From IMG/VR virus record IMGVR_UViG_3300027782_000025, positions 1 through 64,000 of that record: a DNA stretch of 64,000 nt; one strand, written 5' to 3'. Position 1 is the first letter of the stretch. The number at the start of each line of letters is the position of its first letter. Source of the DNA: a virus. Below, piece by piece: positions 1-64,000 of the stretch. The notes under the pieces were generated by a model, which was not told the origin of the DNA, searched no databases, and worked only from the letters and a program-made list of their open reading frames with translations. The translations under genes and the position numbers were made by a program.

Positions 1-4
1 CCAT
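1..4 (-). CDS. Start codon of a leftward gene leaving the window
   Basis: A minus-strand ATG at 4-2 has GAGG at 15-12 as ribosome binding site, seven bases upstream. Two leftward promoters (161-189 and 246-274) and a long structured leader point at it. Only the start codon is inside the window, so the product cannot be named. Confidence 0.4.
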
Positions 5-63
5 ATGTATACCTCAAAAAAGAACGAACGGTGCATTAAACTGAAAGTAAATTGAACCAACGT

Positions 64-133
64 GCGGAAGGGTATATTCGATCGGGAGAGCGACCTGGGG
101 ACCCTACCCGGGTCCCCCCATATACCCTTCCGC
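64..133 (-). promoter_or_regulatory. Long nested hairpin in the leader of the leftward gene
   Basis: The arms GCGGAAGGGTATAT (64-77) and ATATACCCTTCCGC (120-133) are perfectly complementary over 14 bp. Inside them GGGGACCC (97-104) pairs with GGGTCCCC (110-117) around a five-base loop. The element lies between the leftward promoter at 161-189 and the start codon at position 4, so it would form in the 5' untranslated RNA. It could be a stability element, an attenuator or a protein-binding site. Confidence 0.7.
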
Positions 134-160
134 CAATACTTAGTATATTCCCCATACATA

Positions 161-189
161 TATGTAACAGGGGGGATATCTCGTGTCAA
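161..189 (-). promoter_or_regulatory. Leftward promoter
   Basis: Read on the minus strand: TTGACA (189-184), 17 bp, then TACATA (166-161) preceded by TGT. Transcription would run left through the hairpin at 64-133 toward the start codon at 4. Confidence 0.65.
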
Positions 190-245
190 TAGTATATGTC
201 TCGTGGGTCGTCAGTATGTCATTTGAGCACCTTCCTTTCTACCCT

Positions 246-274
246 ACTGTAACAGACCATAGCCCAGCCTGCAA
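246..274 (-). promoter_or_regulatory. Leftward promoter, back to back with the rightward one
   Basis: Minus strand: TTGCAG (274-269), 17 bp, TACAGT (251-246) preceded by TGT. Its -35 box and the -35 box of the rightward promoter form the perfect palindrome CTGCAATTATTGCAG (269-283). Downstream there is AAGGAAGG and then a three-codon frame ATG-ACA-TAC-TGA. Confidence 0.6.
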
Positions 275-277
275 TTA

Positions 278-306
278 TTGCAGCTGACCACCCGCTCTGC
301 TACAGG
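278..306 (+). promoter_or_regulatory. Promoter with class B leader
   Basis: TTGCAG (278-283), 17 bp, TACAGG (301-306) preceded by TGC. The leader to 394 is GC-rich, contains the inverted repeat GGACCGG/CCGGCC region and ends ACACACACTGGAGG, a diverged class B leader. Confidence 0.7.
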
Positions 307-394
307 GAGAGGCGAGGGTGGTAGGGACCGGTGGTCCGGCCGCTCGGCTGGTTCGGTCCTGATGCCCTTGCGACACACACTGGAGGTTCTGATT

Positions 395-589
395 ATGAGC
401 GATTCTTCTTCCGCTTCTTCTGTTACAGGTGACTTGCGTAGCGAGGCTGATTTGCCTGTGGGCATCGAGGTCACCAAGAACACGAAGGGCTACAATTGGA
501 CGATCAAGATCAAGGCTGTGGATGAGCTGGGTCTTGTAGATCGGCTGGAGGAGCTGGATCGCCAGCTTCGGGTGCGGTTCAAGGACTAA
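395..589 (+). CDS. Small hypothetical protein (64 aa)
   Basis: I do not recognise this protein. It has a Ser-rich N-terminus (MSDSSSASS), a probable beta segment around residues 30-42 and a charged C-terminal helix ending RQLRVRFKD. ATG 395 was chosen because GGAGG at 382-386 precedes it by eight bases at the end of the standard ACACAC leader; the in-frame TTG farther upstream is the promoter -35 box itself. It is the first cassette of the small-gene array and is followed directly by a strong terminator. Confidence 0.75.
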   Translation: MSDSSSASSVTGDLRSEADLPVGIEVTKNTKGYNWTIKIKAVDELGLVDRLEELDRQLRVRFKD

Positions 590-599
590 GCGGGCCTCT

Positions 600-644
600 G
601 GCCCTGAGCCTTGGTGGCTTGGGGCCTCTTTTCTTCTTTTTTTT
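600..644 (+). terminator. Rho-independent terminator
   Basis: GGCCCTGAGCC (600-610) pairs with GGCTTGGGGCC (616-626) over 11 bp, two of them G-U, around a five-base loop. An 18-base run that is almost all T follows. Confidence 0.9.
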
Positions 645-658
645 GGGAGGGTCTTATA

Positions 659-742
659 ATGGTTGAGTTGTACTTGTGGTGTGGTTTGGTGGCTGTGACT
701 TATGGTGCGGTTGTTACGCTGATTAATTCTAAGCCTTATTAG
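659..742 (+). CDS. Tiny membrane peptide (27 aa)
   Basis: A short frame starts at ATG 659 after GGGAGGG (646-652) and reads MVELYLWCGLVAVTYGAVVT and on to a TAG at 740-742. Residues 3-23 are hydrophobic enough for a single membrane span. There is no cassette promoter between the terminator at 600-644 and this start, so expression would depend on read-through or on a promoter I cannot see. The good ribosome binding site and the tight fit between neighbours make it plausible; its function is unknown. Confidence 0.4.
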   Translation: MVELYLWCGLVAVTYGAVVTLINSKPY

Positions 743-745
743 GCG

Positions 746-774
746 TTGCGTTTGGAGTGGGTGTTTGTTACAGT
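746..774 (+). promoter_or_regulatory. Promoter
   Basis: TTGCGT (746-751), 17 bp, TACAGT (769-774) preceded by TGT. The leader is T/G-rich and ends TACACTGGAGG. Confidence 0.7.
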
Positions 775-819
775 TTTTTGTGGTTTTGGTTTTTATTTCT
801 TACACTGGAGGTTTTTATT

Positions 820-1017
820 ATGTGTGATTCATGTTGTCGGGATGTTGAAGCTCGGATTTTGTTTGATGATGAGGGTGTTGTGGCTGGGGTTTTTTGTGAT
901 GATTGCTCGCCGTCGCTTGAGGCGGCTTATGATTTGGAGCTTGCTCCGGTGATGGTTTCTGGGCGTGGGCGGATCTCGAAACGGGCTGCTGCTCGGAAGA
1001 GGGATCGGGCTGCGTAG
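820..1017 (+). CDS. Small CxxC...CxxC zinc-ribbon-like protein (65 aa)
   Basis: The N-terminal half has two cysteine pairs, C2-x-x-C5 and C26-x-x-C29, spaced as in a small zinc ribbon; C6 is an extra cysteine. The C-terminal 20 residues are very basic (GRGRISKRAAARKRDR), which suggests nucleic-acid binding. ATG 820 follows GGAGG at 807-811. The codons are unusually rich in G and T compared with the genes after 4 kb. A role in binding DNA, RNA or a host polymerase is inference only. Confidence 0.7.
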   Translation: MCDSCCRDVEARILFDDEGVVAGVFCDDCSPSLEAAYDLELAPVMVSGRGRISKRAAARKRDRAA

Positions 1018-1021
1018 GGTA

Positions 1022-1075
1022 TCGGTTTCCTGCGAGGAAAGTGGGGTTGCTGGGTGACCCCCCGTTTGTTACAGG
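1022..1075 (+). promoter_or_regulatory. GGTTTCC hairpin, GGGG...CCCC hairpin and promoter
   Basis: TTTCC-TGCGA-GGAAA makes a small hairpin at 1026-1040. The promoter is TTGCTG (1047-1052), 17 bp, TACAGG (1070-1075) preceded by TGT. GGGG before the -35 box can pair with CCCC in the spacer, followed by GTTTGTT. The class A leader GGGTTTTAAACACAC and AGGAGA follow. Confidence 0.75.
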
Positions 1076-1112
1076 CTTTTGGGTTTTAAACACACTTTTT
1101 AGGAGAGACGAA

Positions 1113-1292
1113 ATGATGATGTTTGCAATGTTTGGCGTTTCGGTATTATTGGGCTGTGCTGGCTATGTCGCTGCTATCAATGCAAGCCAGATCGACATAA
1201 GCCTCGCCTTTTTCATCTCCTTCTTGGCCACAGCTGGACAAATCGTGACCGCCTTTATGGCTGGACTCTGCGTGGACCCTCCACGCAACTAG
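1113..1292 (+). CDS. Small membrane protein with two predicted spans (59 aa)
   Basis: The protein starts MMMFAMFG and has two hydrophobic stretches, about residues 3-22 and 31-50, separated by the polar AINASQIDIS turn; the C-terminus CVDPPRN is short and polar. This is the size and layout of small phage membrane proteins such as holins or superinfection-exclusion peptides, but no family signature is visible, so I give no function. ATG 1113 follows AGGAGA by six bases; two further ATG codons follow at once. It is monocistronic and ends before a terminator. Confidence 0.75.
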   Translation: MMMFAMFGVSVLLGCAGYVAAINASQIDISLAFFISFLATAGQIVTAFMAGLCVDPPRN

Positions 1293-1299
1293 ATTTCAG

Positions 1300-1354
1300 G
1301 TGATCGGTCTCCTGTGTGGGAGAGGGTGAGGAGATTGCTCCGCCCTCTCTTTTT
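1300..1354 (+). terminator. Terminator preceded by the GATCGGTCTCC motif
   Basis: GATCGGTCTCCTGTGTGGG is followed by GAGAGGG (1320-1326) pairing with CCCTCTC (1343-1349), with inner pairs GGAG/CTCC, and then TTTTT. The same motif plus terminator occurs at 1878, 3942 and 6897. Confidence 0.85.
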
Positions 1355-1358
1355 AATA

Positions 1359-1387
1359 TTGACAAAATCGTTACACTCTGCTACAGG
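1359..1387 (+). promoter_or_regulatory. Promoter with class A leader
   Basis: TTGACA (1359-1364), 17 bp, TACAGG (1382-1387) preceded by TGC. The leader GGGTTCGAAACACAC is the class A form, then AGGAGA. Confidence 0.8.
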
Positions 1388-1424
1388 ATTTTGGGTTCGA
1401 AACACACTTTTTAGGAGAGTAAGA

Positions 1425-1844
1425 ATGTTGAGCAAAGATTTCATTACAGCTGGTAACGCGATCTTCACCGTCGAAAACAACAAGGGTGAGCACTTCACCT
1501 TCAAGGTCGAAAAGAAGAAGGCGGAGAAGAACTATCCGGACGCTTGGTTCGTCCGAGCCATGGTCGGGACAGATAACACCGAGCACTACGCTTACCTCGG
1601 ACTCCTCGATGCTGAATACGGCAAAGTAAAGATGACCAGAGCTTCGAAATTCACCGAAGACCAAACCCAAACCAAGGTGGTTCGCTGGGCGTTGGACAAA
1701 ATCTGGACGAACGGAAGCCTGCCTGAGGGCTACAAGATCCGCCACAATGGGCACTGCAGCCGTTGCAAGCGGGTCTTGACCAATCCCGAATCTCTCGATA
1801 CCGGAATCGGGCCAGAGTGCGCCAAGATTCTGGCGGGAGAATAA
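1425..1844 (+). CDS. DUF6011-type zinc-binding phage protein (139 aa)
   Basis: The C-terminus, about residues 107-135, carries CSRCKRVLTNPESLDTGIGP followed by EC, the signature of the DUF6011 family: a CxxC pair, a conserved L-T-[ND]-P-x-S and a final G-I-G-P-x-C, presumably a zinc site. The first hundred residues form an unrecognised, mostly beta domain rich in Lys and Glu. DUF6011 proteins are common in phages and are of unknown function. ATG 1425 sits seven bases after AGGAGA. The gene is monocistronic between its own promoter and a terminator. Confidence 0.85.
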   Translation: MLSKDFITAGNAIFTVENNKGEHFTFKVEKKKAEKNYPDAWFVRAMVGTDNTEHYAYLGLLDAEYGKVKMTRASKFTEDQTQTKVVRWALDKIWTNGSLPEGYKIRHNGHCSRCKRVLTNPESLDTGIGPECAKILAGE

Positions 1845-1849
1845 AACAC

Positions 1850-1930
1850 GCCCTGAGGGCTTTCCTCAGGGCTTCAAGTCGGTCTCCTGTGTGGGAACGG
1901 GCTGGTGGTTAAATCACCGGCCCGTTCTTT
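1850..1930 (+). terminator. Double hairpin terminator
   Basis: GCCCTGAG (1850-1857) pairs with CTCAGGGC (1865-1872) just after the stop codon. After CGGTCTCCTGTGTGGG a second stem, GAACGGGCTGGTG (1895-1907) with CACCGGCCCGTTC (1915-1927), is followed by TTTT. Confidence 0.85.
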
Positions 1931-1943
1931 TATATCCATGGGA

Positions 1944-1972
1944 TTTACAGCGGAGCCCCCGCTTGTTACAGA
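1944..1972 (+). promoter_or_regulatory. Promoter with class B leader
   Basis: TTTACA (1944-1949), 17 bp, TACAGA (1967-1972) preceded by TGT. The leader contains the class B core GGCGACCAGTGTGGTGGCC at about 1994-2012 and ends ACACACACGGAGA. Confidence 0.75.
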
Positions 1973-2048
1973 GAAGAGGCGGGGGGAGGCGGAGGCGACC
2001 AGTGTGGTGGCCGCGCTCCCCCCGCGAGACACACACGGAGAGTTTGCT

Positions 2049-2363
2049 ATGGGTAAGGTAATGAGGTCGGATGTGGTGAAGTTCAAGTCTTGGCTCAGTG
2101 AGCGCGTCGCGTGCCCTGAGGCCTCCGGTCACTTCGAGATCTGGGAATATGAGCCCTTCTGCGAAGTCCGGGACGAGTGGGACGACTTCGGCGAGCGAAA
2201 GCTCGTGTGGCAGATGAAGAGCTCGGACTACCTCTGCGAGGACGAGATCGACCCGAAGGCCAAGGATATCGCGCGTCTCCTGAAGGCCGTCAAAGACGAG
2301 TTCAAGCTGGTGGCGGCGAAGGACGACGAGCACACGTTCTACGCGGCTCGTCTCCCCCGATAA
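2049..2363 (+). CDS. Hypothetical protein, paralogue of the protein at 5612 (104 aa)
   Basis: The first 25 residues (MGKVMRSDVVKFKSWLSERV, then ACPE) match the start of the protein at 5612-6058 (K-A-D-V-L-R-F-K-E-W-L-E-T-K-M-T-C), so the two genes are diverged copies. The middle W-Q-M-K/W-Q-I-K segment is also shared. The protein is acidic with a Lys-rich tail and no membrane span. Function is unknown. ATG 2049 follows CGGAGAG. The GC content is higher than that of the paralogue, suggesting long separation or separate arrival. Confidence 0.75.
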   Translation: MGKVMRSDVVKFKSWLSERVACPEASGHFEIWEYEPFCEVRDEWDDFGERKLVWQMKSSDYLCEDEIDPKAKDIARLLKAVKDEFKLVAAKDDEHTFYAARLPR

Positions 2364-2375
2364 TCCCTGGGGGTT

Positions 2376-2416
2376 GCGCCAGGGCTCCGGCTCTGGCGCT
2401 CTTCCCTTTTGTTTGT
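2376..2416 (+). terminator. Terminator overlapping the next promoter
   Basis: GCGCCAGGGC (2376-2385) pairs with GCTCTGGCGC (2390-2399) around TCCG, followed by TCTTCCCTTTTGTTTGTT. The 3' arm and the pyrimidine tract serve as -35 region and spacer of the promoter that follows. Confidence 0.8.
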
Positions 2417-2422
2417 TACAGT
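2394..2422 (+). promoter_or_regulatory. Promoter with a weak -35 box
   Basis: TGGCGC (2394-2399), 17 bp, TACAGT (2417-2422) preceded by TGT. The -35 box is poor, so the extended -10 must carry recognition. Confidence 0.5.
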
Positions 2423-2464
2423 GGTTTGCGGTTTTTTCCTTTTTTTCACACTGGAGGGTTTGCT

Positions 2465-2716
2465 ATGAGGACTTCTGAACTGGTTGACTTGTCTTTTGCT
2501 GAAATGGCTGATAAGCTTGTTGTGAAGTTTGGCCCTGCGCGGCCGAGCGAGAAGCTGATGAAGAAGGCGATCGTCTGGAGCGGGACTCACTTGAACGGTC
2601 TGTTCCTTGCGCACTATCACTTGAACGTGAAGTGCTTTGAGGACTCGGTGATGTGGCGCGAGCTGCTGCTCGAGGAGCTCAGGGCTGCCGCGGACAGGCG
2701 GTACGGGCAGGGATAA
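2465..2716 (+). CDS. Hypothetical helical protein (83 aa)
   Basis: Mostly alpha-helical sequence begins MRTSELVDLSFAEMADKLVV; basic residues lie around KFGPARPSEKLMKKA and the C-terminal half is a Leu/Glu/Arg amphipathic helix (ELLLEELRAAADRR). The alternation of K/R and Leu gives it the look of a small DNA- or protein-binding factor, but no family is recognised. ATG 2465 follows CTGGAGG. It lies between two cassette promoters and is monocistronic. Confidence 0.7.
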   Translation: MRTSELVDLSFAEMADKLVVKFGPARPSEKLMKKAIVWSGTHLNGLFLAHYHLNVKCFEDSVMWRELLLEELRAAADRRYGQG

Positions 2717-2744
2717 TACGGTTTCCAGAGAGGAAAACGCGGGG

Positions 2745-2773
2745 TTGCCGGTGGCGGCCCCGCTTGTTACAGA
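2745..2773 (+). promoter_or_regulatory. Promoter with class B leader
   Basis: TTGCCG (2745-2750), 17 bp, TACAGA (2768-2773) preceded by TGT; a TTTCC-AGAGA-GGAAA hairpin lies upstream at 2722-2736. The leader core GCCACAGTGGCGACC is at 2785-2799. Confidence 0.8.
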
Positions 2774-2823
2774 GAAAAGTGGAAGCCACAGTGGCGACCA
2801 AGAAACACACAAAGGAGAGAAAA

Positions 2824-3258
2824 ATGGCAGAAATGAATCTTGACCTTTTCCGTTTTAACAGCACTGAAGCCAGTTTGTCTTTTAGTTCGTTTCACGAGAA
2901 AAACTGCGAATTCGGTGGTGCAGAGTCTGGTGTAGGTGAGAATCGATGGTCTTATAACATCGAAAAAGACGGTTCGACAAATTACAAAGATGACTTTTTT
3001 GATAATGATCGATGCGGCGGAGGACCAGATGAATATAGTGACTCTTTAAGTGAACCTAGTCCAGTTCCTACAAAAGAAGATGCGATAAAAGAAATAGAGA
3101 GTTTAATCGAAGGCAAAAGAAAGACATTGGCCGATTTGGAAGCCTTCTTAACAGCTTTCCAGACTGCCCCAGGACCTTACACAGACTTGGGTGACTACTG
3201 GAAGTTCGAAGCTAGCGAGGACGAGGACGAGGACGAAGACGAAGACGAAGACGAATAG
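2824..3258 (+). CDS. Acidic protein with a poly-Glu/Asp tail (144 aa)
   Basis: The body is polar (DLFRFNSTEASLSFSSFHEK at residues 7-26), a helix at about residues 87-115 (EIESLIEGKRKTLADLEAFL) may be a coiled coil, and the protein ends in a run of alternating Glu and Asp. Such acidic tails mimic nucleic acid or bind basic proteins in some phage inhibitors, which is only an analogy here. ATG 2824 is chosen because it follows AAAGGAGAGAAA; farther upstream codons are promoter and leader. Confidence 0.75.
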   Translation: MAEMNLDLFRFNSTEASLSFSSFHEKNCEFGGAESGVGENRWSYNIEKDGSTNYKDDFFDNDRCGGGPDEYSDSLSEPSPVPTKEDAIKEIESLIEGKRKTLADLEAFLTAFQTAPGPYTDLGDYWKFEASEDEDEDEDEDEDE

Positions 3259-3284
3259 TCCGGTTTCCAGAGAGGAAAGCGGGG

Positions 3285-3313
3285 TTGCCGCTGGTGACCC
3301 CGTTTGTTACAGA
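3285..3313 (+). promoter_or_regulatory. Promoter with class B leader
   Basis: TTGCCG (3285-3290), 17 bp, TACAGA (3308-3313) preceded by TGT. A TTTCC-AGAGA-GGAAA hairpin precedes it. The leader core GCCGCTGTGGTGACC is at 3325-3339; the leader is nearly identical to that at 2745. Confidence 0.8.
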
Positions 3314-3363
3314 GAAAAGTGGAAGCCGCTGTGGTGACCACAGAACACACACGGAGAAAAGAA

Positions 3364-3600
3364 ATGTTTACAGCGCGAATCAGCGATGGGAAGACGTCAG
3401 GAAAACTGTTCAGCGGCAAGCAAGCCGTTAACATAATGAAAAAGGCGGCGATCGACGCCAAAAAGGGCAAGGGCGCTTTTCGCTTGGAGCTGAGCGAGAA
3501 CAACAGGCTTTGCGTGGTGGCCTTCGGCAAAACGGCAGTTGAAGCCGCGTCATATGGTGCGGCGATCCACAGAAAGGAAGTCAGGGAGGGCAGGCGCTAG
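3364..3600 (+). CDS. Small basic hypothetical protein (78 aa)
   Basis: A Lys/Arg-rich alpha/beta protein (MFTARISDGKTSGKLFSGKQ, then a helix AVNIMKKAAIDAKKGKG and a beta hairpin RLELSENNRLCVVAFG). The arrangement resembles a small nucleic-acid-binding fold but no named family is evident. ATG 3364 follows CGGAGAAAAGAA. It has its own class B promoter. Confidence 0.7.
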   Translation: MFTARISDGKTSGKLFSGKQAVNIMKKAAIDAKKGKGAFRLELSENNRLCVVAFGKTAVEAASYGAAIHRKEVREGRR

Positions 3601-3620
3601 TCGACCGGAAAGGCCGGGGG

Positions 3621-3649
3621 TTGACAAAACGACCCCCGCTTGTTACAGG
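3621..3649 (+). promoter_or_regulatory. Promoter
   Basis: TTGACA (3621-3626), 17 bp, TACAGG (3644-3649) preceded by TGT. GGGGG before the -35 pairs with CCCCC in the spacer. The leader is class A-like (GGGTTCGGAAATCACAC). Confidence 0.8.
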
Positions 3650-3688
3650 GTGATGGGTTCGGAAATCACACTTTCAAGGAGAGACGAA

Positions 3689-3931
3689 ATGACGACAAAA
3701 GAATGCCAGACAGTGAGACGACAAAGGGTCGAGTTCCAAATCGCCTTGGCCGGTAATTGTGACCAATGGGTTCCAGCCTGTGGCGGGACCGAGTTGCCTT
3801 TCCGATCAAGGTCTGGACGATCTTTGCACTACATGTACAACCCCCAGCAAAAACGCCACGCTTACCTTGACACCGCGACGGACGTGATTCTCACTGATCA
3901 AGAGGCGGACGCGTTCATGGAGCGTGTTTAA
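3689..3931 (+). CDS. Hypothetical protein (80 aa)
   Basis: The sequence starts MTTKECQTVRRQRVEFQIAL; a central part contains CDQWVPACGGTELPF and a C-terminal acidic helix TDQEADAFMERV. The pattern of an Arg-rich start, Cys pair and H-Y-M-Y-N-P motif is not known to me. ATG 3689 follows AAGGAGAGACGA. It ends just before the third GATCGGTCTCC terminator. Confidence 0.7.
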   Translation: MTTKECQTVRRQRVEFQIALAGNCDQWVPACGGTELPFRSRSGRSLHYMYNPQQKRHAYLDTATDVILTDQEADAFMERV

Positions 3932-3941
3932 TTTTTAGGTG

Positions 3942-3993
3942 ATCGGTCTCCTGTGTGGGGGAGGGTGAGGAGTTTGCTCCGCCCTCCCTTTTA
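3942..3993 (+). terminator. Terminator preceded by the GATCGGTCTCC motif
   Basis: GATCGGTCTCCTGTGTGGG is followed by GGGAGGG (3959-3965) pairing with CCCTCCC (3982-3988), inner GGAG/CTCC, and TTTT. Confidence 0.85.
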
Positions 3994-4010
3994 AAAACAA
4001 AAGGCGCCTA

Positions 4011-4039
4011 TTGCGCCGCGGGCCTCTGTCTGCTACAGA
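4011..4039 (+). promoter_or_regulatory. Promoter with class B leader
   Basis: TTGCGC (4011-4016), 17 bp, TACAGA (4034-4039) preceded by TGC. The long GC-rich leader has the core GCGGCCAGTGTGGCGGCC at 4061-4078 and ends ACACACACAAAGGAGAG. Confidence 0.8.
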
Positions 4040-4115
4040 GGAGAGGCGGGGGAGACGAGGGCGGCCAGTGTGGCGGCCCCGGCCCCACCCGCAACACACA
4101 CAAAGGAGAGAAGAT

Positions 4116-4394
4116 ATGAGAATTGAAAGCGTGGTGGTCATCATTTGGGACGAAGTTGGAGAAAAGGCTTCGACCTTCCACGAAGCAGCCGACGGGACAG
4201 GGTTAGTCTTAGACCGCGACCTGACAACGGAAGAGCTAAACAATAACATAGAACTGAAGCTGTTCGGAAAAGACATCTCGTCTTGGCGAGCGACAGGGTA
4301 CATGGAGATCAACGACGTGACCATCATCACGTCGAAATCTGACCGCGGGCATCTGAGCACGACTCAGATCGTCTGGCTCGGGGCCGCTGAATAG
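4116..4394 (+). CDS. Hypothetical protein (92 aa)
   Basis: Begins MRIESVVVIIWDEVGEKAST, a beta-rich N-terminus, followed by an acidic helix (TTEELNNNIELKLF) and a C-terminal beta stretch. No recognised domain. ATG 4116 is five bases after AGGAGAG. Monocistronic, followed by a TTTCC-AAGGGA-GGAAA hairpin just after the stop codon. Confidence 0.7.
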   Translation: MRIESVVVIIWDEVGEKASTFHEAADGTGLVLDRDLTTEELNNNIELKLFGKDISSWRATGYMEINDVTIITSKSDRGHLSTTQIVWLGAAE

Positions 4395-4420
4395 TCGGTT
4401 TCCAAGGGAGGAAAGCGGGG

Positions 4421-4449
4421 TTGCGCAAACGACCCCCTTTTGTTACAAG
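4421..4449 (+). promoter_or_regulatory. Promoter with class A leader
   Basis: TTGCGC (4421-4426), 17 bp, TACAAG (4444-4449) preceded by TGT; GGGG/CCCC hairpin spans the -35 box and spacer. Leader GGGTTTGATAATCACAC. Confidence 0.8.
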
Positions 4450-4486
4450 ATTCTGGGTTTGATAATCACACACAAAGGAGAAAGAG

Positions 4487-4720
4487 ATGTTAACACACGA
4501 GCTAGCTAAGCTGCTTCTTGAAGGCCCAGACGTCGAGATATCCGTCATGGCCGCGCCAGGGGTTACGAACTACATCCAAGGAATAACCTCGTTTTTGGCT
4601 GGCTCTTACCCTGCACCGTCTTGGGACGATGACGCAGGATCGATGAGAGATGTGGTTGTCCTGTTGGCTACCAGAGAAACCCTAAACGAAGACGAAGCTC
4701 TCGTCTTTTCAAAGAGCTAG
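4487..4720 (+). CDS. Hypothetical protein (77 aa)
   Basis: MLTHELAKLLLEGPDVEISV is followed by a loop rich in Pro, Gly and Ser and an acidic segment SWDDDAGSM, then a beta strand DVVVLLA and a charged tail. This outline (short helix, D-x-E-I-x-V strand, then VVVLL strand) is common in small phage proteins of unknown role. ATG 4487 follows AAGGAGAAAGAG. Confidence 0.7.
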   Translation: MLTHELAKLLLEGPDVEISVMAAPGVTNYIQGITSFLAGSYPAPSWDDDAGSMRDVVVLLATRETLNEDEALVFSKS

Positions 4721-4725
4721 CCTGA

Positions 4726-4754
4726 TTGACAAACCGGCTCCCGTCTGCTACAAT
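4726..4754 (+). promoter_or_regulatory. Near-consensus promoter
   Basis: TTGACA (4726-4731), 17 bp, TACAAT (4749-4754) preceded by TGC. This is one of the two closest matches to sigma70 consensus in the window. Confidence 0.85.
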
Positions 4755-4791
4755 TTATCGGGGTTTCAAACACACTTTTTAGGAGATAGAA

Positions 4792-5022
4792 ATGGCTGTA
4801 AAATTCCCAGAAGTAAGCGTCAAATTAGTAGGAGAAGACGGAAACGCCTTCTCTATCCTCGGAAGGGTCAAAAAAGCTATGCGTCGAGCCAAGATCGAAA
4901 AAGACCAAATCGACGCCTACATGAACGACGCCATGAGCGGCGACTATAACCACCTCCTGCATGTGACTATGGAGACAGTATCCTGCGACACCGATGAAGA
5001 CGAAGAGTACGACGAGGAATAG
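4792..5022 (+). CDS. Conserved small phage protein, GEDGNAF family (76 aa)
   Basis: The motif V-K-L-V-G-E-D-G-N-A-F-S-I-L-G-R-V-K-K-A at residues 10-29, then SGDYNHLL and an acidic tail, matches a small protein found in many phages and some bacteria, in which L-x-G-x-D-G-N-A-F and S-G-D-Y-D-H-L are conserved. The family has no established function that I know of. ATG 4792 follows AGGAGATAGA. The tail DEDEEYDEE is strongly acidic. Confidence 0.8.
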   Translation: MAVKFPEVSVKLVGEDGNAFSILGRVKKAMRRAKIEKDQIDAYMNDAMSGDYNHLLHVTMETVSCDTDEDEEYDEE

Positions 5023-5047
5023 TTAGGTTTCCAACGAGGAAATGGGG

Positions 5048-5076
5048 TTGCGCAAGCCACCCCAGTTTGTTACAAG
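5048..5076 (+). promoter_or_regulatory. Promoter with class A leader
   Basis: TTGCGC (5048-5053), 17 bp, TACAAG (5071-5076) preceded by TGT; GGGG/CCCC pair spans the box; TTTCC-AACGA-GGAAA hairpin upstream. Confidence 0.8.
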
Positions 5077-5117
5077 ATTTTGGGTTTGATAAACACACTT
5101 TTTAAAGGAGCTTCAAA

Positions 5118-5510
5118 ATGGGATTAGACATGTGGGCCTTCGCAGTACCAAAAGACGCGGTAAAAATAGCCGCCACCGACGTCAAATTCGACGACGAGAC
5201 CGAAAAAGCGCAAGAGGAATTAGCCTGCTGGCGCAAACACCATGATCTACATGGATGGATGGAAAAACTCTACAACGAAAAAGGAGGAAAAGCGCTAAGC
5301 TTCAACTGCGTCACCGTCCAGCTCGAAGAAGAAGATCTGAACCGCCTCGAAGAAGACGTAAAAAGCAACCAGCTACCCCAAACCTCAGGGTTCTTCTTCG
5401 GCAACAACCCGCCCAATGACGACACCATCGAAGAAGACCTAGAGTTCGTCGAAAAAGCAAGAGAAGCGATCAAAGAAGGAAAAGTCGTCTACTACAACTC
5501 TTGGTGGTAA
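5118..5510 (+). CDS. Conserved phage protein, MGLDMWA family (130 aa)
   Basis: M-G-L-D-M-W-A-F-A at the start, W-R-K-H-H-D-L-H-G-W-M in the middle, F-N-C-V-T-V-Q-L-E-E-E-D-L near residue 65 and L-P-Q-T-S-G-F-F-F-G near residue 87 are the conserved blocks of a protein widespread in phages (often beginning MGLDMYA). Its biochemical role is not known to me. Length is normal for the family. ATG 5118 follows AAAGGAGCTTCAAA. The 3' end lies before a promoter for the next gene. Confidence 0.85.
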   Translation: MGLDMWAFAVPKDAVKIAATDVKFDDETEKAQEELACWRKHHDLHGWMEKLYNEKGGKALSFNCVTVQLEEEDLNRLEEDVKSNQLPQTSGFFFGNNPPNDDTIEEDLEFVEKAREAIKEGKVVYYNSWW

Positions 5511-5545
5511 CGCGGCCGACAATCTAACCAAAATAACGAACGGGA

Positions 5546-5574
5546 TTGCGAACAGCGACCCCGTTCGTTACAGT
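5546..5574 (+). promoter_or_regulatory. Promoter
   Basis: TTGCGA (5546-5551), 17 bp, TACAGT (5569-5574) preceded by CGT. Leader class A-like (GGGATTCAAAACAC). Confidence 0.7.
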
Positions 5575-5611
5575 ATATCGGGATTCAAAACACTTTTCTA
5601 AAGGAAAACCG

Positions 5612-6058
5612 ATGAAAAAAGCACAAGTGACCAAAGCCGACGTCCTCAGATTCAAAGAATGGCTCGAAACCAAAATGACCTGCGAAAGAACCAACGTCGA
5701 CACCCGACACTATCCCGCCTTCCAAGAAATCCTTGAAGAATACGACGACAAGCCACCGGTTTGGCAAATCAAAAAGCCAAAGTCCTACAAATCAGCACAT
5801 AATTACCAAACCGGCGGAACACACGAACTAGGTCAAGGCGAAAGCTACGTCGACATCTGCGGCGAAAAATACATCCAAAACGATAAAGAAAATTTTGATA
5901 GCGACGACCCAAGGCGTAAAAACACCAAGCTGCTGTTCCAAAAGACCGCCAAGCTCACCGACCTCGCCTTCAGCTATTACTACTTGCCGCCTGAGCACAC
6001 CGTCCTAGAGGAATACCCACGCGTCTTCGTTAAGCCTTGGAACCGGAAAGAACGGTAA
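5612..6058 (+). CDS. Hypothetical protein, paralogue of the protein at 2049 (148 aa)
   Basis: The start MKKAQVTKADVLRFKEWLET, then K-M-T-C, and the later P-V-W-Q-I-K block correspond to the protein at 2049-2363, but this copy has a 40-residue insertion around residues 60-100 (Tyr, Gly and Asp rich). It is a soluble mixed protein with a basic end (KPWNRKER). It is the first gene of a three-gene run with those at 6079 and 6363. Function unknown. ATG 5612 follows AAAGGAAAACCG. Confidence 0.75.
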   Translation: MKKAQVTKADVLRFKEWLETKMTCERTNVDTRHYPAFQEILEEYDDKPPVWQIKKPKSYKSAHNYQTGGTHELGQGESYVDICGEKYIQNDKENFDSDDPRRKNTKLLFQKTAKLTDLAFSYYYLPPEHTVLEEYPRVFVKPWNRKER

Positions 6059-6078
6059 ATAACCAAAAGGAGTAACAA

Positions 6079-6318
6079 ATGGACCCAAAGCTAATCAAAA
6101 CTGCGTTCAAAGCCTTCAAAAAAAGGCTAAAACTAACCCAACTGGTCGAAGATTCAAAGGTCAGCACAAGGCAAATGACCGGGGGAAGCACCAACGACAT
6201 CATCGCCATCCAACCCCCGGTTGACTTCCCCCCAGATGTCTGGAGAGAATTGGTGAAACAGGGGAAGCTAAAACAAGCCGGGGGAGGACTATTAGAATTG
6301 GTCCCCCAGAACCGGTAG
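6079..6318 (+). CDS. Small hypothetical protein (79 aa)
   Basis: A basic N-terminus (MDPKLIKTAFKAFKKRLKLT) could be an amphipathic helix; the rest is rich in Gly, Pro and Lys (QPPVDFPPDVWRELVKQGKL). It begins 20 bases after the previous stop behind AAAAGGAGTAACAA and has no promoter of its own, so it is co-transcribed. No family recognised. Confidence 0.75.
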   Translation: MDPKLIKTAFKAFKKRLKLTQLVEDSKVSTRQMTGGSTNDIIAIQPPVDFPPDVWRELVKQGKLKQAGGGLLELVPQNR

Positions 6319-6362
6319 ATAGTATTGTAAGTCTAGTGTTGTTTTAAATCCAGGAGCAGAAA

Positions 6363-6632
6363 ATGCGAATTTATCAGTTAGTAGACGGCGACAAGACCTT
6401 TCACTTCTTCAGGACGAAAGCAGAAGCTAAACAGGCTAAATCCGCTCTCGTCACAATTTACCGGGATTTGGACGCGGAAGAAAAAGCTCAGAAGCTCGAG
6501 ATTCTCAAAGACCAGCCCACTGAAGTAGAAGTACCGACCAACAAGGATAAATTCCTGGTTTGGTTGACTGACTACACCAAAAAGGTCCGCGTTTGTGCTA
6601 CCCCTTGTCAGGCTCAATCGACACTGGGATAA
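6363..6632 (+). CDS. Hypothetical protein (89 aa)
   Basis: MRIYQLVDGDKTFHFFRTKA is followed by a helix (EAKQAKSAL) typical of small phage proteins that start with a strand-loop-strand and then a K/A/E helix. It ends VRVCATPCQAQSTLG. ATG 6363 follows CCAGGAGCAGAA. It lies 45 bases after the previous gene without a clear cassette promoter and is probably the third gene of that operon. Confidence 0.7.
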   Translation: MRIYQLVDGDKTFHFFRTKAEAKQAKSALVTIYRDLDAEEKAQKLEILKDQPTEVEVPTNKDKFLVWLTDYTKKVRVCATPCQAQSTLG

Positions 6633-6660
6633 TTGCCAAGGGCTTTCTCCTTGTTACAGG
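6633..6660 (+). promoter_or_regulatory. Promoter with class A leader
   Basis: TTGCCA (6633-6638), 16 bp, TACAGG (6655-6660) preceded by TGT. Leader GGGTTCGAAACAC. Confidence 0.75.
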
Positions 6661-6696
6661 GTTTTGGGTTCGAAACACTAGCCAAGGAGATTTGAA

Positions 6697-6882
6697 ATGT
6701 ACAAGATAATCAGATTCTCAGCGATTGGCATGTCGAAGGTTATCAAGACTGTTGATACTCTTGAGGAGGCTCGGGCACATTGCGAAGACCCTGAGACTAG
6801 CTCTCGGACTTGCACTTCTGACGAGGGTTTGGAACTGACATCGAGTATTGGCTCTTGGTTTGATGGTTACACCGAGTGCTAA
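6697..6882 (+). CDS. Conserved phage protein, YKIIRF/WFDGY family (61 aa)
   Basis: M-Y-K-I-I-R-F at the start, T-L-E-E-A-R-A-H-C-x-D-P-E-T-S-S-R-T-C in the middle and W-F-D-G-Y near the end are the conserved blocks of a very widespread small phage protein of about 60 residues. The conserved cysteine and histidine may bind a metal, but no function is established that I know of. The length is typical. ATG 6697 follows CAAGGAGATTTGAA. Confidence 0.9.
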   Translation: MYKIIRFSAIGMSKVIKTVDTLEEARAHCEDPETSSRTCTSDEGLELTSSIGSWFDGYTEC

Positions 6883-6896
6883 ACAATTTTTAGGGG

Positions 6897-6949
6897 ATCG
6901 GTCTCCTGTGTGGGGGAAGGTGAGGAGTTTGCTCCGCCTTCCCTTTTTT
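6897..6949 (+). terminator. Terminator preceded by the GATCGGTCTCC motif
   Basis: GATCGGTCTCCTGTGTGGG is followed by GGGAAGG (6914-6920) pairing with CCTTCCC (6937-6943), inner GGAG/CTCC, and TTTTTT. Confidence 0.88.
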
Positions 6950-6957
6950 CATATATA

Positions 6958-6985
6958 TTGCGTCCGTGGCTCCGCTTGTTACAAG
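6958..6985 (+). promoter_or_regulatory. Promoter with class B leader
   Basis: TTGCGT (6958-6963), 16 bp, TACAAG (6980-6985) preceded by TGT. Leader core GGCCACTGTGGCC at about 6998-7010, then GAAACACACGGAG. Confidence 0.75.
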
Positions 6986-7033
6986 GGAGCATGGAAGGCC
7001 ACTGTGGCCTCCCGAAACACACGGAGCGACGAC

Positions 7034-7231
7034 ATGTTTTACGTTTTCAACCGAGCAGGCGACGCCGGCTATCACGAGATAAAGAACGAAAAAGGTGAGG
7101 TCATAGCGGACGCCTATGATACCGAGGAACAAGCCAGAGGTACGTTGGAAGCTCTGGGCCTTCCCTCTGACGATCTCGAGATCGTCTACGACCAAGCACA
7201 GTGGGACAACATCGGCTTGGAATATCGCTAG
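7034..7231 (+). CDS. Small hypothetical protein (65 aa)
   Basis: MFYVFNRAGDAGYHEIKNEK forms a strand-turn-strand start, followed by E-E-Q-A-R-G-T-L-E-A-L-G-L and an acidic end. The outline (short beta hairpin then an A/E helix) is that of many small phage proteins with a D-T-x-E-Q-A helix. ATG 7034 was chosen because CGGAG lies eight bases upstream at the end of the class B leader. Function unknown. Confidence 0.7.
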   Translation: MFYVFNRAGDAGYHEIKNEKGEVIADAYDTEEQARGTLEALGLPSDDLEIVYDQAQWDNIGLEYR

Positions 7232-7249
7232 ACGACGGCGGCGGCGGGG

Positions 7250-7278
7250 TTGCACCAGCGGCCCCTGTCTGCTACAAA
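7250..7278 (+). promoter_or_regulatory. Promoter with class B leader
   Basis: TTGCAC (7250-7255), 17 bp, TACAAA (7273-7278) preceded by TGC. Leader core GAGGCCGACGTGGCAACCGC at 7288-7307, then ACACACACACGGAGA. Confidence 0.75.
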
Positions 7279-7331
7279 GAGGAAGCGGAGGCCGACGTGG
7301 CAACCGCAAAACACACACACGGAGAAAAGAA

Positions 7332-7658
7332 ATGAAGATCAAAGAGCTAATCTACAGAGACACGCAGAACTCCATTCTCTGCGACGAACGAAGCGAGCTA
7401 TTGGCGCTGTTCAGCGTCGAGCATGATGGGCACCAAGGTCATCTCCTTTATGAGGCGACCATCGACAGGCACAACACCGACTCTGAGTGCTATTGCGACA
7501 TCGAAAGCGTAACAAAGGACACGATTGCTTACGACGGTGCCATCGTCGACGCGCTCAACATCGACGTCTGGAAAATGGTGCCGAAATACACCAAAGACAC
7601 CGCCACCGACGACGAAGTATGGAAAAAGCTCGGTAAGCTCTGGGTCAGTCCAATATAG
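7332..7658 (+). CDS. Hypothetical protein, paralogue of the protein at 12711 (108 aa)
   Basis: The pattern K-K/E-L-I-x-x-x-x-x-S-I-L, L-x-A-L-F-S-V-x-H-x-G, L-Y-E-A-T and Y/F-C-D-I-x-S is shared with the protein at 12711-13085, so these are two copies of one gene family. The L-L-Y-E-A-T-I-D-R-H block follows a helical N-terminus. No known domain is evident. ATG 7332 follows CGGAGAAAAGAA. The two copies use different leader classes (B here, partial A at 12711). Confidence 0.75.
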   Translation: MKIKELIYRDTQNSILCDERSELLALFSVEHDGHQGHLLYEATIDRHNTDSECYCDIESVTKDTIAYDGAIVDALNIDVWKMVPKYTKDTATDDEVWKKLGKLWVSPI

Positions 7659-7684
7659 TCCGGTTTCCAAGGAGGAAAGCGGGG

Positions 7685-7713
7685 TTGCCTCTGGTGGCCC
7701 CGTTTGTTACAAA
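7685..7713 (+). promoter_or_regulatory. Promoter with class A-like leader
   Basis: TTGCCT (7685-7690), 17 bp, TACAAA (7708-7713) preceded by TGT; GGGG/CCCC pair; TTTCC-AAGGA-GGAAA hairpin just upstream. Confidence 0.8.
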
Positions 7714-7751
7714 GTATTAGGGAATTAACACGCACCTCAAGGAGAGACAAA

Positions 7752-8156
7752 ATGAATGATTTAACTGTTCTTATCAAAGCCGGCTATGTCGCCACAGAGG
7801 CTTCCACCTCATTCGCTATGTATCACTTCCTCAACCAAAGTGGTGAAAAAGTAATAATCAAGCAAGAACAAGACGCTAACGAAAATCAAGACTGGGTAGT
7901 CACAATCGACGGTAGTCAGCAACGCGGAGAAGAATGGTTTACCAAGTATTGTGAAGAAGTCGACGAAGACAAAGAAGAAGACGCATGCGAGGCATCTGAA
8001 AATGATGTTTTATTCTGGCTTGAATGTTTTGTTTTCTTCGGTTCGCAGGATGGGGAAACCACTATCGATTTCTCGACTTTCGCTTGGGCCAAGGGGATCG
8101 CTGAAAGAAGGCAAGCCCAAGACAATGATATCTTCTCTACCGTCAGTATAGTTTAA
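7752..8156 (+). CDS. Tandem-duplicated hypothetical protein, copy 1 (134 aa)
   Basis: Shares its first eleven residues MNDLTVLIKAG, the blocks H-F-L-N-Q and G-E-K-V-I-I-K, T-I-D-G-S-Q-Q-R-G-E, D-V-L-F-W-L-E-C-F-V-F-F-G and I-D-F-S-T-F with the next gene. The second half is divergent and acidic (EEVDEDKEEDACEAS). The conserved Cys and aromatic core suggests a compact soluble domain of unknown role. It starts at ATG 7752 behind AAGGAGAGACAA and drives the three-gene operon 7752-9166. Confidence 0.8.
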   Translation: MNDLTVLIKAGYVATEASTSFAMYHFLNQSGEKVIIKQEQDANENQDWVVTIDGSQQRGEEWFTKYCEEVDEDKEEDACEASENDVLFWLECFVFFGSQDGETTIDFSTFAWAKGIAERRQAQDNDIFSTVSIV

Positions 8157-8181
8157 TACCACACTTTCAAGGAGAAACGAA

Positions 8182-8580
8182 ATGAATGATTTAACTGTTC
8201 TTATCAAAGCCGGTCAAATCTGCCTGCCCGCAGCACTTGGCTGCCCCACAGTCAGTATATTCCACTTCCTCAACCAAGATGGCGAAAAAGTAATAATCAA
8301 GCTAGGCGGAGACATAGATTATTACGAAAAACCGGTCTGGACAGTCACAATCGACGGTAGTCAGCAACGCGGAGAAGCATGGTTACAAAAGTATTGCTGC
8401 ATGGGTTATAAACCCTGGCTCGACTGCAGTGATGTTTTATTCTGGCTTGAATGTTTCGTTTTTTTCGGTTCAAAGGACGAAGACTCTACTATCGATTTTT
8501 CGACTTTCGTCTGGGCTAAGGGGATCGCTGAAAGAAGACAAAACATAGAAAATGAAATCTTCGACATCAGTATAGTTTAA
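8182..8580 (+). CDS. Tandem-duplicated hypothetical protein, copy 2 (132 aa)
   Basis: A diverged tandem copy of the gene at 7752. The duplication includes the last codons and the downstream translation leader: CAGTATAGTTTAATACCACA and the following TTTTCAAGGAGAAACGAAATG recur after both copies (about 8142-8184 and 8566-8608). Copy 2 has more cysteines (ICLPAALGC, YCCM). It has no promoter of its own, so it depends on the one at 7685. Confidence 0.8.
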   Translation: MNDLTVLIKAGQICLPAALGCPTVSIFHFLNQDGEKVIIKLGGDIDYYEKPVWTVTIDGSQQRGEAWLQKYCCMGYKPWLDCSDVLFWLECFVFFGSKDEDSTIDFSTFVWAKGIAERRQNIENEIFDISIV

Positions 8581-8605
8581 TACCACATTTTCAAGGAGAA
8601 ACGAA

Positions 8606-9166
8606 ATGAAAAAACGACAATCTTGGACAAGAAAACACGCGGCTGTCCTCGCAGAATGCTTCTTCGGTGACGAAGCCGCGATGCTAAAAGCCGCGCTAGA
8701 ATTCGAACAAAACGGAGAATACTGGTTTCCGCCAGAAGGAGGAATCCGCGACATGTTCAAATACATCATCGGCAGTGCGTTAAGATCCACATTCTGGACC
8801 AAAACAATACTGCATCTCGATAAAGACAGACGCATTGAAAGCCGCATAAATCTAAAAGACGTTACCGATATCAGCAAAATCACTGAGAAACTAAAGCTGT
8901 CTCGGTCAGTCCCACTCTATAAGGGCAACGAACTTGTCGGATACGCGATAAGTGCGAGAGATCATGATTTCCTGCAAAAAATCCTTGAATACGCGAAAAG
9001 CACACTGCCAATAGAAGAACCCCGAAGCGTGGCCAGAGTAAAATACCAACGACTAAAAACCGGCTTACCCGGCCTCAGGGGGGTTACGCCGCCGCCTCGG
9101 CCTGTTACAGTGATAAGAGAGGGGGCCGCAGTGGCGCCCGCAGGATACACACGGAGATCAAAATGA
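8606..9166 (+). CDS. Hypothetical protein reading through the next promoter (186 aa)
   Basis: The body (residues 1-150) is a soluble helical protein starting MKKRQSWTRKHAAVLAECFF with W-F-P-P-E-G-G-I near residue 36. The last 35 residues (GLRGVTPPPRPVTVIREGAA and on) are encoded by the promoter and class B leader of the next gene, and the stop codon overlaps that gene's start as ATGA. The low-complexity Pro/Arg/Ala tail is thus probably an accident of a lost stop codon rather than a designed domain. Function unknown. Confidence 0.7.
   Translation: MKKRQSWTRKHAAVLAECFFGDEAAMLKAALEFEQNGEYWFPPEGGIRDMFKYIIGSALRSTFWTKTILHLDKDRRIESRINLKDVTDISKITEKLKLSRSVPLYKGNELVGYAISARDHDFLQKILEYAKSTLPIEEPRSVARVKYQRLKTGLPGLRGVTPPPRPVTVIREGAAVAPAGYTRRSK
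9084..9111 (+). promoter_or_regulatory. Promoter with class B leader, inside the preceding gene
   Basis: TTACGC (9084-9089), 16 bp, TACAGT (9106-9111) preceded by TGT. Leader core GGGGGCCGCAGTGGCGCCCG at 9121-9140 and ACACACGGAGA follow, all within the upstream reading frame. Confidence 0.7.
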
Positions 9167-9732
9167 AAGACCAAAAGAAATTCTGGATGTACGATCTAGG
9201 TGTAGTTGGCCAAGAAATTAAAATACTCCTCCCGTACAACGACGAGGACGAGGAGAACGTGGATGAAGAAGAGGGCGTGGGAGCACACCAAAACATCAAA
9301 GACAACCTAGCACAGCTTGGGCCGATCAACATACGAAACGGGATTGTTTTCGAAGGTTCTGAAGATCTACAGTCAACAATGGTGAAAAACGAACTTTGGA
9401 CCGGAAGGGTCACGGCAGCAGAATCCACACACTACGCGGGTGACAATATAGATGAAACGGATTTCGAATTCTGGATAGATCCGGAGGACCTTCCTAAGCT
9501 CTTGGAAATAAGTACAGCCTTAGCCAAACAATATTCTGAAGAGCTCGAAAGAGTCTACAGAAACTACGCAAGATCGAAAGGACGAACAATCGAAGAATTA
9601 GATAAAGAAGACAAAGAGAAAGAAGGGTGTGAGCAGCCACTTGGCTGGGACGGACCACATCGAGAACGAGCTAACTCTACAAAATTTGCCATTGGGTCTG
9701 CGGCCGGCGGGATTCATGTCGGAAAGCTATAA
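9163..9732 (+). CDS. Acidic hypothetical protein (189 aa)
   Basis: Starts MKDQKKFWMYDLGVVGQEIK; an Asp/Glu-rich stretch at residues 26-37 (DEDEENVDEEEG); then an NIRNG-I-V-F-E-G-S block and a region of acidic helices (LLEISTALAKQYSEELERVY). The C-terminus has W-D-G-P-H-R-E-R. No family recognised. ATG 9163 follows ACACACGGAGATCAAA and overlaps the stop codon of the gene before it. Confidence 0.75.
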   Translation: MKDQKKFWMYDLGVVGQEIKILLPYNDEDEENVDEEEGVGAHQNIKDNLAQLGPINIRNGIVFEGSEDLQSTMVKNELWTGRVTAAESTHYAGDNIDETDFEFWIDPEDLPKLLEISTALAKQYSEELERVYRNYARSKGRTIEELDKEDKEKEGCEQPLGWDGPHRERANSTKFAIGSAAGGIHVGKL

Positions 9733-9746
9733 AATGAACTGGGGGG

Positions 9747-9775
9747 TTGCACAAGCAGCCCCCGTTTGTTACAAC
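9747..9775 (+). promoter_or_regulatory. Promoter with class A leader
   Basis: TTGCAC (9747-9752), 17 bp, TACAAC (9770-9775) preceded by TGT; GGGGGG/CCCCC pair. The leader GGATTTGAAACACAC precedes AGGAGA. Confidence 0.8.
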
Positions 9776-9811
9776 ATTTCGGATTTGAAACACACTTTTA
9801 GGAGAACCGAA

Positions 9812-9961
9812 ATGAAGATCAAAGCAACCGTCTCCGGCCAGTTCAACACGCACCGACCATCAACCGGCCATAAAAGCCTGAGCGGAACGGTCCTAAGAGA
9901 CCGAAGGCTCCGTCGGCTTTCAACAAGGGCAGCCCAGCGAAAAGCTGCCCTCAGCGACTAG
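9812..9961 (+). CDS. Small Arg-rich basic protein (49 aa)
   Basis: MKIKATVSGQFNTHRPSTGH continues into an Arg-rich tail VLRDRRLRRLSTRAAQRKAA. The high positive charge suggests binding to nucleic acid or to an acidic host protein; this is inference from composition. ATG 9812 follows TTAGGAGAACCGA. Its stop codon overlaps the end of the convergent gene at 9958. Confidence 0.65.
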   Translation: MKIKATVSGQFNTHRPSTGHKSLSGTVLRDRRLRRLSTRAAQRKAALSD

Positions 9962-10497
9962 TCCATATAATCATTGGGACTTCTGTCATTATGGCCATCA
10001 TCGGCTTCATGGCTGTCTCTTAGCGCGTCATCGAATGCTGTGGTTCCTGAGGGGTTTATTGGTTGTTCGTGGATTATGCTCATCCCTACTTTGTCCATTA
10101 GGTCTTTGCCTTCCATCGATGTCGTTATGATGTCTATGTATTCCCCGGTTTCTGGGTCTTGGCGCTGGAAGTTATTTATCCCTTTGAAGTCATCGAATTC
10201 TACCGTATGTGACTCTCCACCGTCTTCATCGTAGTCGCCTTCGACTTTAGTGTCTACTACAAGCGTTCCACTGTAGAGCACGCCGTCTTTTTCGAATTCT
10301 TCGAAGGTATATTCGAAATTACCATAGTATTGTCTTGGACTTCCTAGGCCCTGGCCGGTCTGCATTGACGCCCCTGGCTGTTGTTCTGGTTGTTGTTCAG
10401 GCCTTACTTGTCCTGGCATATTGATTTCATCTACGTTTTCAGTGATGAATGACGCGATTTGATTTACATCATATTCTGGTCTGTTGATATTCTTCAT
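9958..10497 (-). CDS. Hypothetical acidic Gln-rich protein (179 aa)
   Basis: The N-terminus MKNINRPEYDVNQIASFITE is followed by a Gln/Pro linker (RPEQQPEQQPGASMQTGQGL), then a beta-rich domain (YTFEEFEKDGVLYSGTLVVD) and an acidic C-terminal tail (HEADDGHNDRSPNDYMD). No domain is recognised. ATG 10497 is preceded on the minus strand by AAAGGAGAAAACAG. It lies downstream of the tRNA gene in the same direction with no promoter of its own, so it may be transcribed with the tRNA. Confidence 0.75.
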   Translation of the reverse strand: MKNINRPEYDVNQIASFITENVDEINMPGQVRPEQQPEQQPGASMQTGQGLGSPRQYYGNFEYTFEEFEKDGVLYSGTLVVDTKVEGDYDEDGGESHTVEFDDFKGINNFQRQDPETGEYIDIITTSMEGKDLMDKVGMSIIHEQPINPSGTTAFDDALRDSHEADDGHNDRSPNDYMD

Positions 10498-10527
10498 CTG
10501 TTTTCTCCTTTAAATTTTATTTTTCAT

Positions 10528-10599
10528 TGGGACGGGTGGGGATCGAACCCACTTCCTTAGTGTTATGAGCACTCTGCTCGGCCGTTGAGCTTCCGTCCC
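10528..10599 (-). tRNA. tRNA-Met (CAT)
   Basis: The minus strand folds as a cloverleaf: acceptor GGGACGG with CCGTCCC, D stem GCTC/GAGC, anticodon loop CTCATAA (anticodon CAT), T arm GTGGG-TTCGATC-CCCAC and discriminator A. The outermost anticodon-stem pair is G-A. No CCA end is encoded. It could be elongator Met or a CAT-Ile2 type; the sequence alone does not decide. Phage tRNAs usually supplement host decoding. Confidence 0.93.
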
Positions 10600-10611
10600 T
10601 CTAGCCAATAT

Positions 10612-10836
10612 CTACGCCAAAATCTTTTCAGCACTGATCAGCCTGCTCACTTGGTAGACAAGCTCGTCATCCACCGTACATCCCCTTTCGTAAACATCTA
10701 GGGAATCAGCTAGATCTCTGTCCTTAAACTTCTTTATAGCAAACCAGTGAGCCTCAGGCACGGTTTTGAAAGGTCCATATGTTCTCGGGACCACAGCCTG
10801 GCCCCCACAGCCGAATTCTACTACTATGAACATCAT
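10612..10836 (-). CDS. Hypothetical protein, paralogue of the protein at 11602 (74 aa)
   Basis: F-I-V-V-E-F-G-C-G-G near the start, Y-G-P-F-K-T-V-P-E-A-H in the middle and V-Y-Q-V near the end match the 63-residue protein at 11602-11793 in the opposite orientation. The fold is likely a small alpha/beta unit. ATG 10836 is the first of two and follows CAAGGAGATA. Read on to the tRNA gene without a terminator I can see. Function unknown. Confidence 0.75.
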   Translation of the reverse strand: MMFIVVEFGCGGQAVVPRTYGPFKTVPEAHWFAIKKFKDRDLADSLDVYERGCTVDDELVYQVSRLISAEKILA

Positions 10837-10871
10837 TATCTCCTTGAAAAAGTGTCCGAAACCCCCAAAAT

Positions 10872-10900
10872 ACTGTGACAGACCAGAGCCGAAAATGCAA
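10872..10900 (-). promoter_or_regulatory. Leftward promoter
   Basis: Minus strand: TTGCAT (10900-10895), 17 bp, CACAGT (10877-10872) preceded by TGT. The first base of the -10 box is C instead of T. It abuts the stop codon of the gene at 10904. Confidence 0.6.
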
Positions 10901-10903
10901 TGG

Positions 10904-11191
10904 TCATATCCTATAGAAATGGTATGACCAATCGAAACCACGGTCCCACCAGAAACCATGTTCCTTTGCCACTTTGTTCAGCCTATCAACATCCATATCA
11001 TCCTTACCAGCTGGGATATATCCATTTAATAATTCATAAAGCGGCCCCTCACATATCAGTGTAAAGGTTGAACCGTTTCCGACCTTTTCGTTTCGGTCTG
11101 CCCATTCTTCTTTGCTATAGATCTTGGTGTCTTCATATTTCTCGGCAAGACCATTTAAAACTTCGAGCATTTTTCCTTCATCGTAAGGCAT
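10904..11191 (-). CDS. Hypothetical protein (95 aa)
   Basis: MPYDEGKMLEVLNGLAEKYE is followed by DTKIYSKEEWADRNEKVGNG and a likely beta domain (FTLICEGPLYELLNGY), ending in an aromatic-rich segment (GFWWDRGFDWSYHFYRI). The W-W-D-R and W-S-Y-H-F-Y clusters are distinctive but unknown to me. ATG 11191 follows AAGGAGAAGAACTA on the minus strand. Confidence 0.75.
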   Translation of the reverse strand: MPYDEGKMLEVLNGLAEKYEDTKIYSKEEWADRNEKVGNGSTFTLICEGPLYELLNGYIPAGKDDMDVDRLNKVAKEHGFWWDRGFDWSYHFYRI

Positions 11192-11229
11192 TAGTTCTTC
11201 TCCTTGAAAAAGTGTTAAATCTCCGAGAC

Positions 11230-11258
11230 CCTGTAACAAAATGGGGTTGCTGCGTCAA
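11230..11258 (-). promoter_or_regulatory. Leftward promoter
   Basis: Minus strand: TTGACG (11258-11253), 17 bp, TACAGG (11235-11230) preceded by TGT; GGGG upstream of the -35 pairs with CCCC in the spacer. Confidence 0.8.
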
Positions 11259-11269
11259 CCCCTTAGGAA

Positions 11270-11440
11270 TTAGATCTCAGTGTACGCGACACTGGCCTTC
11301 TTTCCAAACATCGCCTGAGCCGTTTTCTCGGCTTGGTTTTGGCCGGTAGACCGAATGTAAAAATTCGCGACTTCAACACCTTTTTCGTCATAAACGATAA
11401 AAACTTTGGTGCCTTTACCGACGAACTTGATTTCACTCAT
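11270..11440 (-). CDS. Small hypothetical protein (56 aa)
   Basis: ATG at 11440 follows TAGGAGAAGAAAA and the frame reads MSEIKFVGKGTKVFIVYDEK, then GVEVANFYIRSTGQNQAEKT and on to TAA. The pattern strand-turn-strand with VYDEKG-V, then a Q/A/E helix (AEKTAQAMFG), is that of a small phage alpha/beta protein. The gene fills the gap between two leftward promoters, which supports it. Function unknown. Confidence 0.75.
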   Translation of the reverse strand: MSEIKFVGKGTKVFIVYDEKGVEVANFYIRSTGQNQAEKTAQAMFGKKASVAYTEI

Positions 11441-11480
11441 TTTTTCTTCTCCTAAAAGTGTGATTTTCTAACCCCAAAAC

Positions 11481-11509
11481 CCTGTAGCAAGCCGAGAAGC
11501 CTTTGTAAA
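11481..11509 (-). promoter_or_regulatory. Leftward promoter of a divergent pair
   Basis: Minus strand: TTTACA (11509-11504), 17 bp, TACAGG (11486-11481) preceded by TGC. The leader GGGTTTTGGGGTTAGAAAATC with ACACTTTTAGGAG follows. The rightward -35 box lies 13 bp away. Confidence 0.75.
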
Positions 11510-11522
11510 CAGTGTTTGAGGG

Positions 11523-11551
11523 TTTACAGGCGGGCGCCGGCTTGTTACAGG
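11523..11551 (+). promoter_or_regulatory. Promoter with class B leader
   Basis: TTTACA (11523-11528), 17 bp, TACAGG (11546-11551) preceded by TGT. Leader core GGGGACCGCAGTGGTGACCG at 11561-11580, then GAAACACACGGAG. Confidence 0.78.
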
Positions 11552-11601
11552 GAGAGGAGCGGGGACCGCAGTGGTGACCGCGAAACACACGGAGTAGAAA
11601 A

Positions 11602-11793
11602 ATGTTTACAGTTGTGCAGTTTGAGTGCGGCGAGACGGTTGTGGCGACCAGGACCTTTGGCCCCTTCGGGACCACTATTGAGGCCCACGTTTACGCACAG
11701 AACGTGTTCCCCGGCCTGAGCGTCGACGAGTACGGCAGAGGCGTGACTGAGGACGGAGACCCCGTCTACCAAGTGACACCACTGTCCAAGTAG
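11602..11793 (+). CDS. Hypothetical protein, paralogue of the protein at 10612 (63 aa)
   Basis: MFTVVQFECGETVVATRTFG, then P-F-G-T-T-I-E-A-H, then a short acidic part and V-Y-Q-V-T-P. It is the shorter copy of the gene at 10612-10836, which lies in the opposite direction about 0.8 kb away, so the family was duplicated with inversion. ATG 11602 follows CACACGGAGTAGAAAA. Unknown function. Confidence 0.75.
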   Translation: MFTVVQFECGETVVATRTFGPFGTTIEAHVYAQNVFPGLSVDEYGRGVTEDGDPVYQVTPLSK

Positions 11794-11803
11794 TTCCTAG
11801 GGG

Positions 11804-11832
11804 TTGCGTGAGCGACCCCCGTCTGTTACAAG
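11804..11832 (+). promoter_or_regulatory. Promoter with class A leader
   Basis: TTGCGT (11804-11809), 17 bp, TACAAG (11827-11832) preceded by TGT; GGGG/CCCC pair; leader GGGTTCGAAACACAC. Confidence 0.8.
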
Positions 11833-11871
11833 GTTTTGGGTTCGAAACACACTTTCTTAAGGAGAGAAAAG

Positions 11872-12297
11872 ATGAGCTATGAATCGATGAGTGAAGCGGA
11901 GAAGTTAAAAATCTGGATCGCTGGCGTGAATGGAGAGAATAAGATGACCATCAGTGATTTTGACTATGAGCCGGGCGGGAAGTGGGACTGCGGGCATTTG
12001 AATTTCACTGCCACTACGCCTTTTGGCGACTTAGAATGGGAGGAAGTTATCCCAGGGCCACGCCATAGCGGCGACTCAGCGTCAGTTACAGTCACGTTGG
12101 ACGGGGATGACGTATCAGATTTATTCTGTGACCTAGACTTTGAAGCGCCACGCGAGGAAGGGCGCTGGGCAGACGAATTTAGAGAGGACGACGGGGTTTT
12201 GGATCAGCTCTTTGTCTACCTTGAGGCCATCAAAGATCAGCTGGTGGCGTTTAAAAAGGAGAAAAACGAGAGTCCTAGCGACGATAGAGACGAGTAA
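11872..12297 (+). CDS. Acidic hypothetical protein (141 aa)
   Basis: MSYESMSEAEKLKIWIAGVN leads into an acidic beta domain (DFDYEPGGKWDCGHLNFTAT, then T-P-F-G-D-L-E-W-E-E) and a charged helical C-terminus (VYLEAIKDQLVAFKKEKNES). Overall charge is strongly negative. No family recognised. ATG 11872 follows TAAGGAGAGAAAAG. Confidence 0.75.
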   Translation: MSYESMSEAEKLKIWIAGVNGENKMTISDFDYEPGGKWDCGHLNFTATTPFGDLEWEEVIPGPRHSGDSASVTVTLDGDDVSDLFCDLDFEAPREEGRWADEFREDDGVLDQLFVYLEAIKDQLVAFKKEKNESPSDDRDE

Positions 12298-12324
12298 TCG
12301 GTTTCCAAGGAGGAAAGCTGGGGG

Positions 12325-12352
12325 TTGCCCCAGCAGCCCCGTCTGTTACAAA
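12325..12352 (+). promoter_or_regulatory. Promoter with class A leader
   Basis: TTGCCC (12325-12330), 16 bp, TACAAA (12347-12352) preceded by TGT; GGGG/CCCC pair; TTTCC-AAGGA-GGAAA hairpin at 12302-12316. Confidence 0.8.
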
Positions 12353-12390
12353 GTATTGGGTTCGGAAATCACACTTTTAGGAGAAGAAAA

Positions 12391-12666
12391 ATGACAACTG
12401 AAGAATCGATCTACGTGGACATTATCGAAGACAAAGTCCCACCGACCAGCGTTCTTGTTACGAATGCCCCGATTGAAGCCAATATTAAGGAGCACAAAGA
12501 AATCGGCTCCCTTTGCCCCTACCAACGCGACACCTTGCGTTTTGTCAGCATCCTCAACGTCCATGACCGGATAGCTCAAGCTAAAGCGTGGAGGGAAGCG
12601 AATTACACCGTTCAAGGGCTGGTTCCGAACCTCCTTGAAACCGCCCGGAATTACGCCAAGAGCTAA
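12391..12666 (+). CDS. Hypothetical protein (91 aa)
   Basis: MTTEESIYVDIIEDKVPPTS, a beta-like segment VLVTNAPIEANIKEHKEIGS, then L-C-P-Y-Q-R-D-T and a helix IAQAKAWREANYTVQGL. Nothing recognised. ATG 12391 follows TAGGAGAAGAAAA. First gene of a two-gene unit with that at 12711. Confidence 0.7.
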   Translation: MTTEESIYVDIIEDKVPPTSVLVTNAPIEANIKEHKEIGSLCPYQRDTLRFVSILNVHDRIAQAKAWREANYTVQGLVPNLLETARNYAKS

Positions 12667-12710
12667 CTTCCCTAGGGGTTTCGTAAACACACTTTTAAAG
12701 GAGAATCGAA

Positions 12711-13085
12711 ATGATAATTAAAAAGCTGATCTTCAGTAAATCGCAAACGTCTATCTTAAACGCATGGAGCCGTCAGCTCCAAGCATTATTCAGTGTCTCG
12801 CATGAAGGTGAAGAAGGCTATTTCCTCTACGAGGCGACATTTTACCGACAGTTTCCGACAAAAGATTCATCAATATTCGCTGACGATGACGACGATGTCG
12901 AGTACTTTTGCGACATCAAAAGTATTCTCACGGAAGACGACCTCATGTATGATGAGGACGAAATCTTTAGCGTCTTAAACGACTTTAATTATGGCGGCGC
13001 GTTCCATATGGAGCCAGAGCACAAAGAAATTACGCCATCAATCAAAGAGATAATCGAGGGTCTGTACAAGAAACCAATAATATAA
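12711..13085 (+). CDS. Hypothetical protein, paralogue of the protein at 7332 (124 aa)
   Basis: It shares K-L-I-F, the L-Q-A-L-F-S-V-S-H block, L-Y-E-A-T and F-C-D-I-K-S with the protein at 7332-7658 but carries an extra acidic insertion (FADDDDDVEYF). ATG 12711 follows AAAGGAGAATCGAA; the leader keeps only the GGGGTTTCGTAAACACAC part of class A, without a -10 or -35 box, so the gene is co-transcribed with that at 12391. Function unknown. Confidence 0.75.
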   Translation: MIIKKLIFSKSQTSILNAWSRQLQALFSVSHEGEEGYFLYEATFYRQFPTKDSSIFADDDDDVEYFCDIKSILTEDDLMYDEDEIFSVLNDFNYGGAFHMEPEHKEITPSIKEIIEGLYKKPII

Positions 13086-13115
13086 TCCGGTTTCCAACGA
13101 GGAAAGCGGGTGGGG

Positions 13116-13144
13116 TTTACTCCTCCACTCGCCTTTGTTACAGG
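13116..13144 (+). promoter_or_regulatory. Promoter with class A leader
   Basis: TTTACT (13116-13121), 17 bp, TACAGG (13139-13144) preceded by TGT; TTTCC-AACGA-GGAAA hairpin upstream. Leader GGGGTTTTAGCA. Confidence 0.72.
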
Positions 13145-13179
13145 GTTTTGGGGTTTTAGCATTTTTTCAAGGAGAAAAA

Positions 13180-13860
13180 ATGGAAAATAGCTTCTTTGGT
13201 GACAAAAGAGTCCTTTTAAAATTTGATAAAAGAGACCAAGAATTCGAGAAATGGTTACTGAATTGTGAAGATCAAGCAAATACCATAGCATATATTAATG
13301 GGGTAATCGATGGAAGATGGCCAGAAGCAGAGCCGATCTTAATGAAAACAGAATACGCCGTAGGATATGCAGATAAATTCATTAAAGGAAGATGGCTTGA
13401 AGCCGAGCCATATATAATGAAAAACCCAATATTGGCCTATTGTTACGCTGAAGAAGTTATAAAAGGAAGATGGCTAGAAGCCGAACAAACCATAATGACA
13501 GATCCAGAATGCACCATCGCCTATGCTTTAGAAATCATCAAAGGAAGATGGATAGAAGCAGAACCTTTTATAAAGACTTCCCCAGCATGTGCCGCGGCGT
13601 ACGCTATCGGTATCACCAAGATGAGATGGGAAGACACACAGCTTGAATTGCGTATACTTGAATGTACGACAGAGTTAAACTACATCAGAAATCCTTCATC
13701 TGACTATTGGCAACATTCATGGGGAACCGGTGTTACTAAATACGTTTATGCCAGAATGGTTGCTAAAACATCTTGGAAAAAGCTGTATGCCGAAGTTAAA
13801 GCCACGCATGCCGAGATCACATGTTACGATAACATTAATCTCGTCGGTGTCGAAGAGTAG
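13180..13860 (+). CDS. WPEAE-repeat protein, single-module type (226 aa)
   Basis: After a 45-residue N-terminal segment come five units of about 28 residues, each of the form A-x-x-Y-A-x-x-x-I-K-G-R-W-[PLI]-E-A-E-P-x-I-M-x-x-P. The last unit is changed to M-R-W-E-D-T, then comes a helix with V-Y-A-R-M-V-A-K and the end Y-D-N-I-N-L-V-G-V-E-E. The repeats look like helical hairpins of an alpha solenoid, probably for protein binding. Members at 16418, 39607, 45579 and 52320 share the repeat, and that at 55293 is distant. I know of no named function. ATG 13180 follows CAAGGAGAAAAA. Confidence 0.8.
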   Translation: MENSFFGDKRVLLKFDKRDQEFEKWLLNCEDQANTIAYINGVIDGRWPEAEPILMKTEYAVGYADKFIKGRWLEAEPYIMKNPILAYCYAEEVIKGRWLEAEQTIMTDPECTIAYALEIIKGRWIEAEPFIKTSPACAAAYAIGITKMRWEDTQLELRILECTTELNYIRNPSSDYWQHSWGTGVTKYVYARMVAKTSWKKLYAEVKATHAEITCYDNINLVGVEE

Positions 13861-13863
13861 CTA

Positions 13864-13891
13864 TTTCCACTCGGTTTCCATTTGTTACAGG
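13864..13891 (+). promoter_or_regulatory. Promoter with a weak -35 box
   Basis: TTTCCA (13864-13869), 16 bp, TACAGG (13886-13891) preceded by TGT. Leader GGGTTTTAACAC. The -35 box coincides with a GGTTTCC-like sequence. Confidence 0.5.
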
Positions 13892-13925
13892 GTTTTGGGT
13901 TTTAACACTTTTTTCAAGGAGAAAA

Positions 13926-15053
13926 ATGATGAATACTGTAGTAATGCAATCGGCCAGCCTCTACTTCAAAGACAATGTAAGTGACAAAGTCTACAACGTC
14001 ACCCTCGAAGAAGCAGATGGTGGATACATCGTCAACTGCTCATGGGGTAGACGAGGCGGAGCCTTACAAAGTGCCACGCAAACCAAATCCCCAGTATCCA
14101 TCGACAAAGCCATCGCCATCTACCATAAAAAACTATCCGAAAAAACCTCTAAAGGATACATGCCCACCTCCGACACCGGCAGAACACTCGGCAACTCCAT
14201 AACCGTGCCCGACACCGATAAACCATTCGAACCAATCTGTAACCTACTAAACCCTATAAACGAATACCAACTCAAACAACTGCTAATAGACGACTCTTGG
14301 ATCATGCAAGAAAAAATGGACGGCGTGCGCATGATCCTCACGCGCAAAGGCGACAGCATCACCGCAGTCAGCCGAACAGGACGCGAAGCCACAATCCCCC
14401 AAGAAGTACACGACACCCTCATCAAGACCTCAGTCCAGAACTACATCATCGACGGAGAACTAGTCGGCGACGTCTACCACGTATTCGACCTCCTAAGACT
14501 CCAAGCAATGGACTTCGCGGCCAAGAATACCTTCGAAGAAAGATATGAAGCACTCGTCGAACTACTCAACGGCATCGACGACACCAACGTCAAAGTCGTG
14601 AAGACCCACTCAGGCTACGACAAAACCCAGGCCTTCGAAGACCTTAAATCCGCCGAAGGCGTGGTGTTCAAGCACAAAAACGCGTTCTATAAGGCTGGTA
14701 GACCATCAAGCGGTGGCGGATACTTGAAATACAAGTTCTACAAAAGCTGCAGCGCTCTGGTCACCGGGATAAATGACAAAAGGTCTATAGCCCTGAGTTT
14801 AATCGAAGACATGCCAGAGCACGGTAGCGAATATGTCGTCGGTAGAAGGCTCATATCAGTAGGGAACTGCACCATCCCCGTGAATTATGACTTCCCACAA
14901 AATGGTGACATCGTTGAGATTAAATACCTCTATGCTCGGAAGCCTAGCAACGCGCTCTACCAGCCGAGCTACCTTGGTAAAAGGACGGACATCCAGCTTA
15001 AGGATGTCCTATTGTCGCAGCTCATCTATAAGGTGGGTGAGGAAGAGGAATAG
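13926..15053 (+). CDS. ATP-dependent DNA ligase with N-terminal WGR domain (375 aa)
   Basis: Residues 5-70 form a WGR domain (signature CSWGRRGG at 38-45), a module known from PARPs and some bacterial proteins that binds DNA. From about residue 100 there is an ATP-dependent ligase: nucleophile lysine K130 in E-K-M-D-G-V-R, Y-I-I-D-G-E-L (motif III), H-V-F-D-L, E-G-V-V-F-K (motif IV) and L-K-Y-K-F (motif V). It should seal nicks in phage DNA in replication or repair. The C-terminal OB-like part is short, about 100 residues. ATG 13926 (with another at 13929) follows CAAGGAGAAAA. Confidence 0.92.
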   Translation: MMNTVVMQSASLYFKDNVSDKVYNVTLEEADGGYIVNCSWGRRGGALQSATQTKSPVSIDKAIAIYHKKLSEKTSKGYMPTSDTGRTLGNSITVPDTDKPFEPICNLLNPINEYQLKQLLIDDSWIMQEKMDGVRMILTRKGDSITAVSRTGREATIPQEVHDTLIKTSVQNYIIDGELVGDVYHVFDLLRLQAMDFAAKNTFEERYEALVELLNGIDDTNVKVVKTHSGYDKTQAFEDLKSAEGVVFKHKNAFYKAGRPSSGGGYLKYKFYKSCSALVTGINDKRSIALSLIEDMPEHGSEYVVGRRLISVGNCTIPVNYDFPQNGDIVEIKYLYARKPSNALYQPSYLGKRTDIQLKDVLLSQLIYKVGEEEE

Positions 15054-15089
15054 TACCATTTCCAACGAGGAAAGCATGGGGTGGGGGGA

Positions 15090-15118
15090 TTTACTCTTCC
15101 GCCCCTTTTTGCTACAAC
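15090..15118 (+). promoter_or_regulatory. Promoter with class A leader
   Basis: TTTACT (15090-15095), 17 bp, TACAAC (15113-15118) preceded by TGC; TTTCC-AACGA-GGAAA hairpin at 15058-15072. Confidence 0.75.
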
Positions 15119-15154
15119 GTATTGGGTTAATAACACTTTTCAAGGAGAAAAACG

Positions 15155-15367
15155 ATGAGATTCAATGTAACAGCCGAAAATGCCGAACGCCTAAGGCCAG
15201 ACGAAGTAAAAGCAATACTCGAGAACCTAATCGAAACCGCCTGCACTCATTTCGAAGACGTGCTAGACTCAGACTCGGACCACGACCCCGAGTGGAAAGA
15301 ATACGCTCGGAACTCCCTCGACATAAAATTCACAATCGAAATCGCCCAGAATCAAGGAGAAATATAA
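15155..15367 (+). CDS. Small hypothetical protein (70 aa)
   Basis: MRFNVTAENAERLRPDEVKA begins a helical protein with ILENLIETACTHFEDVLDSD and an acidic loop, then a C-terminal strand DIKFTIEIAQN. It overlaps the next gene by one base (TAATG), so the two are translationally coupled. No family recognised. ATG 15155 follows CAAGGAGAAAAACG. Confidence 0.75.
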   Translation: MRFNVTAENAERLRPDEVKAILENLIETACTHFEDVLDSDSDHDPEWKEYARNSLDIKFTIEIAQNQGEI

Positions 15368-15570
15368 TGAAATACAAAATCCTAATCGACGACAACGTAA
15401 CCGACCTAATGGAAAAAGTCAACACCCACCTCGAAGACAAATGGGAAATAATAGGCTCCCACACTGTGGCCATCCGCAAAACACAAAACCGATACTCAGG
15501 CGAACGACTTATGGACTGCTATAGCCAGCTAGAATATACGCAAACAGTCATCAAACATATTGACGATTGA
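15367..15570 (+). CDS. DUF1737-like small protein (67 aa)
   Basis: M-K-Y-K-I-L-I-D-D-N-V-T-D-L-M-E-K-V-N at the start, D-K-W-E-I-I-G-S-H in the middle and Y-S-Q-L near the end follow the outline of DUF1737 proteins (Y-K-h-h, then V-N-x-h-h-x-x-G-W-x-h-x-G). These are small proteins of unknown function in bacteria and phages. It overlaps the stop codon of the previous gene. The promoter for the next gene starts in its last codons. Confidence 0.65.
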   Translation: MKYKILIDDNVTDLMEKVNTHLEDKWEIIGSHTVAIRKTQNRYSGERLMDCYSQLEYTQTVIKHIDD

Positions 15571-15595
15571 CAAAGCCCATTAAACCTGCTACAAT
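15567..15595 (+). promoter_or_regulatory. Near-consensus promoter
   Basis: TTGACA (15567-15572), 17 bp, TACAAT (15590-15595) preceded by TGC. The -35 box overlaps the TGA stop codon of the preceding gene. Confidence 0.85.
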
Positions 15596-15632
15596 AAAAC
15601 CAGATTTCACCATTTAACCAAGGAGCATAAGC

Positions 15633-15911
15633 ATGAAAAAGAAAACCGAAAAGAAACCAGAAGTAATGATCGTCTGGGCCTCAACCAAAGAACACCTTGA
15701 CAAAGGAGAAATCCACGTCCTCGACTCCTACGTCGGCCCCCGAAAATACCTAAAAGACGAACTCGATCCCAGACTAACCATGGGAAGCGACCAAAAACTC
15801 CCATTCGCCCAAACGTGGCAAGAAGCCGTTTTCTTCATGGGTGAAAACCTAGGCAAACCAGTACAACTCCTCACCTCCGTTGGCAAACGCGTCGGCCTCC
15901 TCGAAGACTAA
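15633..15911 (+). CDS. Hypothetical protein (92 aa)
   Basis: A Lys-rich start (MKKKTEKKPEVMIVWASTKE) leads to a beta-rich body with HVLDSYVGPRKYLKDELDPR and a helix TWQEAVFFMGENLG. No family recognised. ATG 15633 follows CAAGGAGCATAAGC. It is followed after nine bases by the next gene, so the two form one unit under the promoter at 15567. Confidence 0.75.
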   Translation: MKKKTEKKPEVMIVWASTKEHLDKGEIHVLDSYVGPRKYLKDELDPRLTMGSDQKLPFAQTWQEAVFFMGENLGKPVQLLTSVGKRVGLLED

Positions 15912-15920
15912 GGAAAAAAC

Positions 15921-16337
15921 ATGGACCCACTAAGAACCTGTACATGCTGCGATAAAGAGCTACCCCCGGCCTCCTTCCCAAGAGAAGTCGGGGACTGCGA
16001 AGAATGCTGCGCCAAACGCTTCCTAATAGATATGTTCGAAAGCCCAAAAAGCGAACAACACTTCTGGAAATTCCGCGCGTGGAGCACAACAGCCTACGAC
16101 ACCAAAAGCCTACTCGAAGAAGAATCCGAATACTTCCACATAGAAGTCATGCAAAAAAATCTCCGCATCACCCTAGGCATCAAGAAAAAGACTAATTCAG
16201 AAGACGAATATCTAATCTGGGTAGGTGACAAACAATTATTAGTAAAAGCCACCCCTATGACCCCCGAGACAATCGAACTCGGTGAAGACAGTGGCAAAGT
16301 AATAAGTATCCACGAAGCAAAAGACCGATTAGAATAA
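15921..16337 (+). CDS. Zinc-finger-like hypothetical protein (138 aa)
   Basis: The N-terminus has CTCCDKEL, then P-P-A-S-F-P, then CEECC: a C-x-x-C...C-x-x-C arrangement within 25 residues that would bind one zinc ion, like the short zinc ribbons in phage proteins of the type C-x-x-C-x-x-x-L-P-x-x-x-F. The rest is a mixed domain (FHIEVMQKNLRITLGIKKKT) of unknown type. ATG 15921 follows TAAGGAAAAAAC; the spacing to the previous stop is nine bases. Confidence 0.75.
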   Translation: MDPLRTCTCCDKELPPASFPREVGDCEECCAKRFLIDMFESPKSEQHFWKFRAWSTTAYDTKSLLEEESEYFHIEVMQKNLRITLGIKKKTNSEDEYLIWVGDKQLLVKATPMTPETIELGEDSGKVISIHEAKDRLE

Positions 16338-16352
16338 TTCACATCCATAGAA

Positions 16353-16381
16353 TTTACACCTTGACCATTACCTGCTACAAA
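16353..16381 (+). promoter_or_regulatory. Promoter with class A leader
   Basis: TTTACA (16353-16358), 17 bp, TACAAA (16376-16381) preceded by TGC. The leader GGGTTTTTAACAC precedes CAAGGAAAC. Confidence 0.72.
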
Positions 16382-16417
16382 GTATTGGGTTTTTAACACT
16401 TGTTCAAGGAAACTAAG

Positions 16418-17173
16418 ATGAATGCTGAAATGCTACGAGCATCGGCTACTCCGAGTAAAGCTTGCAGATATGCCATTGACAATGTTACAAAACGATGGAG
16501 AAGAAAAAAAGCTTTAGAACCAATAATAATGACAAGCGCATTCTGTGCTATGGATTACGCTTGCCATGTGATTGAAGGTCGTTGGCCAGAAGCCGAACCT
16601 ATTATAATAACAAATCCATATGCTGCCTTAGAATACGCTATAAACGTTATCAAAGGTAGATGGCCGATAGGCGAACCAATTATATTAACGGACCCTGCGC
16701 GATCAGTATTATATGCTGAATACGTCATCCGTGGCCGCTGGTTAGATGCCGAACCGAGCATTATGACGTTAGAACCATGCCGTGGTGAACATATTCAACG
16801 CTATGCCAAGGAAGTAATGAAAGGAAGATGGCTAGAGGCAGAATCCAACCTATCAAAAGACGCAGAATATTCTTATATCTATGCCAGAGAAGTAATAAAA
16901 GGCCGCTTCCACGAGGCAGAGCCTACCATAAAGGCAAACACACGATATGCTTATCAATACGCAAGAGACTGCATCAGAGGAAGATGGGAAGACCCTTTGG
17001 TGGAATTAAGAATCCTAGAATACGGCAGCTTTAGCATTCGCGGCCGCCCATCAGAATACGCGCTTGAAATCGCAAAAATGTCACCAGACTCACTAAGAGC
17101 AGAACTCGAAATATACCTCGCAGATTTCTTGCCGAACGATAATGACGACCTTACCGACACCAAATCAGAATAA
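16418..17173 (+). CDS. WPEAE-repeat protein, single-module type (251 aa)
   Basis: Six units of the form A-x-E-Y-A-x-x-V-I-K-G-R-W-P-x-[AG]-E-P-x-I run from about residue 30 to 195; the last has G-R-W-E-D-P-L-V. They are followed by a helix (YALEIAKMSPDSLRAELEIY) and end N-D-N-D-D-L-T-D-T-K-S-E. This end corresponds to the place where the multi-module protein at 39607 continues into its T-E-E-A-I-D-R-L linker. ATG 16418 follows TCAAGGAAACTAAG. Paralogue of the gene at 13180; function unknown, probably an alpha-solenoid binding protein. Confidence 0.8.
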   Translation: MNAEMLRASATPSKACRYAIDNVTKRWRRKKALEPIIMTSAFCAMDYACHVIEGRWPEAEPIIITNPYAALEYAINVIKGRWPIGEPIILTDPARSVLYAEYVIRGRWLDAEPSIMTLEPCRGEHIQRYAKEVMKGRWLEAESNLSKDAEYSYIYAREVIKGRFHEAEPTIKANTRYAYQYARDCIRGRWEDPLVELRILEYGSFSIRGRPSEYALEIAKMSPDSLRAELEIYLADFLPNDNDDLTDTKSE

Positions 17174-17185
17174 AAGGAGTAAGTC

Positions 17186-17497
17186 ATGCTAAACTGGCTC
17201 AGAGAAAAATGGACCGTCAAACAAACACCCTGCAGTGGAGCCACCCCCAACTGCCACATAATATCCGCCGCCACCGGCAAAATCATCTTCAAGGATAACC
17301 GGTACGGCCGGTCTCTAGAAAGCGCCACCCTCATGAGCGCCGCCCCAGAACTCTACGAGGCCGCAGAAAACGCATACTGTGACCTCCTAAATATCCTCTC
17401 AAGCATTGACCCAGAAAAGAAAAGCCTAGCTTGGGAGACCATAGACCAACTACAGAACGCGCTCAAAAAAGCTACCAGCTACCACAACGAGGAATAA
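17186..17497 (+). CDS. Hypothetical phage protein, SAAPEL type (103 aa)
   Basis: MLNWLREKWTVKQTPCSGAT is followed by a beta hairpin and S-A-T-L-M-S-A-A-P-E-L-Y-E-A-A-E, a motif typical of small phage proteins with A-x-L-I-A-A-A-P-x-L-L-x-A-L (the protein at 32721 has the same). Function of this group is unknown to me. ATG 17186 follows AAAAGGAGTAAGTC. Its stop codon overlaps the start of the sigma factor gene (TAATG), so the two are coupled. Confidence 0.78.
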   Translation: MLNWLREKWTVKQTPCSGATPNCHIISAATGKIIFKDNRYGRSLESATLMSAAPELYEAAENAYCDLLNILSSIDPEKKSLAWETIDQLQNALKKATSYHNEE

Positions 17498-18153
17498 TGG
17501 CTAAAAAGCAACCACCAAGGCCAAGACACCCCGATGTCGACAAAGCCTGGGAACAACACCATAAGCTATTAAAATATTGGGCCTCTAAATGTAAAAGAAT
17601 ATTCGGCGGCCATGTAAACACATATCTATCCGAACTTTATATAAAGCTCAACAACGACCTATGGCTGTTCGACCCATCAAGAGGAGTAAAGTTCTCAACC
17701 TATTTCTCTACCCAAATACTTGGATACCTATACCGCATCGTCAGACTAGAATCAGAAGCCGAAATGGCCACTTGGGCCGGCACCTATTCAAAAAGCAAAA
17801 CCAGCTTCAAATGCAAAGTATTCAGCGAACAATGCTGCAACATAGATCGACAAGAGTTTAAAGACAAAAGAGATTACTACAACTGGGTGCACGATATGAT
17901 AGAAGAAATCGGTGGAAGAGAAGAAGCATGGTACTGGCTCACCTTCAACATAAGCGCCAGATCGATAGATATAATCCACCGCCGATTCGTCCTAGGGCAC
18001 ACCCTAGAAGAAATCGGCCGGCATTATAATGTGACTAGAGAAAGAATAAGACAATTAGAGTTTTTAGCGATGGCCACAATCAAAGAACGATTCGGTAACA
18101 ATAAAAAAATCGAAACACTAATCAAAAGATATGGCTTAAAATTTAAAGATTAA
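17497..18153 (+). CDS. Sigma70-family RNA polymerase sigma factor (218 aa)
   Basis: Residues 56-80 (LWLFDPSRGVKFSTYFSTQI and on) match sigma region 2, F-D-x-x-R-G-x-K-F-S-T-Y. Residues 155-198 match region 4: H-T-L-E-E-I-G-R-H-Y-N-V-T-R-E-R-I-R-Q-L-E is a nearly canonical -35-binding helix-turn-helix. Regions 1 and 3 are reduced, giving a compact factor of ECF or phage type. It would direct host RNA polymerase to a set of phage promoters, possibly the late ones. ATG 17497 overlaps the previous stop codon and follows ACGAGGAAT. Confidence 0.9.
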   Translation: MAKKQPPRPRHPDVDKAWEQHHKLLKYWASKCKRIFGGHVNTYLSELYIKLNNDLWLFDPSRGVKFSTYFSTQILGYLYRIVRLESEAEMATWAGTYSKSKTSFKCKVFSEQCCNIDRQEFKDKRDYYNWVHDMIEEIGGREEAWYWLTFNISARSIDIIHRRFVLGHTLEEIGRHYNVTRERIRQLEFLAMATIKERFGNNKKIETLIKRYGLKFKD

Positions 18154-18365
18154 TAAGGATAGCCCCAGTGCGGAACCAACACATCACAAACCCTAATCAT
18201 ATGCTCAGCAGGAATACAACGCGCCACCAACTGCCGGTCCTGTGACGTCCGATAAGACGCCACATCCTTCAACCCCTCCTCCTTCGACTCATAAATAATC
18301 TCATTAATCGGCGCCCAAGTATCACCCTTCTTACTCGACTTCTTCAATTTAACAAGTCTAAACAT
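18150..18365 (-). CDS. Small hypothetical protein (71 aa)
   Basis: MFRLVKLKKSSKKGDTWAPI continues with N-E-I-I-Y-E-S-K-E-E-G-L-K-D and ends VLVPHWGYPY. Basic N-terminus, aromatic C-terminus. ATG 18365 follows AAAGGGAGTTGGTA; a TTG two codons upstream is an alternative. Its last bases overlap the end of the sigma factor gene, tail to tail. Confidence 0.65.
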   Translation of the reverse strand: MFRLVKLKKSSKKGDTWAPINEIIYESKEEGLKDVASYRTSQDRQLVARCIPAEHMIRVCDVLVPHWGYPY

Positions 18366-18799
18366 TACCAACTCCCTTTAAAAGAAGCGCCAAGGTTCAC
18401 CTTATTAACCACATGAGGGTCCTGCGGCAACACATCAGTATTAACATTAGTCTCAATAGATCTAGTGCAACCGCAAAATAAACACAAAACTAAACACACT
18501 AGTAAAGCTTTACATTTCTCCCAAAGGAAATAACTGAGCCCAGAAGGCATATAACCATGCTTTAACCACAGCCTACCCTGCTCGCGCCGATTCTCAAGGA
18601 ATTTAACCCTTAAGTATCTCTTAACAATCCCACCACCACAATCAACACTGGCGATCGTAGTAGCCCCGCCAAGATCCAAACTCGGCGGGGCTACAGTTAC
18701 CATGATTTCTCTATGATCAACACCCTCTTTGATCAGCTTTATAATCATCTCTTCGATAAAATAATCAGCTGACTCTTCTGGCAACATTTCTTCTAACAT
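18365..18799 (-). CDS. Hypothetical protein with a lipobox-like segment (144 aa)
   Basis: The first 40 residues are acidic helices (MLEEMLPEESADYFIEEMII), then comes a beta-like segment, and around residues 95-117 a hydrophobic stretch ends L-F-C-G-C. From the internal Met (M-P-S-G-L-S-Y-F-L-W) the last 61 residues look like a small lipoprotein: short basic start, hydrophobic core, lipobox and a polar tail. That is the layout of an outer-membrane spanin, but the upstream part reads as one frame, so I leave it as one gene. ATG 18799 follows TGGAGGAATT. Confidence 0.55.
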   Translation of the reverse strand: MLEEMLPEESADYFIEEMIIKLIKEGVDHREIMVTVAPPSLDLGGATTIASVDCGGGIVKRYLRVKFLENRREQGRLWLKHGYMPSGLSYFLWEKCKALLVCLVLCLFCGCTRSIETNVNTDVLPQDPHVVNKVNLGASFKGSW

Positions 18800-18825
18800 A
18801 ATTCCTCCATGAAATATATGATTAA

Positions 18826-19125
18826 TTAATCCTCGTCATGCTCCCCATCTTCTTCGACTTCATCCAAAAAATCATCATCAACTGGCTTCATCTTAGCTAC
18901 CCGATCCCAAGCGTCAAGGATCTGATCGGGAATGCCAGCGACCTCTTTTGGATCACCCTTATCCAGCAGCATAGCTGCCAATAGGATATCAAGCGACGCC
19001 CCCATCATACCGATAGCCCCCATGATTTTCTGGGGCGGCTCTTCGCAATACTTCTGAATCTCAGCCAAAGCATTATGCATCGCATTGTGAACCGGAATCA
19101 ACTGACTAACTCTTCTATCGCTCAT
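18826..19125 (-). CDS. Hypothetical helical protein (99 aa)
   Basis: MSDRRVSQLIPVHNAMHNAL opens a helical protein; A-M-H-N-A-L-A-E-I-Q-K-Y and a hydrophobic middle (IMGAIGMMGASLDILLAAML) may be buried helices or one membrane-associated segment; the tail EEDGEHDED is acidic. ATG 19125 follows TAAGGAGACGAAA. It has its own promoter at 19164-19192. Function unknown. Confidence 0.75.
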   Translation of the reverse strand: MSDRRVSQLIPVHNAMHNALAEIQKYCEEPPQKIMGAIGMMGASLDILLAAMLLDKGDPKEVAGIPDQILDAWDRVAKMKPVDDDFLDEVEEDGEHDED

Positions 19126-19163
19126 TTTCGTCTCCTTAGAAAGATTTATCATCACCACAAAAG

Positions 19164-19192
19164 CCTGTAACAGACTATAGATAATTTGTCAA
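19164..19192 (-). promoter_or_regulatory. Leftward promoter
   Basis: Minus strand: TTGACA (19192-19187), 17 bp, TACAGG (19169-19164) preceded by TGT. The -35 box overlaps the end of the peptidase-like gene. Confidence 0.8.
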
Positions 19193-19890
19193 TCCAATAA
19201 TTTCAATAATAAACTAACAAGCGCCTCTGACTCAACCACCGAAAACCACCGGGAAAAAGTATCTGTCTCGCGGTGGCACTGAGCCCAACGCTCACAGCGC
19301 CCCCGTAATTTAATTTCCGCTAAATCTTTGTCTGACACCAGAGTTAAACACGCGCTCCCGCGCAGTGTAGAGCCCGGGGACCTAGCGGTGATCGCCAAAA
19401 CAGAATTATTCGGCGGCATGATGACCTCAACCAAATCCGGGAGCAAATCAAACGTCCCGTGCCTATTAATCACCGGGTGACTTCCCCCGGCAGTAAGCTC
19501 CAGATCAAGCAGATACTCTATGGGATAATCCCGCAGCAGCTGGTTGACACCGGCAAGCGCCGGGTTACACGCCTCCTCCATATCCACCCAGGCTATAACA
19601 ACGTCCCGTTTAGGTGGTTGTCCCTGAAGACTATTTTGTATGATCTGGTTATTGAGACTTACCAGGTTAAGAAGGCTAGCGTTGTTGTCTAGGCAATTCT
19701 CTGATTTCTTATTAACCACATCGTGGTGCGCAGTGATAGCTAGCGCGGGCCCTGGCTCTCGGCCTTTGATAAACGAGTATAGATTAAAGTATTTGTCAAG
19801 ATATGGTTTGATGGTGCCGACGCCGGAAATAAGATCGTTGATGGCGTTGAGCTTCTCTAAACCGTGGACGCCGATTATTTTATTATAAAT
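19189..19890 (-). CDS. M20/M28-like metallopeptidase homologue with apparent ATT start (233 aa)
   Basis: The block A-L-A-I-T-A-H-H-D-V-V-N followed by N-C-L-D-N-N-A-S-L-L-N-L has the H-x-D and D-N spacing of co-catalytic zinc aminopeptidases (M20/M28 type), and A-W-V-D-M-E-E-A-C is like their E-E general base motif. A GTG at 19719 would cut the protein just after the first histidines, losing them. The frame stays open upstream to the previous stop codon with no ATG, GTG or TTG; the best start is ATT at 19890, seven bases after AGGGGA. The family assignment is moderate; activity is uncertain. Confidence 0.6.
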   Translation of the reverse strand: MYNKIIGVHGLEKLNAINDLISGVGTIKPYLDKYFNLYSFIKGREPGPALAITAHHDVVNKKSENCLDNNASLLNLVSLNNQIIQNSLQGQPPKRDVVIAWVDMEEACNPALAGVNQLLRDYPIEYLLDLELTAGGSHPVINRHGTFDLLPDLVEVIMPPNNSVLAITARSPGSTLRGSACLTLVSDKDLAEIKLRGRCERWAQCHRETDTFSRWFSVVESEALVSLLLKLLD

Positions 19891-19923
19891 ATTTAAATCC
19901 CCTAAGGATTTAATACTTTTGAA

Positions 19924-20289
19924 TTATTTCTTTTTGCGCTTCGGTAATTGGATTTCGATCAATTGAATTATGGCTAAGAGCCCGGAGATAGCGTCGCGTA
20001 TCTTGTCGCCTCGAGAGATTTCTACTGGTTTCTTTTCTTTCCCCCTTTTCTTAGCGCTATTAACATATATCTTGTGTTTAAACACCGGGACTGCGCGGCC
20101 ACGCTGATTCAGCCTAGTGGTGCCGTCCGAGTAAATCTCACCGTTAGACAGCAGCCGGTGCCTGATGGTTTTAACACTAGCCGGCTTACTATCCTCCATA
20201 TGTCGAAGCAATTCATCATCAGTCAGTCCTAGGGCGCTGTTCTTAAACGCTCCCAATACTTTCTTTGAGGCGTCATTGTCTCTTGGCAT
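19924..20289 (-). CDS. Winged-helix-like DNA-binding protein (121 aa)
   Basis: LGLTDDELLRHMEDSKPASVKTIRHRLLSNGEIY reads as a helix-turn-helix with S-V-K-T-I-R-H-R as recognition helix and a G-x-I wing, like the modules that score rank-and-file winged-helix proteins acting on phage promoters. The C-terminus is basic (KRGKEKKPVEISRGDK, then PKRKKK). The protein at 51755 has the same layout. ATG 20289 follows ATAGGAGCCCGGT. A regulatory role is inferred from the fold only. Confidence 0.65.
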   Translation of the reverse strand: MPRDNDASKKVLGAFKNSALGLTDDELLRHMEDSKPASVKTIRHRLLSNGEIYSDGTTRLNQRGRAVPVFKHKIYVNSAKKRGKEKKPVEISRGDKIRDAISGLLAIIQLIEIQLPKRKKK

Positions 20290-20301
20290 ACCGGGCTCCT
20301 A

Positions 20302-20330
20302 TTTACAAGATAAATACCGTTGGTTACAGA
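20302..20330 (+). promoter_or_regulatory. Rightward promoter
   Basis: TTTACA (20302-20307), 17 bp, TACAGA (20325-20330) preceded by GGT. It opens the dksA-like/csrA operon. Confidence 0.65.
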
Positions 20331-20370
20331 AATTTCGAGAGTATTTACCGTACTAATAGGAGGATTTATA

Positions 20371-20544
20371 ATGAGAATATGCCGAGCATGTGGCCAGGAG
20401 ATTCCCGCGGGCCGTGTTGAAGCACTACCCAATGTAAAGTATTGTATAAAATGTAGCGACGCTTTTACAGCAGAGATACAGGCTGACGACGTCGTAGCTA
20501 AAGCCAGTGTAAGTGGACGGAACGGATTCGCACCCAAAGATTAA
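20371..20544 (+). CDS. DksA/TraR-type zinc finger protein (57 aa)
   Basis: C-R-A-C-G-Q-E-I-P-A-G-R-V-E-A-L-P followed by Y-C-I-K-C is the C-x-x-C...C-x-x-C zinc finger of the DksA/TraR family, with the conserved I-P-x-x-R and A-x-P residues between the pairs. TraR-like proteins of mobile elements bind RNA polymerase in the secondary channel and change promoter use without ppGpp. The N-terminal coiled coil of DksA is absent here and the C-terminus is only about 30 residues, so activity on polymerase is uncertain. ATG 20371 follows TAGGAGGATTTATA. Confidence 0.8.
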   Translation: MRICRACGQEIPAGRVEALPNVKYCIKCSDAFTAEIQADDVVAKASVSGRNGFAPKD

Positions 20545-20554
20545 GGAGGACCTA

Positions 20555-20749
20555 ATGGGACTTATAGTATCACGGAAGTTAAATGAATCAATCATTATAA
20601 AAACCGATCTTGGACAGATAGAAATCATCGTTACCAACATCCACACCTCGAGAGTCAGTGTAAAGGTCGAATGCCCGCGTGAATTCCTGATTCTCAGAAA
20701 AGAATTAGACAAGACGCCGGTGCCCAAAATACAAGAACAGAAGGTATAA
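20555..20749 (+). CDS. csrA: CsrA-family RNA-binding regulator (64 aa)
   Basis: M-G-L-I-V-S-R-K-L-N-E-S-I-I-I at the start, G-Q-I-E-I-I-V in the middle, V-S-V-K-V-E-C-P-R-E and I-L-R-K-E-L near the end match CsrA, a homodimer that binds GGA motifs in leader RNAs and blocks or promotes translation. The length and the key Arg-Glu region are typical. Phage- and plasmid-encoded CsrA copies exist in some elements. It lies ten bases after the DksA-like gene behind AAGGAGGACCTA, so the two are one unit, which suggests combined control of host or phage expression. Confidence 0.88.
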   Translation: MGLIVSRKLNESIIIKTDLGQIEIIVTNIHTSRVSVKVECPREFLILRKELDKTPVPKIQEQKV

Positions 20750-20751
20750 TA

Positions 20752-21660
20752 ATGAAACATGTCATCCCGTTCATCTGCTACTGGTCAGCGACAATATTAG
20801 TATTAACAGCAGTGTCACCGTTTTTAATGCTCGCCCTGATGCTGCAGCCATTCTTAGACACCGGCATAAAGAAATTATTCCCAGCTATACTAAAACATTG
20901 GACCGACTTAGTACGGGACACCAATGATCCGATCGGGGCCCTAGAACGCCAAGAACAACGCGAACGCGCAGAGGAAGAACGACTTGCGGCGCTTCCGCCG
21001 GCCAAACCCAAAGACTTCTTCAGCACCCTCGACTACATGACAAGAAAGACCTATATCGACATCGGCCGACGGTTAAGCTACCACCCCGACAACGACCCCG
21101 AGCGCTCAGACACCAAAAACCCATTCAGGCCTAGCTTTGATATGGTCGCGGACGCCGAACTACTTGAAAAGCTAAAGCACAAATGGTTATACAAAGCGCA
21201 AGAACTAATGCTCACCAACAATTTCACAAAATCAAAATGGGACGCCGACGGTTACACAAGAATAAATGATATATTCTTCGCGCCATACAGCGTGCACGGG
21301 AGCCCAGAGATACAAGTAACTAACGAAAAAGAGCACCAATGGCTGAAAGAATGCTGGTCCATCGCTTACGATAAATTAGAATACATTAAGGCGCTAATGA
21401 ACAGAGCTTACGAAAAAAACCACGCCCTGAACAAAAACCCCGAATTCGTATTCCGATATAAGACAGTAAGTAAACAACTAGCCGCATTAAACCACAAATA
21501 TGATGTCAGTATTAATGAAGTCAGATTAATGGCCAGTGAACTAATAGGAAAACGAAAAGCGGCATGCGACCCAATTAAGTTCTTCTTTGACTTCCGAGCA
21601 GCCACGCTGCAGAACGACATGTACACCTTCTTCAAGAACGCTAACAACGGGAGAAACTAA
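20752..21660 (+). CDS. Hypothetical protein with N-terminal membrane segment (302 aa)
   Basis: Residues 5-35 are hydrophobic (IPFICYWSATILVLTAVSPF and on), a signal anchor or transmembrane span; the remainder is a large soluble domain rich in Lys, Asp and aromatic residues, with L-S-Y-H-P-D-N-D-P-E and S-K-W-D-A-D-G-Y. A helical region near the end ends F-F-K-N-A-N-N. I do not recognise it. ATG 20752 begins two bases after the csrA stop and overlaps the next gene by one base, so it is in the csrA operon. Confidence 0.75.
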   Translation: MKHVIPFICYWSATILVLTAVSPFLMLALMLQPFLDTGIKKLFPAILKHWTDLVRDTNDPIGALERQEQRERAEEERLAALPPAKPKDFFSTLDYMTRKTYIDIGRRLSYHPDNDPERSDTKNPFRPSFDMVADAELLEKLKHKWLYKAQELMLTNNFTKSKWDADGYTRINDIFFAPYSVHGSPEIQVTNEKEHQWLKECWSIAYDKLEYIKALMNRAYEKNHALNKNPEFVFRYKTVSKQLAALNHKYDVSINEVRLMASELIGKRKAACDPIKFFFDFRAATLQNDMYTFFKNANNGRN

Positions 21661-22076
21661 TGACCAAGATAACGATCAAAAACTCTGACTACCACCTCTA
21701 CGCCGACAAACGCGCCAAAACCGCGTTCAAAAAATACGCGTGCGAGCCAAAGGACCTCCTGTCCCCACTGACAGACCTAGAATTCAGAAGTCCAGACGAC
21801 CAAAAACACATCGCCGTAGAGGTCAAAATAAACAACTCAGTGGAAGGCAGCTTTCTCATACAGCCTGCACTAATCGAAACCCAAAAATGGTTCATCATGT
21901 CCTTCACCAACATCACAGAACCCCCTATAGACATAAATTCTAAGAAATATAAATTAAAACTCGCGTGCGGCCATGATGTCATTGGAGACAAGTCTGTAGA
22001 CAACAAATACATAAACCTATATCACGATTGCCAAATCTGTAAACGCGAAAAGACAAATCCGCCCGGACAAAACTAA
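21660..22076 (+). CDS. Hypothetical protein with C-terminal Cys/His cluster (138 aa)
   Basis: The protein starts MTKITIKNSDYHLYADKRAK, has an acidic middle (SPDDQKHIAVEVKINNSVEG) and a C-terminus with L-A-C-G-H-D-V-I and Y-H-D-C-Q-I-C-K-R, giving two Cys and two His residues as possible zinc ligands. The start overlaps the stop codon of the gene before it (TAATG). No family recognised. Confidence 0.7.
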   Translation: MTKITIKNSDYHLYADKRAKTAFKKYACEPKDLLSPLTDLEFRSPDDQKHIAVEVKINNSVEGSFLIQPALIETQKWFIMSFTNITEPPIDINSKKYKLKLACGHDVIGDKSVDNKYINLYHDCQICKREKTNPPGQN

Positions 22077-22089
22077 AACGGGGGAAGCA

Positions 22090-22620
22090 ATGAAAATACT
22101 TGACGCGCTTAAAAAATACGATCGATATAACTACTTCGACATGTTTTTTGAACAGACCGAAATACATAACCAAAGAACGGGCAAAACCCGATCATTCGAC
22201 GGCATCTACAGATTATACTATACAGCAGAACGCGACGGCGAAGACGTCGTTTGTGTGTTGTACAAAGGCGAAAACACAGACTTGCCGCCAACCATTCTAC
22301 CAATAGTCGTCAAAGAATGGACCTTTGAAGACGGTGGAGACGTAGAAAGAGAAGTAATAAACTTCATCGGCGTAGAAGGCATTAAAATCGAAGGAAAATC
22401 TGGGCAATTCGACATGGCCTGGTTCGAGAAAGTACCCAAGCGATATCCAACGACGGGAGAAGAATCCCTAGCCAAAATAGTAGCGACATCAGCGCTATAT
22501 CACCACCGTGAAACAATACTAGAAAAATTAGAAGATTTAGCTAAAATACACGAAGAAGATATGGATTATCTGATGGAAGCACAAAGAACAATCGACTACC
22601 TGCGCTACGGCACGCCCTAA
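22090..22620 (+). CDS. Hypothetical protein (176 aa)
   Basis: MKILDALKKYDRYNYFDMFF is followed by a beta-rich domain with I-Y-R-L-Y-Y-T-A-E-R-D-G-E-D-V-V-C and W-T-F-E-D-G-G-D-V-E-R-E, and a helical C-terminus (EKLEDLAKIHEEDMDYLMEA). No family recognised. ATG 22090 follows CGGGGGAAGCA. It is the last gene of the rightward csrA run; the leftward genes begin just after it. Confidence 0.72.
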   Translation: MKILDALKKYDRYNYFDMFFEQTEIHNQRTGKTRSFDGIYRLYYTAERDGEDVVCVLYKGENTDLPPTILPIVVKEWTFEDGGDVEREVINFIGVEGIKIEGKSGQFDMAWFEKVPKRYPTTGEESLAKIVATSALYHHRETILEKLEDLAKIHEEDMDYLMEAQRTIDYLRYGTP

Positions 22621-22627
22621 CCCCACT

Positions 22628-23275
22628 CTAACCACCTCGGGAGCCAGAATAACCACCGCGCTTATCAGCAAGCACCTCACCGTCCCTAAACTTAGCATAT
22701 CCCTTAAAACCCATCCCCGATTCAAAATAACGTAGTTTAAAAGTAAGAAATGAAAAACGATTAGACATGATTTGGAGCGCCTCAACCGGGGGCGTCCAGG
22801 CAGTGTTAAAAGTGTAGAATAAACAAGCCTGATCATCAGGACCAGTCGTCTCACTGAAAATAGTAGACTCAGAAGTATCCCACTTAGTGCCCCAGTGATG
22901 GATGCGCCAGGTATACCAGGTCTTATGACCATAAAGATCATGATTTTTCTTATAGATAACAAGCGCCTCCTTGATCGCCTCCCTATTACCCTCCGGCTGC
23001 AGCGCCATAAACTTATCGAACGCGGCGACCCGGTCATCGCCCTCGAATTCATAAAGCGTCTTGATCATCGCGAACTGTTCATCTGAACCGTATACAATAT
23101 CAAAGACAATCTCCTTAGAACTCGCTTGGGCATCAGCCAGCGACGCTGGGGTGGGAACGATGTTATTGATCTTAAAAACAGAATCATCGTCCGGGCACTT
23201 AAGTGCAAGCTTAAACTCCTGGACCTTATCTGCTGGGCCAATAACTTTTAAATCACATTCGCACCAGTTAGGCAT
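22628..23275 (-). CDS. DUF1281/Api92-like ferredoxin-fold protein (215 aa)
   Basis: M-P-N-W-C-E-C-D-L-K-V-I-G at the start, N-I-V-P-T-P in the middle and H-H-W-G-T-K-W are the conserved blocks of the DUF1281 (Api92-like, ferredoxin-like fold) family found in phages and plasmids. ATG 23275 was chosen because the family begins with MPNWCEN-like sequence; an earlier in-frame start would add 26 residues without similarity. It overlaps the gene at 23268 by eight bases. Function unknown. Confidence 0.85.
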   Translation of the reverse strand: MPNWCECDLKVIGPADKVQEFKLALKCPDDDSVFKINNIVPTPASLADAQASSKEIVFDIVYGSDEQFAMIKTLYEFEGDDRVAAFDKFMALQPEGNREAIKEALVIYKKNHDLYGHKTWYTWRIHHWGTKWDTSESTIFSETTGPDDQACLFYTFNTAWTPPVEALQIMSNRFSFLTFKLRYFESGMGFKGYAKFRDGEVLADKRGGYSGSRGG

Positions 23276-23537
23276 AATCGTCCTCGCGTTCAGTTTCATT
23301 CCCCGGCGCCATGTCGTTACATATAATAGGGGTGCCCTCGCCAAGATAAACATTCTGAATATGCGCCTCGAAGAATTCTAAGGCCTCATAAATGTCTAAA
23401 CCAGACTCCAAGAGCTTTTCAATGATTTTATTCTTAGAATAAATAACCACATCATCTCTTGGATACTGATTACCGTAACCCATTATCGCTTCGTCATAAC
23501 CTTCTATATATAGCTTTTCTTCATTGTCAAGCGACAC
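23268..23537 (-). CDS. Conserved phage protein, GEGTPI family (89 aa)
   Basis: The end A-L-E-F-F-E-A-H-I-Q-N-V-Y-L-G-E-G-T-P-I matches a common phage protein in which A-x-E-x-F-x-F-N-x-x-G-A-x-x-G-E-x-T-P is conserved. The N-terminal half is an acidic and aromatic domain (YIEGYDEAIMGYGNQYPRDD). It starts at 23537 and its last bases overlap the start of the DUF1281-like gene. Confidence 0.75.
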   Translation of the reverse strand: MSLDNEEKLYIEGYDEAIMGYGNQYPRDDVVIYSKNKIIEKLLESGLDIYEALEFFEAHIQNVYLGEGTPIICNDMAPGNETEREDDYA

Positions 23538-23539
23538 AT

Positions 23540-23731
23540 TTACACTGGCCTTTCTTCTTCCTTTTTCACATTATGAAGCTTCCACTCCTCATCATAATTC
23601 CATGGCTTCTCGAAAAAACGGAGTAGGTTCTTGATACCATAATCTGTGTCCCACTCCCCCGCGTCATGTAACTGACGCGCCAGAAGGCACACATTGTCCG
23701 TGCTCTCCCACCACTTTGGTTCAGACCTCAT
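23540..23731 (-). CDS. Small hypothetical protein (63 aa)
   Basis: MRSEPKWWESTDNVCLLARQ continues with L-H-D-A-G-E-W-D-T-D-Y-G-I and an acidic/basic tail. It is highly charged with two tryptophan pairs. ATG 23731 follows TTAAGGAGTATCAAA on the minus strand. It is spaced two bases from the following gene and overlaps the preceding one, so the run 24011-22628 is one operon. Confidence 0.7.
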   Translation of the reverse strand: MRSEPKWWESTDNVCLLARQLHDAGEWDTDYGIKNLLRFFEKPWNYDEEWKLHNVKKEEERPV

Positions 23732-24011
23732 TTTGATACTCCTTAAGAGAATTTTTCATCGCCAAAATACTGTTACGAAATGCAACTGTATCGTCAATCC
23801 AGTTCTCATGAACACTAAATATGCCCGCCATTCTCCTGAACTTCACCATATAACTATGAGTAAACGGGTTATAAGAAATGATCTTGCCTCGGTCAGAAGC
23901 TGCTTTCCGCAGCAAAGCCTGATTAGTGTTCTTACAGCGCAAGCACAGAGCGCCGCATCCACGCGACGTCAATGATATATATGTTGGGTTTTTTAAAAAC
24001 CATTCTTTCAT
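23721..24011 (-). CDS. Hypothetical protein (96 aa)
   Basis: MKEWFLKNPTYISLTSRGCG is followed by A-L-C-L-R-C-K-N-T-N-Q, giving C-x-x-C plus an earlier Cys, and a basic region (KAASDRGKIISYNPFTHSYM). ATG 24011 follows CAGGAGGATTT. The frame could be extended 21 residues upstream but the ribosome binding site fits this ATG. Function unknown. Confidence 0.7.
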   Translation of the reverse strand: MKEWFLKNPTYISLTSRGCGALCLRCKNTNQALLRKAASDRGKIISYNPFTHSYMVKFRRMAGIFSVHENWIDDTVAFRNSILAMKNSLKEYQNEV

Positions 24012-24074
24012 AAATCCTCCTGATATAGAGGCAGGGATCATCCAAGCACCCTTAGATAATCCCTGCGTCACCAA

Positions 24075-24278
24075 CTACTTGGAGTCATCCAAAATATCCA
24101 AAAGCCTCAACTCATCCTCGTGGTATGTCCGATAAACTTCTTTCCCTTCCCGATAATGATCAATGATTTTGAGAGTGATACATCTGATCCCCTCCATTGA
24201 TTCCCACGCTCGCTCCAAGACCCCAAGCCTCGGCTGGCCGTCCAGCTTGTACTCTTCAATCATATAATACTTAGCCAT
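24075..24278 (-). CDS. Small hypothetical protein (67 aa)
   Basis: MAKYYMIEEYKLDGQPRLGV, a short strand-rich start, is followed by L-E-R-A-W-E-S-M-E-G-I-R-C and an acidic C-terminus. ATG 24278 was chosen because GGAGG lies upstream on the minus strand (TGGAGGTTAGTC). It has its own promoter at 24326-24353. Confidence 0.7.
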   Translation of the reverse strand: MAKYYMIEEYKLDGQPRLGVLERAWESMEGIRCITLKIIDHYREGKEVYRTYHEDELRLLDILDDSK

Positions 24279-24325
24279 GACTAACCTCCATTGTGTTACT
24301 GAGAACCGGTCATCACCACCGATTC

Positions 24326-24353
24326 CCTGTAACAAACGGAGAAAGCCTGTCAA
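24326..24353 (-). promoter_or_regulatory. Leftward promoter
   Basis: Minus strand: TTGACA (24353-24348), 16 bp, TACAGG (24331-24326) preceded by TGT. The -35 box overlaps the stop codon of the gene before it. Confidence 0.78.
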
Positions 24354-24751
24354 TTGCTTGACTTCACCTTACTAGGGGTTGGGATAATCGACAATTGCGC
24401 AGGCATATATCCAATAACTAAAGAATAACCCTTGTAAGAATCATTCTTGCAATACATAACCTGACCCTTCGCAATTGCCAAAGTCGTCAATTTCACCAGC
24501 GCAAAAGCCATCTCGAACATCATATCCTCCGGCACACTGACATACTGATACTCAGCAAAATAATTGATGTCGATATCGACCAGCAATAATTTATTAAACA
24601 GATCCCTATCAACCACAGGAGCATAATCCCCGAAAAGAGACTCGCAATGATCGACATAATCATCATAAGTATCGAACCGACCCCCGTCGCCGAACATGTC
24701 ATCAATCAGATGACAATATTCCTTCAACTGCTCATCATTAACTTCAATCAT
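24350..24751 (-). CDS. Hypothetical acidic protein (133 aa)
   Basis: The protein begins M-I-E-V-N-D-E-Q-L-K-E-Y-C-H and contains D-D-M-F-G-D-G-G-R-F-D-T-Y-D-D-Y, then a helical part with EDMMFEMAFALVKLTTLAIA. It ends with a basic Ser/Lys tail (TPSKVKSSN). The internal Met at about 24751 is chosen over the upstream TTG because the CGGAGG box precedes it. Function unknown. Confidence 0.68.
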   Translation of the reverse strand: MIEVNDEQLKEYCHLIDDMFGDGGRFDTYDDYVDHCESLFGDYAPVVDRDLFNKLLLVDIDINYFAEYQYVSVPEDMMFEMAFALVKLTTLAIAKGQVMYCKNDSYKGYSLVIGYMPAQLSIIPTPSKVKSSN

Positions 24752-24788
24752 ACTACCTCCGGGATTAAAGGAAAAATCACCACCTAGC

Positions 24789-24816
24789 CCTGTAACAAAC
24801 ACCAAGACCAGCGCAA
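24789..24816 (-). promoter_or_regulatory. Leftward promoter overlapping a terminator hairpin
   Basis: Minus strand: TTGCGC (24816-24811), 16 bp, TACAGG (24794-24789) preceded by TGT. GACCAGCG/CGCTGGTC (24806-24813 with 24821-24828) forms an 8 bp stem that includes the -35 box and the stop codon of the preceding gene in its loop. Confidence 0.75.
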
Positions 24817-25227
24817 TTATCGCTGGTCGAAAATCTCAACCGACTTACCATTCAGCTCAATCCTCATCCGCGACTGCTTCGTCTCCTCGTCCAAAACCAC
24901 CTGAACCTTCGCCGACGGATGAATCTTAGAAATCAGATGAGCACTTATCAGATCAGGATGAATACCATCAGGCTCATCATCATTCCAGAACACAAAAGTA
25001 CTATTTTCAAAAACCACAAGATACCTAGCGTAATCATCATCTATCAAAAAGAAATAAGACCCTTGCAACTCAACACTAGAAACTTGGTAAAAAATATCGA
25101 CCGGGTCAAGATACCCAACAGTCACAGCCCTGGCAAACTTGCCAATGCCGCCGTGCGGCCTCACCAATGGCAAAGTCCCGGCGTCCAACATCTGCTTGTA
25201 CTTCAGAACAATTTCTGAGTCCGTCAT
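24817..25227 (-). CDS. Hypothetical protein (136 aa)
   Basis: MTDSEIVLKYKQMLDAGTLP is followed by a strand-rich domain containing GYLDPVDIFYQVSSVELQGS and then Y-A-R-Y-L-V-V-F-E-N-S and F-W-N-D-D-E-P-D-G-I. ATG 25227 follows GAGGAGGTTAAGGA. No family recognised. Its own promoter is at 25247-25274. Confidence 0.72.
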   Translation of the reverse strand: MTDSEIVLKYKQMLDAGTLPLVRPHGGIGKFARAVTVGYLDPVDIFYQVSSVELQGSYFFLIDDDYARYLVVFENSTFVFWNDDEPDGIHPDLISAHLISKIHPSAKVQVVLDEETKQSRMRIELNGKSVEIFDQR

Positions 25228-25246
25228 TCCTTAACCTCCTCAACAC

Positions 25247-25274
25247 CCTGTAACAAACCAAAAAACGATTGCAA
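25247..25274 (-). promoter_or_regulatory. Leftward promoter
   Basis: Minus strand: TTGCAA (25274-25269), 16 bp, TACAGG (25252-25247) preceded by TGT. It diverges from the helicase promoter at 25326. Confidence 0.75.
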
Positions 25275-25325
25275 TCCCCGGATTCCCTCATAATACATCG
25301 AACGTATTAAATAGGAAGCGAAACA

Positions 25326-25354
25326 TTTACAAACCATATAGACCTTGCTACAGA
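25326..25354 (+). promoter_or_regulatory. Promoter of the helicase gene
   Basis: TTTACA (25326-25331), 17 bp, TACAGA (25349-25354) preceded by TGC. The ribosome binding site AAAGGAGGTTCAG follows. Confidence 0.75.
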
Positions 25355-25386
25355 CTGTCGTGGTTACACTAACAAAGGAGGTTCAG

Positions 25387-26571
25387 ATGTTATCGGACAG
25401 TATCATCAGCAAGTTCAAGGTCGACCCGAGAGACTACCAGCGAAGGATCGTTCGGCAAGCCCTCGACATGTTCACCGGCAAGTACATCAGCCGAAGCGGA
25501 GCCAGCAACCCGCCATTCAAAAGCGTGATGGTTGAATCACCCACAGGCTCAGGCAAGACAGTCATCGGATTCCTCACCGCCAGCGCCCTCAGCGAAGAGC
25601 TAGGCATCGACCCCGATGACCTCGCAGTCGCTTGGATCGCCATGCGAAGGAACCTGCTCACCCAAGCCGAAAGAGAGAACATCTCCAAAGGCTTTAATAT
25701 CAAGAATATCCACTTCACCAGCATGTTTAACAAGCTCCCCGATGAGCTAGTTGCCCTCAAGAAAGCTGGCAAGAAGATCCTCTTCGTGGTTGACGAGTGC
25801 CATCACGACACCGCCAGCTCGATGGTCCACCTGCATAACTTGCTCGTGCCCGACTTTGTCCTCGGCCTAAGCGCCACCCCTTACAGGACCGACAAAGCGA
25901 ACTTGTGCTTCGAGAAGGTGATCAAGGACTGTGGGATCCACCAGCTAATCGCTGCAGGATACCTAAGCCCCTACGACCACTTCACGATCACAGATTGGAA
26001 GCCAGAGACAGTCGTCGAGCGGTTCACAGCTGAGCCAGAACGATGGGGCAAAAGCGTGATGTTCTTCAAGAATCTCGAAGAATGCTTCGTCACCAAGGCC
26101 CTACTCGACGCTCAAGGATACAAGTCCGAGGTCGTCACAGGTGCCAGCGATGCCGAGCAGCAGATCGATGATTTCCAAGAAGGAAAGGTGAATATCCTCA
26201 TCAACTGCATGAAGCTCACCGAGGGCTTCGATTGCCCCGACATCAAGACAGTGTGGGTCCGTGACTCAGGCAAAGGCACCACGACACAGATGGCTGGGCG
26301 CGTCTTCCGCATCCATCCCGACCTACCTGTGAAGCAGGTGGTGCAGTCCAAGGTCACCCGATGGCCCTGCCTCAAGACCGCCATGCCGAAGATCCAGTAC
26401 AGCTACGAGAATGGCGAGTGGATGAGTTTGACCATCAATCCCAAGATCGATGAGATGACCCACAACTCCCGACGAGCCATCGCTTCGGCCGTGGTCGACA
26501 TCCCAGTTTACATTCTGAATAAGCAGGCGAAAGGCAGAAGAAAGCCAAGTGCTACGGAGCGTGTAATATAG
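25387..26571 (+). CDS. Superfamily 2 DNA/RNA helicase (394 aa)
   Basis: Motif I S-P-T-G-S-G-K-T at residues 51-58, motif II D-E-C-H-H about residue 136, motif III S-A-T-P-Y-R, and motifs V/VI (EGFDCPDIKTVWVRDSGKGT and Q-M-A-G-R-V-F-R) show an SF2 helicase of the DEAD/DEAH class with a RecA-like core and little else. It resembles phage UvsW-type or type III restriction helicase subunits in size. It would remodel or unwind nucleic acid in replication, repair or recombination. ATG 25387 follows AAAGGAGGTTCAG. The gene has its own promoter; a hairpin follows. Confidence 0.88.
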   Translation: MLSDSIISKFKVDPRDYQRRIVRQALDMFTGKYISRSGASNPPFKSVMVESPTGSGKTVIGFLTASALSEELGIDPDDLAVAWIAMRRNLLTQAERENISKGFNIKNIHFTSMFNKLPDELVALKKAGKKILFVVDECHHDTASSMVHLHNLLVPDFVLGLSATPYRTDKANLCFEKVIKDCGIHQLIAAGYLSPYDHFTITDWKPETVVERFTAEPERWGKSVMFFKNLEECFVTKALLDAQGYKSEVVTGASDAEQQIDDFQEGKVNILINCMKLTEGFDCPDIKTVWVRDSGKGTTTQMAGRVFRIHPDLPVKQVVQSKVTRWPCLKTAMPKIQYSYENGEWMSLTINPKIDEMTHNSRRAIASAVVDIPVYILNKQAKGRRKPSATERVI

Positions 26572-26578
26572 GTCTTAC

Positions 26579-26611
26579 CTCCCCCATAGTATCTAAGGAA
26601 TTATGGGGGAG
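26579..26611 (+). terminator. Hairpin after the helicase gene
   Basis: CTCCCCCATA (26579-26588) pairs perfectly with TATGGGGGAG (26602-26611). No T run follows; the next promoter starts three bases later. Confidence 0.6.
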
Positions 26612-26613
26612 TA

Positions 26614-26641
26614 TTGCAAAAGTAGAAAAGTCTGTTACAAG
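26614..26641 (+). promoter_or_regulatory. Promoter
   Basis: TTGCAA (26614-26619), 16 bp, TACAAG (26636-26641) preceded by TGT. Confidence 0.75.
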
Positions 26642-26687
26642 GATATGTGGTTTTAATAACAATGGTTTCCTTCGAAAGGGGAATAAG

Positions 26688-27851
26688 ATGAAGATTGATT
26701 ACCGAAATGCGTCGATTAAAGATCTGAAATGCGTGTCTACTGTGGACAAGCACCGCAACAAGGTCACCGGCATCGAGGTCGATGGCGAAGTGATCAAGCC
26801 GACCGAACGCTTCTGGACGAGCGTCTGCTCACGATTCGGCTTTAACCCCAGCGTGTTCAAATACTTCGAGCACGAAGAAGTGTTCACCCGCATCTCCGAG
26901 AAGCAGCATGGTGGCCAGCTCGGCCTCACGATCGAGCGGAACGATGATGGCCTCAACAGGCTCCTAGGTGTGTCCAGCCCATCCAAGCCAGTCGCTCGCC
27001 ACGAGCAGCTGATCAGCACGCTTGACAAGTTCAAGGCAGAAGGTATCACCTACTCCAATGGGGTGATCTCTAGCCAGCACACCCCACGTGTGAACAACGG
27101 CTTCATCACCGCTGGCGATGCCTTCTCCGCCAAGTTCTTCCTTAACACCCCGATCGACGGCTATGGCGCCCCATCGATCTACCTCGGGCTTCTCCGCCAA
27201 GTGTGTGCAAATGGCATGGTCGCCCTCAGCAAAGCATTCCGCTCCGACCTCTCCCTCGGGAAGGGCGAAGACAACGTGATGCCAGCGATCATCCGAGCAC
27301 TCGACAGCTTCAACAACGACGAAGGCTACGCTGCACTCCAGCAGCGCGTCGAATCGTCCACAAAGTCTTGGGCCTCGATGTACGAAGCGAACAGCCTTCA
27401 CCAGCTGCTCTACAAGACCTTCGCACAGAACAGCCTCAAGTCCATCGAGACCGACGTGCCCCCCGAAGGCACCAAGCTCCACGAGCTGTTCCCCTCAGGA
27501 GTTGAACTCGAGTCCTATCGCAAGATCGGCAACCCGCTGTTCAAGGCCTTCCACACGATGACCGGAGACGCAGGAATGCTCTACGGCCTGTCGAATCTCG
27601 ACGCTCTCTCCAGCAAGAGACAGCGAGCATTGCCAGTGAAGTGCTCAGCTTACGATCTCATCAACTTCGCCACAGAAGTCGCCACCCACTATGCAAATGG
27701 TGATGGTGCCCGCAAGCTGAACGGCTGGGTTGGTGATATGATCGCCAACGAGTTCGACATGGAGAACACGATGGACGAGAACAAGGACTTCACCGACACC
27801 TTCCTCAGATCACAGATGAACATGATCACAGACAAGGTCGGAGCGAACTAA
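26688..27851 (+). CDS. DUF932-type phage protein (387 aa)
   Basis: The blocks F-W-T-S-V-C-S-R-F-G-F-N-P-S-V-F-K-Y at residues 42-60, a G-D-A-F-S-A-K-F-F-L-N segment, Y-L-G-L-L-R-Q-V-C-A-N-G-M and a long helical end are consistent with DUF932 proteins, large phage and plasmid proteins of unknown function that sometimes accompany replication or single-strand repair genes. The gene is single-copy under its own promoter next to the helicase, which supports a DNA-metabolism role. ATG 26688 follows AAGGGGAATAAG. The family call is from overall pattern, not a catalytic motif. Confidence 0.65.
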   Translation: MKIDYRNASIKDLKCVSTVDKHRNKVTGIEVDGEVIKPTERFWTSVCSRFGFNPSVFKYFEHEEVFTRISEKQHGGQLGLTIERNDDGLNRLLGVSSPSKPVARHEQLISTLDKFKAEGITYSNGVISSQHTPRVNNGFITAGDAFSAKFFLNTPIDGYGAPSIYLGLLRQVCANGMVALSKAFRSDLSLGKGEDNVMPAIIRALDSFNNDEGYAALQQRVESSTKSWASMYEANSLHQLLYKTFAQNSLKSIETDVPPEGTKLHELFPSGVELESYRKIGNPLFKAFHTMTGDAGMLYGLSNLDALSSKRQRALPVKCSAYDLINFATEVATHYANGDGARKLNGWVGDMIANEFDMENTMDENKDFTDTFLRSQMNMITDKVGAN

Positions 27852-27863
27852 CCACTAGTAAGT

Positions 27864-27899
27864 TCCCCCAGATGAAATACTCTGGGGGGATTTATTATA
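27864..27899 (+). terminator. Terminator
   Basis: TCCCCCAGA (27864-27872) pairs with TCTGGGGGGA (27881-27890) around eight bases, followed by TTTATTATAT. Confidence 0.7.
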
Positions 27900-27927
27900 T
27901 CCACCCATTGCCTCGGTGGAAAGCCTA

Positions 27928-27956
27928 TTGCGCAGAACATATAACCCTGCTACAGA
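27928..27956 (+). promoter_or_regulatory. Promoter
   Basis: TTGCGC (27928-27933), 17 bp, TACAGA (27951-27956) preceded by TGC. Confidence 0.75.
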
Positions 27957-27986
27957 ACAAAACAACCCACAACCAAGGAGCTAAGT

Positions 27987-28487
27987 ATGGACAGCAAAAA
28001 AGACATAAGAGAAGACATCATCAGCAACATCCGACACAACGACCCACTCGCTGGGCCGATGGTCCTCATCCCTGGCAAAGTATTCAGTAAACTACTCAAC
28101 CCAGGCCAGTCGACCGAACCCGAAACCACAAAGGAAGGCTACATCTTCCCATGGTCCCTAGATGAAAACACCATAAAATTCATCTTTGAGAACAACGGCG
28201 ATGTCATAGCTGTCGATAGCATCGTGCCAGAAGAAATCCTAGTAGTCAAAAAACACCTACTCGATTACGACAACTCCGGGCACACCCATGAAGTCATCGA
28301 AATCAGAAGCGGCACGGCCAAAGGCACCCGTTACCTCCGCCACGACGAGCCCACGCTCGAAGAGTACATGAGCCAGCGCCTCAAGGCAACGCGTAAAGGC
28401 ATAAGCGAACTCATAAAAGAAAACCTCTACGGGGATTTCTGCACAGACACCCGCGCCGAATACCTAGAAATCATCAACAGAAAATAA
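27987..28487 (+). CDS. Hypothetical protein (166 aa)
   Basis: MDSKKDIREDIISNIRHNDP leads to a beta domain (MVLIPGKVFSKLLNP, then T-I-K-F-I-F-E-N-N-G-D-V) and a helical C-terminus with T-L-E-E-Y-M-S-Q-R-L-K-A-T-R-K. It is soluble and mixed in charge. ATG 27987 follows CAAGGAGCTAAGT. It is the first gene of a run 27987-29364. Function unknown. Confidence 0.72.
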   Translation: MDSKKDIREDIISNIRHNDPLAGPMVLIPGKVFSKLLNPGQSTEPETTKEGYIFPWSLDENTIKFIFENNGDVIAVDSIVPEEILVVKKHLLDYDNSGHTHEVIEIRSGTAKGTRYLRHDEPTLEEYMSQRLKATRKGISELIKENLYGDFCTDTRAEYLEIINRK

Positions 28488-28519
28488 GTAACTAACCTAT
28501 ACCATAAAGGAGAATACAC

Positions 28520-29227
28520 ATGAAAGCAACTGAACCAGCTAAAGAGCAAACCTGCGTCGTCTTCAGCTACATCCCATTCGTCGACCTCAGCGAAATAAAC
28601 CAATATATGGGAAAACTAAATGAAAACACCACCGACAAAGACAAACTAACAGCAACCATCGAAAAAAGCATCATGGACGCGCAAGACAAAATGCCACTCT
28701 CAAGAGGAGTACTATGGTGCAACGACAACGAAAGCAACACCACCGCCGCCATGATCATCCTCGAACACAGCGCCAAAGAACTACAGGAACACATGCTAAC
28801 TTGGGCCGACGGTAAATCAACAAGATTCTCATGGTTCATCGAAAGAGAACATAATAACTATACATCCCCATCAAAATACTCCCTAGGAATAATAGCTGAC
28901 CCCCAACAAAGCATCGACAGATTCAAAATCGCACATGAAATCTTCAACGCCAAACCAGAACTCCCAGACGACAACAGCTACAAAGTATACAGCGTACCCA
29001 TCATTTCCACTCAGGAAACCGACACCTCCGTCATCGAACTAAACCAAGCGCTAAACAAAAACCTCTACACCGACGTACAGACACTAAGTATCGGCTTCGT
29101 CAACATCGAAGACATACTCAACGACGACGGGGAATTAGATCGAGATAAATTTAATAAATTAGTCGACACCTACGGATGGATGGTCCTAGAAAAAATAGCC
29201 AACGTTAAACTTAAAGAAGAAGAATAA
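28520..29227 (+). CDS. Hypothetical acidic protein (235 aa)
   Basis: MKATEPAKEQTCVVFSYIPF, then a helix with K-L-N-E-N-T-T-D-K-D-K, a strand-rich middle (SRGVLWCNDNESNTTAAMII) and a C-terminus ending G-W-M-V-L-E-K-I-A-N. Acidic overall, no membrane span, no known domain. ATG 28520 follows AAAGGAGAATACAC. The stop overlaps the next gene (TAATG). Confidence 0.72.
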   Translation: MKATEPAKEQTCVVFSYIPFVDLSEINQYMGKLNENTTDKDKLTATIEKSIMDAQDKMPLSRGVLWCNDNESNTTAAMIILEHSAKELQEHMLTWADGKSTRFSWFIEREHNNYTSPSKYSLGIIADPQQSIDRFKIAHEIFNAKPELPDDNSYKVYSVPIISTQETDTSVIELNQALNKNLYTDVQTLSIGFVNIEDILNDDGELDRDKFNKLVDTYGWMVLEKIANVKLKEEE

Positions 29228-29364
29228 TGTATCAATTTATTACCTTTTACCGTAGAATAAATCCCGACTCCCCACCCGCGTCCCCAATGCTCTTACTCGG
29301 CATATTCTTATTCGTATTGACACTTATAATCATAGCCGTTTGGATTTGTAGAGACGATAATTAA
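29227..29364 (+). CDS. Small single-span membrane protein (45 aa)
   Basis: The frame starts at ATG 29227, overlapping the previous stop, and reads MYQFITFYRRINPDSPPASP followed by a hydrophobic span M-L-L-L-G-I-F-L-F-V-L-T-L-I-I-I-A-V-W-I and C-R-D-D-N. Translational coupling and the clean transmembrane helix support it. It ends tail to tail with the methyltransferase gene. Role unknown. Confidence 0.65.
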   Translation: MYQFITFYRRINPDSPPASPMLLLGIFLFVLTLIIIAVWICRDDN

Positions 29365-29963
29365 CCCCATTGCTCAGCCATCGCCGCCGCGATCCCATCA
29401 TAGGTCTTAGACCTCAACTTCCACCGATCCTTCGACGGTGGCAAATAATGCATCCTATTCCTCTCCCGGTGCGGCAACGCCATCATCTCCGCCTTCACAT
29501 TATTAGTCCCCACCAGCGCCGGCAGGCCCTTCAACCATAAACAAGTCGCCTTCTGCTCAGTGTGACCAAACATCCAAGGCTGAATCACCTGCGCATAACT
29601 AACCCCCACTAAAACCCGCGCATACTTATGCATAATAGGGTTCTCAACACAAACCCTCTTAACATCCGCGTGATACAACAATTTAAAGAATTCCGCCGCC
29701 TCCGCCAACCGATCCCAGCGCGAAGGATCCTTATGAAGCCAACACACACCCGCGTTCGTCATATACGTGCACGGTGGATGCGCGACCATCAGGTCCCAGG
29801 TTTGAGCCCCTGGCCCGTTGATAAGGTGCATCACATCCCCCATTATATGATTAGGAGACCCATCATCCGCGGGAAGTAAATCACAAGACCAAGCATCATG
29901 CCCCTTAGACGCGAAGGCACGCCGGACCGTTCCACTGTATTCGCACGCGACAAGTACACGCAT
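29361..29963 (-). CDS. DNA cytosine methyltransferase-like protein (200 aa)
   Basis: M-R-V-L-V-A-C-E-Y-S-G at the start is the SAM-binding motif I of C5 methyltransferases, W-D-L-M-V-A-H-P-P-C carries the catalytic P-P-C (residues 63-65), and V-C-V-E-N-P is motif VI at about 105-109. The C-terminal region with the target-recognition domain is short, so it is a compact enzyme or a related phage family that acts on a DNA base. It could protect phage DNA from restriction. ATG 29963 is preceded by AAAGGGCTAAAATT. Its end overlaps the convergent gene at 29227. Confidence 0.82.
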   Translation of the reverse strand: MRVLVACEYSGTVRRAFASKGHDAWSCDLLPADDGSPNHIMGDVMHLINGPGAQTWDLMVAHPPCTYMTNAGVCWLHKDPSRWDRLAEAAEFFKLLYHADVKRVCVENPIMHKYARVLVGVSYAQVIQPWMFGHTEQKATCLWLKGLPALVGTNNVKAEMMALPHRERNRMHYLPPSKDRWKLRSKTYDGIAAAMAEQWG

Positions 29964-30005
29964 AATTTTAGCCCTTTAAAAAAACAATACATATATATAC
30001 AAAAA

Positions 30006-30034
30006 TTCCCTCGGCAACAGCATCGCCGAGGGAA
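30006..30034. terminator. Symmetrical terminator between converging units
   Basis: TTCCCTCGGC (30006-30015) and GCCGAGGGAA (30025-30034) form a perfect 10 bp stem around nine bases, with A/T-rich flanks on both sides, so it can serve both strands. Confidence 0.75.
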
Positions 30035-30050
30035 TAAAATTAATAATTAA

Positions 30051-30329
30051 TTATAATAAATCAACAGTCAGCATTTCCTTATCCAGCTTCAGGAAATATG
30101 AAAACTCAATCCTATGGGTAGGCACAAGTCTATCAGGATCAGTAACTGTCCACACATTAACCCGCCAATGATCACCAAACACATTATGAGCGTCAGTCTG
30201 ATAATGATTATCAGGATAGGTCCCAGACTGCCGCATCAACCTATGGACAGCGCTAGTAACATGGTCAAGGTTAGATTTCTCGGACTTTGGCTTCTTAACC
30301 ACAGTTTCACCCGCCTTAATTGTTTTCAT
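30051..30329 (-). CDS. Hypothetical basic protein (92 aa)
   Basis: MKTIKAGETVVKKPKSEKSN leads to H-V-T-S-A-V-H-R-L-M-R-Q-S-G-T-Y-P and a beta part ending V-D-L-L. Lys-rich start; the end resembles the ferredoxin-like halves of small phage proteins but no family is recognised. ATG 30329 follows GGGAGGCATTTGGTG. It has a promoter at 30377-30404. Confidence 0.7.
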   Translation of the reverse strand: MKTIKAGETVVKKPKSEKSNLDHVTSAVHRLMRQSGTYPDNHYQTDAHNVFGDHWRVNVWTVTDPDRLVPTHRIEFSYFLKLDKEMLTVDLL

Positions 30330-30376
30330 CACCAAATGCCTCCCATAATTAAAGGAACATGTTAATCACATGATAC

Positions 30377-30404
30377 TTTGTAACAAGGAATAGAGCACCA
30401 GCAA
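30377..30404 (-). promoter_or_regulatory. Leftward promoter
   Basis: Minus strand: TTGCTG (30404-30399), 16 bp, TACAAA (30382-30377) preceded by TGT. Confidence 0.75.
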
Positions 30405-30532
30405 TATTGTAGGGGAAAAGCGCCCACCTAAACAGGGGCCGACCAACACGACCAGCCCCACACCCTTCCCCCAAAAAATCTTTGAACAATAAACGAACCA
30501 ACCAATAGATTAATTACAAGTATTAAAAAAGT

Positions 30533-31147
30533 ATGAACCATACACTAATAATCATAATCGCTCTGGCCGCCCAAGACCCACGCAACGCTCCATGCGTCAA
30601 CGGTAACTGCCCAATACAAAACAATAACCAAAATAACCAACAAATAAACCTCCCACTCCGGGCACGGGACGACACCATCGGCGCCAGCCGGCTCGATTTC
30701 AAGTATATTGACCAACAAGTTCACAGCCTCAGAACCTGCATAAGCACCGGGAGTAAAACCCCCCTAGAATATGCACTAACATGCAAAGACGCCAGACTCC
30801 GCGCCGCCGCCAACCTAGTCGCCACCGACTACGGGACAGAATTCCTGCCAGACCTGATCAAAAACATCACCGACGAAGACATAGCCGTCCAACAAACCGC
30901 ACGCCAAAGCCTGGTACGCCTAGCCAGAAAAGCCTACAACATAACCACCCCCGTCCAAACCATGACCGGGCCCAAAGAACCAATCGACTTCGGACCAATG
31001 GCAACAGACAACAGCACCCAGGCTAGCACATCACAAACAATGTGGGAACTATGGCACCGTGCCCTAAAACCTGAAAACATAGCCAACATAAACAAACCCA
31101 AAGACCTACAGGTAAATATAAAGGGAGTAGAACCCAAACCCAAATAA
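30533..31147 (+). CDS. Exported-looking protein with CVNGNCP motif (204 aa)
   Basis: M-N-H-T-L-I-I-I-I-A-L-A-A gives a short hydrophobic start that may be a signal peptide, followed by C-V-N-G-N-C-P-I and an Asn/Gln linker (IQNNNQNNQQINL). Residues 80-130 form paired helices like a HEAT unit (CKDARLRAAANLVATDYGTE, then F-L-P-D-L-I-K-N). The Lys/Pro tail VEPKPK ends it. The next protein carries the same C-x-N-G-N-C-P-I motif. There is no clear ribosome binding site before ATG 30533. Function unknown. Confidence 0.7.
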   Translation: MNHTLIIIIALAAQDPRNAPCVNGNCPIQNNNQNNQQINLPLRARDDTIGASRLDFKYIDQQVHSLRTCISTGSKTPLEYALTCKDARLRAAANLVATDYGTEFLPDLIKNITDEDIAVQQTARQSLVRLARKAYNITTPVQTMTGPKEPIDFGPMATDNSTQASTSQTMWELWHRALKPENIANINKPKDLQVNIKGVEPKPK

Positions 31148-31158
31148 AGGAAAGAAAC

Positions 31159-31431
31159 ATGAAAAAGACTCTAACCGCCCTCCTGGCCATCACCCTTCTC
31201 CTCAGCGCAACCAATATCGCCGACGCACGCGAAAGAAAATTCACGCCGATTAAAAACCTCCTTGAAAAACGAAAAGAATCCAACCGCGGCCTAATAAACA
31301 GAGCCCTGACCAGGATAGAAACTAGAAGAAATAAAATAAATTATGTAGAAATGGACGCCCAAACCACCATCAGGCTCACCAGCAAAAGTTGCGCCAACGG
31401 GAACTGCCCAATCCCAACCTACGACTTCTAA
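31159..31431 (+). CDS. Small secreted protein with CANGNCP motif (90 aa)
   Basis: MKKTLTALLAITLLLSATNI is a good signal peptide, with a likely cleavage after A-D-A around residue 23. The mature part is Arg-rich (RERKFTPIKNLLEKRKESNR) and ends S-C-A-N-G-N-C-P-I-P-T-Y-D-F, sharing the C-[AV]-N-G-N-C-P-I motif with the protein encoded just upstream. ATG 31159 follows AAAGGAAAGAAAC. Linked genes with a shared motif suggest a joint role outside the cytoplasm; nothing more can be said. Confidence 0.75.
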   Translation: MKKTLTALLAITLLLSATNIADARERKFTPIKNLLEKRKESNRGLINRALTRIETRRNKINYVEMDAQTTIRLTSKSCANGNCPIPTYDF

Positions 31432-31484
31432 CGCATTTCCTTCTAGGAAACCATTAAATAAACCATCAATAAATAAATCCCCAA

Positions 31485-32231
31485 ATGACACCAATCACCA
31501 CCACCGTCGAACTAGACACAAGCACAGCCGCCAACCTGGGGACCAACGGCGGCTACAGACAACACCCAACCATAAACAACCAAACCAACACAAGCGCAAC
31601 CTACCCAGCCAAAATAATAAGCACAAGCAACACCGGCACCATAATCCAAACAATCCGCGCCATAACCATCACCGCCTACCCAACATACAACCCAAACAAC
31701 AACAACCCAACCCAAAACATTCTAAGCGCCACCAACCCAACAAACCCGACCCAACCAACAAACCCCACCAACCCCACCAACCCCACAGAGCCCCAAGCAA
31801 CTGACATAAGCATATCAACCAGCATCATCCTAACCTTCGACGCCATCTCCAAAACCATCTACACCCTAAACCAACCCAGCGGCCCAGATATAAGCCCATA
31901 CCTCCAAATGCAAATCTGTAACTGGACCGGTTACCTAAATGCCACCCCAAAAGGAACAACCAACATAATACCCTACAACGGCGCCCTCGCCGGAGAAAAT
32001 AAAACGACCACCCCAAACCTAAAAAACACTACCATCACCTTTACCACGACAAACACAGCCAAAACCACAAACGGCATCACCGCCATCTGGTTCTACAAAG
32101 GACAACCCATCAACAAAGAAACACACGACCTATTAACCAGCCAAGGATATAACATACCCCTCCTAGGGAATACCGGATACGCTCAAAGTAACATCAACCT
32201 ACTCCTCACCCTCTCCGGACCCACCTCCTAA
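31485..32231 (+). CDS. Asn/Thr/Pro-rich hypothetical protein (248 aa)
   Basis: Composition is dominated by Asn, Thr and Pro. Residues 66-100 hold the repeats N-P-T-N-P-T-Q-P-T-N-P-T-N-P-T-N, then the C-terminal half looks like a beta sandwich (SGPDISPYLQMQICNWTGYL, then I-W-F-Y-K-G-Q-P-I). The plus strand is nearly T-free over long stretches, unlike most other genes here. It could be an adhesin- or tail-type extracellular protein; this is inference from composition. ATG 31485 lacks a strong ribosome binding site. Confidence 0.6.
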   Translation: MTPITTTVELDTSTAANLGTNGGYRQHPTINNQTNTSATYPAKIISTSNTGTIIQTIRAITITAYPTYNPNNNNPTQNILSATNPTNPTQPTNPTNPTNPTEPQATDISISTSIILTFDAISKTIYTLNQPSGPDISPYLQMQICNWTGYLNATPKGTTNIIPYNGALAGENKTTTPNLKNTTITFTTTNTAKTTNGITAIWFYKGQPINKETHDLLTSQGYNIPLLGNTGYAQSNINLLLTLSGPTS

Positions 32232-32276
32232 AAAGACCCGTTTCCTCCTAGGAAACCATTCACCTCCCCATAATCC

Positions 32277-32305
32277 CTTGTAACAAAATGCGCCCCAAGT
32301 TGCAA
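32277..32305 (-). promoter_or_regulatory. Leftward promoter facing the end of the Asn/Thr/Pro-rich gene
   Basis: Minus strand: TTGCAA (32305-32300), 17 bp, TACAAG (32282-32277) preceded by TGT. Downstream on that strand is GGGGAGGTGA, then ATG-GTT-TCC-TAG, a three-codon frame, and no longer gene; its RNA would be antisense to 31485-32231. Confidence 0.55.
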
Positions 32306-32720
32306 TTGCACCACACCCATTTGCAATTGCAAAAAGAACCCCAACGCACAAAAAAGTCCAAAAAAAAAACCAAAGACATAGCCTAAAAAAGAAGGAAAAA
32401 AGACGAAAATTGCAAGCATGCGTAAATTGCGTCGCGTAAAAAAGAGAAAAAAGAGAAATAGTGGACTGACTCAACACTCTGCTTCTCGCCCATTTCTAAA
32501 TTTTCATCTTCTTTTCTTATTTCCCAAACGTTTTTTTCGAAATAATTTATAGTGGGCGTTCAACGAACGATATCCTTTTTTTTCTTTTTTACCAATGATC
32601 CGGATGTATAGTTTTTATGGTTTCTTTTTTTTGGGTTTTTATGGGGTTTTTATAGTCCGAGTCTTTTGATTTATGTATTAGTGATATTCGGGCTATTATT
32701 AGTAAAGTTAGGGGGGATTA
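32306..32720. other. Gene-free stretch with palindromes and a composition switch
   Basis: I see no gene here. TTGCAATTGCA occurs at about 32300-32310 and TTTGCAATTGCAAA, a 14 bp palindrome, at about 32322-32335. Poly-A/purine tracts (to about 32450) are followed by poly-T tracts (32528-32660), so the plus strand changes from A/C-rich to T/G-rich. GGGGGG before the next gene is its ribosome binding region. Confidence 0.6.
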
Positions 32721-33086
32721 ATGAGTTATTCTTCTGGCCCTTGGGAGGTTACTACTTCTCTTGATCCAACGGTCTGTTTTTCTATAAAAAGCGATGGTGA
32801 TTTGATTGCTCAGATCGTAAAGACTGGTTCTCCTATGAGACCTAAAGAATCTATTGGTAATCCTAATTGGTTTATTGATAATGATCTTGATAATGTGACG
32901 GCTTTGGCTAATGTTAATCTTATAGCGGCGGCTCCGGATTTGCTTAGGGCGCTGGAGCTCTCTTTAGGAGCTTTGATGATGGCTTATCCTAAGTATAAGC
33001 ATGATAGGGTTAGGCAGAGTGAAGCTATCATTTTAGCTCGCGCTGTTATCGCCAAGGCGACAGGGTTAGATTTAATCGTTCCTTGA
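32721..33086 (+). CDS. Hypothetical phage protein, IAAAPDLL type (121 aa)
   Basis: MSYSSGPWEVTTSLDPTVCF begins a beta-rich protein; N-L-I-A-A-A-P-D-L-L-R-A-L-E near residue 77 is the hallmark of a common phage protein with A-N-A-x-L-I-A-A-A-P-E-L-L, whose function is unknown to me. ATG 32721 follows TAGGGGGGATTA. It is the first gene after the composition switch, and its codons are T/G-rich. Confidence 0.75.
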   Translation: MSYSSGPWEVTTSLDPTVCFSIKSDGDLIAQIVKTGSPMRPKESIGNPNWFIDNDLDNVTALANVNLIAAAPDLLRALELSLGALMMAYPKYKHDRVRQSEAIILARAVIAKATGLDLIVP

Positions 33087-33177
33087 TTTTATTAGTTAAA
33101 ATTTATTTTATGAGCTATTTTTATTATTCTTTTTGTTCGATTATTTTTATCGTTTTTGTTACGTTTGGAGTTTAATT

Positions 33178-33288
33178 GTGTCTAATGAATATTATGTGAT
33201 GTTTCTTGTTATTTCTTTGATTTTTATGATTCAGGTGGGTGTTCCTATTATTATTGATTATTTTTATGGTGTTGATGAGGATTTATAA
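33178..33288 (+). CDS. Small membrane peptide with GTG start (36 aa)
   Basis: A frame from GTG 33178 reads M-S-N-E-Y-Y-V-M-F-L-V-I-S-L-I-F-M-I-Q-V and on to TAA at 33288. TTTGGAG precedes it by seven bases. Residues 7-25 would span a membrane. Its end overlaps the end of the methyltransferase gene on the other strand. A shorter frame at 33110-33175 just upstream is also hydrophobic but has no ribosome binding site. Confidence 0.4.
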   Translation: MSNEYYVMFLVISLIFMIQVGVPIIIDYFYGVDEDL

Positions 33289-33846
33289 TGGTATTTGGAC
33301 GGCCCATGAGCTGTCTTTAAACGCTTTTACGTTTTTTTCTCCGAATATTTCATCTACGGCTTGTTTTACTCCGCTGTGGTAGTCATGTCCGCTTATTATT
33401 CCTCCGGCTTTTACTTTTTCTTTCCAGTTCTTTATGTCGTTTTTTACTGATCGGTAGTCGTGGTCTGCATCTATATATATTAGATGGTAGGAGCGGTTTG
33501 GTGTTTCTTTTGCAAGTTGGTTTGAGTTTACTTTTCTTTCTATGATGTTCGGGTTTCTTTTTTTCGTTTCTAGGAAGTCTTTGTATACTGTCTGGGCTCT
33601 TTGTGGTGGTTTTATAAATTCTTCCCAGATGTCGCAGCAGGTTATTTCTCCTACGTATTGGGCTATGAGTTCTGCTGATGCTCCTGCGTATGATCCTATT
33701 TCTAGAGCTGTCCAGGTTTTGTCTATTTTAAAGTGGTCTAGTAGGTCTTTTAGGCCGTGTAGTCTGTTGATGGCTGGCATTTGGGCGTTATAGTATTCGT
33801 CTGAGTGGTTTTCTGTTATTCTGTATCTGGCTAGGATGTGTTCCAT
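33283..33846 (-). CDS. Class I SAM-dependent methyltransferase (187 aa)
   Basis: W-T-A-L-E-I-G-S-Y-A-G-A-S-A near residue 42 is motif I of class I methyltransferases, and Y-I-D-A-D-H-D-Y-R-S-V-K-N-D with G-G-I-I-S-G-H-D-Y follows the TylF/CmcI-like (Methyltransf_24) pattern. It would methylate a small molecule, possibly a sugar. ATG 33846 was chosen because GGAAAG lies just upstream; a longer frame would add a Lys-rich 27-residue tail. It begins the modification cluster. Confidence 0.78.
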   Translation of the reverse strand: MEHILARYRITENHSDEYYNAQMPAINRLHGLKDLLDHFKIDKTWTALEIGSYAGASAELIAQYVGEITCCDIWEEFIKPPQRAQTVYKDFLETKKRNPNIIERKVNSNQLAKETPNRSYHLIYIDADHDYRSVKNDIKNWKEKVKAGGIISGHDYHSGVKQAVDEIFGEKNVKAFKDSSWAVQIPL

Positions 33847-33967
33847 TTTCTTTCCTTTTTTTGGCGTTTTCTTTATATACTTTTTGTTTTTTTTTGTCTT
33901 GGCGGGCTTTTGGGTTAGCTTTTGCACTCTGATGCAAGGGAGATATCTTCATTGGGCTTGAATGTTA

Positions 33968-34597
33968 TTATTTAGCCGTGATATGTGTTATTTTTATTAG
34001 GCAATTGTTGCTTTTGTTTTTGGAAAGCGGCCAATTTATTATTTCATAATTTAAGTCTATAGTTTCTCTTAGTATATCTAGTCCTTTAATATACTTTGTA
34101 ATTGTGATGTGGTTATTATGTATGTCTTCGATATAATAAACGCCGTTTTTGTTTAATTTATCTAAGGAGGAGGTTAGGAATGATATGTTGGCTTCTGAAT
34201 TGTGTTCTCCGTCGTCTATGATGAGGTCGAAGGTTATATTTTTTAGTGATTCTTGGTTCCACATTTCTTCGATGGATATTTTATCTCTCTGGTCGACGTA
34301 GAATGTTTTTATTCTTTCTTCGTCTTTTAATATAGTTTCATCGATGTCTGCGCCATAGATGGTGGCGTTGGGGAAGTATTCTCTCCAGCCTCTTAGTGAT
34401 GCGCTTGGTGTCCCTCCTTGCCCCATGTTAGCCGGTATTTTTGGATTGGTTGTGCCTATTCCCAGTTCGAATACGTTTTTTATTTCGAGCTTTTGGTCAT
34501 TAAATTGTTTAAAGTATTCTATTGTATAATTATGTATACCGTTTCCTTTATCGCTACCGTTTTTTGTCATTATTTTGCATAGGGGTGTTACATCCAT
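33968..34597 (-). CDS. Class I SAM-dependent methyltransferase (209 aa)
   Basis: V-F-E-L-G-I-G-T at about residue 42, Y-G-A-D-I-D, and F-D-L-I-I-D-D-G-E-H with G-G/N-G-V-Y-Y-I-E-D-I are the SAM-binding and catalytic-side motifs of the MycE/macrocin-type or glycan methyltransferase group (N-K-N-G-V-Y-Y-I-E-D). D-K-G-N-G-I-H-N-Y near the start fits this family. It sits beside FkbM-type enzymes and a fucosyltransferase, so a role in modifying a glycan is likely. ATG 34597 has only a weak purine-rich box before it. Confidence 0.75.
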   Translation of the reverse strand: MDVTPLCKIMTKNGSDKGNGIHNYTIEYFKQFNDQKLEIKNVFELGIGTTNPKIPANMGQGGTPSASLRGWREYFPNATIYGADIDETILKDEERIKTFYVDQRDKISIEEMWNQESLKNITFDLIIDDGEHNSEANISFLTSSLDKLNKNGVYYIEDIHNNHITITKYIKGLDILRETIDLNYEIINWPLSKNKSNNCLIKITHITAK

Positions 34598-34838
34598 TGT
34601 TTTTTTCTTTCTTAAAGTCGAGGTGATTAACCTGCGCCATGGCGGTGCCGGTTTATCTATTTTTTTTTGATTCTACGTTGGACGCAAGGATGATATATGT
34701 GGTGGCCTTGCAGCATACGGGGTCTTATTTATTAAAAATGTTAGTGTCTGTCGGACATTTATAAAAATTGATTATTTTAAAATAATTGACTTAAATATAT
34801 AATGTTTATAAGATTAATTTTTTAGGGCTAAAATCACT

Positions 34839-35516
34839 ATGATCGATGAAAATTTCAAAATTAATCCGTGCGATCCCGATGATTTTACGAGATGTTCTTT
34901 ATGTTTTGATATAGGGGCACATATAGGTAATTGGTCTTTGCAAAATATAAATAATTTTAATAAAATAATTGCGTTAGAGCCATCTACTAAGACTTTTGAT
35001 ATATTAGTGAAAAATTGTGCTAAACACAACATCATTTGTTTAAATTATGCTATAAGTAATGATATTAGAGAACAGATCGATTTTTATGAAGCCGATGAGG
35101 CTTCTGATATATCTTCGATAAATAAGAACTGGTTATGCTCGAAAGAATCAAGATTTTTTGGTCTTAAACACTCTTTAACCACCTGTAAATCTACCACCTT
35201 AGATAGGCTTGTAGAATTGTATGGAACACCTGATCTTATTAAAATTGATGTAGAGGGAGCAGAAGATTTAGTAATTCTATCTTTATCAAAGAAGGTTAAG
35301 ACTCTTTGCTTTGAATGGGCGCGAGAATCTAATTCTGTCACCACACAATGTATTGATCATCTTCTAAGCATCGGATTTACTAAATTTTATGTTCAGTTTG
35401 AGGATAAATATAGCTATGTTCCAAATGAAGAAGAATATACGGATGATTTAAATATTATTGAGTATTTGCTCACCAAAGAATTAAAATGTGATTGGGGTAT
35501 GGTTTGGGCTATTTGA
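34839..35516 (+). CDS. FkbM-family methyltransferase (225 aa)
   Basis: C-F-D-I-G-A-H-I-G-N at about residue 23 is the SAM loop; P-D-L-I-K-I-D-V-E-G-A-E-D-L is the signature of FkbM methyltransferases, and L-E-P-S-T-K-T is between them. These enzymes O-methylate sugars or secondary metabolites. Codons are AT-rich, clearly different from the genes before 32 kb. The intergenic stretch 34598-34838 before it is AT-rich with a TTGACT box but no convincing promoter. Confidence 0.82.
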   Translation: MIDENFKINPCDPDDFTRCSLCFDIGAHIGNWSLQNINNFNKIIALEPSTKTFDILVKNCAKHNIICLNYAISNDIREQIDFYEADEASDISSINKNWLCSKESRFFGLKHSLTTCKSTTLDRLVELYGTPDLIKIDVEGAEDLVILSLSKKVKTLCFEWARESNSVTTQCIDHLLSIGFTKFYVQFEDKYSYVPNEEEYTDDLNIIEYLLTKELKCDWGMVWAI

Positions 35517-35600
35517 ATTTTTAAAAACAATTCTTCTATAATAAATGAAGGTATTTATAATAAGTATTTCCATTAATCATTTTCTTCTAAAGGATAATAT

Positions 35601-36224
35601 ATGCTTCTTGATTTTATAGGATTAATAAAAAAGTATGATATGAAAATAAGAGGAGTGATACATGTCGGGTCACACCATGGGCAAGAAAATAATCTTTATA
35701 ATTTAATTAATGTTAAAAATAGGATTTTTTTTGAGCCTCTAGATTCTAATTTTTCTGTTTTAAAAAATAATATAGAGCCAACACACACCTTGGTCAAAAA
35801 AGCATTGGGAAATGATAATAAAAAGGTGAACATGTATGTGGAGAAGCAGAATTCTGGAATGTCAAGTTCGATCTTAAAACCGAAGTTACACATTACACAA
35901 TATCCGCATATTGTCTTCGATGAAACAGAAGTAGTCGAAATGATAAAATTAGATTCCTTTGAAAAAGATTTAACTGAATTTAATCTTATGGTAATCGATG
36001 TTCAAGGATATGAGCTCGAAGTCTTTAAAGGTGCTCAGAATTCACTAAAAAATATCGATTATATTATTTCGGAGATAAATAGAGATGAACTTTATGAAAA
36101 CTGTGCTAGGATCGATCAGCTCGTAGAATTTTTGAGTATTTATGGGTTCGAGTTGGTAGAGAGTAATTGGGCTGGAGGCACATGGGGAGATGGGCTATTT
36201 ATTAAAAGAGGCAAAAGCTTATGA
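35601..36224 (+). CDS. FkbM-family methyltransferase (207 aa)
   Basis: G-V-I-H-V-G-S-H-H-G-Q-E near residue 17 and L-M-V-I-D-V-Q-G-Y-E-L-E near residue 131 are FkbM-type SAM and active-site motifs; F-F-E-P-L lies between them. A second FkbM gene beside the first suggests two positions of one glycan are methylated. ATG 35601 follows AAAGGATAATAT. Its stop overlaps the next start as ATGA. Confidence 0.83.
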   Translation: MLLDFIGLIKKYDMKIRGVIHVGSHHGQENNLYNLINVKNRIFFEPLDSNFSVLKNNIEPTHTLVKKALGNDNKKVNMYVEKQNSGMSSSILKPKLHITQYPHIVFDETEVVEMIKLDSFEKDLTEFNLMVIDVQGYELEVFKGAQNSLKNIDYIISEINRDELYENCARIDQLVEFLSIYGFELVESNWAGGTWGDGLFIKRGKSL

Positions 36225-37009
36225 TAACCGTTAATAATTTTGGCCCATCTGGTCGATTAGGTAATCAAATTTTTCAATTCGCATTGTTGTTCGGTTTACA
36301 TAAATTACATGGATATGAGATACATCTTCCTTTAAATAATGGATGTGAATTTTGGAAATGTTTCGATATAAAAAATATAAAATTATATGATTATCTTATA
36401 AGAGATGACGTCAATACTTTTAAAGAAACATTGGGTTATAACAATTACGATGATTGTGTTTTACAGCAACCGGATAATACTGAATTTTATGGTTATTTTC
36501 AATCATATCTTTATTTTGACAGGTATAGATCCGAATTAATCGACTGCTTAAATTTTCATAATGATATAATCGAAAAAAGCGATAATATATTGTCAGGTTT
36601 TAAAGGCCCACTTATAAGCATTCACGTTAGAAGAGGTGATTATATAGATCACCCGCAATGGGGAGATCTAATTAAAGAAGGATATTATGAAAAAGCTATA
36701 GAAGATATAAATGATAGCGAAGAGGTTTTAGTGTTTTCAGATGATATCGATTTTATTAAAGATTATTTTAAAACTAATAAAAATTTTAATATTATTGACG
36801 AAGATGAATACGTTTCTTTGTGCATGATGACCAAGTGCGAAAGACATATTATCGCGAATAGTAGCTTCTCATGGATGGGTGCTTATTTAAGTGGAAAGGA
36901 CAATGTCACTTGCCCAGAAACTTGGTTACCCTCTTTATTTCCGAAACCAAATGATATTCAAAAAGACATAACAAAACAATGTTGGAATAAAATAAAGTCT
37001 TTTATTTAA
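36221..37009 (+). CDS. GT11-family (alpha-1,2-fucosyltransferase-like) glycosyltransferase (262 aa)
   Basis: G-R-L-G-N-Q-I-F-Q-F at residues 11-20 and H-V-R-R-G-D-Y at 135-141 are the two signatures of family GT11, which transfers fucose (or a related sugar) from GDP-fucose to galactose residues. N-S-S-F-S-W-M-G-A near the end is the third conserved block. It is 262 residues, slightly short for the family. It overlaps the FkbM gene before it by four bases (ATGA), so the products act in one pathway, presumably decorating a glycan on a phage structural protein, DNA or the host surface. Confidence 0.85.
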   Translation: MITVNNFGPSGRLGNQIFQFALLFGLHKLHGYEIHLPLNNGCEFWKCFDIKNIKLYDYLIRDDVNTFKETLGYNNYDDCVLQQPDNTEFYGYFQSYLYFDRYRSELIDCLNFHNDIIEKSDNILSGFKGPLISIHVRRGDYIDHPQWGDLIKEGYYEKAIEDINDSEEVLVFSDDIDFIKDYFKTNKNFNIIDEDEYVSLCMMTKCERHIIANSSFSWMGAYLSGKDNVTCPETWLPSLFPKPNDIQKDITKQCWNKIKSFI

Positions 37010-37244
37010 ATAACCATCCCACATAGGTCTCTCAAATATTCGGGCCGCGGTTGAATTTGTTAAAGTCAGGTTATTAGAGCCGTGGCAGAGCGTTGTAATA
37101 TTTTAATTGTTATGAAAGACTAATAACTAGCGTGACGGGTTTTTTTAACTTGTTGGCATACTGAATTAGAAAGAAACAGCAAAAATTCTAACTTGAGCCG
37201 TTGTCACACTTTATTATTACTGACGCTGTTCGTCTTCGTTGTCT
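37010..37244. other. Gene-free stretch with a long inverted repeat and T run
   Basis: GTTATTAG (37070-37077) can pair with CTAATAAC (37120-37127), enclosing a GC-richer part GCCGTGGC; TTTTTTT follows at about 37140-37146. This could be a rightward terminator for the glycan cluster. I see no open frame or cassette promoter. Confidence 0.45.
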
Positions 37245-37790
37245 TTATTTTGAAGCGGCTGGTCCAATGCCCATCCTTGCCATTTTTGCTGCAGAGTCTG
37301 CGTATGGGTCTTTAGTGCCAATGTTTTTCTTTACTGGCCCCTTGTCCTGTTGAAAGTCAGATCCCTTGCGCTGTAGAGCGCGTTGGTTTTGCCATATCTT
37401 ATTTCCATCCGGTAGTGTGCGAGTTCTTGGCTTTGGCTTGCCGTCGACATAAGGCATCGGATCGTGACCAACTGTTAGCTTTGGTGCCCCTGGTTTTCTA
37501 GGTGCTAGTCGATACGCTTTATTTTTACTTCTTAAACTAGATGGATCTAAAACTTCTAGGAGATGTAATAATCTGTCTATGCTTTCTTCGACTGGTTCTT
37601 TTTTGGCGAAGGGATTCCCTTCTTTTTCTTCTTTTTTGGCGAATGGGTTTTCTTTAGGAGTTTTAGCTTTTTTGCGTAAAAACTCTGGTTTTGCTCCCAT
37701 AGCGTCGCCGGTTTCTTTTTGCTTTTTGGTCGGCGTCTCGAGATCTTCGTTCATTAGTCTTGATACACTATCGATATTATATGCTGACAT
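37245..37790 (-). CDS. Putative internal/scaffold-like protein with EESIDRL motif (181 aa)
   Basis: A Lys/Pro-rich protein with two copies of E-x-N-P-F-A-K-K-E, then V-E-E-S-I-D-R-L-L-H-L-L-E-V at about residues 68-81, then a basic Pro-rich tail. E-E-S-I-D-R-L is the linker motif that recurs in the 1675-residue protein at 39607 and L-L-E-V fits a T4-like prohead protease site; the N-terminal S-V-S-R-L-M-N-E is a second possible one. Internal-head or scaffold proteins have this composition. No domain is recognised. ATG 37790 follows ATAGGAGAATAAA. Confidence 0.65.
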   Translation of the reverse strand: MSAYNIDSVSRLMNEDLETPTKKQKETGDAMGAKPEFLRKKAKTPKENPFAKKEEKEGNPFAKKEPVEESIDRLLHLLEVLDPSSLRSKNKAYRLAPRKPGAPKLTVGHDPMPYVDGKPKPRTRTLPDGNKIWQNQRALQRKGSDFQQDKGPVKKNIGTKDPYADSAAKMARMGIGPAASK

Positions 37791-37838
37791 TTTATTCTCC
37801 TATATTATTATCTTTTATTAAAATTAATAAATTAAATA

Positions 37839-38981
37839 TCAATATTCTGCGTAGTCTCTGAGCTTGTCATAGAGTTTAGCGAGGAATCTGGAATGGTCGA
37901 TTACTTTTTTAAATCTCTGCTTTTCGGATTCAGTATTACCAGCTTTGCTTAAGGTGTTTTTGAGCTTATCCTCTGTTTGACCAAGAAAGGCTATTTCTGT
38001 AAGGATTTCTTCGAAATTAGATAAGTTACGGATGAAGTCGTATAGGTCACCTAGATATTCTCGCTGTACATTCGTGTTCTTATATTTTAGATATAATTTA
38101 TCTAATGAGCCTATATCTAGTTTAGATTTAATGACCATTAGGATGTTTTTAGCTTGTGTGATTATAGCAGATTGTAGTCTACCTAATTTAAGACTATGCT
38201 CTCTGGCTTTTTTGGCTGCTTCTGGTCTAAACTTATTAACTAATTGCCCAAAATAACCTGGTTTTTTATAATAGCCTGTGTCTTTCTCAGAGGTTATCTC
38301 TATGTTTTTATATTTCCTATTAGTTAAAAGTCTTAAAGCTTTCTCCTCACTATCGGCTTCGATGTGTCCGTGTTTGCGTATGCCGGTATTAGGATCATTA
38401 GCTATATATTCATATGTTTCTTCGGTTATTGGCTTTTTATTTTTCTTTTTGTGTTCGAGAGCTATAAATTCTTTTAAGCCTCTTATTAGACTACTGACAT
38501 CTGGTTCGATTTTAAGAAAGAGATCTTTACAGTTAGCTTTTAGAGTGGGCAGAACTTTGGCTAAGAAATATTTCGATAAAGCCGCAGGGTCTGTAACGTC
38601 AGCGTTGGCTGGGCGCTTTAGTCTCTGTTCATTAGATTTAATGATGTATTTGTTACGCTTGGTGTCAAATGTCGCTATTTTTATAGGTAGTGCGGCGCTA
38701 GGAAGTTTACTTAAGAAGCTAGGTGACTTTTTTAAATCTAGACCCAGATTAACATGGCGATAGTGGTAATCTATTACCACATTTACATATTTTTGGTTTT
38801 TTCTAGACTGCACGATCTGAGATACAGGGCCAATTTGTTTAGTCTGGCCGTTCCTATCTGTAAAACTGATTTGGTTTTTCGCCGGTATAAATGAGTATAC
38901 TTCATCTGCGGATCGGTCTTTAAGAGGTATAACCTGCTGGGTGCTTCCCACCACTTCATTTATAAGCTGATATAATCTCAT
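37839..38981 (-). CDS. Late-type protein with capsid-targeting-like N-terminus (380 aa)
   Basis: It begins M-R-L-Y-Q-L-I-N-E, matching M-[KR]-L-x-x-[IL]-[IL]-x-E seen at 47505, 55127, 59584 and 60559. Residues 25-65 (QISFTDRNGQTKQIGPVSQI, then V-Q-S-R-K-N-Q-K-Y) share with the protein at 58154 the pattern G-P-[IV]-x-x-I-V-Q-S-[KR]-K. The rest is helical and rich in Lys and Asn with a Y-E-Y-I-A-N-D-P-N-T segment. No enzyme motif is seen. It is probably packaged or assembled in the head, by inference from the N-terminus. Confidence 0.65.
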   Translation of the reverse strand: MRLYQLINEVVGSTQQVIPLKDRSADEVYSFIPAKNQISFTDRNGQTKQIGPVSQIVQSRKNQKYVNVVIDYHYRHVNLGLDLKKSPSFLSKLPSAALPIKIATFDTKRNKYIIKSNEQRLKRPANADVTDPAALSKYFLAKVLPTLKANCKDLFLKIEPDVSSLIRGLKEFIALEHKKKNKKPITEETYEYIANDPNTGIRKHGHIEADSEEKALRLLTNRKYKNIEITSEKDTGYYKKPGYFGQLVNKFRPEAAKKAREHSLKLGRLQSAIITQAKNILMVIKSKLDIGSLDKLYLKYKNTNVQREYLGDLYDFIRNLSNFEEILTEIAFLGQTEDKLKNTLSKAGNTESEKQRFKKVIDHSRFLAKLYDKLRDYAEY

Positions 38982-39006
38982 ACTTTAATTTTGATCATGC
39001 CGTTGG

Positions 39007-39564
39007 TTAGACTATTGTTTTTTGTATGAATTCTAATTTATTATAATAGCATAAGTATTTGCCAATAGCTAGAACTGGTCCTCTTTTAGCGCATTCTTCG
39101 GCATATAAACCATCTTGAGAATATGTCTCTAGTCTTCTAACGCCTTTTGCATATTTATATTTCACCATAAAGCTGGCTGTGTCTATGTGTTCTACTTTAG
39201 GTGTTGCGGTCGCCTTTAGTCTACTACGTCCGCTTTGATCCAGCTGTCCCCAAGTTACGACAGCGAAGTCATCTAATGCGAGAGCGAATTCTACCGATTG
39301 AAACCATTTTTCGTGAATAATATTATCGTCATCTAAGACATATAGCCAGTCTTCATTTTTAAATGGGAAGTTATCATATACATGATTTATAGCCTTTGTG
39401 CCAGCAATTCCATTTTTACTACACATTAGGGTAGTTGTGTTAGGATACCTTGGGACTCCCTCTGGATTATCATGGCATATTATCCAATGTGCTTGTTTTG
39501 GTATGGAGTTATACATCTCAGGTAGGTTATATGATCTTGAGCATGGTGTGATTATATAGAGCAT
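39007..39564 (-). CDS. Glycosyltransferase (GT2-like) with DDD motif (185 aa)
   Basis: M-L-Y-I-I-T-P-C-S-R at the start, W-I-I-C-H-D-N-P in the middle and W-L-Y-V-L-D-D-D-N-I-I at about residue 75 form the GT-A fold outline, with D-D-D as the metal- and nucleotide-sugar-binding motif. G-Y-A/E-C-A-K-R-G closes the acceptor part. Substrate unknown. ATG 39564 follows TCGAGTCCTT, a weak box. It lies between late-type genes, so it probably modifies a structural protein or glycan. Confidence 0.7.
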   Translation of the reverse strand: MLYIITPCSRSYNLPEMYNSIPKQAHWIICHDNPEGVPRYPNTTTLMCSKNGIAGTKAINHVYDNFPFKNEDWLYVLDDDNIIHEKWFQSVEFALALDDFAVVTWGQLDQSGRSRLKATATPKVEHIDTASFMVKYKYAKGVRRLETYSQDGLYAEECAKRGPVLAIGKYLCYYNKLEFIQKTIV

Positions 39565-39606
39565 AAGGACTCGATGTTCTTGGCGTATTTGTTATGTTAT
39601 ATATAC

Positions 39607-42600
39607 TTATTCTTCGTCTATGTCGGATAAGTTAATGTCGTCGTCTGCGGTGGTATCTTTGAAATTTTTAAGATGCTCTCTTGCGGCTATGGCTTCACCT
39701 CTGAGGCGTCTTCGTAAATCATATTGAATGTTTTTTTGTTTTTTATGTTCTGGCGCTGGCCACTCGTGTTCCCAAGCGTCTTTTAGCGAGTTTTCATAAT
39801 CTTTATTAAGTTTTTTTTCTTCATCATGAAACGCTCCTATTAATAAACTCTTAATGGAGCTGGGTATGGTTCGATCATCTAATATCTCTTTTGGCGGATA
39901 GGGTTCTTTATATGAAAATAAATCTGCTCCGATTTTGAAGTTTTCGGCTCCTTTTTCCTTATATTCGTCCGCTTTTGCTTTGAGCGCTATAATAGATTGC
40001 TGAAACTTGGGTGGGTAGCTTCCAAAAAATCTGGCTCTTATTTTATTTATCGCTTTATCTAGCCAATTGCTGATAGGGTAATATTCTTTAAATTCCCTTC
40101 TACGCCCCCAATAGTCTTTTCTACTAGCTTCATATATAAGTGGCATTAATCTGTCTATAGCTTCGTCGGTAGTATCTGTCAAATTAATATCATCGTGTGG
40201 CACTATATCCTTTATCTTTAACTCGATTTCAGCTAAAAGATCTTCCCTAGTCATAACCGCCACATGTTCGGCATACGGCATTTCCCAAGGAGCGTTTAAG
40301 ATTAATAACTCGGTTTTAGGATCTTCCCATCTACCGTTATCATATCTGGGATTGTCTTTATCGAACGGCTTGATTACATCTTCAGCATAGTAGTATGCAT
40401 ATTCAGGGTCCTGTTTAATGGCCATTTCTCCTTCTGGCCATCTTCTTTTTAAAACATACTGGGCATAAAATAATGATGATTTTGCATCCGTAGAGATGAT
40501 TGGTTCAGCTTGCTTCCAAGGTCTATCAAGGACGTAATTCGCATAGAGGTAGGAAGCATAGGGGTGAGTTAGTATCTTAGGTTCAGCTTTGGGCCATCTT
40601 TTTTTTATAACGAATCTTGCCGTGGTGTAACATTCAAGAGCGTCTCGGCGGTTAATATCATAATCTTCTGGATCGACTTTATTCTCAGCTATAAGCGGCA
40701 TAAATCTATCGATCGCTTCTTCTGCGGTTCCAGACAGATCGGTCTCGTCATTTTTTATGAAAAACTGAGATGTTGATTTTACTTCATCTAAGAAGTCTTT
40801 AAATGGTATTTTTACTAGTCTATCAGCGTAAACTTTTGCGCGCCCCAGGTCTTTAATTATTATTGGTTCTGCTATATACCACCTTTCACCTAGTACAAAT
40901 TGAGCATAAAGCGATGCTACATGCGGATCTTTAATAATGGTACGCTCGGCCTCAGGACATCTCATTTTATTGACATTATCCTTATCTAAACTCCTAAAAT
41001 AAACATAATTAAATGCATTAATAGGACTCATCCTTTCAAAATCTGGTAGCTCTTCAGCATTCTCCATAATAAGTGGCATTAATCTATCGATCGCTTCTTC
41101 GGTTGTGTCAGTAAGATTCCTGTTTTCGTCTGGGAACATTTGACCCATTCTTATATCGACATCAGCTTGAATAACCTCTAGTGGCATGTGCGCAACATAT
41201 TGGGCGTAAAAGTAGGCATACTTTGGATCTTGCAATATGAATGGCTCAGCATCTTCCCACCTTAATTTATCCCTCTGGCCTGATTTACTATAGATATCTC
41301 TGGCATAAATATAAGCCCACTTTGGACTTTTCATAATATATTCTTCAGCATTAATGAATCTTTTCTTTCGATCGGCTTTTCTAATCGGCTCATGGTTTAA
41401 GACATTCTTAGCGTACGCTGAAGCATATTCTGGGTCATGTTTTATGATTTCTTCTGCGTCACTTAACCATTGTTCACACTTGCCATCTTGGTCCATTTTT
41501 AGAATGAAATTATATGCATAATTATAACATTCTTGTGGTGTCAGCTTTTTAGGATCTGGCAGAAGCCCTTCGATAATGAGCGGCACCAGTCTGTCGATTG
41601 ACTCATCAATACCAGTTAAGTCTTTGTCTTCTTGTGGGTGTAAGTCTCTTCGAATAGCTTCGACTTCTGCTAAAAATTGCTCATACGGCATCTGTGCTAT
41701 ATTTCTAGCATACCTTTCGGCCCAGCGTTTATCTCGTATTATGTAAGGTTCGGCCTCTGGCCACCTTATACCGAGGTTTTTACGTCTGTTTATTACATAA
41801 TCGACATATTCGTAAACATATTCTGGTGATGTTATTATATATGGCTCTGCCTCTGGCCACCTTTTGCCAAGATTTTTGCGTTTGTTGATAACATAATCAG
41901 CATATCTGCAAGCATATTCTGGTGATGTCTTTATAGATGGCTCTGCCTCTGGCCACCTTATACCGAGTCCTTTCTCTTTGTTGATAACATAAACGGCATA
42001 TTTGCAAGCATATTCAGGTGATGTCTTTATAGATGGTTCGGCCTCTGGCCACCTTTTACCGAGGTTTTTACCTTTGTTAATGGCATCTAACGTATAAAAG
42101 AAAGCATATCTTGGGTCTTTCATTATATATGGTTCGGCCTCTGGCCACCTCTTACCGCGGTTTTTACCTTTGTTCATATAACGGTAGATTTCATACTGAG
42201 TCATTTTGCTTGGGTCTGGCTCTTTTTTGTTTTCGCTGATAAGTGGCATCAGTTTATCGATCGACTCTTCGACGGTGTTGGATAAATCCAAATCATCCCC
42301 GCTAGTTAATTCCGATATCTTCATCTCTGCGTCTGCCTTAAGATCTTCAATTGACATTTTGGCTACCTCTGTACAATAAGCATATAGGTAATAACCATAA
42401 TCATCAACATCATCATCTTCGAAATGCTCTATTATTCGTAATTCGACCATTGGAGCTAATCTGATTTTACTTATATCGGTGGCATAGGACAGGGCAAATC
42501 GAAGATCCTTTCCTCCTAAAATAAGCGGTTCAGCAGCTTTCCAAGTGCCCTTTATAACGTTCTTAGCATAATTGAACGCCCAGTATTGATCTGTTAATAT

Positions 42601-44634
42601 TATGGGTTCGGCTTCGACCCATTCACCTTCTATGATGTATTGAGCATACTTATAAGCATACTCAGGTGATTTTAGGATTTCGCTTTCCTGCTTGGGTGTA
42701 AGTCCTTCTTCTTTAGCATTCTTCTTATCTAATGCTATATGAAAGAGCGCCATTGCGCGACGATTATCTTCACTACTTTCCACGATTATCTGCGTGGTGC
42801 TTTTTAATCCTTCTTCGGTGGTTTTAGATAGATCTAGATCATCAGCTGCATTCAGACCATTTAACTTTCTTTCTATATCCGATTTTAAAGCTTCTATCGA
42901 CATCTCAGCAACATTATTGGCGTAGAGTTCGCATATTTCGCTTTCTTTTTCTGAGTCATTTTCGGGTATGACAGGGTCGTGGTCTTCTAAGATTCTTGAC
43001 TCAGTCTCTATATCCCATCTTCCATTATCGTGATCATAGTCAGCTTGGTTAGAGGGTTTTATGATATAACGTGCATATAAATAAGCGATATAGGTATTGT
43101 TCTTTATAACGTTTTCGGCTGTCTTCCATCGCCTACCTAGGACATCTTTGGCATATGCATAGGCCCAGTATGGTTCAGACATAATCGTAGGCTCGGCTTC
43201 CTCCCATCTTTTGCCTAGGCATTTGCCATCATTAATAACATCGCGAGCATAATAGTAGGCTGCCCCCGGGTCTCGCATCATAACTGCTTCAGCCTTGGGG
43301 TCTGGCTCATAGTCTTCGCCATGTAGTTGTTTAGTCTTGTAATCGGTTATGGCATAAGTATAAACCGTAGTTGGTGTCATAGTTGAATAATCGCGTTCGA
43401 CTACAGCCTCAACAATGAGCGGCAATAAATTATCAATGGCTTCTTCAATAGTGTCTTTTAAGTCGATTGAGTCATGATAATGAAGATCGTTTAATTTATT
43501 TTCGATATCTTCACGTAATTCATCTTCTGAAGTCTTTGCCACGTGCTCTGCATAGTATTTTGCCGAACCACTATTAATTATACCTAGCTCTATTTCGGGA
43601 CTCTTCCAACGTTCCATTAATATGTCTCTAGCGTATCCATACGCTAGATGTGGATCAACCACTATGAATGGTTCAGCTTCTAACCATCTACCTCTATCGT
43701 AATCTGGATTTTCTTTATCATACGGCCGTATTACAAGCAAGGCATAATAATAGAGGTAATCTCTATCGTTATGTTCAATGCCTATATTTTTTAGAATATA
43801 TGGTTCGGCTTCAGGCCATCGACGTTTAAGATGATCTATGGCATAATGCACCATTACTCGAGCGCTGCTAGTTCTAACGTCTGGTTCGGGGTGTTTAAGG
43901 TTCGGATCCCACTTTGATTCTTCAACCACGTTCGTAAAATCTATGTCTTGGCCTGTATGTAGCACCTCTAGACGATAGTTTACTTCATCGTTTAATTCTT
44001 TGATCGTAAGCTCCGGTGCAACTGTGCGAGCATAAAGGGAGCCATAGATACTATCCAGAATTCTTCTCTCAGTCTGCGGATTATCATATCTTTTAGGATG
44101 TTTAAGATCCATACAATATAACGTGGCTATATAAGGATCATTAGAGATTACTGCCTCGGCATCTTCAGCATGTGGACCATCCCACTGATGCTCAAGGGCG
44201 CTTTTAGCATATTCGTAAGCCCAGTCTGGTCTAGAGGCCATAACTCGTTCTATCAAAGGCCACTTGCCCTTAACCAATTTAGCGTAATGTAGAGCAAGAT
44301 TTGGATCGGTACTAATCTTATCTTCGGCATAACGCCCTATTTCACTGTCAGGCCAAGGACCATCTAAGACATTTATTGCATAATACGCTGCAGCCTTAGG
44401 GTCTTCTTTAATGACGACTTCACCGTTAGGCCATTCTCGATAAAGGCGATTTTGCGCAAATAAATAGCAATTAAATGGCGTCCAATAAGGATCATTAGGC
44501 ACAGGGTCTTTATGTGATTTGGGTCGGTTTTGAAACGATGGCTCTGAGATATTCCGATTTTCTATAAGCATATGTTTTATAGCATCGATAGAAATTAGAA
44601 GATCGATACCGACTTGGTGCTTTTTATTACTCAT
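39607..44634 (-). CDS. Giant multi-module WPEAE-repeat polyprotein candidate (1675 aa)
   Basis: About 26 units of some 30 residues of the form A-x-x-Y-A-x-x-V-[IL]-x-x-R-W-P-E-A-E-P-x-I-x-x-D-P fill the protein. They fall into nine blocks separated by eight linkers of the form D-D-x-D-L-T-D-T-x-E-E-A-I-D-R-L-M-P-L-I-x-E, coded at about 40140, 40690, 41065, 41570, 42240, 42780, 43410 and 43910; six or seven of these end L-I-x-E, the T4 prohead protease consensus. The end D-D-D-I-N-L-S-D-I-D-E-E matches the ends of the single-module paralogues. Five 96 bp tandem copies lie at 41755-42160. It may be cut into many mature solenoid proteins; function unknown. Confidence 0.7.
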   Translation of the reverse strand: MSNKKHQVGIDLLISIDAIKHMLIENRNISEPSFQNRPKSHKDPVPNDPYWTPFNCYLFAQNRLYREWPNGEVVIKEDPKAAAYYAINVLDGPWPDSEIGRYAEDKISTDPNLALHYAKLVKGKWPLIERVMASRPDWAYEYAKSALEHQWDGPHAEDAEAVISNDPYIATLYCMDLKHPKRYDNPQTERRILDSIYGSLYARTVAPELTIKELNDEVNYRLEVLHTGQDIDFTNVVEESKWDPNLKHPEPDVRTSSARVMVHYAIDHLKRRWPEAEPYILKNIGIEHNDRDYLYYYALLVIRPYDKENPDYDRGRWLEAEPFIVVDPHLAYGYARDILMERWKSPEIELGIINSGSAKYYAEHVAKTSEDELREDIENKLNDLHYHDSIDLKDTIEEAIDNLLPLIVEAVVERDYSTMTPTTVYTYAITDYKTKQLHGEDYEPDPKAEAVMMRDPGAAYYYARDVINDGKCLGKRWEEAEPTIMSEPYWAYAYAKDVLGRRWKTAENVIKNNTYIAYLYARYIIKPSNQADYDHDNGRWDIETESRILEDHDPVIPENDSEKESEICELYANNVAEMSIEALKSDIERKLNGLNAADDLDLSKTTEEGLKSTTQIIVESSEDNRRAMALFHIALDKKNAKEEGLTPKQESEILKSPEYAYKYAQYIIEGEWVEAEPIILTDQYWAFNYAKNVIKGTWKAAEPLILGGKDLRFALSYATDISKIRLAPMVELRIIEHFEDDDVDDYGYYLYAYCTEVAKMSIEDLKADAEMKISELTSGDDLDLSNTVEESIDKLMPLISENKKEPDPSKMTQYEIYRYMNKGKNRGKRWPEAEPYIMKDPRYAFFYTLDAINKGKNLGKRWPEAEPSIKTSPEYACKYAVYVINKEKGLGIRWPEAEPSIKTSPEYACRYADYVINKRKNLGKRWPEAEPYIITSPEYVYEYVDYVINRRKNLGIRWPEAEPYIIRDKRWAERYARNIAQMPYEQFLAEVEAIRRDLHPQEDKDLTGIDESIDRLVPLIIEGLLPDPKKLTPQECYNYAYNFILKMDQDGKCEQWLSDAEEIIKHDPEYASAYAKNVLNHEPIRKADRKKRFINAEEYIMKSPKWAYIYARDIYSKSGQRDKLRWEDAEPFILQDPKYAYFYAQYVAHMPLEVIQADVDIRMGQMFPDENRNLTDTTEEAIDRLMPLIMENAEELPDFERMSPINAFNYVYFRSLDKDNVNKMRCPEAERTIIKDPHVASLYAQFVLGERWYIAEPIIIKDLGRAKVYADRLVKIPFKDFLDEVKSTSQFFIKNDETDLSGTAEEAIDRFMPLIAENKVDPEDYDINRRDALECYTTARFVIKKRWPKAEPKILTHPYASYLYANYVLDRPWKQAEPIISTDAKSSLFYAQYVLKRRWPEGEMAIKQDPEYAYYYAEDVIKPFDKDNPRYDNGRWEDPKTELLILNAPWEMPYAEHVAVMTREDLLAEIELKIKDIVPHDDINLTDTTDEAIDRLMPLIYEASRKDYWGRRREFKEYYPISNWLDKAINKIRARFFGSYPPKFQQSIIALKAKADEYKEKGAENFKIGADLFSYKEPYPPKEILDDRTIPSSIKSLLIGAFHDEEKKLNKDYENSLKDAWEHEWPAPEHKKQKNIQYDLRRRLRGEAIAAREHLKNFKDTTADDDINLSDIDEE
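41735..42180 (-). repeat. Five tandem 96 bp coding repeats
   Basis: The block C-T-C-T-G-G-C-C-A-C-C-T recurs every 96 bases (about 41755, 41851, 41947, 42043, 42139), encoding 32-residue units R-W-P-E-A-E-P-[SY]-I-[KI]-T-S-P-E-Y. The nucleotide copies are nearly identical, so this part of the gene expanded recently. Confidence 0.85.
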
Positions 44635-44716
44635 AAAGATATTGCCGTGCTACATAATATTAATATATTATATATTTTAATAACATACGGATTAAAACGA
44701 TCTGTAGTGATTATAT

Positions 44717-45556
44717 TTATTTTGGCGAGACGATGATAGGATAATCTGCTTCTTCCTCAGCCATAAAAAGATCAGTCTTTAGTCTAAAATTTATCTCCGC
44801 TTGCTTGCCGAATTCTCTCCAAACATCGCTACGACAGACACATTTAATCGTGTTAGCAAGATCATCTATGGAAGACTCGATTATACTGCCTGACAAATTA
44901 TTCAGCTGACTTATCTCGCTGATAACTGTCCTAGAGTTAATAATGGGATAGAACATTCTTACTTGCTCTTGTCTATTATAAGGCTCAAAAGCGTGAAGAT
45001 TGAGGATAGTTTTACTATCTTGGATGTACTTATCTAACTCAAAAGAACCATAAATCCATTGTAACTTAATATCATTATAAAGGCTTTTTTGAAGACTGTG
45101 AAATATCTTAAATCTGCGTTCATTCATATACCCATAGAATAGAACATCGAAATATGGCTCGTTTTTCATTTCGATTTTTTGTAAAGTATTAGTATGCAAG
45201 ATAGGAACTAAACGATTAACCTTGATACCGTTTTCTGCGAGAAAAGCACTATTTAAAAAATCAAAATCCCAGATCTCGTCCGCACCGTCTATATTGGATA
45301 TAGTCTTTTTTACTTCGTGCCAGTTGCTTCCTGCCATCAATTGTTCTAACTGATATACTATGATCTTCTGACCGGGGAATTTCTTTTTGATTTCTTTCAC
45401 TGACTCAAGTATGTATGTTCCGAGTAGAAATGTAGTATTTTCATGCTTTGGATTATCGAAATGTTCCAGCATCATACTTGTTACGTGACTAAAGAATTGA
45501 TTTAATTCATGAATTTTTATGAATTGACCAGAAATTACTTTAGCCGTCGTCGTCAT
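44717..45556 (-). CDS. GT1/GT4-like glycosyltransferase (279 aa)
   Basis: I-I-V-Y-Q-L-E-Q near residue 63, D-E-I-W-D-F-D, D-V-L-F-Y-G-Y-M-N-E-R-R at about 137 and I-L-N-L-H-A-F-E-P-Y-N-R-Q-E-Q-V-R are the outline of a phage GT-B enzyme in which the last block holds the E-x-x-x-x-x-E/R nucleotide-sugar-binding pattern. It is shorter than cellular GT4 enzymes. Substrate unknown. ATG 45556 lacks a strong ribosome binding site. The enzyme sits between two WPEAE genes. Confidence 0.6.
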   Translation of the reverse strand: MTTTAKVISGQFIKIHELNQFFSHVTSMMLEHFDNPKHENTTFLLGTYILESVKEIKKKFPGQKIIVYQLEQLMAGSNWHEVKKTISNIDGADEIWDFDFLNSAFLAENGIKVNRLVPILHTNTLQKIEMKNEPYFDVLFYGYMNERRFKIFHSLQKSLYNDIKLQWIYGSFELDKYIQDSKTILNLHAFEPYNRQEQVRMFYPIINSRTVISEISQLNNLSGSIIESSIDDLANTIKCVCRSDVWREFGKQAEINFRLKTDLFMAEEEADYPIIVSPK

Positions 45557-45578
45557 AAATAGATGCCTTAATGTTTTT

Positions 45579-46901
45579 TCAACCTACACCCAATGGCCCT
45601 ATATCTCTAATATACATCTTATATCTGGATGGGTCTACTGCCTTTAGTATGCCTTCTATTTCTAGCCATCGATGCCCCAAAACATCAGTACAAAACATAT
45701 TTATGATAGGAATATTATTAAGAGCCGTTTCAATATCGAAATCATATATTACCTTCTCCCTGATCTCGTCTGATGTCATTTTTTCGAAGCTTGTTAGAAA
45801 GTAAGGATATTTGCTAATTATTAAGATGTTAGTAACCGGATCATCCCATAGTTTTCCGAAATGTCTTGCGTAATTCATTGCTTCGTGAATACTAGACTGT
45901 ATGATTTGCTCGGCCGCTGGCCAAGGGCGCTCTAAAACATTCCTTGCGTATTCACTAGCGAGGTAATCGACTCTAAGAATGGCCGGTTCGCCTTTTGGCC
46001 ATGGCGCCTTGAGTATCTGATTTGCATAGACATAGCTACTATCAGCATGTCTTGATATTGCATTTTCAGCCTCTGGCCAGCTTTCGTAGCCTTTATCTCT
46101 AGCGAAAATAACTAAATCCGCTGGTTTAATAACTTTCGAATCTACCAGGTCATCAATTTGTTTCGATGATAATCTGCTTAAATCTGATGTTTCATAATAA
46201 TGTCGCCAGTTCTTCTCGTCTTGGTCAGATTCGCCCTCAAGTAAAAAACTTCTCAATTCGCTGTTGATCTGGGCCATATTACTCAAGAATATTTTAGCAT
46301 ATGAACTGCAGTTAGTAGTTTTATGGTCTTGTATATCTTTCTTAGCCTTAGATATTATCTGGTGATCGACGATAGCGCCGTTTTTTCTTCCTGTCCATCT
46401 CTTCCTTAAAATCTTCAGAGCATAGAGGGCGGCAGTTTCGGGATCTGACCCTATTATGCTTTCGCCTAATTCCCATTCTTCCTTAAGAATCGTCATAACA
46501 TATGCTAAAGCGCCCTGTGGTGTTTCGATGATAATTGATTCCGCTGTTCTCCATCTCCCTGATTTATTATGGCTATTGCTTTCGATTATTATAGAAGCAT
46601 AATCGATTAGATTTTTAGGGTCCCGTCGTTCCAGTAGTTCTCTTTCACCAGCCGGCCATCTCTCCCCAATTATATCAGCATAGTCGATTATCTGTTTTAA
46701 AGACATCTCAGCAGGATCTGGTTCACCACTCTTCTCTTCTAGCATAGATATATTCATCGCCTCTGTAAAAAATCCGGCGGCATCATAAAACGAACGCTTG
46801 GCATTTACCGAAACGCTTACTTCTTCTAACAGACGCATACTATCCATACCCAACGGCATTTTTTTAAAGCGGCCAGTATTATGATTTTGCGGGTTTTTCA
46901 T
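45579..46901 (-). CDS. WPEAE-repeat protein with cleavage-like motifs (440 aa)
   Basis: Nine or so WPEAE units such as G-E-R-W-P-A-G-E-R, G-R-W-R-T-A-E-S, A-P-W-P-K-G-E-P and R-P-W-P-A-A-E-Q occur through the protein. M-R-L-L-E-E-V-S-V-S at about residue 22 (coded near 46838) resembles the capsid-targeting-type starts, and F-L-L-E-G near residue 217 resembles a prohead protease site between two blocks. ATG 46901 has no good ribosome binding site; the Met at 46838 is an alternative start. The C-terminus (G-H-R-W-L-E-I-E) resembles that of the protein at 55293. Confidence 0.65.
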   Translation of the reverse strand: MKNPQNHNTGRFKKMPLGMDSMRLLEEVSVSVNAKRSFYDAAGFFTEAMNISMLEEKSGEPDPAEMSLKQIIDYADIIGERWPAGERELLERRDPKNLIDYASIIIESNSHNKSGRWRTAESIIIETPQGALAYVMTILKEEWELGESIIGSDPETAALYALKILRKRWTGRKNGAIVDHQIISKAKKDIQDHKTTNCSSYAKIFLSNMAQINSELRSFLLEGESDQDEKNWRHYYETSDLSRLSSKQIDDLVDSKVIKPADLVIFARDKGYESWPEAENAISRHADSSYVYANQILKAPWPKGEPAILRVDYLASEYARNVLERPWPAAEQIIQSSIHEAMNYARHFGKLWDDPVTNILIISKYPYFLTSFEKMTSDEIREKVIYDFDIETALNNIPIINMFCTDVLGHRWLEIEGILKAVDPSRYKMYIRDIGPLGVG

Positions 46902-46939
46902 GCGTTTGTCGGTAAAGATTTTATGCCTTATACTTTATA

Positions 46940-46968
46940 TTTACAGAAATACATAATTTTGATACAGT
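46940..46968 (+). promoter_or_regulatory. Rightward promoter
   Basis: TTTACA (46940-46945), 17 bp, TACAGT (46963-46968) preceded by TGA. It is one of only three cassette-type promoters after 33 kb. Confidence 0.6.
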
Positions 46969-46984
46969 GGGTAAAGGAGGATTT

Positions 46985-47461
46985 ATGAACATTTTCGTGT
47001 TAGATTTAGACCCTAAGAAGGCGGCTTTATATCATTTTGATAAACATGTCACTAAGATGGTGCTTGAGACAAGCCAAATGCTCTGTACGGCATTGCATTC
47101 ACATTCCAGTTTACCTGATATACCGTATAAACCGGCTCATCCAAAGCATCCCTGCACTATCTGGGCTGCGTCTTGCAGATGTAATTATCAATGGTTATGT
47201 GATTTAGGTCACGCTTTGTCTGAAGAATATACTCATAGATATGGGAAAATCCACAAATGTGCCTCTGTGATTAATTATTGTGCTTCCCACTTGAATTCTA
47301 TAACCGAAGGTGCTTTAACGCAATTCGCCCAAGCCATGCCAGATGAGTATAAACATAACAATCCGGTTGAAGCCTATCGAAATTTTTATCGTCATGGCAA
47401 GGCCTACTTCTCACATGTCTGGACAAGACGCGATAGACCTAACTGGTGGGAAACCGCTTAA
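46985..47461 (+). CDS. Conserved phage protein, NIF-LD-DP family (158 aa)
   Basis: M-N-I-F-V-L-D-L-D-P-K-K-A-A-L-Y-H-F-D-K-H-V-T-K-M at the start, then E-T-S-Q-M-L, P-A-H-P-K-H-P-C-T-I-W near residue 55, and Y-G-K-I-H-K-C match a phage protein family, often annotated hypothetical, beginning N-I-F-Y-L-D-x-D-P and containing H-V-V-K-M-I-L-E-T-A-Q. A DNA repair role has been suggested by resemblance to small DNA glycosylases, which I cannot confirm. ATG 46985 follows AAAGGAGGATTT. Confidence 0.72.
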   Translation: MNIFVLDLDPKKAALYHFDKHVTKMVLETSQMLCTALHSHSSLPDIPYKPAHPKHPCTIWAASCRCNYQWLCDLGHALSEEYTHRYGKIHKCASVINYCASHLNSITEGALTQFAQAMPDEYKHNNPVEAYRNFYRHGKAYFSHVWTRRDRPNWWETA

Positions 47462-47504
47462 AAAAAATATATTTATATATCGTTTTGCGAATGGAGCCAC
47501 AGAG

Positions 47505-48986
47505 ATGCGTTTATTATCGATTCTAGAGGGTATTTGGCCCCATAACATTAAATTACACGGTCCTTATTCAGAGCCGGTGAATGTTTATCTGGCTCTTGAC
47601 GGTGTTCTTTCGGAGCCTGATTGGGGCGAAATGGCACACAGATATAAGACCGATAAAAACCTTAAAGCATTCTATGCTAGGGTTATAAAAAACCAGAAAT
47701 TGATCGATACAGCTGCTAACTTAATTAAAAGCGTTAATTCGCAGGACACCGGCAAAAAAGGTAACTTATACATTGCCGCCTATTCGATACCTAGGGATTT
47801 AAGAATTAACCCTACTGTGCTTCAGCAAGCGATCATTGATTGGGCGCACGATAATTATCCTCAGATACCTCAGGCTAATATCCTGTTTAGTAAACCAAAG
47901 GGTGTAGGCGCGAGCGATATATTAGTCGATAGAAATATCGATAATATTAGAGGATGGCAAGAATCGCAGGGTGTTGGTATTCTATACGATGCTAATAAAC
48001 CTACCTTCGCCATTCGGAGCCTTAAAGCTCCCCCAGGTCCGATGTCAGCCAAAATAGATGTCGAAAAAGAAGGGATGTTTACTACTGATTTTTCTCGTGA
48101 AGATCGAAAATTATCTCAAACAGGCCAATTCCAGATAAAAGACGAAGAAGACGGTGTTCTTAGAAACTATCGCGTCTTTATTGATAAAATCGCGCTAAGG
48201 ACTGAGAGCGGTGAATCTAAGAAGATGTCAGTATTTTCACCTTATTCTACTGATAACAAAGCTGAACAATATCTGTTCGGCTTATTAAAGAAAGAGAAAG
48301 ATCCTAATCCTTCGAGCCCTGACCCAGAACACGCTGAATATGCTCTAAATGAATTTGTAGAAAGAGCCGCTGTATGCCTTTCAGATAATTTCTTGAAAAA
48401 AGCAGGGCCATTTGGTTCGATCCACATTCCGGCTTCTGGGTCAGAAGTGGCGATTAATTTCGCTTCTGTGCTCCAGGACGAATTAGGCATTCCTAGTGAC
48501 AGCATTTATGTGTGGACTAAAAATAAAGACCCACAAAGCGTCATCGTTAATCAAGAAGGCGTTAAACAAGTTGCATATGGTAACTTAGTAAGAGACTTTA
48601 AACTTACTTCAAACACCCGTTCAAAGAAAGAAGTTAAAAGCGATAACGAAAGACTAGTCTTTGATGCTCTACGAAGCGGTGCGATTACTAATGATCAGCT
48701 TGAGGAATATCTAAATAAAATAAATATGTCATGGAAAAAGCAAGCTACTGAGTGGGTTTTAGGTAATAAGGCCACGAAAAATCTTGATCCACATATAAGA
48801 CGCGGTAATTTATTGAATCTATATGTTCCGCCAGCGAATCTAGATGTCGAGTCGCTTGCGGGTACTAAGGTCTTACTAGCAGATGACGTCGTTACATTTG
48901 GGATGACCCTTATTAATATCGCCACAAGTCTACTCAAGGCTGGCGCTGAAGATATCACAGCTGCCACAATTTACAAGTTCATGTAG
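47505..48986 (+). CDS. Fused HAD-like/phosphoribosyltransferase-like protein with capsid-targeting-like N-terminus (493 aa)
   Basis: The start M-R-L-L-S-I-L-E-G fits the M-[KR]-L...[IL]-x-E pattern. Residues 25-160 resemble a 5'-nucleotidase-type HAD fold: V-Y-L-A-L-D-G-V-L in place of D-x-D-G-V-L, so the nucleophilic Asp is Ala, and I-L-V-D-R-N-I-D-N-I-R-G-W later. The last 40 residues, V-L-L-A-D-D-V-V-T-F-G-M-T-L, are the phosphoribosyl-binding loop of a PRTase. The frame extends upstream over the previous gene, but ATG 47505 has GGAG about eight bases before it. Enzyme activity is doubtful for the HAD half. Confidence 0.6.
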   Translation: MRLLSILEGIWPHNIKLHGPYSEPVNVYLALDGVLSEPDWGEMAHRYKTDKNLKAFYARVIKNQKLIDTAANLIKSVNSQDTGKKGNLYIAAYSIPRDLRINPTVLQQAIIDWAHDNYPQIPQANILFSKPKGVGASDILVDRNIDNIRGWQESQGVGILYDANKPTFAIRSLKAPPGPMSAKIDVEKEGMFTTDFSREDRKLSQTGQFQIKDEEDGVLRNYRVFIDKIALRTESGESKKMSVFSPYSTDNKAEQYLFGLLKKEKDPNPSSPDPEHAEYALNEFVERAAVCLSDNFLKKAGPFGSIHIPASGSEVAINFASVLQDELGIPSDSIYVWTKNKDPQSVIVNQEGVKQVAYGNLVRDFKLTSNTRSKKEVKSDNERLVFDALRSGAITNDQLEEYLNKINMSWKKQATEWVLGNKATKNLDPHIRRGNLLNLYVPPANLDVESLAGTKVLLADDVVTFGMTLINIATSLLKAGAEDITAATIYKFM

Positions 48987-49447
48987 AATATAAACGTTCT
49001 ACTTAAAAATTCGATCGTTTTTTCACATATACCTGGAGAGGTCTTCTCAGAATTCCCAGCTATATTAAGAACTTTTATGTCTTTGTCTTTAATCCATTGG
49101 GCCAGTTCTTCTGGCATTATGTCAAGTTCAAAAGGATTTATATCCATATATGGCTTGCCGGCCAGCATGATCTCCTTGTATGTCAGTTTTTCGCCTGGAG
49201 AATTCCATTTGGTCGAAAACCTAACAGTACCATCTGAAGTCTGCACATTTGCTTTAGTGCGTGGTGGATAGTTAGGGCTGTTGTGTTCTCTCATCCCGTA
49301 GACAGAAGCGAATTCAGATCGATAGCCGTCGTGAGCTAAAAAACCTGAAGGCATATAGCCTCCAGTAATAAAGCCAGCAGCCTTAGCAGCTATAAGACCT
49401 GCTCTATCTGCACCTGTTTGCCCGCCTGAAATAACTTTTTTAAGCAT
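48971..49447 (-). CDS. Putative molybdenum-carrier/SLOG-type protein (158 aa)
   Basis: K-K-V-I-S-G-G-Q-T-G-A-D-R-A-G-L at the start and G-G-Y-M-P-S-G near residue 28, with Y-P-P-R-T-K-A-N-V-Q-T-S-D-G-T further on, match the putative molybdenum carrier family (PF12694; SLOG-like Rossmann fold) that binds a nucleotide. ATG 49447 was chosen over an upstream start because GGGG sits six bases before it. It lies two bases after the winged-helix gene, in one unit from the promoter at 49835. Its 3' end overlaps the convergent gene by 16 bases. Confidence 0.75.
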   Translation of the reverse strand: MLKKVISGGQTGADRAGLIAAKAAGFITGGYMPSGFLAHDGYRSEFASVYGMREHNSPNYPPRTKANVQTSDGTVRFSTKWNSPGEKLTYKEIMLAGKPYMDINPFELDIMPEELAQWIKDKDIKVLNIAGNSEKTSPGICEKTIEFLSRTFIFYMNL

Positions 49448-49448
49448 C

Positions 49449-49730
49449 TTATACCCCATTATTAAGATTACGTTCTTTACATAGCCAGACCTTGTCGACA
49501 TTATTTAACACATATAACCCAGGAGAGCCATATTTCTCGCATGTTCCCACATAGGATTTATCGTTCTTTTTATTATGCACATAGCCTTTACGTGTTAACC
49601 TGTGAATCGCTTTCCTGATTGCAGCGAGGTCGTAAATGTCGGTTCTAGCAGCTAGTTCTTTAAATCCGTAACCATGTAAATCATCCATCACGTCTATTAA
49701 CGCCAATTCTACTTCATCCAGCTCTTCCAT
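49449..49730 (-). CDS. Winged-helix DNA-binding protein (93 aa)
   Basis: V-E-L-A-L-I-D-V-M-D-D-L then G-F-K-E-L-A-A-R-T and D-L-A-A-I-R-K-A-I-H-R-L-T-R-K-G-Y-V is a winged helix-turn-helix with a wing containing N-K-K-N-D-K-S-Y-V. It would bind DNA and act as a regulator, possibly of its own operon, with the MoCo-like gene downstream. Evidence is the fold pattern only. The gene is preceded by an unusually structured leader (49770-49828). Confidence 0.7.
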   Translation of the reverse strand: MEELDEVELALIDVMDDLHGYGFKELAARTDIYDLAAIRKAIHRLTRKGYVHNKKNDKSYVGTCEKYGSPGLYVLNNVDKVWLCKERNLNNGV

Positions 49731-49769
49731 TATCTGTCTACTTTCTAAATCATACCGCTAAAATAAACT

Positions 49770-49828
49770 GACTGGCGCAAGGATTGTTCACACTACCTCA
49801 ACGAGAGATAGTGCCAGTGCGCCAGCCA
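49770..49828 (-). promoter_or_regulatory. Structured leader of the winged-helix gene
   Basis: CTGGCGCA (about 49771-49778) pairs with TGCGCCAG (about 49818-49825), enclosing CACTA (49790-49794) with TAGTG. On the minus strand this lies between the promoter at 49835-49863 and ATG 49730 in a leader of about 95 bases. It could be an operator RNA or a ligand-binding element. Confidence 0.6.
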
Positions 49829-49834
49829 TGACCC

Positions 49835-49863
49835 TTTGTAACAGATTAAATATCCGGTTGCAA
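49835..49863 (-). promoter_or_regulatory. Leftward promoter
   Basis: Minus strand: TTGCAA (49863-49858), 17 bp, TACAAA (49840-49835) preceded by TGT. Confidence 0.72.
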
Positions 49864-49865
49864 TT

Positions 49866-50600
49866 CTATCTAGAACCATACATGAAATGATAAGCTGTCA
49901 TATCTTCGATTTCATTTAAGTTATGGGTATCGAATTCTGTGATACTACGAAAGAATGGCGGATCCATTTTCGCTAAACAGGCCACACCACGCTGACACTT
50001 TGCGATAAATTCCGTTTTAGTCTTACATAAATAATGATTAATCTGGGCAATGTCTGCAGGACCGTCTGGGTTATAAGGCCCATTAAACAGCTTTTTATTA
50101 GTATCTCCGATAACACAATTTGGATTGTGAATATCCATGATTGCATCCCTTGATAGTCTTAGATTTAATATCGATTTTATATGCTGATCCACATGAGCAC
50201 CACGCTTTGTAAATCTCTTGATCGTACTGTAGTCTATGATCTTCCCTTTGTGCCCATTGTCCCCAAAAAGGTACCAATTTATACCTAAAGCCGGTAGATC
50301 TTCATATTCCTTTAAAAAATCACCGATATTATTGTGTTTTTTTAAAACCATGAATTCATCAACATCGAGAAATGCCGCCCAATCGAAATTATTTCGATTG
50401 TTATCTAGAAAAAGATTATAACAAATGGTTTGCTTACACTGTCCATTGGCTGTGAGAAATCTTGCTTTTTCGTTCTTAGTCTTAGATTCCCAATCATTTT
50501 GGTAAACAAAGATTTCATCGAAACCTAATTTTTTATGATAATCGATCCATTCATCAATATAATTGTCTTCATTTTTTGCAATGCAGACTAATGCGATCAT
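49866..50600 (-). CDS. GT92-like glycosyltransferase (244 aa)
   Basis: M-I-A-L-V-C-I-A-K-N-E-D-N-Y-I-D-E-W-I-D-Y-H at the start, W-A-A-F-L-D-V-D-E-F-M-V near residue 76 and I-N-H-Y-L-C-K-T near residue 200 are the conserved blocks of DUF23/GT92-like enzymes; D-x-D-E is the metal-binding motif. It would add a sugar, perhaps galactose, to an acceptor. ATG 50600 follows AAAGGCGCACT. It is single-copy behind a terminator. Confidence 0.8.
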   Translation of the reverse strand: MIALVCIAKNEDNYIDEWIDYHKKLGFDEIFVYQNDWESKTKNEKARFLTANGQCKQTICYNLFLDNNRNNFDWAAFLDVDEFMVLKKHNNIGDFLKEYEDLPALGINWYLFGDNGHKGKIIDYSTIKRFTKRGAHVDQHIKSILNLRLSRDAIMDIHNPNCVIGDTNKKLFNGPYNPDGPADIAQINHYLCKTKTEFIAKCQRGVACLAKMDPPFFRSITEFDTHNLNEIEDMTAYHFMYGSR

Positions 50601-50618
50601 AGTGCGCCTTTAAAAATG

Positions 50619-50643
50619 ATCACGCCACTTACACTGGCGTGAT
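50619..50643 (-). terminator. Terminator of the radical SAM gene
   Basis: ATCACGCCA (50619-50627) pairs with TGGCGTGAT (50635-50643) over 9 bp; on the minus strand TTTTTAAA follows after CA. Confidence 0.8.
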
Positions 50644-50654
50644 AGGATCATCGA

Positions 50655-51614
50655 CTAGACACCTATTTCATCTCCGTATGCTTTAGCTACCATCTGTTGA
50701 CCCGATCTCATATCAAGCCAGACTTTGCGTTCGTGGTCGCTCCAGATAGGTAATTGATTAGGAGCTAAATGTGCTACTTTAATTCTAGCATCCTGCCATC
50801 TCTTGTAATAGGCCTCCTTCCACGCGAGATAGTCAGCCTTTACTAGCATTGTAGCCTCGATCTTAGGCCAATCAAGCTCAGGGATCTCAAGGCAAGCCCT
50901 ACGGAATGCCTCAAAAGATTCCTTATAAGGCTGCATCGGATCAACAAAGTATTCATCAACCCCTATCTCAGCAAGCTTGGTAGCGAATTCTTCTATTAAA
51001 TCTTCACTCATCCCTGGCATTATTGGGCTAACATTGACATGCGTCCTGATACCCGCAGCCTTGAGCTGCTTAATAACTTCCCACCTTCTTTCTGTCGTAG
51101 GACTAAATGGCTCGATAGCCCTCAGAAGCTTAGCTGGGAAGGGTGTGATTGTAAAATGTACTCTAGCTTGCGGGAGTCTTTTAATTAATTCGATGTCTTG
51201 GAGAACGAGAGGTGATCTGGTGAAAATGCCTACTTTTTTGAAACGTGGGACTCCGTCGGCCAAAATAGCCTCCAACGCGGATCTGGTAATCCGATATTTT
51301 AATTCGGCTGGCTGGTAGGGGTCAGTCATTGTGCCGATTACTAGCCTTGCATCTTGAATAAATATCGTTGTATTTGCATCTAACCTAACGTAGCCTTTCG
51401 AAATCTCCTTAGGGAGCTTTTCAGAAACGTGCGCTCGCACTCTTACGAAATCACCCCATTCTCGATCTTCATCTTTCACGAAGAATCTTACATAACAGTA
51501 AGTGCAACCAAATTTACAACCAACGTAGGTGTTTAGACATACGTCGTAGTTTTTAAAACCGCTCTTCGTTAGGAGCTTTGATCTTGTGGCGACAGTCATC
51601 AGTTCTTTGGCCAT
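50655..51614 (-). CDS. SplB-type radical SAM protein (319 aa)
   Basis: C-K-F-G-C-T-Y-C-Y at residues 33-41 is the C-x-x-x-C-x-x-C iron-sulfur motif; N-T-Y-V-G-C and F-V-R-V-R-A and later P-F-S-P-T-T-E-R-R-W-E follow the outline of the spore photoproduct lyase-like (SplB/COG1533) family. Members reverse a photoproduct or act on other substrates; the SplB assignment is only to the family. It lies alone between its promoter and a terminator. ATG 51614 has AGAAATGCA upstream on the minus strand. Confidence 0.82.
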   Translation of the reverse strand: MAKELMTVATRSKLLTKSGFKNYDVCLNTYVGCKFGCTYCYVRFFVKDEDREWGDFVRVRAHVSEKLPKEISKGYVRLDANTTIFIQDARLVIGTMTDPYQPAELKYRITRSALEAILADGVPRFKKVGIFTRSPLVLQDIELIKRLPQARVHFTITPFPAKLLRAIEPFSPTTERRWEVIKQLKAAGIRTHVNVSPIMPGMSEDLIEEFATKLAEIGVDEYFVDPMQPYKESFEAFRRACLEIPELDWPKIEATMLVKADYLAWKEAYYKRWQDARIKVAHLAPNQLPIWSDHERKVWLDMRSGQQMVAKAYGDEIGV

Positions 51615-51658
51615 TGCATTTCTCCATGATTAGTGATAGTCCCAGTACGACACTAATA

Positions 51659-51687
51659 CATGTAGCAAATATGCTAATCTTTGTAAA
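51659..51687 (-). promoter_or_regulatory. Leftward promoter of the radical SAM gene
   Basis: Minus strand: TTTACA (51687-51682), 17 bp, TACATG (51664-51659) preceded by TGC. Confidence 0.65.
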
Positions 51688-51690
51688 TTA

Positions 51691-51730
51691 TGTGGCTGAG
51701 TAAAGATCGCCCAAAATCTACTCAGCCACA
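51691..51730 (-). terminator. Hairpin between the winged-helix-like and radical SAM genes
   Basis: TGTGGCTGAGTA (51691-51702) pairs perfectly with TACTCAGCCACA (51719-51730). On the minus strand it follows the gene at 51755 and lies directly before the radical SAM promoter, repeating the terminator-promoter layout of the small-gene array. Confidence 0.7.
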
Positions 51731-51754
51731 GCACCTCCGAGGAGATGAAAAGAA

Positions 51755-52252
51755 TTACTCGTTAGAACCAAGTAAAAAATTAAAAGGATGAGATAATATG
51801 CTTTCCACCTCTTGGGCTGCAGACAAAAGACTATCACGATTAGTAATCGGGACGATTGTGTCTACAAGGTCAGGATATTTATTATAAATCTTGCTAAGCC
51901 ATTCTAATTTGGCGCCTAGATTGGAAGTATTACTAGTCTGAGCAATAGGTTCTAAATTATTGCCTTGAGCCTTAAATGCATTTGTTCTCGGCTTTCGCTC
52001 TAAACCTTGAGCTTGATCGTCTGCGATCTTCCAAGTCTTGACGATACGACCGTAACGACTCCTTGAACCTGCAGGTATTATTTTACCATCACGATAAAGC
52101 TTGTATCGACTCTGTGTCCCTTTTTGAACATCGACACCAATTCGGCGACAGATTTCGTTATCGCTCAATCCTGGCGTGTTAGTAAGACTTTCTAAAACGC
52201 GCGTGCTGATACTGCTACTCTGACGGTTATGAGACTTTTGAAGTGAAGCCAT
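51755..52252 (-). CDS. Winged-helix-like DNA-binding protein (165 aa)
   Basis: L-S-D-N-E-I-C-R-R-I-G-V-D-V-Q-K-G-T-Q-S-R-Y-K-L-Y-R-D-G-K-I reads as a helix-turn-helix with a wing (G-K-I-I-P-A-G-S), as in the protein at 19924. The second half has an Asn/Thr linker and a helical end with L-S-A-A-Q-E-V-E-S-I. The N-terminus is Ser/Gln-rich. Function is regulation of some kind by inference. ATG 52252 is preceded by AGGCAATA. Confidence 0.65.
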   Translation of the reverse strand: MASLQKSHNRQSSSISTRVLESLTNTPGLSDNEICRRIGVDVQKGTQSRYKLYRDGKIIPAGSRSRYGRIVKTWKIADDQAQGLERKPRTNAFKAQGNNLEPIAQTSNTSNLGAKLEWLSKIYNKYPDLVDTIVPITNRDSLLSAAQEVESILSHPFNFLLGSNE

Positions 52253-52319
52253 TATTGCCTCCTAAGCTTGGTTATGGTTATCGAAGCTAAGAATACAATA
52301 CATGGATAATTTATCCGAT

Positions 52320-53390
52320 TTATTCTTGCTCAAGATCTGAAAGGTCAAGACCATCATCTTTGAGAAGCTCTGATACTATGAAATTATTGTTTTCTATGAA
52401 AGATTCTAAATCTTCAAAGCCAGCCAATACCGTCGCATAAAATTTAAGCTGACTTCTAGCATGACCACTTAATTCTTTAAGCTTTATCATCTCGCGTTCT
52501 AATGCCGGATCGTCCCAAAAATAAGTCGTCAACGAGCCAACAGCATAATTAAGAGCTTGTCTAGTGTCTGTCTTAATTATACCCTCAGCCTCTCTCCAAC
52601 GCTCTTCTAGAATCTCGTTAGCATAATCTACACAGCATTCGGCATTTTTTAATTCTAAGAGTGCGTCTTCGCCATCAGGCCAAGAGCCTTTAACATGAAT
52701 ACAATATTCACATATCGCTCTAGGGTTTGTTAAGATAACTGGTTCGCCTTCTGGCCAAGGCTCACCCATGATGTCTTTAGCGTATAAATAGCAAGCATAC
52801 GCACTTTTTAGCACATATGGTTTAGCTAATTCGAATATCTCATCCCTATATTCAGGACTTACTTTATATGAATTAAGGAATTGTACAACTTGTATCGGCC
52901 TCCATAATTTAAATTCGGGTATCTCGTAAGGCCCGACCCACGCTTCAATGATTGATCTCTTTTCCATGAGCGAATCTATAGCGTTTTCGAGTTTTTCGTT
53001 TAACATTGAATCAAGACCATCGCTTGATAACAGATCCTCGATCTTTAAATTAAATGATTTACAATAAATAGGTGCCCAAACCATAGATTCGGCTATGGTT
53101 TTATTGGCTCTCTGGTTTTTCCAGCGTTCGTGCATTATATCCTGAGCATACCTAACAGCAGAGGTCGGGTCTTTAGCTATAGTGTCTTCTGCATCAGGCC
53201 ATCTTATAGGAATACCGTGGTTATTTTTATTTATTACATTTTTGGCATACAGATATGATAAGTAAGGGTCAGTTTTAATTATATTTTCATTTTCGAAAAT
53301 CCTAAGACCTGTTAAAACAGCTGATTTATAACATTCCGCCGGCGATTTTATTTTTTGGGTAATGCTCTTTTTAACAGCATGATTAAGCAT
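52320..53390 (-). CDS. WPEAE-repeat protein, two-module type (356 aa)
   Basis: Units such as I-R-W-P-D-A-E-D-T, H-E-R-W-K, G-E-P-W-P-E-G-E-P and E-E-R-W-R-E-A-E-G occur on both sides of a linker L-E-N-A-I-D-S-L-M-E-K-R-S-I-I-E-A, which resembles the E-E-A-I-D-R-L linkers of the 1675-residue protein and contains I-I-E-A, a prohead-protease-like site. The end D-G-L-D-L-S-D-L-E-Q-E matches the family end. Function unknown. ATG 53390 lacks a strong ribosome binding site. Confidence 0.68.
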   Translation of the reverse strand: MLNHAVKKSITQKIKSPAECYKSAVLTGLRIFENENIIKTDPYLSYLYAKNVINKNNHGIPIRWPDAEDTIAKDPTSAVRYAQDIMHERWKNQRANKTIAESMVWAPIYCKSFNLKIEDLLSSDGLDSMLNEKLENAIDSLMEKRSIIEAWVGPYEIPEFKLWRPIQVVQFLNSYKVSPEYRDEIFELAKPYVLKSAYACYLYAKDIMGEPWPEGEPVILTNPRAICEYCIHVKGSWPDGEDALLELKNAECCVDYANEILEERWREAEGIIKTDTRQALNYAVGSLTTYFWDDPALEREMIKLKELSGHARSQLKFYATVLAGFEDLESFIENNNFIVSELLKDDGLDLSDLEQE

Positions 53391-53405
53391 TAAATATCTC
53401 TATTA

Positions 53406-55127
53406 TTACACGTAGGAAGCTTCTTGAGCGCCTAAGGTCGGCACATCTATCTTGAGATCCTGTAACTTTTTTATAACATCAGCATATAACAATTGACCTT
53501 TTTTCTTAGGATCATTTTGATCGACTATAGTCGAGAGTGCCTGCCATATTTCTAGAGGTACCAATTCGACCATCTTGGCTGTGAACTTATTAAATCTTAT
53601 CAGCGTTACTAAAGAACGAATATCGCCGCACAAGCATACCACCACCCTTGGATCGCCCATAATATCTTCGGCCCCAGCACCAGAGCTTAAAAACTGAACC
53701 ATTGGCGCAGGGAAGGTTTTTCTATCTGACACAGGCCTTCTTAGCCCTAAAAATAGTTCCTTGGTCGCTGTTTTGCCTATAACCAGATGGCCCGCTGCGT
53801 GGTAAATGACTGAGCCGTATATCGTTGGTTTTCTCACAAATAGGCTAACGATTTCTTTTGTACTATCAGAGATCTCTAATTCGGAGTCACTAGCTAATCC
53901 GTAGCCGCTAGCTGAACCGGTACCAGCCAAATAGAGTTCGGATAAGCCTAATATTTGCAAGGTTTGCATTAAAGATGAGGTATCGAAATCTGCGCCAGCA
54001 TCGTTTAATTTGTATTTCACTTCGTTCCTTGCATTGTCGATAAGAGGTTTAACTGCTATAGAGATAAATTTAGGATTCCTAGCGAGTTGAAGGCTATCGA
54101 CTATTTGTGATCTTAACTGTGGATTATTTGTTACCTGTTCAACACCACCAAACCTGACTATCCCAGCGATATTTTCAGCTTGAACTTCCTGATAGTTTTT
54201 GATGTAACCTATCGTTTCATCCTGAGTAGCGCCCTCTGGTGGGCTATAAGATAACATCGTCTTAGCCGCCATCATCGCAGTCAAAAACATCTTATTAATG
54301 TTCGTATCCACTTTATTTCCGACCTCTGCGCCAGAGCGATCCATGAACTGCTCGTCTTTCCCCTTCACTACTGTTTGGTAGGTAGCCACTTTATCCTTAA
54401 ACATTGTATAGATAGAATCATTTTTAAGATAATTCTCAGCTCTGCTGCCGTTAGGATAATCAGTCCTAGTGCACCATTTCGACCCCATACCAGCCTCTGC
54501 TAAAGACGTGATTACGGTTTCTGGTTCTAAGCCAAAATTTTTAGCCAAGTCCAATCGAGGATACATGTAGACCTCATACCCATTTTGGTCTAGCATCTTT
54601 ACAGCACCGCTTGTGACAATGGGATTGAAAGCTGTGGCCTTCTTATTTCTTAACTTGTCCATAAGATTTTGGGAGGCAATCAGTGCGCTTCTTATATCAT
54701 GTTTAAGTAAGTCTGTAGGTACTTCGGGAAAATTCTTTTTTAGTTGGTCTTTTCGTCCTGGATTACTAAAAAATTGGATAAGTTCGACCATACTTGCTGT
54801 ATCTTCAGGCAGTTTAATCTGTGGATTATCGCTTGGCATATTCCGGAATCCGTCGATAGCGATTTTACCATCATTGAATTGTGCTGATATCCACGGCTTT
54901 TTTAGGAATTCGGTACCGACCACCCACTTTTTCGTCGGTGTCGGATCACAGTCAGATATAATTTTTACCAATTCTGCTGCCTTACCCAGGTCTTGTGATT
55001 CAATACCAGATGATTTAGGATCAATCGATGGCATCTTATCTCCGCACATAAACTGTATTCTTTTTGGGTCTAGTTTCGATAAGACTTTTTGGATATCAGT
55101 ATTTTCGAGAATTAAGGATAACTTCAT
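53406..55127 (-). CDS. Late-type protein with KWCT motif and capsid-targeting-like N-terminus (573 aa)
   Basis: Start M-K-L-S-L-I-L-E-N (ATG 55127) fits M-[KR]-L-x-x-[IL]-x-E. Around residue 215 G-M-G-S-K-W-C-T-R-T-D recalls a K-W-C-T-x-A motif I have seen in other large-phage proteins of unknown function. Later I-Y-T-M-F-K-D-K and a long helical C-terminus. No enzyme motif is visible. An upstream TTG would lengthen it by eight residues (MPDMRKYR). A TATAATACT sequence lies just upstream, as before 59584. Probably a structural or packaged protein. Confidence 0.65.
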   Translation of the reverse strand: MKLSLILENTDIQKVLSKLDPKRIQFMCGDKMPSIDPKSSGIESQDLGKAAELVKIISDCDPTPTKKWVVGTEFLKKPWISAQFNDGKIAIDGFRNMPSDNPQIKLPEDTASMVELIQFFSNPGRKDQLKKNFPEVPTDLLKHDIRSALIASQNLMDKLRNKKATAFNPIVTSGAVKMLDQNGYEVYMYPRLDLAKNFGLEPETVITSLAEAGMGSKWCTRTDYPNGSRAENYLKNDSIYTMFKDKVATYQTVVKGKDEQFMDRSGAEVGNKVDTNINKMFLTAMMAAKTMLSYSPPEGATQDETIGYIKNYQEVQAENIAGIVRFGGVEQVTNNPQLRSQIVDSLQLARNPKFISIAVKPLIDNARNEVKYKLNDAGADFDTSSLMQTLQILGLSELYLAGTGSASGYGLASDSELEISDSTKEIVSLFVRKPTIYGSVIYHAAGHLVIGKTATKELFLGLRRPVSDRKTFPAPMVQFLSSGAGAEDIMGDPRVVVCLCGDIRSLVTLIRFNKFTAKMVELVPLEIWQALSTIVDQNDPKKKGQLLYADVIKKLQDLKIDVPTLGAQEASYV

Positions 55128-55292
55128 ACGATATTTTCTCATATCTGGCAAGTATTATATTTTTATATTTTATTAAAATCATGATACATATCTAATGATA
55201 AAAAGACACCAGTTATGTAGCTAATAGAGCCGTGCCAAATATAAAATATGTACCAATAACTTATTAAGAACAATTTTAAAAGCGTGACTAAA

Positions 55293-56195
55293 ATGAATAA
55301 AAATTCCGAATACCTTCACCATGTACACGGCGCATCTGCGAACGAAGCGAGTATACTTATAGACGCTCATGAAGCGATCGAATCAAACCAAAAACTTTCA
55401 AAAAGCGACGAAAGCTTATTGGCCATACTTTTAACAAGCTTTAGAAATAGCCATCTAATTTTCGAATATATGGATATATTTTATGGCGATTCGCCGTGGC
55501 CGGCTTTAGAAACGGCAATCACTGAATGGCTAATAACTGGGTATAATTATACAAAAAAAGACGCATTCTATAATTTAATTAAGCCTTACCATGATAGAGT
55601 TAATAATATAGATTGGCTAATAGATAATCTTAAAAGTAGCGCCACGTCTGACAAAGGAGCCGTAAAACCTTTATCTATTATTCTTCATATGGTTAAATAT
55701 TCGCCAATATCTTCCAAAAACATTGAAAATAGTCTATCTAGTTGGTTCACTCCTTATATAGAAGAAGCAGCTATAACAGTAACACAAATATTTGGACCAG
55801 AAAGCATAACAACCATAACACATCTATGGGATACGATCGATGCTGGTAGGGATCAGAAGCTTACTGGTGCTTCAATGATTTTCGACTGGGCTGTAACTAA
55901 AAAGCTATACTATTTTCAAGGAAATAGACTTTATAACGCTGGATTTAAAATAAATTTTATTGATGCTTGTAACTTATATCTAAAAAGCAAAGCACGATAT
56001 GAAAAAATGTTTTCTATGTTTGATTTCGACGATTTTCTAGAAGATACAAGCCTCATAATACCATATTGTGAAAGAGTCCTTGAGGGACGTTTCTACGATA
56101 TCGAAGAATATTTAAAAACGATGAATTATACACTTTATAAACAATATCTTCAAAGCGTTCCACAGTTCGCAAATTATTGGAAAAGTCATATGTAA
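55293..56195 (+). CDS. Distant WPEAE-family-like protein (300 aa)
   Basis: M-N-K-N-S-E-Y-L-H-H-V-H-G-A-S-A starts a helical protein; the end Y-C-E-R-V-L-E-G-R-F-Y-D-I-E-E-Y-L-K-T-M follows the same pattern as the end of the 440-residue WPEAE protein (C-T-D-V-L-G-H-R-W-L-E-I-E-G-I-L-K-A). The WPEAE units before it are mostly unrecognisable, only L-I-F-E-Y-M and S-P-W-P-A-L-E remain. ATG 55293 is chosen; a GTG nine bases upstream is an alternative. Function unknown. Confidence 0.55.
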   Translation: MNKNSEYLHHVHGASANEASILIDAHEAIESNQKLSKSDESLLAILLTSFRNSHLIFEYMDIFYGDSPWPALETAITEWLITGYNYTKKDAFYNLIKPYHDRVNNIDWLIDNLKSSATSDKGAVKPLSIILHMVKYSPISSKNIENSLSSWFTPYIEEAAITVTQIFGPESITTITHLWDTIDAGRDQKLTGASMIFDWAVTKKLYYFQGNRLYNAGFKINFIDACNLYLKSKARYEKMFSMFDFDDFLEDTSLIIPYCERVLEGRFYDIEEYLKTMNYTLYKQYLQSVPQFANYWKSHM

Positions 56196-56290
56196 ATGAC
56201 AGCACATTTTGCTCGATCTTCAACCATTTATGCAAAAAATGTCAAAGTATTAGGAAAGTATATAATTTATATTAACATATGGAGATAGTA

Positions 56291-56824
56291 ATGGCAACGA
56301 CTTACTGGATGGGCGATGTTGAGGTTCAGGGGTATGTGCAAAAAGTCATGAGCACCTGGCATCAGATGTTTATCACAGCCGAAGTCAAAATTGGTGTGAT
56401 AATGTGCGCCTCTGATAAAGAAGACGTTCCAGCATTAAAGCATGGTGGCTACCCTGCACTAGCCACGATAAAGGTCGTGCCTCTTAAGGACCGAATTTCT
56501 AAAAATTATGACGCAGAAATGATGATCGACGCTAACTTCTGGAAATCGACATCAGAAGACCGCCGACTTGCTTTGATAGACCATGAATTATGCCATCTTC
56601 GTCTTAAAGAGCCAAAGGCCGGCCAAGCCAATGTTAAAACAGTCGGTGATCTGGACATCTTATATGATGATATTGGCAGGCCAGTATTAAAATTAGTCGG
56701 TGGTGATTGGAATGTCGGCGATGGATTTGAAGAGGTGGTTAGAAGGCACGGCGATATTGCGATCGAAGTGACTTCTGTTAAATCGATTGGTGATAGGTTA
56801 AAGTTAATTAACAAAGGATCATAA
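56291..56824 (+). CDS. Putative phage metallopeptidase (177 aa)
   Basis: H-E-L-C-H at residues 98-102 is the H-E-x-x-H zinc motif of the PF18894-like putative phage metallopeptidases, with L-I-D before it and R-L-K-E-P after; V-G-D-L-D-I-L-Y-D-D further on is also typical. It may be a minor structural or lysis peptidase. ATG 56291 (M-A-T-T-Y-W-M) was chosen because GGAG lies six bases upstream; an in-frame ATG at 56279 overlaps that box. Confidence 0.75.
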   Translation: MATTYWMGDVEVQGYVQKVMSTWHQMFITAEVKIGVIMCASDKEDVPALKHGGYPALATIKVVPLKDRISKNYDAEMMIDANFWKSTSEDRRLALIDHELCHLRLKEPKAGQANVKTVGDLDILYDDIGRPVLKLVGGDWNVGDGFEEVVRRHGDIAIEVTSVKSIGDRLKLINKGS

Positions 56825-56825
56825 T

Positions 56826-57077
56826 ATGGCCACTGCAGACAGAATTATTACAAATGGTGACAGGCTGACAATACTATTATTTAATGATCCGAATGCGTCA
56901 CCACTGCTTGAGATTATAAGCACCAATAATCCTATCGAGGACAGGGTGTTAGATATAGATAGCGCTCTAATATTAGATCTATTATCAGATGACGAAATAG
57001 ATTGGCTATTGAAAAGGAATAAAACTCTAAAATCATGGAATAAGGCGGTTAGGGAAAATGCTAGAGCTTCTGTCTGA
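56826..57077 (+). CDS. Small hypothetical acidic protein (83 aa)
   Basis: MATADRIITNGDRLTILLFN leads to a helical middle (LDIDSALILDLLSDDEIDWL) rich in Asp and Leu and a Lys/Arg tail. It starts two bases after the metallopeptidase stop behind AAAGGATCATAAT and overlaps the next gene by 20 bases. No family recognised; it reads like a small adaptor protein of a late operon. Confidence 0.68.
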   Translation: MATADRIITNGDRLTILLFNDPNASPLLEIISTNNPIEDRVLDIDSALILDLLSDDEIDWLLKRNKTLKSWNKAVRENARASV

Positions 57078-57243
57078 TTTTTCAAAGAGAATTTTTAAAC
57101 GCAAGAAACCTGAGTCATATAAATCACGTGCGTATGACTGCATAGAGGTCTTAAATATTATCATCGACGGAGATGATGAAATTATCGCTCAAAAGCTTTT
57201 ACCGATTAAAAGGTTATTACTCGATCTCACAAGGGATAAATAA
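57058..57243 (+). CDS. Small basic hypothetical protein (61 aa)
   Basis: MLELLSDFSKRIFKRKKPES continues to Y-D-C-I-E-V-L-N-I-I-I-D-G-D-D-E and a Lys-rich end. A basic helix followed by an acidic one. ATG 57058 follows GGTTAGGGAAA inside the previous gene. Function unknown. Confidence 0.6.
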   Translation: MLELLSDFSKRIFKRKKPESYKSRAYDCIEVLNIIIDGDDEIIAQKLLPIKRLLLDLTRDK

Positions 57244-57261
57244 CTTATTAAAACACTAGAA

Positions 57262-57435
57262 ATGATAAAAATATTTATGAATATAATGAATTTTTCCTTC
57301 ATATTAACACATATAACTATTTTTTGCATTGTGCTACTTATTGTGATTGGCTTAAGTCCTGTTTTACAATTAATGTGCTATTCTAATTCTAAAAGAAAGA
57401 AGTATATCAATGTTATCTATTGCCTCGCTTCGTGA
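57262..57435 (+). CDS. Possible small membrane protein (57 aa)
   Basis: A frame from ATG 57262 reads MIKIFMNIMNFSFILTHITI, then F-C-I-V-L-L-I-V-I-G-L and a Lys-rich middle, ending at TGA 57433-57435. It would span the membrane once or twice. It overlaps the start of the dioxygenase gene by 26 bases, and there is no clear ribosome binding site, so support is weak. Confidence 0.35.
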   Translation: MIKIFMNIMNFSFILTHITIFCIVLLIVIGLSPVLQLMCYSNSKRKKYINVIYCLAS

Positions 57436-58147
57436 AAGCTTTATCGAGGACGGTTACGTTAAGATTTCATTAGCAGATTTCATGCCAAATCTTGATAATG
57501 TTATAGAAGAAGTAGGTCTTGACGGCGGCCAAGACAAATGGAAGAAATATGATTCTGTTATGGAATTGAGTTGTAATAAATATATCTTGGTTTTGCTAGA
57601 ATCTCTCTATAATAGAGCGCCATTCCCTTTCCAAACGCTTAACTTTATAAAGGGTCCACACTTTGGTGTGCATAGCGATGAGTGGCATTTCGGAACTATG
57701 CCGGCTGGTTTTATGTGCGGTGTTTGGGTGGCTCTAGAAGATGTCACTATGGACAATGGGCCCCTGTATTATTATAAAGGATCGCACAAGCTTCCGCCTG
57801 TTAGCCCGGCAGAGGTCGGATTAGCTCTCAGCGATAATAATGATTCTTGGGCGGAAAATGTTACTAAGTATAGCCAATATCTAGACAAAATGCTATCCAG
57901 TTTTGAGCTTCAGAAGGATATCTTTCTTGCTAAAAAGGGCGAAGCGATTATTTGGGCTTCAAATCTGATCCATGGCTCAATTATGGCCAAAGAAAACACC
58001 ACTAGATTATCCCAAGTAACACATTATCTTTTTGATGGATGTGCTTACTATACTCCCGGTAACTCTAATATGTCTGATATTAAACACCGACAGCCATTTG
58101 AAATGCGTGATGCCGCCAACAGCAAAGACCTTTTTAGCTTCATCTAA
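57410..58147 (+). CDS. Phytanoyl-CoA dioxygenase (PhyH)-like 2OG-Fe(II) oxygenase (245 aa)
   Basis: F-G-V-H-S-D-E-W-H at residues 85-93 supplies the H-x-D iron ligands, and the distal histidine lies in A-S-N-L-I-H-G-S near residue 188; D-N-G-P-L-Y-Y-Y-K-G-S-H-K-L-P lies between them. These are the marks of PhyH-like Fe(II)/2-oxoglutarate oxygenases, which hydroxylate small molecules or residues; in phages such enzymes may act on DNA bases or sugars. ATG 57410 follows GAAAGAAGTATATCA. Substrate unknown. Confidence 0.8.
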   Translation: MLSIASLRESFIEDGYVKISLADFMPNLDNVIEEVGLDGGQDKWKKYDSVMELSCNKYILVLLESLYNRAPFPFQTLNFIKGPHFGVHSDEWHFGTMPAGFMCGVWVALEDVTMDNGPLYYYKGSHKLPPVSPAEVGLALSDNNDSWAENVTKYSQYLDKMLSSFELQKDIFLAKKGEAIIWASNLIHGSIMAKENTTRLSQVTHYLFDGCAYYTPGNSNMSDIKHRQPFEMRDAANSKDLFSFI

Positions 58148-58153
58148 GACTTA

Positions 58154-59584
<1,431 letters not shown>

Positions 59585-59654
59585 TAAACACCCCAGTATT
59601 ATATAAGTATCTTTTATCGTCCCTCAAATATAAAACACTTACAACACAGATCTT

Positions 59655-59717
59655 AGGAGCTTAACGATGCCGGTGCTACCAGTTGATACGCACCGGCATC
59701 TCTGACTTGGTGGTAGC
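59655..59717 (+). promoter_or_regulatory. Start-codon hairpin with possible pseudoknot
   Basis: GATGCCGGTG (59666-59675) pairs with CACCGGCATC (59691-59700) and covers the ATG at 59667. CTACCA in the loop (59676-59681) is complementary to TGGTAG (59711-59716), which lies five bases after the TGA at 59703. This gives a possible H-type pseudoknot downstream of, or around, the stop codon. AGGAG (59655-59659) remains outside the stem. Confidence 0.55.
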
Positions 59718-60572
59718 CTCCCTGTCAAAACCATCAGTCGCCACACTGGCTTAAGTTTAACTGAGATTTATAAAAGACACACAATTATACAACCGGTATC
59801 ATACGAAGCATTTTTTAAAAAGTTCGATATCCTTTATAGTATCGAATGGGATGAAGATAAATTATACAACTCGATTTTAGATGTCACATCAGAGATTAAA
59901 GCCGACGCCTGCAGCGGAGCCTTATTATCCGTCTCTATAGATAAATATTACTTGTCCGGTATGGATATAAAACAGATATTAAAAACTCTACAACAAGCTA
60001 GGAGCGATGCTTATGCTCCAATCGACTATTTATTATCATTAAGATATGATTGCTCACCAGCGATGGCTAAAATTCTTAGCGACCACATAGAACAATACGA
60101 TGATATCTTCGAAATATTTAAAGGAATAGACTTGGTCGGTAACGAAAAAGAAATGTTAAAGAATGATCTTACAGGATTCATAGAGCCATGGCGTAACAAA
60201 GATAAAATCATTAGAGCACACGTCGGTGAATATGGTGATGAAGAACATATAGGATATGCTGTAAAAACGCTAAAAATAAATAGGATCGCTCATGGTATCT
60301 GCGTAAATGATCCGAATCTTATTAGTGAGATAAAGGATAAAAACATACCTCTAGATATCTGTATATCTAGTAATTTTCTAACCAGTAATGTAAAGAAATT
60401 ATTGGACCATCCACTTAAGAGATTAATAAAGCATGGGCTTCGGATTACATTAGGAACTGATGACCCAACTGTCTTCAACACTGACATGGGCAAGGAATTA
60501 AGATACTGTAAATTATTACTTGGTGATGGTTTTGACGATTTTTATCTGAGAATATGCAATGAAACTTATTAG
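59667..60572 (+). pseudogene. Adenosine deaminase-like gene with an in-frame TGA at codon 13
   Basis: From ATG 59667 (with AGGAG seven bases upstream) the frame reads M-P-V-L-P-V-D-T-H-R-H-L, a TGA, and then L-G-G-S-L-P-V-K-T-I without any other break to TAG at 60570-60572. All adenosine deaminase landmarks are present: H-R-H with G-G-S, R-A-H-V-G-E (about residue 192), R-I-A-H-G, and L-G-T-D-D-P. H-R-H-L-G-G-S would be the usual sequence, so two codons (CTC TGA or CTG ACT) look inserted. TTG 59952 would give a truncated protein lacking the zinc ligands. Either a fresh pseudogene or programmed read-through. Confidence 0.75.
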
Positions 60573-60741
60573 TATCATCGAAGGTCATTGGGAAGTCCCG
60601 CCGATGGATTATCCTAACTCGCTAGCGCCGACAAAGAAACGCGGTCGGCTCAGCTTTTTAGTAAACCCAGACGACCGCGTTAATTTTTTCAAGAAAAAGA
60701 AAAAGCCTAAATTTCACCCTGAGACTGGCTTTCATCGGTAA
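60559..60741 (+). CDS. Small basic protein with capsid-targeting-like start (60 aa)
   Basis: The start M-K-L-I-S-I-I-E-G-H-W fits the M-K-L-x-x-[IL]-[IL]-E-G pattern of the late proteins; the rest is Pro-, Arg- and Lys-rich (TKKRGRLSFLV, then F-F-K-K-K-K-K-P-K-F), like T4 internal proteins. It overlaps the deaminase end by 14 bases. Packaging in the head is inferred from the start and the charge. Confidence 0.6.
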   Translation: MKLISIIEGHWEVPPMDYPNSLAPTKKRGRLSFLVNPDDRVNFFKKKKKPKFHPETGFHR

Positions 60742-62155
60742 ATACTGCAAGCTCTTTTCCTAGCTGAGCAATTTGTTTAGTCGAATCCGTGCTATACTCT
60801 TGGTTGGCTTTAACATTTGCTTCTAGGCCTGCTTGAATCTGGTCTGTGTGTTTCTGTAGTTCACCTAAGGTAGCGATAGCATCCTCGCGTTGCTTGTTTT
60901 GTTCTTCCTGTTTTCCTTCATTAGCTTTCTGAATGTCCTTCATGAGCTCTTCGGGGCTAGCATCAGCATTGGAAGTGATATCCTCGCCAGCGACTGCTGA
61001 GGCAGATTGCGATTTAGGGTCGACTGCGGATCCGCCAGCCAGATTTTGCTGTGAAGCGCCTGCCGCTGGGACCGCGCCGGCAGTTCCGGCCGCGCCTGGC
61101 ATAGCTTCCTCTGAAATTATTGACATACCTTCAGCTAATATTCGCTTTAATACGCCCACGCACGGCACAAAATGGTCAAGAAATAAATTTCTAAATGATT
61201 CGACAGCATTTACTTTACTGGCATAAAGACGTCTTTGAAAGGATTCAGACAATGAACGCGCTCTAGCTGGCTTAATATAACGCCTATTCTCGAGGAAATG
61301 ATTGAAGATAGCAGAGCGAATCTGGGCAGGACCAACCATCGATTTTAAATTTCGTAAAGATTCCAATATCATAATATGAAGATCTGGTCTTGCCATTATA
61401 ACGGCAGTTATGCCCTCAGATATTAATGAATCAGTCTCAAATAAATCCTCTGTAAGTCTATCGATAGAATCTTCAAGTACACCCTTATTTTTTAAATTAG
61501 ATGAACGACCGCTTTTAACATTACCTTTTCGCTTTTTCCTTTTTGAACCTTTTCTAAATAAATCTGGGAATCCAGTTTCAATTGGTATGCCCAAGATTTG
61601 GGAGATATCAGCTGCTAATGAGATACTAGGATTTCGGCCACCTGGATCTGCACCACCAGAGCTAGCTTTGGGTTTACGCAAATTTCTACTGACAGTGGAA
61701 GGATCAACATTAGCAAGTGCCGCTAACTCAGTTACAGTCATATCTTTTCGATCCATAGCCATCTCTAAGTTAGATCTGTCAACTGTATCTGAATTAATCT
61801 TAGAAAATATGCCTTCATTTTCTTTAGTATTATTTTTCTTCTTTTTCTTCTTTTTTTTCTTTTTACCCATGCCTGAGGCTTCGAAGCCACCCATACCTAA
61901 ACCTTCATTGTCTTCTTCCATGTTCATCTCTGCGTCACCCACCACTGGCCTCTCATTTTTAAAGATGAATTCAAGGATTGCAGCTCGCTCGCTTTTAAAG
62001 AATGATTTTATATCCATAGACTCGACCATATAAAAATTTTTACCATTTATTTGGCTACGGCTTAAAACGACACCTTGACGGCTAATTACGCGGCCGTCTT
62101 TAGTTAATAATGCGCCAGTTATACCAGCCGGAAGTGCTACATATTTATTTAACAT
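60707..62155 (-). CDS. Late-type protein with Cro-like HTH, poly-Lys and EDSIDRL motif (482 aa)
   Basis: Residues 120-180 hold a lambda-Cro/HTH_3-like helix-turn-helix (M-T-V-T-E-L-A-A-L-A-N-V-D-P-S-T-V-S-R-N), preceded by a run of about ten Lys. Near residue 225 L-E-D-S-I-D-R-L-T-E-D-L-F-E and L-I-S-E-G fit the linker/prohead-protease pattern of the WPEAE proteins. The C-terminus is a long Gln/Glu-rich coiled coil with an Ala/Gly linker before it. An HTH inside a structural or packaged protein is unusual. ATG 62155 has a GGGACTAATA box. Confidence 0.6.
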   Translation of the reverse strand: MLNKYVALPAGITGALLTKDGRVISRQGVVLSRSQINGKNFYMVESMDIKSFFKSERAAILEFIFKNERPVVGDAEMNMEEDNEGLGMGGFEASGMGKKKKKKKKKKNNTKENEGIFSKINSDTVDRSNLEMAMDRKDMTVTELAALANVDPSTVSRNLRKPKASSGGADPGGRNPSISLAADISQILGIPIETGFPDLFRKGSKRKKRKGNVKSGRSSNLKNKGVLEDSIDRLTEDLFETDSLISEGITAVIMARPDLHIMILESLRNLKSMVGPAQIRSAIFNHFLENRRYIKPARARSLSESFQRRLYASKVNAVESFRNLFLDHFVPCVGVLKRILAEGMSIISEEAMPGAAGTAGAVPAAGASQQNLAGGSAVDPKSQSASAVAGEDITSNADASPEELMKDIQKANEGKQEEQNKQREDAIATLGELQKHTDQIQAGLEANVKANQEYSTDSTKQIAQLGKELAVFTDESQSQGEI

Positions 62156-62201
62156 TATTAGTCCCTTATTCTTTCAAATTTACTCTATCGATATTTTAAT
62201 T

Positions 62202-62621
62202 TTGCAGGATACCATGTTTGACAATAAATTACAGCCGATTCTAGAAGCGCTTGATAAAATAAAGAATGTCGTAATACTCTTGGCGCACAAGCGCCATATA
62301 TTGCTCGGACTTAGCAAGCACAATGATTTTAGAAAGGATAAATGGACCTTCATTGGCGGCACTATAAAAAATAGTGAAAACCCGTTCCAAGCCGCTCTTA
62401 GAGAAGCTAAAGAAGAATGTGGCTTAGAAATTAAAATTAGTAATGAGAGCAAGATAGTTGGTAATGTCATGTTTATGCTAGCTACTCCAAGATATAGCTC
62501 GCTTAAACTAAAACATAATTCTGAATTTAAAGCCATGGGCTTCTTCGATAAGGCAGGCATTAAGAGTCTTAAACTCGCGCCTAAAGTCTTGGAAACCATT
62601 AAAGAATTCCGCGTTTTTTAA
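62202..62621 (+). CDS. Nudix hydrolase (139 aa)
   Basis: G-T-I-K-N-S-E-N-P-F-Q-A-A-L-R-E-A-K-E-E-C-G-L at residues 53-75 matches the Nudix box G-x5-E-x7-R-E-U-x-E-E-x-G-U, so the enzyme should hydrolyse a nucleoside diphosphate linked to another group, such as dNTPs, ADP-ribose or NADH-like compounds. The frame begins near ATG 62202 with a shorter start at 62214 (M-F-D-N). The gene ends overlapping the convergent structural gene at 62618 by four bases. Confidence 0.9.
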   Translation: MQDTMFDNKLQPILEALDKIKNVVILLAHKRHILLGLSKHNDFRKDKWTFIGGTIKNSENPFQAALREAKEECGLEIKISNESKIVGNVMFMLATPRYSSLKLKHNSEFKAMGFFDKAGIKSLKLAPKVLETIKEFRVF

Positions 62622-64000
62622 CCTACCCAAGTATCGCCGTTATAGAAGAACAATCTGGTGCCGTTGTACCAGAAATCACCAAATATCGGATCTCTTCCGA
62701 GTAAGATCTTTAATCTAGGTTCGATTTGGTTTGTGTAAACATTCGGATCATTCCCTAATTCGGTAGTATTAACAATCAGCTTACAAATACGATGAGTAAG
62801 ACTCCCAGTAGAACCGAATCTCTCGATAGCCGATATAGGAGTAATTCCTTGAATGCTTTCTAGATCGATTTGCAAGCCAAGACCTTGGTCAGCTTCAGTA
62901 ATAAATCTGTTGGTGTCTGAAGGATTTAAAGCATTTATCCGATATTTATGCAGACCTGTAAGCCCAGAGCCGGTGCTACCGCGCATTGCTTCAGATTGTC
63001 CAATGGTCGGACTATATTTTGACATGCGCGACACGCCAAAGCTGCTTATTCTTGTGGCGCCTATACTAAATACAGTAGAAAAGTTATTGGCGATCGGCAA
63101 AGTCTGAAATTGCGTGAAAAAATTATCGATTTCGGAAGTCGGAGCGTTCCAAACAGACGCCAAAGCTACATGACCACGTCCAAATTGCTGATTAAATAGT
63201 ACTTGGTCTGTACCATCAGCCATCAATAAATTATTAACAGTCTGAATTGCTACAATATCGTTATAGCTGAAATCTCTAGATAGATCTAAAACCCCAAATT
63301 CAACAGGTGTAGTGCTCGCCGCATCATCAGTTACATTATAGGTAGAAAAGTGAAATCTAAGGGTGTTTTGTGAAGCCCCAACGAGTTGTACTTTATTAAT
63401 CCAGACAGGGTAATTGAGGCCAGTAATATCACCAGTCGGCTCATCACTACCTGGAGCGATAATATTGAATTCTTTAAAGATGTTTTTAGGGATTTGAATA
63501 CCGTCTGCCGACATTCTGGTAGAACTAGAATCGAAAGGATAGTTAAATGTGTCAAGCCAAGTATCGATATTACTGTCAAGCTGTGGTATAAGGGAATAGG
63601 ATGACTCTGTAAGCATGCCAGTACCATGGGTAACAGCAATCGGACTATAGTCATCTGTAGCGGTCACACTACCACCCTGACTATCGACAATATCATAAGT
63701 CGCAGATAGCATCGAACCACCAGAGGTTAACTCAGAAGGGGCTAGCAGATCAAGGAATGCTCTGTTGACTTCAAGATCCGTATCAAGTGTTCTAAAAGTT
63801 ATGAAGCCAGTAACAGTTTGGCTTTCATTCTGATTTATAGCCTCGCCTGGTACCTCTGAATCAGGCACATATTCTAGTCTCGATATCTGATATGTAAGAT
63901 CGCTGTTGATTTGGTATTCGGCCATCAATATATATGTTTCTTCTGGTGAACCAGCTATTGAAGCGGTAAATAATGCTCTAATAGTGCCCGTGTAGCCAGC
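62618..64000 (-). CDS. Putative tail or fibre structural protein, 5' end outside the window
   Basis: On the minus strand the frame is open to the right edge (from codon GCT at 64000), so the start lies beyond it; an internal ATG at 63925 is possible but lies in the middle of a continuous frame (T-Y-I-L-M-A-E-Y-Q). The visible 460 codons are beta-rich with Thr, Ser, Asn and Gly, many V/I-T-x-F and N-N-F patterns, and end D-F-W-Y-N-G-T-R-L-F-F-Y-N-G-D-T-W-V-G, a typical tail/receptor-binding ending. No enzyme motif. Confidence 0.7.
   Translation of the reverse strand, partial: AGYTGTIRALFTASIAGSPEETYILMAEYQINSDLTYQISRLEYVPDSEVPGEAINQNESQTVTGFITFRTLDTDLEVNRAFLDLLAPSELTSGGSMLSATYDIVDSQGGSVTATDDYSPIAVTHGTGMLTESSYSLIPQLDSNIDTWLDTFNYPFDSSSTRMSADGIQIPKNIFKEFNIIAPGSDEPTGDITGLNYPVWINKVQLVGASQNTLRFHFSTYNVTDDAASTTPVEFGVLDLSRDFSYNDIVAIQTVNNLLMADGTDQVLFNQQFGRGHVALASVWNAPTSEIDNFFTQFQTLPIANNFSTVFSIGATRISSFGVSRMSKYSPTIGQSEAMRGSTGSGLTGLHKYRINALNPSDTNRFITEADQGLGLQIDLESIQGITPISAIERFGSTGSLTHRICKLIVNTTELGNDPNVYTNQIEPRLKILLGRDPIFGDFWYNGTRLFFYNGDTWVG

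Follow-up and report, generated by a model that had tools for sequence, protein, structure and literature searches.

What is the role of a repeat protein family that recurs along a large phage genome, from small single-module genes to one 5-kb giant? We addressed this question in a 64,000-nucleotide stretch of the IMG/VR virus record IMGVR_UViG_3300027782_000025 (the window), in which such genes lie between positions 13,180 and 53,390. The basic unit was 26 residues long, RWPEAEPxIxxDPxxAxxYAxxVIKG, and we defined the WPEAE family by tandem 26-aa units of the form R-[WF]-P-E-[AG]-E-P-x-I...A-x-x-Y-A-x-x-V-I. Five genes in the window fit this definition, and a search of the window ORFs with the unit profile matched exactly these five (full-sequence E 1e-23 to 3e-197). 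At a threshold of >8 bits they contained 43 units: 23 in 39607 (-), 6 in 16418 (+), 5 each in 52320 (-) and 45579 (-), and 4 in 13180 (+). When every six-frame ORF was shuffled five times with its composition preserved, no hit fell below E = 2.8, indicating that the shared repeat is real and not a product of compositional bias, which the original prediction had named as a possible refutation. That prediction had counted five or six genes and a unit of about 28-32 residues. The five were recovered; the sixth, 55284-56195 (+), listed there at 55293, had no match to the unit profile, and the 32-residue form is confined to one local array in the giant.

The family was suspected to lack a known name and to be distinct from Sel1, and the database comparisons agreed. 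Pfam and NCBIfam returned only sub-threshold chance matches to the WPEAE proteins, none above a curated cut-off, and the Pfam models gave no Sel1 or TPR match to the window's repeat proteins at E up to 1. No named PHROG family covered the repeat, a PDB sequence-profile search with it had no match, and a literature search on WPEAE motif strings found nothing relevant. A DNA-pattern scan of species genome contigs returned 115 stretches with a single convincing repeat ORF (L179), which makes the family, at this sensitivity, an essentially viral one. WPEAE is an undescribed repeat family, present in multiple copies in several large phages.

The AF2 model of the 16418 protein (mean pLDDT 84; 93-98 in blocks spanning most of the repeats) contained two helices per unit. 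WPEAE proteins are accordingly predicted to be alpha-solenoids of two-helix, 26-residue repeats with a C-terminal cap, in line with the fold first proposed. Foldseek comparison of the model with PDB and BFVD gave no match below E 0.001 (best E 0.46). The general architecture of stacked helix pairs resembles HEAT, ARM and PUF proteins and designed helical repeats (VIA-align Z 5-7.6), from which the WPEAE unit differs in its 26-residue length and in having no sequence similarity to them; Z values of 5-7.6 are usual between unrelated helical repeats. Within the unit, R1, E6, I9, A16, Y19, A20 and I24 were nearly fixed, and positions 14, 18, 21 and 22 formed a hypervariable stripe (pN 0.30-0.60 vs a pooled pS of 0.13). 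To judge from this substitution pattern, the stripe fits a binding surface. Of the two functions guessed at the outset, scaffold or binding protein, the second is consistent with this stripe, and nothing supported the first.

Two single-module proteins are encoded on the plus strand: 13180..13860 (226 aa, four units and a cap; HMM E 1.6e-48) and 16418..17173 (251 aa, six scored units and a cap; HMM E 5.2e-63). The ATGs at 13180 and 16418 are likely to be the starts, because a Shine-Dalgarno-like AAGGA precedes each (AAGGAG at 13180). The 13180 protein has no strict L/I-x-E motif. The 16418 protein ends in the acidic sequence DDLTDTKSE, and such an acidic tail is the end point of single-module WPEAE proteins. 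Two further proteins, on the minus strand, consist of two modules. The first, 45579..46901 (-; 440 aa; HMM E 1.4e-23), begins with MRLLEE and carries RSFLLE/G between its modules at about 46236-46262 (a slash denotes the presumed cut); its strict motifs lie at residue 24, at residue 219 and, in two further cases, within helices. The second, 52320..53390 (-; 356 aa; HMM E 1.1e-48), has ENAIDSLMEKRSIIE/A between its modules at about 52944-52985, where L/I-x-E was read from the translation and the strict motif is absent. The early genes, earlier described as one module each, are indeed single modules, though of four to six units; the range of two to nine modules given for the late genes ends at about eight (23 units) and a non-repeat tail in the giant.

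The giant (39607..44634, -; 1675 aa) comprises a CTS-like N-terminus, modules M1-M8 and a non-repeat domain M9, and is thus a chain of whole capped solenoids with one tail domain. Its candidate capsid-targeting sequence (CTS), residues 1-25 (44560..44634, -), ends in AIKHMLIE/N with a strict motif at residue 22, and is similar to the giant's internal linkers. The linkers follow the consensus AIDRLMPLI-x-E/[ANSG] at seven of the eight module boundaries, all on the minus strand and all with a strict motif: AIDNLLPLIVE/A between M2 and M3 (43408..43440), GLKSTTQIIVE/S between M3 and M4 (42778..42810; diverged, motif kept), SIDKLMPLISE/N between M4 and M5 (42232..42264), IDRLVPLIIE/G between M5 and M6 (41569..41598), AIDRLMPLIME/N between M6 and M7 (41062..41094), AIDRFMPLIAE/N between M7 and M8 (40684..40716) and AIDRLMPLIYE/A between M8 and M9 (40129..40161). 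The motif reads LI-x-E, once II-x-E; I and E are invariant (7/7) and x is six different residues in seven. Nine strict motifs were found in the giant against 1.9 expected in all in a shuffled giant, and eight of them fall in the N-terminus or linkers (p about 5e-8). Because the linkers are paralogous, their agreement does not amount to seven independent events. The M1/M2 boundary has no motif, which counts against reading the giant as a polyprotein.

What points most specifically to WPEAE function is absent from the original prediction: the boundaries between modules, the linkers with L/I-x-E, and the CTSs. The T4 prohead protease gp21 cleaves after L/I-X-E, a CTS of about 10 residues targets T4 proteins to the head, and the internal head proteins IPI, IPII, IPIII and Alt are packaged and then ejected (PMC9026906). 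The WPEAE system resembles them in its short N-terminal peptides ending in L/I-x-E and in the head genes of the phage, whose genome encodes, at genome positions 112700-113422, a gp21-type prohead protease (PF03420, E 2.8e-16), a gp23 capsid protein (PF07068, E 5e-79) and a T4-type portal (Portal_T4, 2.9e-66). The L/I-x-E motif also occurs in the phage's own gp23 and in its scaffold-position ORF. Such a peptide begins the giant (MLIE/N, exceeding the T4 length), many relatives and, approximately, the 45579 protein; the 13180, 16418 and 52320 proteins have none, which counts against the packaging of the family. Neighbouring genes carry T4-like CTSs as well: MRLYQLINE/V at 37839..38981 (-), MKLSILYE/S at 58154..59584 (-), and MKLSLILE/N at 53406..55142 (-), the last a 578-aa protein with a GSKWCTR region directly upstream of 52320 (-).

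On balance, we lean towards the view that many WPEAE proteins are internal head proteins of T4-like large phages, and that the giant is a polyprotein cut at maturation whose products are ejected with the DNA. The short N-terminal CTS would bring the proteins into the prohead core, and the gp21-type protease would remove it after L/I-x-E. The mature solenoid would then enter the host together with the DNA, and there its variable face of helices could bind host targets, perhaps defence ones. Cutting the seven CTS-like linkers of the giant would yield eight products in a fixed ratio, the first being M1+M2. The plus-strand copies lacking a CTS, 13180 and 16418, may act early in the cytoplasm. We put forward more tentatively, as somewhat short of an even chance, a detailed version: the eight solenoid modules and tail domain of the giant would be cut in the capsid into host-directed proteins, the linkers serving as both targeting and cleavage signals, while elsewhere up to 27 translationally coupled genes would have diversified like an adaptable binding repertoire.

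The parallel with T4 has its limits. The solenoid cargo is unrelated in sequence to the T4 internal proteins and is encoded in arrays of up to 27 copies; in this phage it forms a single fused chain that contains CTS-like sites internally. T4 removes its CTS, whereas here a cut after E would keep the linker attached to the C-terminal end of each module, which counts against cleavage of this kind. In SPN3US and phiKZ, many head proteins are processed by the prohead protease, with cuts after x-E (PMC5694885). The SPN3US/phiKZ ejection proteins are comparable in coming from large phages with such processing, but have A-x-E or S/A/G-x-E motifs and long propeptides; here the motif is L/I-x-E, the propeptides are short, and the capsid genes are of T4 type.

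Alternatively, the giant could be a beads-on-a-string scaffold that stays uncleaved, whether in the cytoplasm or the virion, with AIDRLMPLIxE as a structural hinge or docking helix and L/I-x-E incidental. We regard this as rather unlikely. In its favour, a short helix is predicted for the linker, several linker positions are hydrophobic, and the linkers share a common descent; the M7/M8 linker appears in AF2 as a low-confidence stretch flanked by two solenoid blocks. However, single modules end cleanly without a linker, which places it outside the fold. Its charged E and its I are invariant and the residue between them is the most variable, as expected for L/I-x-E, and the diverged M3/M4 linker has lost DRLMPL yet keeps IIVE.

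It is less probable still that WPEAE proteins are packaged to serve the head itself as core or DNA-condensing proteins, cut and largely discarded like T4 gp22 and gp67. T4 core proteins carry many L/I-x-E sites at which they are cut (PMC9026906), such sites are also numerous in an acidic 1047-aa protein and the scaffold-position ORF of this phage, and most modules of the giant are acidic (pI 4.5-5.1). In contrast to core proteins, which have sites throughout, the giant has them only between folded modules, and neither diversifying variation on one face nor early cytoplasmic copies would be expected of scaffolding. Selfish or neutral spread by recombination of an easily duplicated 26-residue unit of little function is very improbable, despite a recent DNA-level tandem amplification in M5 (41750..42178, -; 96-bp unit of 32 aa, 4.5 copies, 81% matches by TRF) and two broken genes among the 27 tandem paralogues of one relative, since the 5-kb frame is intact, core positions stay nearly fixed beside the variable stripe, and the protease-like signals are kept.

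Relatives were found in dozens of phage contigs, and bear on the head-packaging reading. Many begin with a T4-type CTS, for example MKLRDLFE/A, and untagged homologues start exactly past the presumed cut site of the tagged ones. The 27 tandem paralogues of G012 are arranged head-to-tail, each starting with MKLRDL[FL]E/A. Among relatives' records of 100 kb or more, the CTS and a gp21-type protease co-occur. L081 counts against this reading, having the protease and multi-module repeat proteins with no CTS; since L/I-x-E is not consistently kept at its module boundaries (read by eye), we do not carry the polyprotein idea over to L081. For the giant, tblastn against public phage and plasmid records gave no match, and the linker pattern returned nine stretches in viral contigs, of which the hits read out were unrelated proteins with no repeat; neither these nor a single-sequence search provided a relative for comparing linkers. 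Single-sequence searches with the 16418 and 53406 (-) proteins likewise gave no confirmed relative.

If head packaging is correct, the WPEAE family gains a testable home in the head interior and would be a naturally modular head-packaged protein set with a hypervariable face. A phage maturation protease would then split a single precursor into many folded cargo proteins, much as happens in some animal viruses. The tagged and untagged homologues offer a natural experiment on packaging signals beyond T4.

By eye, the front part of the 53406 (-) protein is similar to sequences fused to WPEAE repeats in L033, L039, L048, L054, L055 and Salicola phage SCTP-2 gp435 (ASV44450.1). Against public phage and plasmid records, the 16418 protein had only two matches: a weak one to gp435, and one to a diverged ORF on a Rhizobium plasmid whose relation is doubtful. 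SCTP-2 gp435 has a CTS-like N-terminus and a WCT region together with one or two WPEAE units, and the SCTP-2 genome, like that of this phage, encodes a gp21-type protease. The PHROG phrog_28193 matches WPEAE relatives. Gp435, phrog_28193 and phrog_17056 differ from the family described here in having few units and no tandem modules, and are annotated only as hypothetical or of unknown function. The best BFVD row in the Foldseek comparison, A0A248SK38 (648 aa), is equal in length to SCTP-2 gp435.

A profile of 26 columns, derived from repeat units within the window (consensus RWPEAEPxIxxDPxxAxxYAxxVIKG), matched five ORFs, at 39607 (−), 16418 (+), 52320 (−), 13180 (+), and 45579 (−), and no others convincingly. 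The gene at 55284 (+), first proposed as a distant relative, is not a member. The window holds 43 units scoring above 8 bits. Shuffled ORFs gave no profile match, indicating that the predicted similarity among these WPEAE proteins is not composition bias. The 32-residue form corresponds to a single tandem array of recent, DNA-level origin within the giant protein (39607–44634, −); the general unit is 26 residues.

The source virus record (274,625 bases, of which the window covers bases 1–64,000) encodes a gp21-type prohead protease, a gp23 capsid protein, and a T4-type portal, which identifies a large T4-like phage. When the 16418 protein was used as the query against the whole record, every repeat match fell inside the window. 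The two single-module copies, both plus-strand and preceded by good ribosome-binding sites, have neighbours that include an ATP-dependent DNA ligase (13926–15053, +), which is located between them and bears a WGR domain at its N-terminus. The three multi-module copies lie on the minus strand, among proteins with T4-like capsid-targeting sequence (CTS) starts, such as MRLYQLINE (37839, −), MKLSLILE (53406, −), and MKLSILYE (58154, −). A small metabolic cluster, comprising a YpsA-like SLOG protein, a family 2/92 glycosyltransferase, and a radical SAM protein, is also found between repeat genes (48971–51614, −).

We divided the giant (1675 aa) into modules at the points where the sequence restarts. 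In each of M1–M8, several WPEAE units follow a leader that often reads PDPxxLTPxExYxYA; most modules then have a cap (RWEDPxxELxIL...YAxxVAxMSxExLxAEIExK), and all close with an acidic tail of the type DxDLxDTxEE, the point at which the stand-alone WPEAE proteins end. The non-repeat M9 follows M8 and ends in the same kind of acidic stretch. After seven of the eight acidic tails the chain continues with (A)ID-x-LMPLI-x-E, or a divergent version of it, before the following module begins. Across the seven linkers the I and E never change, whereas the position between them is occupied by V, V, S, I, M, A, and Y in turn. This I-x-E pattern is the published T4 gp21 motif, L/I-X-E (PMC9026906). Nine matches to a stricter motif, hydrophobic-[LI]-x-E-[AGSNT], are present in the giant, of which seven fall in linkers, one at the N-terminus, and one elsewhere. 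For eight of nine to land in the N-terminal and linker zones by random placement, p is ~5e-8, a value weakened because the linkers share descent and because the motif was chosen after they had been seen.

The phage's own head genes served to calibrate the motif. The N-terminal extension of the gp23 homologue carries SILE/N (slash, presumed cut), with the motif ending at residue 65; T4 gp23 also loses ~65 residues. The scaffold-position ORF between gp23 and the protease contains RIIE/S, ALVE/G, QLVE/S, ILAE/S, and TLVE/S, and a 1047-aa acidic protein adjoining the protease has many L/I-x-E sites. Across a crude gene set, 17 strict motifs were observed within the first 25 residues, versus 8.3 expected. 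Among the other WPEAE copies, 45579 (−) carries the motif near its N-terminus, between its two modules (RSFLLE/G), and twice in helices; 52320 (−) has SIIE/A between modules, fitting L/I-x-E only. A motif scan of both plus-strand proteins (13180 and 16418) found no strict motif.

The AF2 model of the 16418 protein (25-row alignment; mean pLDDT 84) contains two helices per unit, supporting the predicted alpha-solenoid. The model of M7–M8 and their linkers, from an alignment of only 6 rows (mean pLDDT 61), has two solenoid blocks joined by a stretch with pLDDT ~40 that includes the linker, which offers weak support. Searches of PDB and BFVD returned no significant match to the WPEAE proteins. 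Among 289 distinct units, positions 14, 15, 18, 21, and 22 were the most variable, and E6, Y19, R1, I9, A16, and A20 were nearly fixed. In the 123 units of a gene array in a related phage contig (G012), pN was 0.51, 0.60, 0.30, and 0.34 at positions 14, 18, 21, and 22, versus a pooled pS of 0.13. Because of their i, i+4, i+7/8 spacing, these positions would share one face of the second helix, a pattern suggestive of diversified binding; gene conversion among the array's genes, however, complicates a claim of positive selection.

That array (L205:359–18651) consists of 27 head-to-tail paralogues, two of them broken, that span 18.3 kb and are coupled through overlapping ATGA sequences; it occupies about one-fifth of the 84.9-kb contig and is a natural record of gene-array turnover. 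Its genes each begin MKLRDL[FL]E/AM[DN]LYKYHSNP. A DNA pattern for GRWPE[AG]EP matched 66 viral-contig stretches, most with clear repeat proteins. The motif was nearly absent from species-level prokaryote genomes. Further tandem repeat genes with a CTS occur in L219, L222, and L226. Untagged homologues in L057, L069, L045, and L229 start directly after the presumed cut. In six relatives (L033, L039, L048, L054, L055, and SCTP-2 gp435), a CTS, a 'GTKWCTA' region, and repeats are fused; by eye, the 53406 (−) protein resembles the front part of these fusions, and the repeat-bearing 52320 (−) directly follows. The 'GxGTKWCTA' region is conserved in the CTS proteins of those relatives and of the window (53406–55142, −), often fused to WPEAE repeats; a Pfam search of these proteins gave no match, and phrog_28193 covers one relative. 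Among repeat-bearing records of at least 100 kb, a CTS-like start on a repeat protein was seen in 5/6 with a detected gp21-type protease versus 0–1/7 without (Fisher p 0.005–0.025), in a small sample with the CTS judged by eye and some records possibly incomplete.

The best-supported reading is that the WPEAE proteins are internal head proteins: the CTS would target them to the head, a gp21-type protease would trim them, and they would then be ejected, with the giant serving as a polyprotein. CTS, cleavage, and ejection of internal proteins are documented in T4, whose IPI is listed among inhibitors of type IV restriction enzymes (PMC9026906); by analogy, the WPEAE proteins could bind host defences. 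A cut after E would leave each giant linker on the C-terminus of the preceding module, an awkward fit with T4. Three less likely readings are, in falling order, an uncut hinge protein, disposable core proteins, and selfish repeats.

GC content is 0.44–0.52 to the left and 0.35–0.40 to the right of a break near 32000, with strong skew at 28–32 kb; repeat genes on both sides argue for one genome, not a chimera. Elsewhere in the record (G000; stretch L014), a 629-aa CTS protein, MNLSIILE/S, lies beside the capsid gene (G000:107673–109562; L014:3673–5562, −); its PcfJ-like match is below threshold (E 1.9e-4). The T4-type portal gene (G000:116637–119135; L014:12637–15135, −) appears to bear an intein, with an Intein_splicing domain at residues 98–248 inside the Portal_T4 frame.

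Follow-up and report, generated by a model that had tools for sequence, protein, structure and literature searches.

The reading frame at 39607-44634 on the reverse strand of the 64-kb window (the whole stretch of DNA analysed, positions 1 to 64,000 of a virus record of 274,625 bp, a 274-kb genome) is probably, at a rough probability of 0.6, a fused tandem array of genes for internal-head proteins (cargo or ejection proteins) of a giant T4-type phage, with tags that would load the chain and a protease that would cut it. The farther-reaching reading is held more tentatively, at somewhat below even odds: a DNA phage would here possess a true polyprotein with a targeting and cleavage tag at each joint, from which the prohead protease would yield ~8 ejected proteins.

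Anatomy of the candidate polyprotein

The ORF comprises 1675 uninterrupted codons and encodes 1675 aa (196 kDa) of mostly acidic composition (pI 5.0). It is built of ~25-residue repeat blocks (G-R-W-P-E-A-E-P-x-I-x-x-D-P-x-x-A-x-x-Y-A-x-x-V-I) with joints between them. The leader is 25 aa long and ends in a linker-type 10-mer at aa 16-25 (IDAIKHMLIE/N, the slash marking the predicted cut); the leader element ..SIDAIKHMLIE/N covers aa 12-25 (44560-44601, reverse strand as all elements of this ORF). Seven complete linkers end at aa 409, 619, 801, 1022, 1191, 1317 and 1502, and the residues after I-x-E are, in this order, A, S, N, G, N, N and A. The linkers are DSIDLKDTIEEAIDNLLPLIVE/A (43408-43473), DDLDLSKTTEEGLKSTTQIIVE/S (42778-42843), DDLDLSNTVEESIDKLMPLISE/N (42232-42297), QEDKDLTGIDESIDRLVPLIIE/G (41569-41634), DENRNLTDTTEEAIDRLMPLIME/N (41062-41130), DETDLSGTAEEAIDRFMPLIAE/N (40684-40749, ending as a helix at the P1 Glu in the AF2 model) and DDINLTDTTDEAIDRLMPLIYE/A (40129-40194). 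The second of these, at aa 598-619 (EEGLKSTTQIIVE), is diverged: the I-D-R-L-x-P core (IDRLMP) is lost and I-x-E/S is retained. A degenerate first linker, QDIDFTNVVEESKWDPN (aa 229-245, 43900-43950), consists of the acidic tail only, without an intact site.

The first-pass annotation had described a polyprotein with eight linkers of one uniform form, and this observation is partly confirmed, with corrections: seven linkers are complete, the eighth (aa 229-245) has the acidic tail without AIDRLMPLIxE, and the uniform form breaks down at aa 598-619. Its nine mature units would require a cut at the degenerate linker too; the intact sites predict eight units and a leader peptide.

The C-terminal unit (173 aa, 39610-40128) is free of the repeat and ends in the same acidic tail, ADDDINLSDIDEE; no family match was found for it, and no enzyme domain was found in the polyprotein. 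Pfam HTH and FF matches to the repeats are weak, under the curated cut-offs, fall on the repeat unit and are regarded as noise. One module contains tandem 96-bp repeats (41750-42178, 4.5 copies, 81% matches), the only short stretch of similar tandem repeats in the ORF and, unlike the old joints, a younger local expansion. An assembly artefact is rejected, since synonymous sites differ throughout the joints and only this one stretch of similar repeats is present.

Conservation of the joints

The bare motif [LI]xE occurs 28 times in the polyprotein, with 26 sites expected from composition; its counting is rejected as evidence because this is chance density. The pattern I-D-x-Φ-x-x-Φ-[IL]-x-E is found at six joints and at the N-terminus, and the 10-mer [IV]-[DN]-x-Φ-x-x-Φ-[ILM]-x-E, which was derived from these and other leaders and is hence partly post hoc, occurs seven times against 0.04 in shuffles. 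The Glu is directly followed by A, G, S or N in 8 of 8 joint and leader sites and in 4 of 20 other [LI]xE sites (p = 1.6e-4, indicative only, as the joints are homologous and not fully independent).

The leader half of the linkers shares 71% identity between joints with the diverged copy excluded (58% including it); the module bodies reach 36% and the acidic tails 30%. Where linkers share an amino acid, the codon is the same in 43% of cases (41% expected from codon usage). Since leader identity is high and synonymous codons are randomised, the linkers are old copies kept alike at the protein level, i.e. conserved by selection and not by recent copying. P1 is always E, P3 always I and P1' always A, S, N or G, whereas P2 is free (V, V, S, I, M, A, Y). 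Such a free P2 between constrained neighbours looks like a protease-site signature, as for a reader of (L/I)-x-E, the sequence read by the T4-type prohead protease (PMC9026906).

Likeness to the T4 capsid-targeting sequence

Within the T4 capsid-targeting sequence (CTS), targeting is governed by residues 4 and 7, and processing by residues 8 and 10 (PMC9026906). When the linker end IDRLMPLIME/N is set against the T4 IPII/IPIII leader MKTYQEFIAE/A (taken from NC_000866), positions 4, 7 and 8 of the linker are hydrophobic and position 10 is Glu. These four functional positions are matched by the polyprotein leader and by six of the seven linkers, which suggests that the linker is a capsid-targeting sequence and more than a cleavage site. 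The T4-type (L/I)-x-E motif reported by the first-pass annotation is present in the linkers; the apparent match to the whole CTS, and that of the N-terminal 10-mer, are additions to it.

T4-type leaders are also present at the N-termini of ten other reverse-strand proteins (1.4 ± 1.2 expected), against three on the forward strand (1.3 expected). The neighbour at 37839-38981 (reverse strand) starts with MRLYQLINE/V, and further reverse-strand examples are MKIKQIITE/A and MNISSILHE/K. Shorter leaders occur in two reverse-strand proteins, MKLSLILE/N at 53406-55142, together with a G-x-G-x-x-W-C-T-R motif as in the repeat proteins of relatives, and the related MKLSILYE/S at 58154-59584. The 629-aa protein of locus L002 (L002:12673-14562) has the leader MNLSIILE/S and, around N-C-I-R-S, weak similarity to PcfJ (PF14284) that stays below the cut-off; it may belong with the WCTR-motif proteins. 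Methyltransferase- and glycosyltransferase-like genes lie among the leader-bearing genes (33283-36224, 39007-39564, 44717-45556 and 49866-50600).

The linker stretch E-E-[AS]-I-D-R-L had been noted at two further places. It is exact in the 181-aa protein at 37245-37790 (reverse strand), which has the N-terminal leader YNIDSVSRLMNE/D and an internal EESIDRLLHLLE/V; in the 482-aa protein at 60707-62155 (reverse strand), with the internal 10-mer copy IDRLTEDLFE/T, it reads E-D-S-I-D-R-L.

A longer leader is common to three unrelated proteins: YDVNQIASFITE/N (9958-10497), YDVNDIAKFLTE/D (L002:9469-10887) and the YNIDSVSRLMNE/D just named. The scaffold-like protein (L002:16920-17648) ends in YNINSIAANLDE/NLI, and its C-terminal tail YNINSIAANLDENLI resembles these three N-terminal leaders. 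A pattern for both yields nine matches in the 281 thousand ORF residues of all loci, five of them scaffold C-termini, four N-terminal leaders and none internal, against ~1 match anywhere and 0.07 at termini in shuffles; the result is a lead, because the pattern was drawn after seeing those sequences. The likeness points to imitation of the scaffold tail by cargo leaders, and mimicry of this C-terminal tail may also be how the polyprotein tag works.

A long, mostly acidic chain (pI 5.0) that has a motif in common with the scaffold C-terminus could also be a scaffold-like core component, cut in order to leave the prohead as T4 gp22 and gp67 are, and not cargo that stays; in T4, proteins of the core undergo cleavage at many sites (PMC9026906). 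We consider this very improbable, as a separate scaffold-like gene with its own sites lies in the usual place, the predicted cuts would release whole folded modules, which at 15-45 kDa could hardly leave with ease, and the single-unit versions in relatives resemble IP-type cargo with one short leader.

Paralogues and structure

The free-standing paralogues had been said to end where the linker would start, which is true of two of the four, both leaderless single-module proteins on the forward strand. These end in DNINLVGVEE (13180-13860) and NDDLTDTKSE (16418-17173), where the leader would begin, and in the alignment to the modules both stop exactly before A-I-D-R-L-M-P-L-I-x-E. The linker is therefore composed of the acidic C-terminal tail of one unit and the leader of the next.

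The other two are two-module proteins on the reverse strand with a candidate [LI]xE at the module boundary. The first (440 aa, 45579-46901) is without the acidic tail and has the candidate sites ISMLEE/KSGEPDP and RSFLLE/GES, the latter at the boundary. The second (356 aa, 52320-53390) has the internal ENAIDSLMEKRSIIE/AWV (boundary site RSIIE/A) and does end with an acidic tail, DDGLDLSDLEQE. It lies 15 nt from the leader-bearing gene at 53406-55142, and the order of the two matches that of the relatives' proteins with a single leader, a WCTR domain and repeats. The gene at 52320-53390 may be a detached repeat half, since the one-protein order of relatives is here split into two genes.

AF2, run on one module with its two linkers and an alignment of window and relative sequences, predicts an alpha-solenoid with pLDDT 95-98 and, outside it, a separate helix for the preceding linker (pLDDT 75-80), which ends at the P1 Glu and has lower-confidence flanks. 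A model of a two-linker stretch made without alignment (pLDDT 38) was discarded. Among solved structures there is no match by sequence and no PDB entry by fold; the best viral model by fold is A0A248SK38 (probability 0.99, E = 0.03).

The helical model raises the question whether the linkers are mere capping helices of a cytoplasmic repeat protein, with a structural I-x-E to which the protease is irrelevant. Family members without a leader exist, including the two forward-strand ones described here, as such a protein would allow; the same leaderless paralogues, however, manage without the linker leader and stop just before it. A loop of lower confidence sets the modelled helix apart from the solenoid, and the same 10-mer occurs at the N-termini and the scaffold tail of unrelated proteins. 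A capping role is quite unlikely on these grounds.

Prohead protease and head genes

A gp21-like protease and prohead genes outside the window, which the first-pass annotation had proposed to look for, are present. The protease at ~112.7-113.5 kb of the record (L002:17700-18452) matches Pfam Peptidase_S77 (MEROPS S77) with 56.8 bits (cut-off 27) and PHROG 207, head maturation protease, with E=7e-39, and is flanked by the scaffold-like gene, a T4-type capsid gene, portal and terminase. Aligned to the T4 gp21 structure 5jbl, it has FDHP opposite a position occupied by Ala in the deposited structure, and SSRG against ASRG, with the Ser conserved. We take the Ala to be the H85A mutant, and the His of FDHP and the Ser of SSRG to be the active-site residues of a gp21-type protease, so that the encoded enzyme looks active. 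The packaging and cutting proposed by the first-pass annotation, for which it had named a genome devoid of prohead protease as contrary evidence, is relieved of that objection and strengthened by the CTS match, and can be called partly supported.

The capsid protein of relatives keeps [SA]ILE/N and a conserved Glu site [LIF]-x-E before QTTTA, near the end of its N-terminal region. T4 gp23 loses 65 residues, and the capsid site of the relatives lies near the place of this loss, in agreement with a predicted protease cut after (L/I)-x-E. The protease of relatives has [VLI]IAE/T near the N-terminus in all sequences covering that region, predicted to be its own (L/I)-x-E site; the own N-terminal site of T4 gp21 is LIE-9 (PMC9026906). 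The portal protein (L003:1637-4147) contains an intein-like insert (CLVGSTPILLVNG...VHNS), and a ribonucleotide-reductase-like protein (L003:9976-13356) a larger one (CLPKGTLVHLKRG...VHNT) with homing-endonuclease-like motifs. In the relative L017 (8800-10338), ORFs are inserted between the prohead protease and the scaffold-like gene, including a 512-aa homing-endonuclease/acetyltransferase-like protein.

Several observations count against a cut array. Bare [LI]xE stands at chance density, one linker is diverged and one degenerate, the predicted cut would leave the CTS on a unit where T4 removes it, and the phages scanned gave no comparable fused chain. The model shows a helical linker, whereas an extended site is what proteases usually require. 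The repeated helices might be docking elements that give a long internal or scaffold-associated chain avidity, the chain staying whole or being cut at one or two joints. The IDRLMP part, which is the targeting part in T4, is conserved about as strongly as LIxE, and this agrees with targeting without cutting, as does the modelled helix. It is nevertheless unlikely, as constraint acts on P3, P1 and P1' but not on P2, the linker at aa 598-619 dropped the targeting core and retains I-x-E/S, and an active-looking protease is encoded that would meet the chain in the prohead.

Relatives and search for other fused chains

Contigs with a related protease (G008, G009 and G010) possess the repeat proteins as separate genes with the leaders MKLSLILE/A, MKLSTLLE/T and MKLSLLIE/A, followed by a W-C-T-R-motif domain and then by repeats. 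Closer relatives are of the L014/L015 type, whose protease is 98-100% identical. The same architecture, MKLSLILE/A-[WCTR]-[repeats], is found in L046-L048. A DNA pattern for two adjacent W-P-E-A-E units detects 62 stretches in IMG/VR. Leaders occur in 18 of 57 family proteins against 28 of 335 other ORFs of the same stretches (p = 9e-6, inflated by paralogues). As 39 of the 57 repeat proteins of other contigs have no recognisable leader (searched with one pattern), the repeat itself does not imply packaging.

Tandem repeat genes with 4-nt overlaps are frequent (L073, L075, L086 and L111). In one group, the leader MKLRDLFE/A is followed by MDLYKYHSNPE, and the leaderless homologues L077 and L112 start at that Met (M[ND]LY.YH.NPE), about the residue after the cut. 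Leaders therefore look like exchangeable parts bordered at the cut.

Searching 50,697 phage records by tblastn with the polyprotein, a single module and a relative's protein yielded no useful match. The sole match was Salicola phage SCTP-2 gp435 (E=5), later supported by its architecture: it shares ~25-residue W-P-E-A-E-P repeats and the order [leader ..ILLE/S]-[W-C-T-S motif]-[repeats]. Viral contigs were scanned with the polyprotein, the DNA pattern of the linkers, the neighbouring genes and the C-terminal unit, and a second copy was not found. No second polyprotein or other fused chain with tandem tags was found in the phage records or viral contigs scanned, and the longest repeat protein elsewhere has ~750 aa.

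Proposed working

In the preferred reading of a loaded and cut array, tandem internal-protein genes bearing a CTS would have become fused by loss of stop codons. Each unit would be an alpha-solenoid built from W-P-E-A-E-P repeats of ~25 residues, with a flexible acidic tail behind it, and each joint a copy of a T4-type CTS, presumably a short amphipathic helix with the consensus I-D-R-L-M-P-L-I-x-E.

The chain would be made late in infection, as its strand and neighbours suggest: the polyprotein lies on the same strand as the head genes and the leader-bearing proteins. The T4 late promoter TATAAATA is not enriched on either strand. Plus-strand genes (e.g. 13180 and 16418) are often preceded by TTTTGGGTTTT..CAAGGAGA and some minus-strand genes by AAAAGATA..TATAATA, possibly early and late promoter types.

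Several CTS helices would bind the scaffold core, or the capsid site that the scaffold tail uses; with several CTS per chain, loading would have high avidity and the units would enter in a fixed ratio. Once the prohead closes, the S77 gp21-like protease would cut after L-I-x-E at the leader and up to seven joints. The predicted products are the leader peptide and about eight units (14.7-45 kDa), which would stay among the DNA in the virion and be ejected with it into the next host cell. After the cut, the CTS would remain on the C-terminus of the preceding unit and could tether it until the head matures. T4 internal protein I acts in counter-defence, and by analogy the role of the units in the host cell might, at a guess, be counter-defence or the binding of host proteins, the latter because alpha-solenoids usually bind other proteins.

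Comparison with known systems

T4 IPII and IPIII bear a CTS, are processed by gp21 and are ejected. The candidate polyprotein resembles them in a short N-terminal leader that ends in (L/I)-x-E (IDAIKHMLIE/N), in the hydrophobic CTS positions 4, 7 and 8 with Glu at 10, in a protease of the same Pfam family and in a T4-type head gene set. The T4 proteins have one removable N-terminal CTS, in contrast to ~8 copies before almost every module here, so that the leader is not single and wholly N-terminal and CTS-like copies stand at most internal joints. The T4 CTS is removed by the cut, whereas that of the polyprotein is predicted to be retained at the C-terminal end of the unit before it. The modules and IPII/IPIII have unrelated folds, and the leader, with 25 aa, is slightly longer than the 10-19 aa of T4.

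Internal proteins of phiKZ and SPN3US (protease gp175/gp245, S80) are cut after x-x-E, and paralogous cargo families share propeptides, according to the available text of two papers (PMC5694885, PMC10052503). As far as that text goes, these are likewise giant phages with many processed internal proteins; their cuts differ in removing propeptides and in the motif A/S-x-E, and a chain in which homologous mature units are joined by tags is not described there (PMC5694885, PMC10052503).

Polyvalent proteins (Iyer et al. 2017, PMC5512222) are large, are predicted to be injected with phage DNA and are likened by the authors to RNA-virus polyproteins. They unite different enzymatic domains, sometimes with their own peptidase, whereas the modules here are homologous solenoids, not different biochemical domains, and are predicted to be cut by the prohead protease in trans. 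The W-P-E-A-E-P proteins of large phages differ as separate genes of ~130-750 aa, mostly in tandem arrays, in which internal leader copies were not found.

The cutting of a polyprotein into several working units by a viral protease is a hallmark trait of RNA viruses and of retroviruses, and the literature searched describes no tailed phage in which the prohead protease cuts a polyprotein into several working units. What a CTS binds is an old question, which the match between cargo leaders and scaffold tail opens to a direct test. If true, the proposed array would explain how the amounts of ejected proteins and their ratio are controlled in phages, would provide a sequence rule for cargo in uncultured giant phages, and would represent a natural design for loading phage heads, with several targeting tags and self-releasing cargo.
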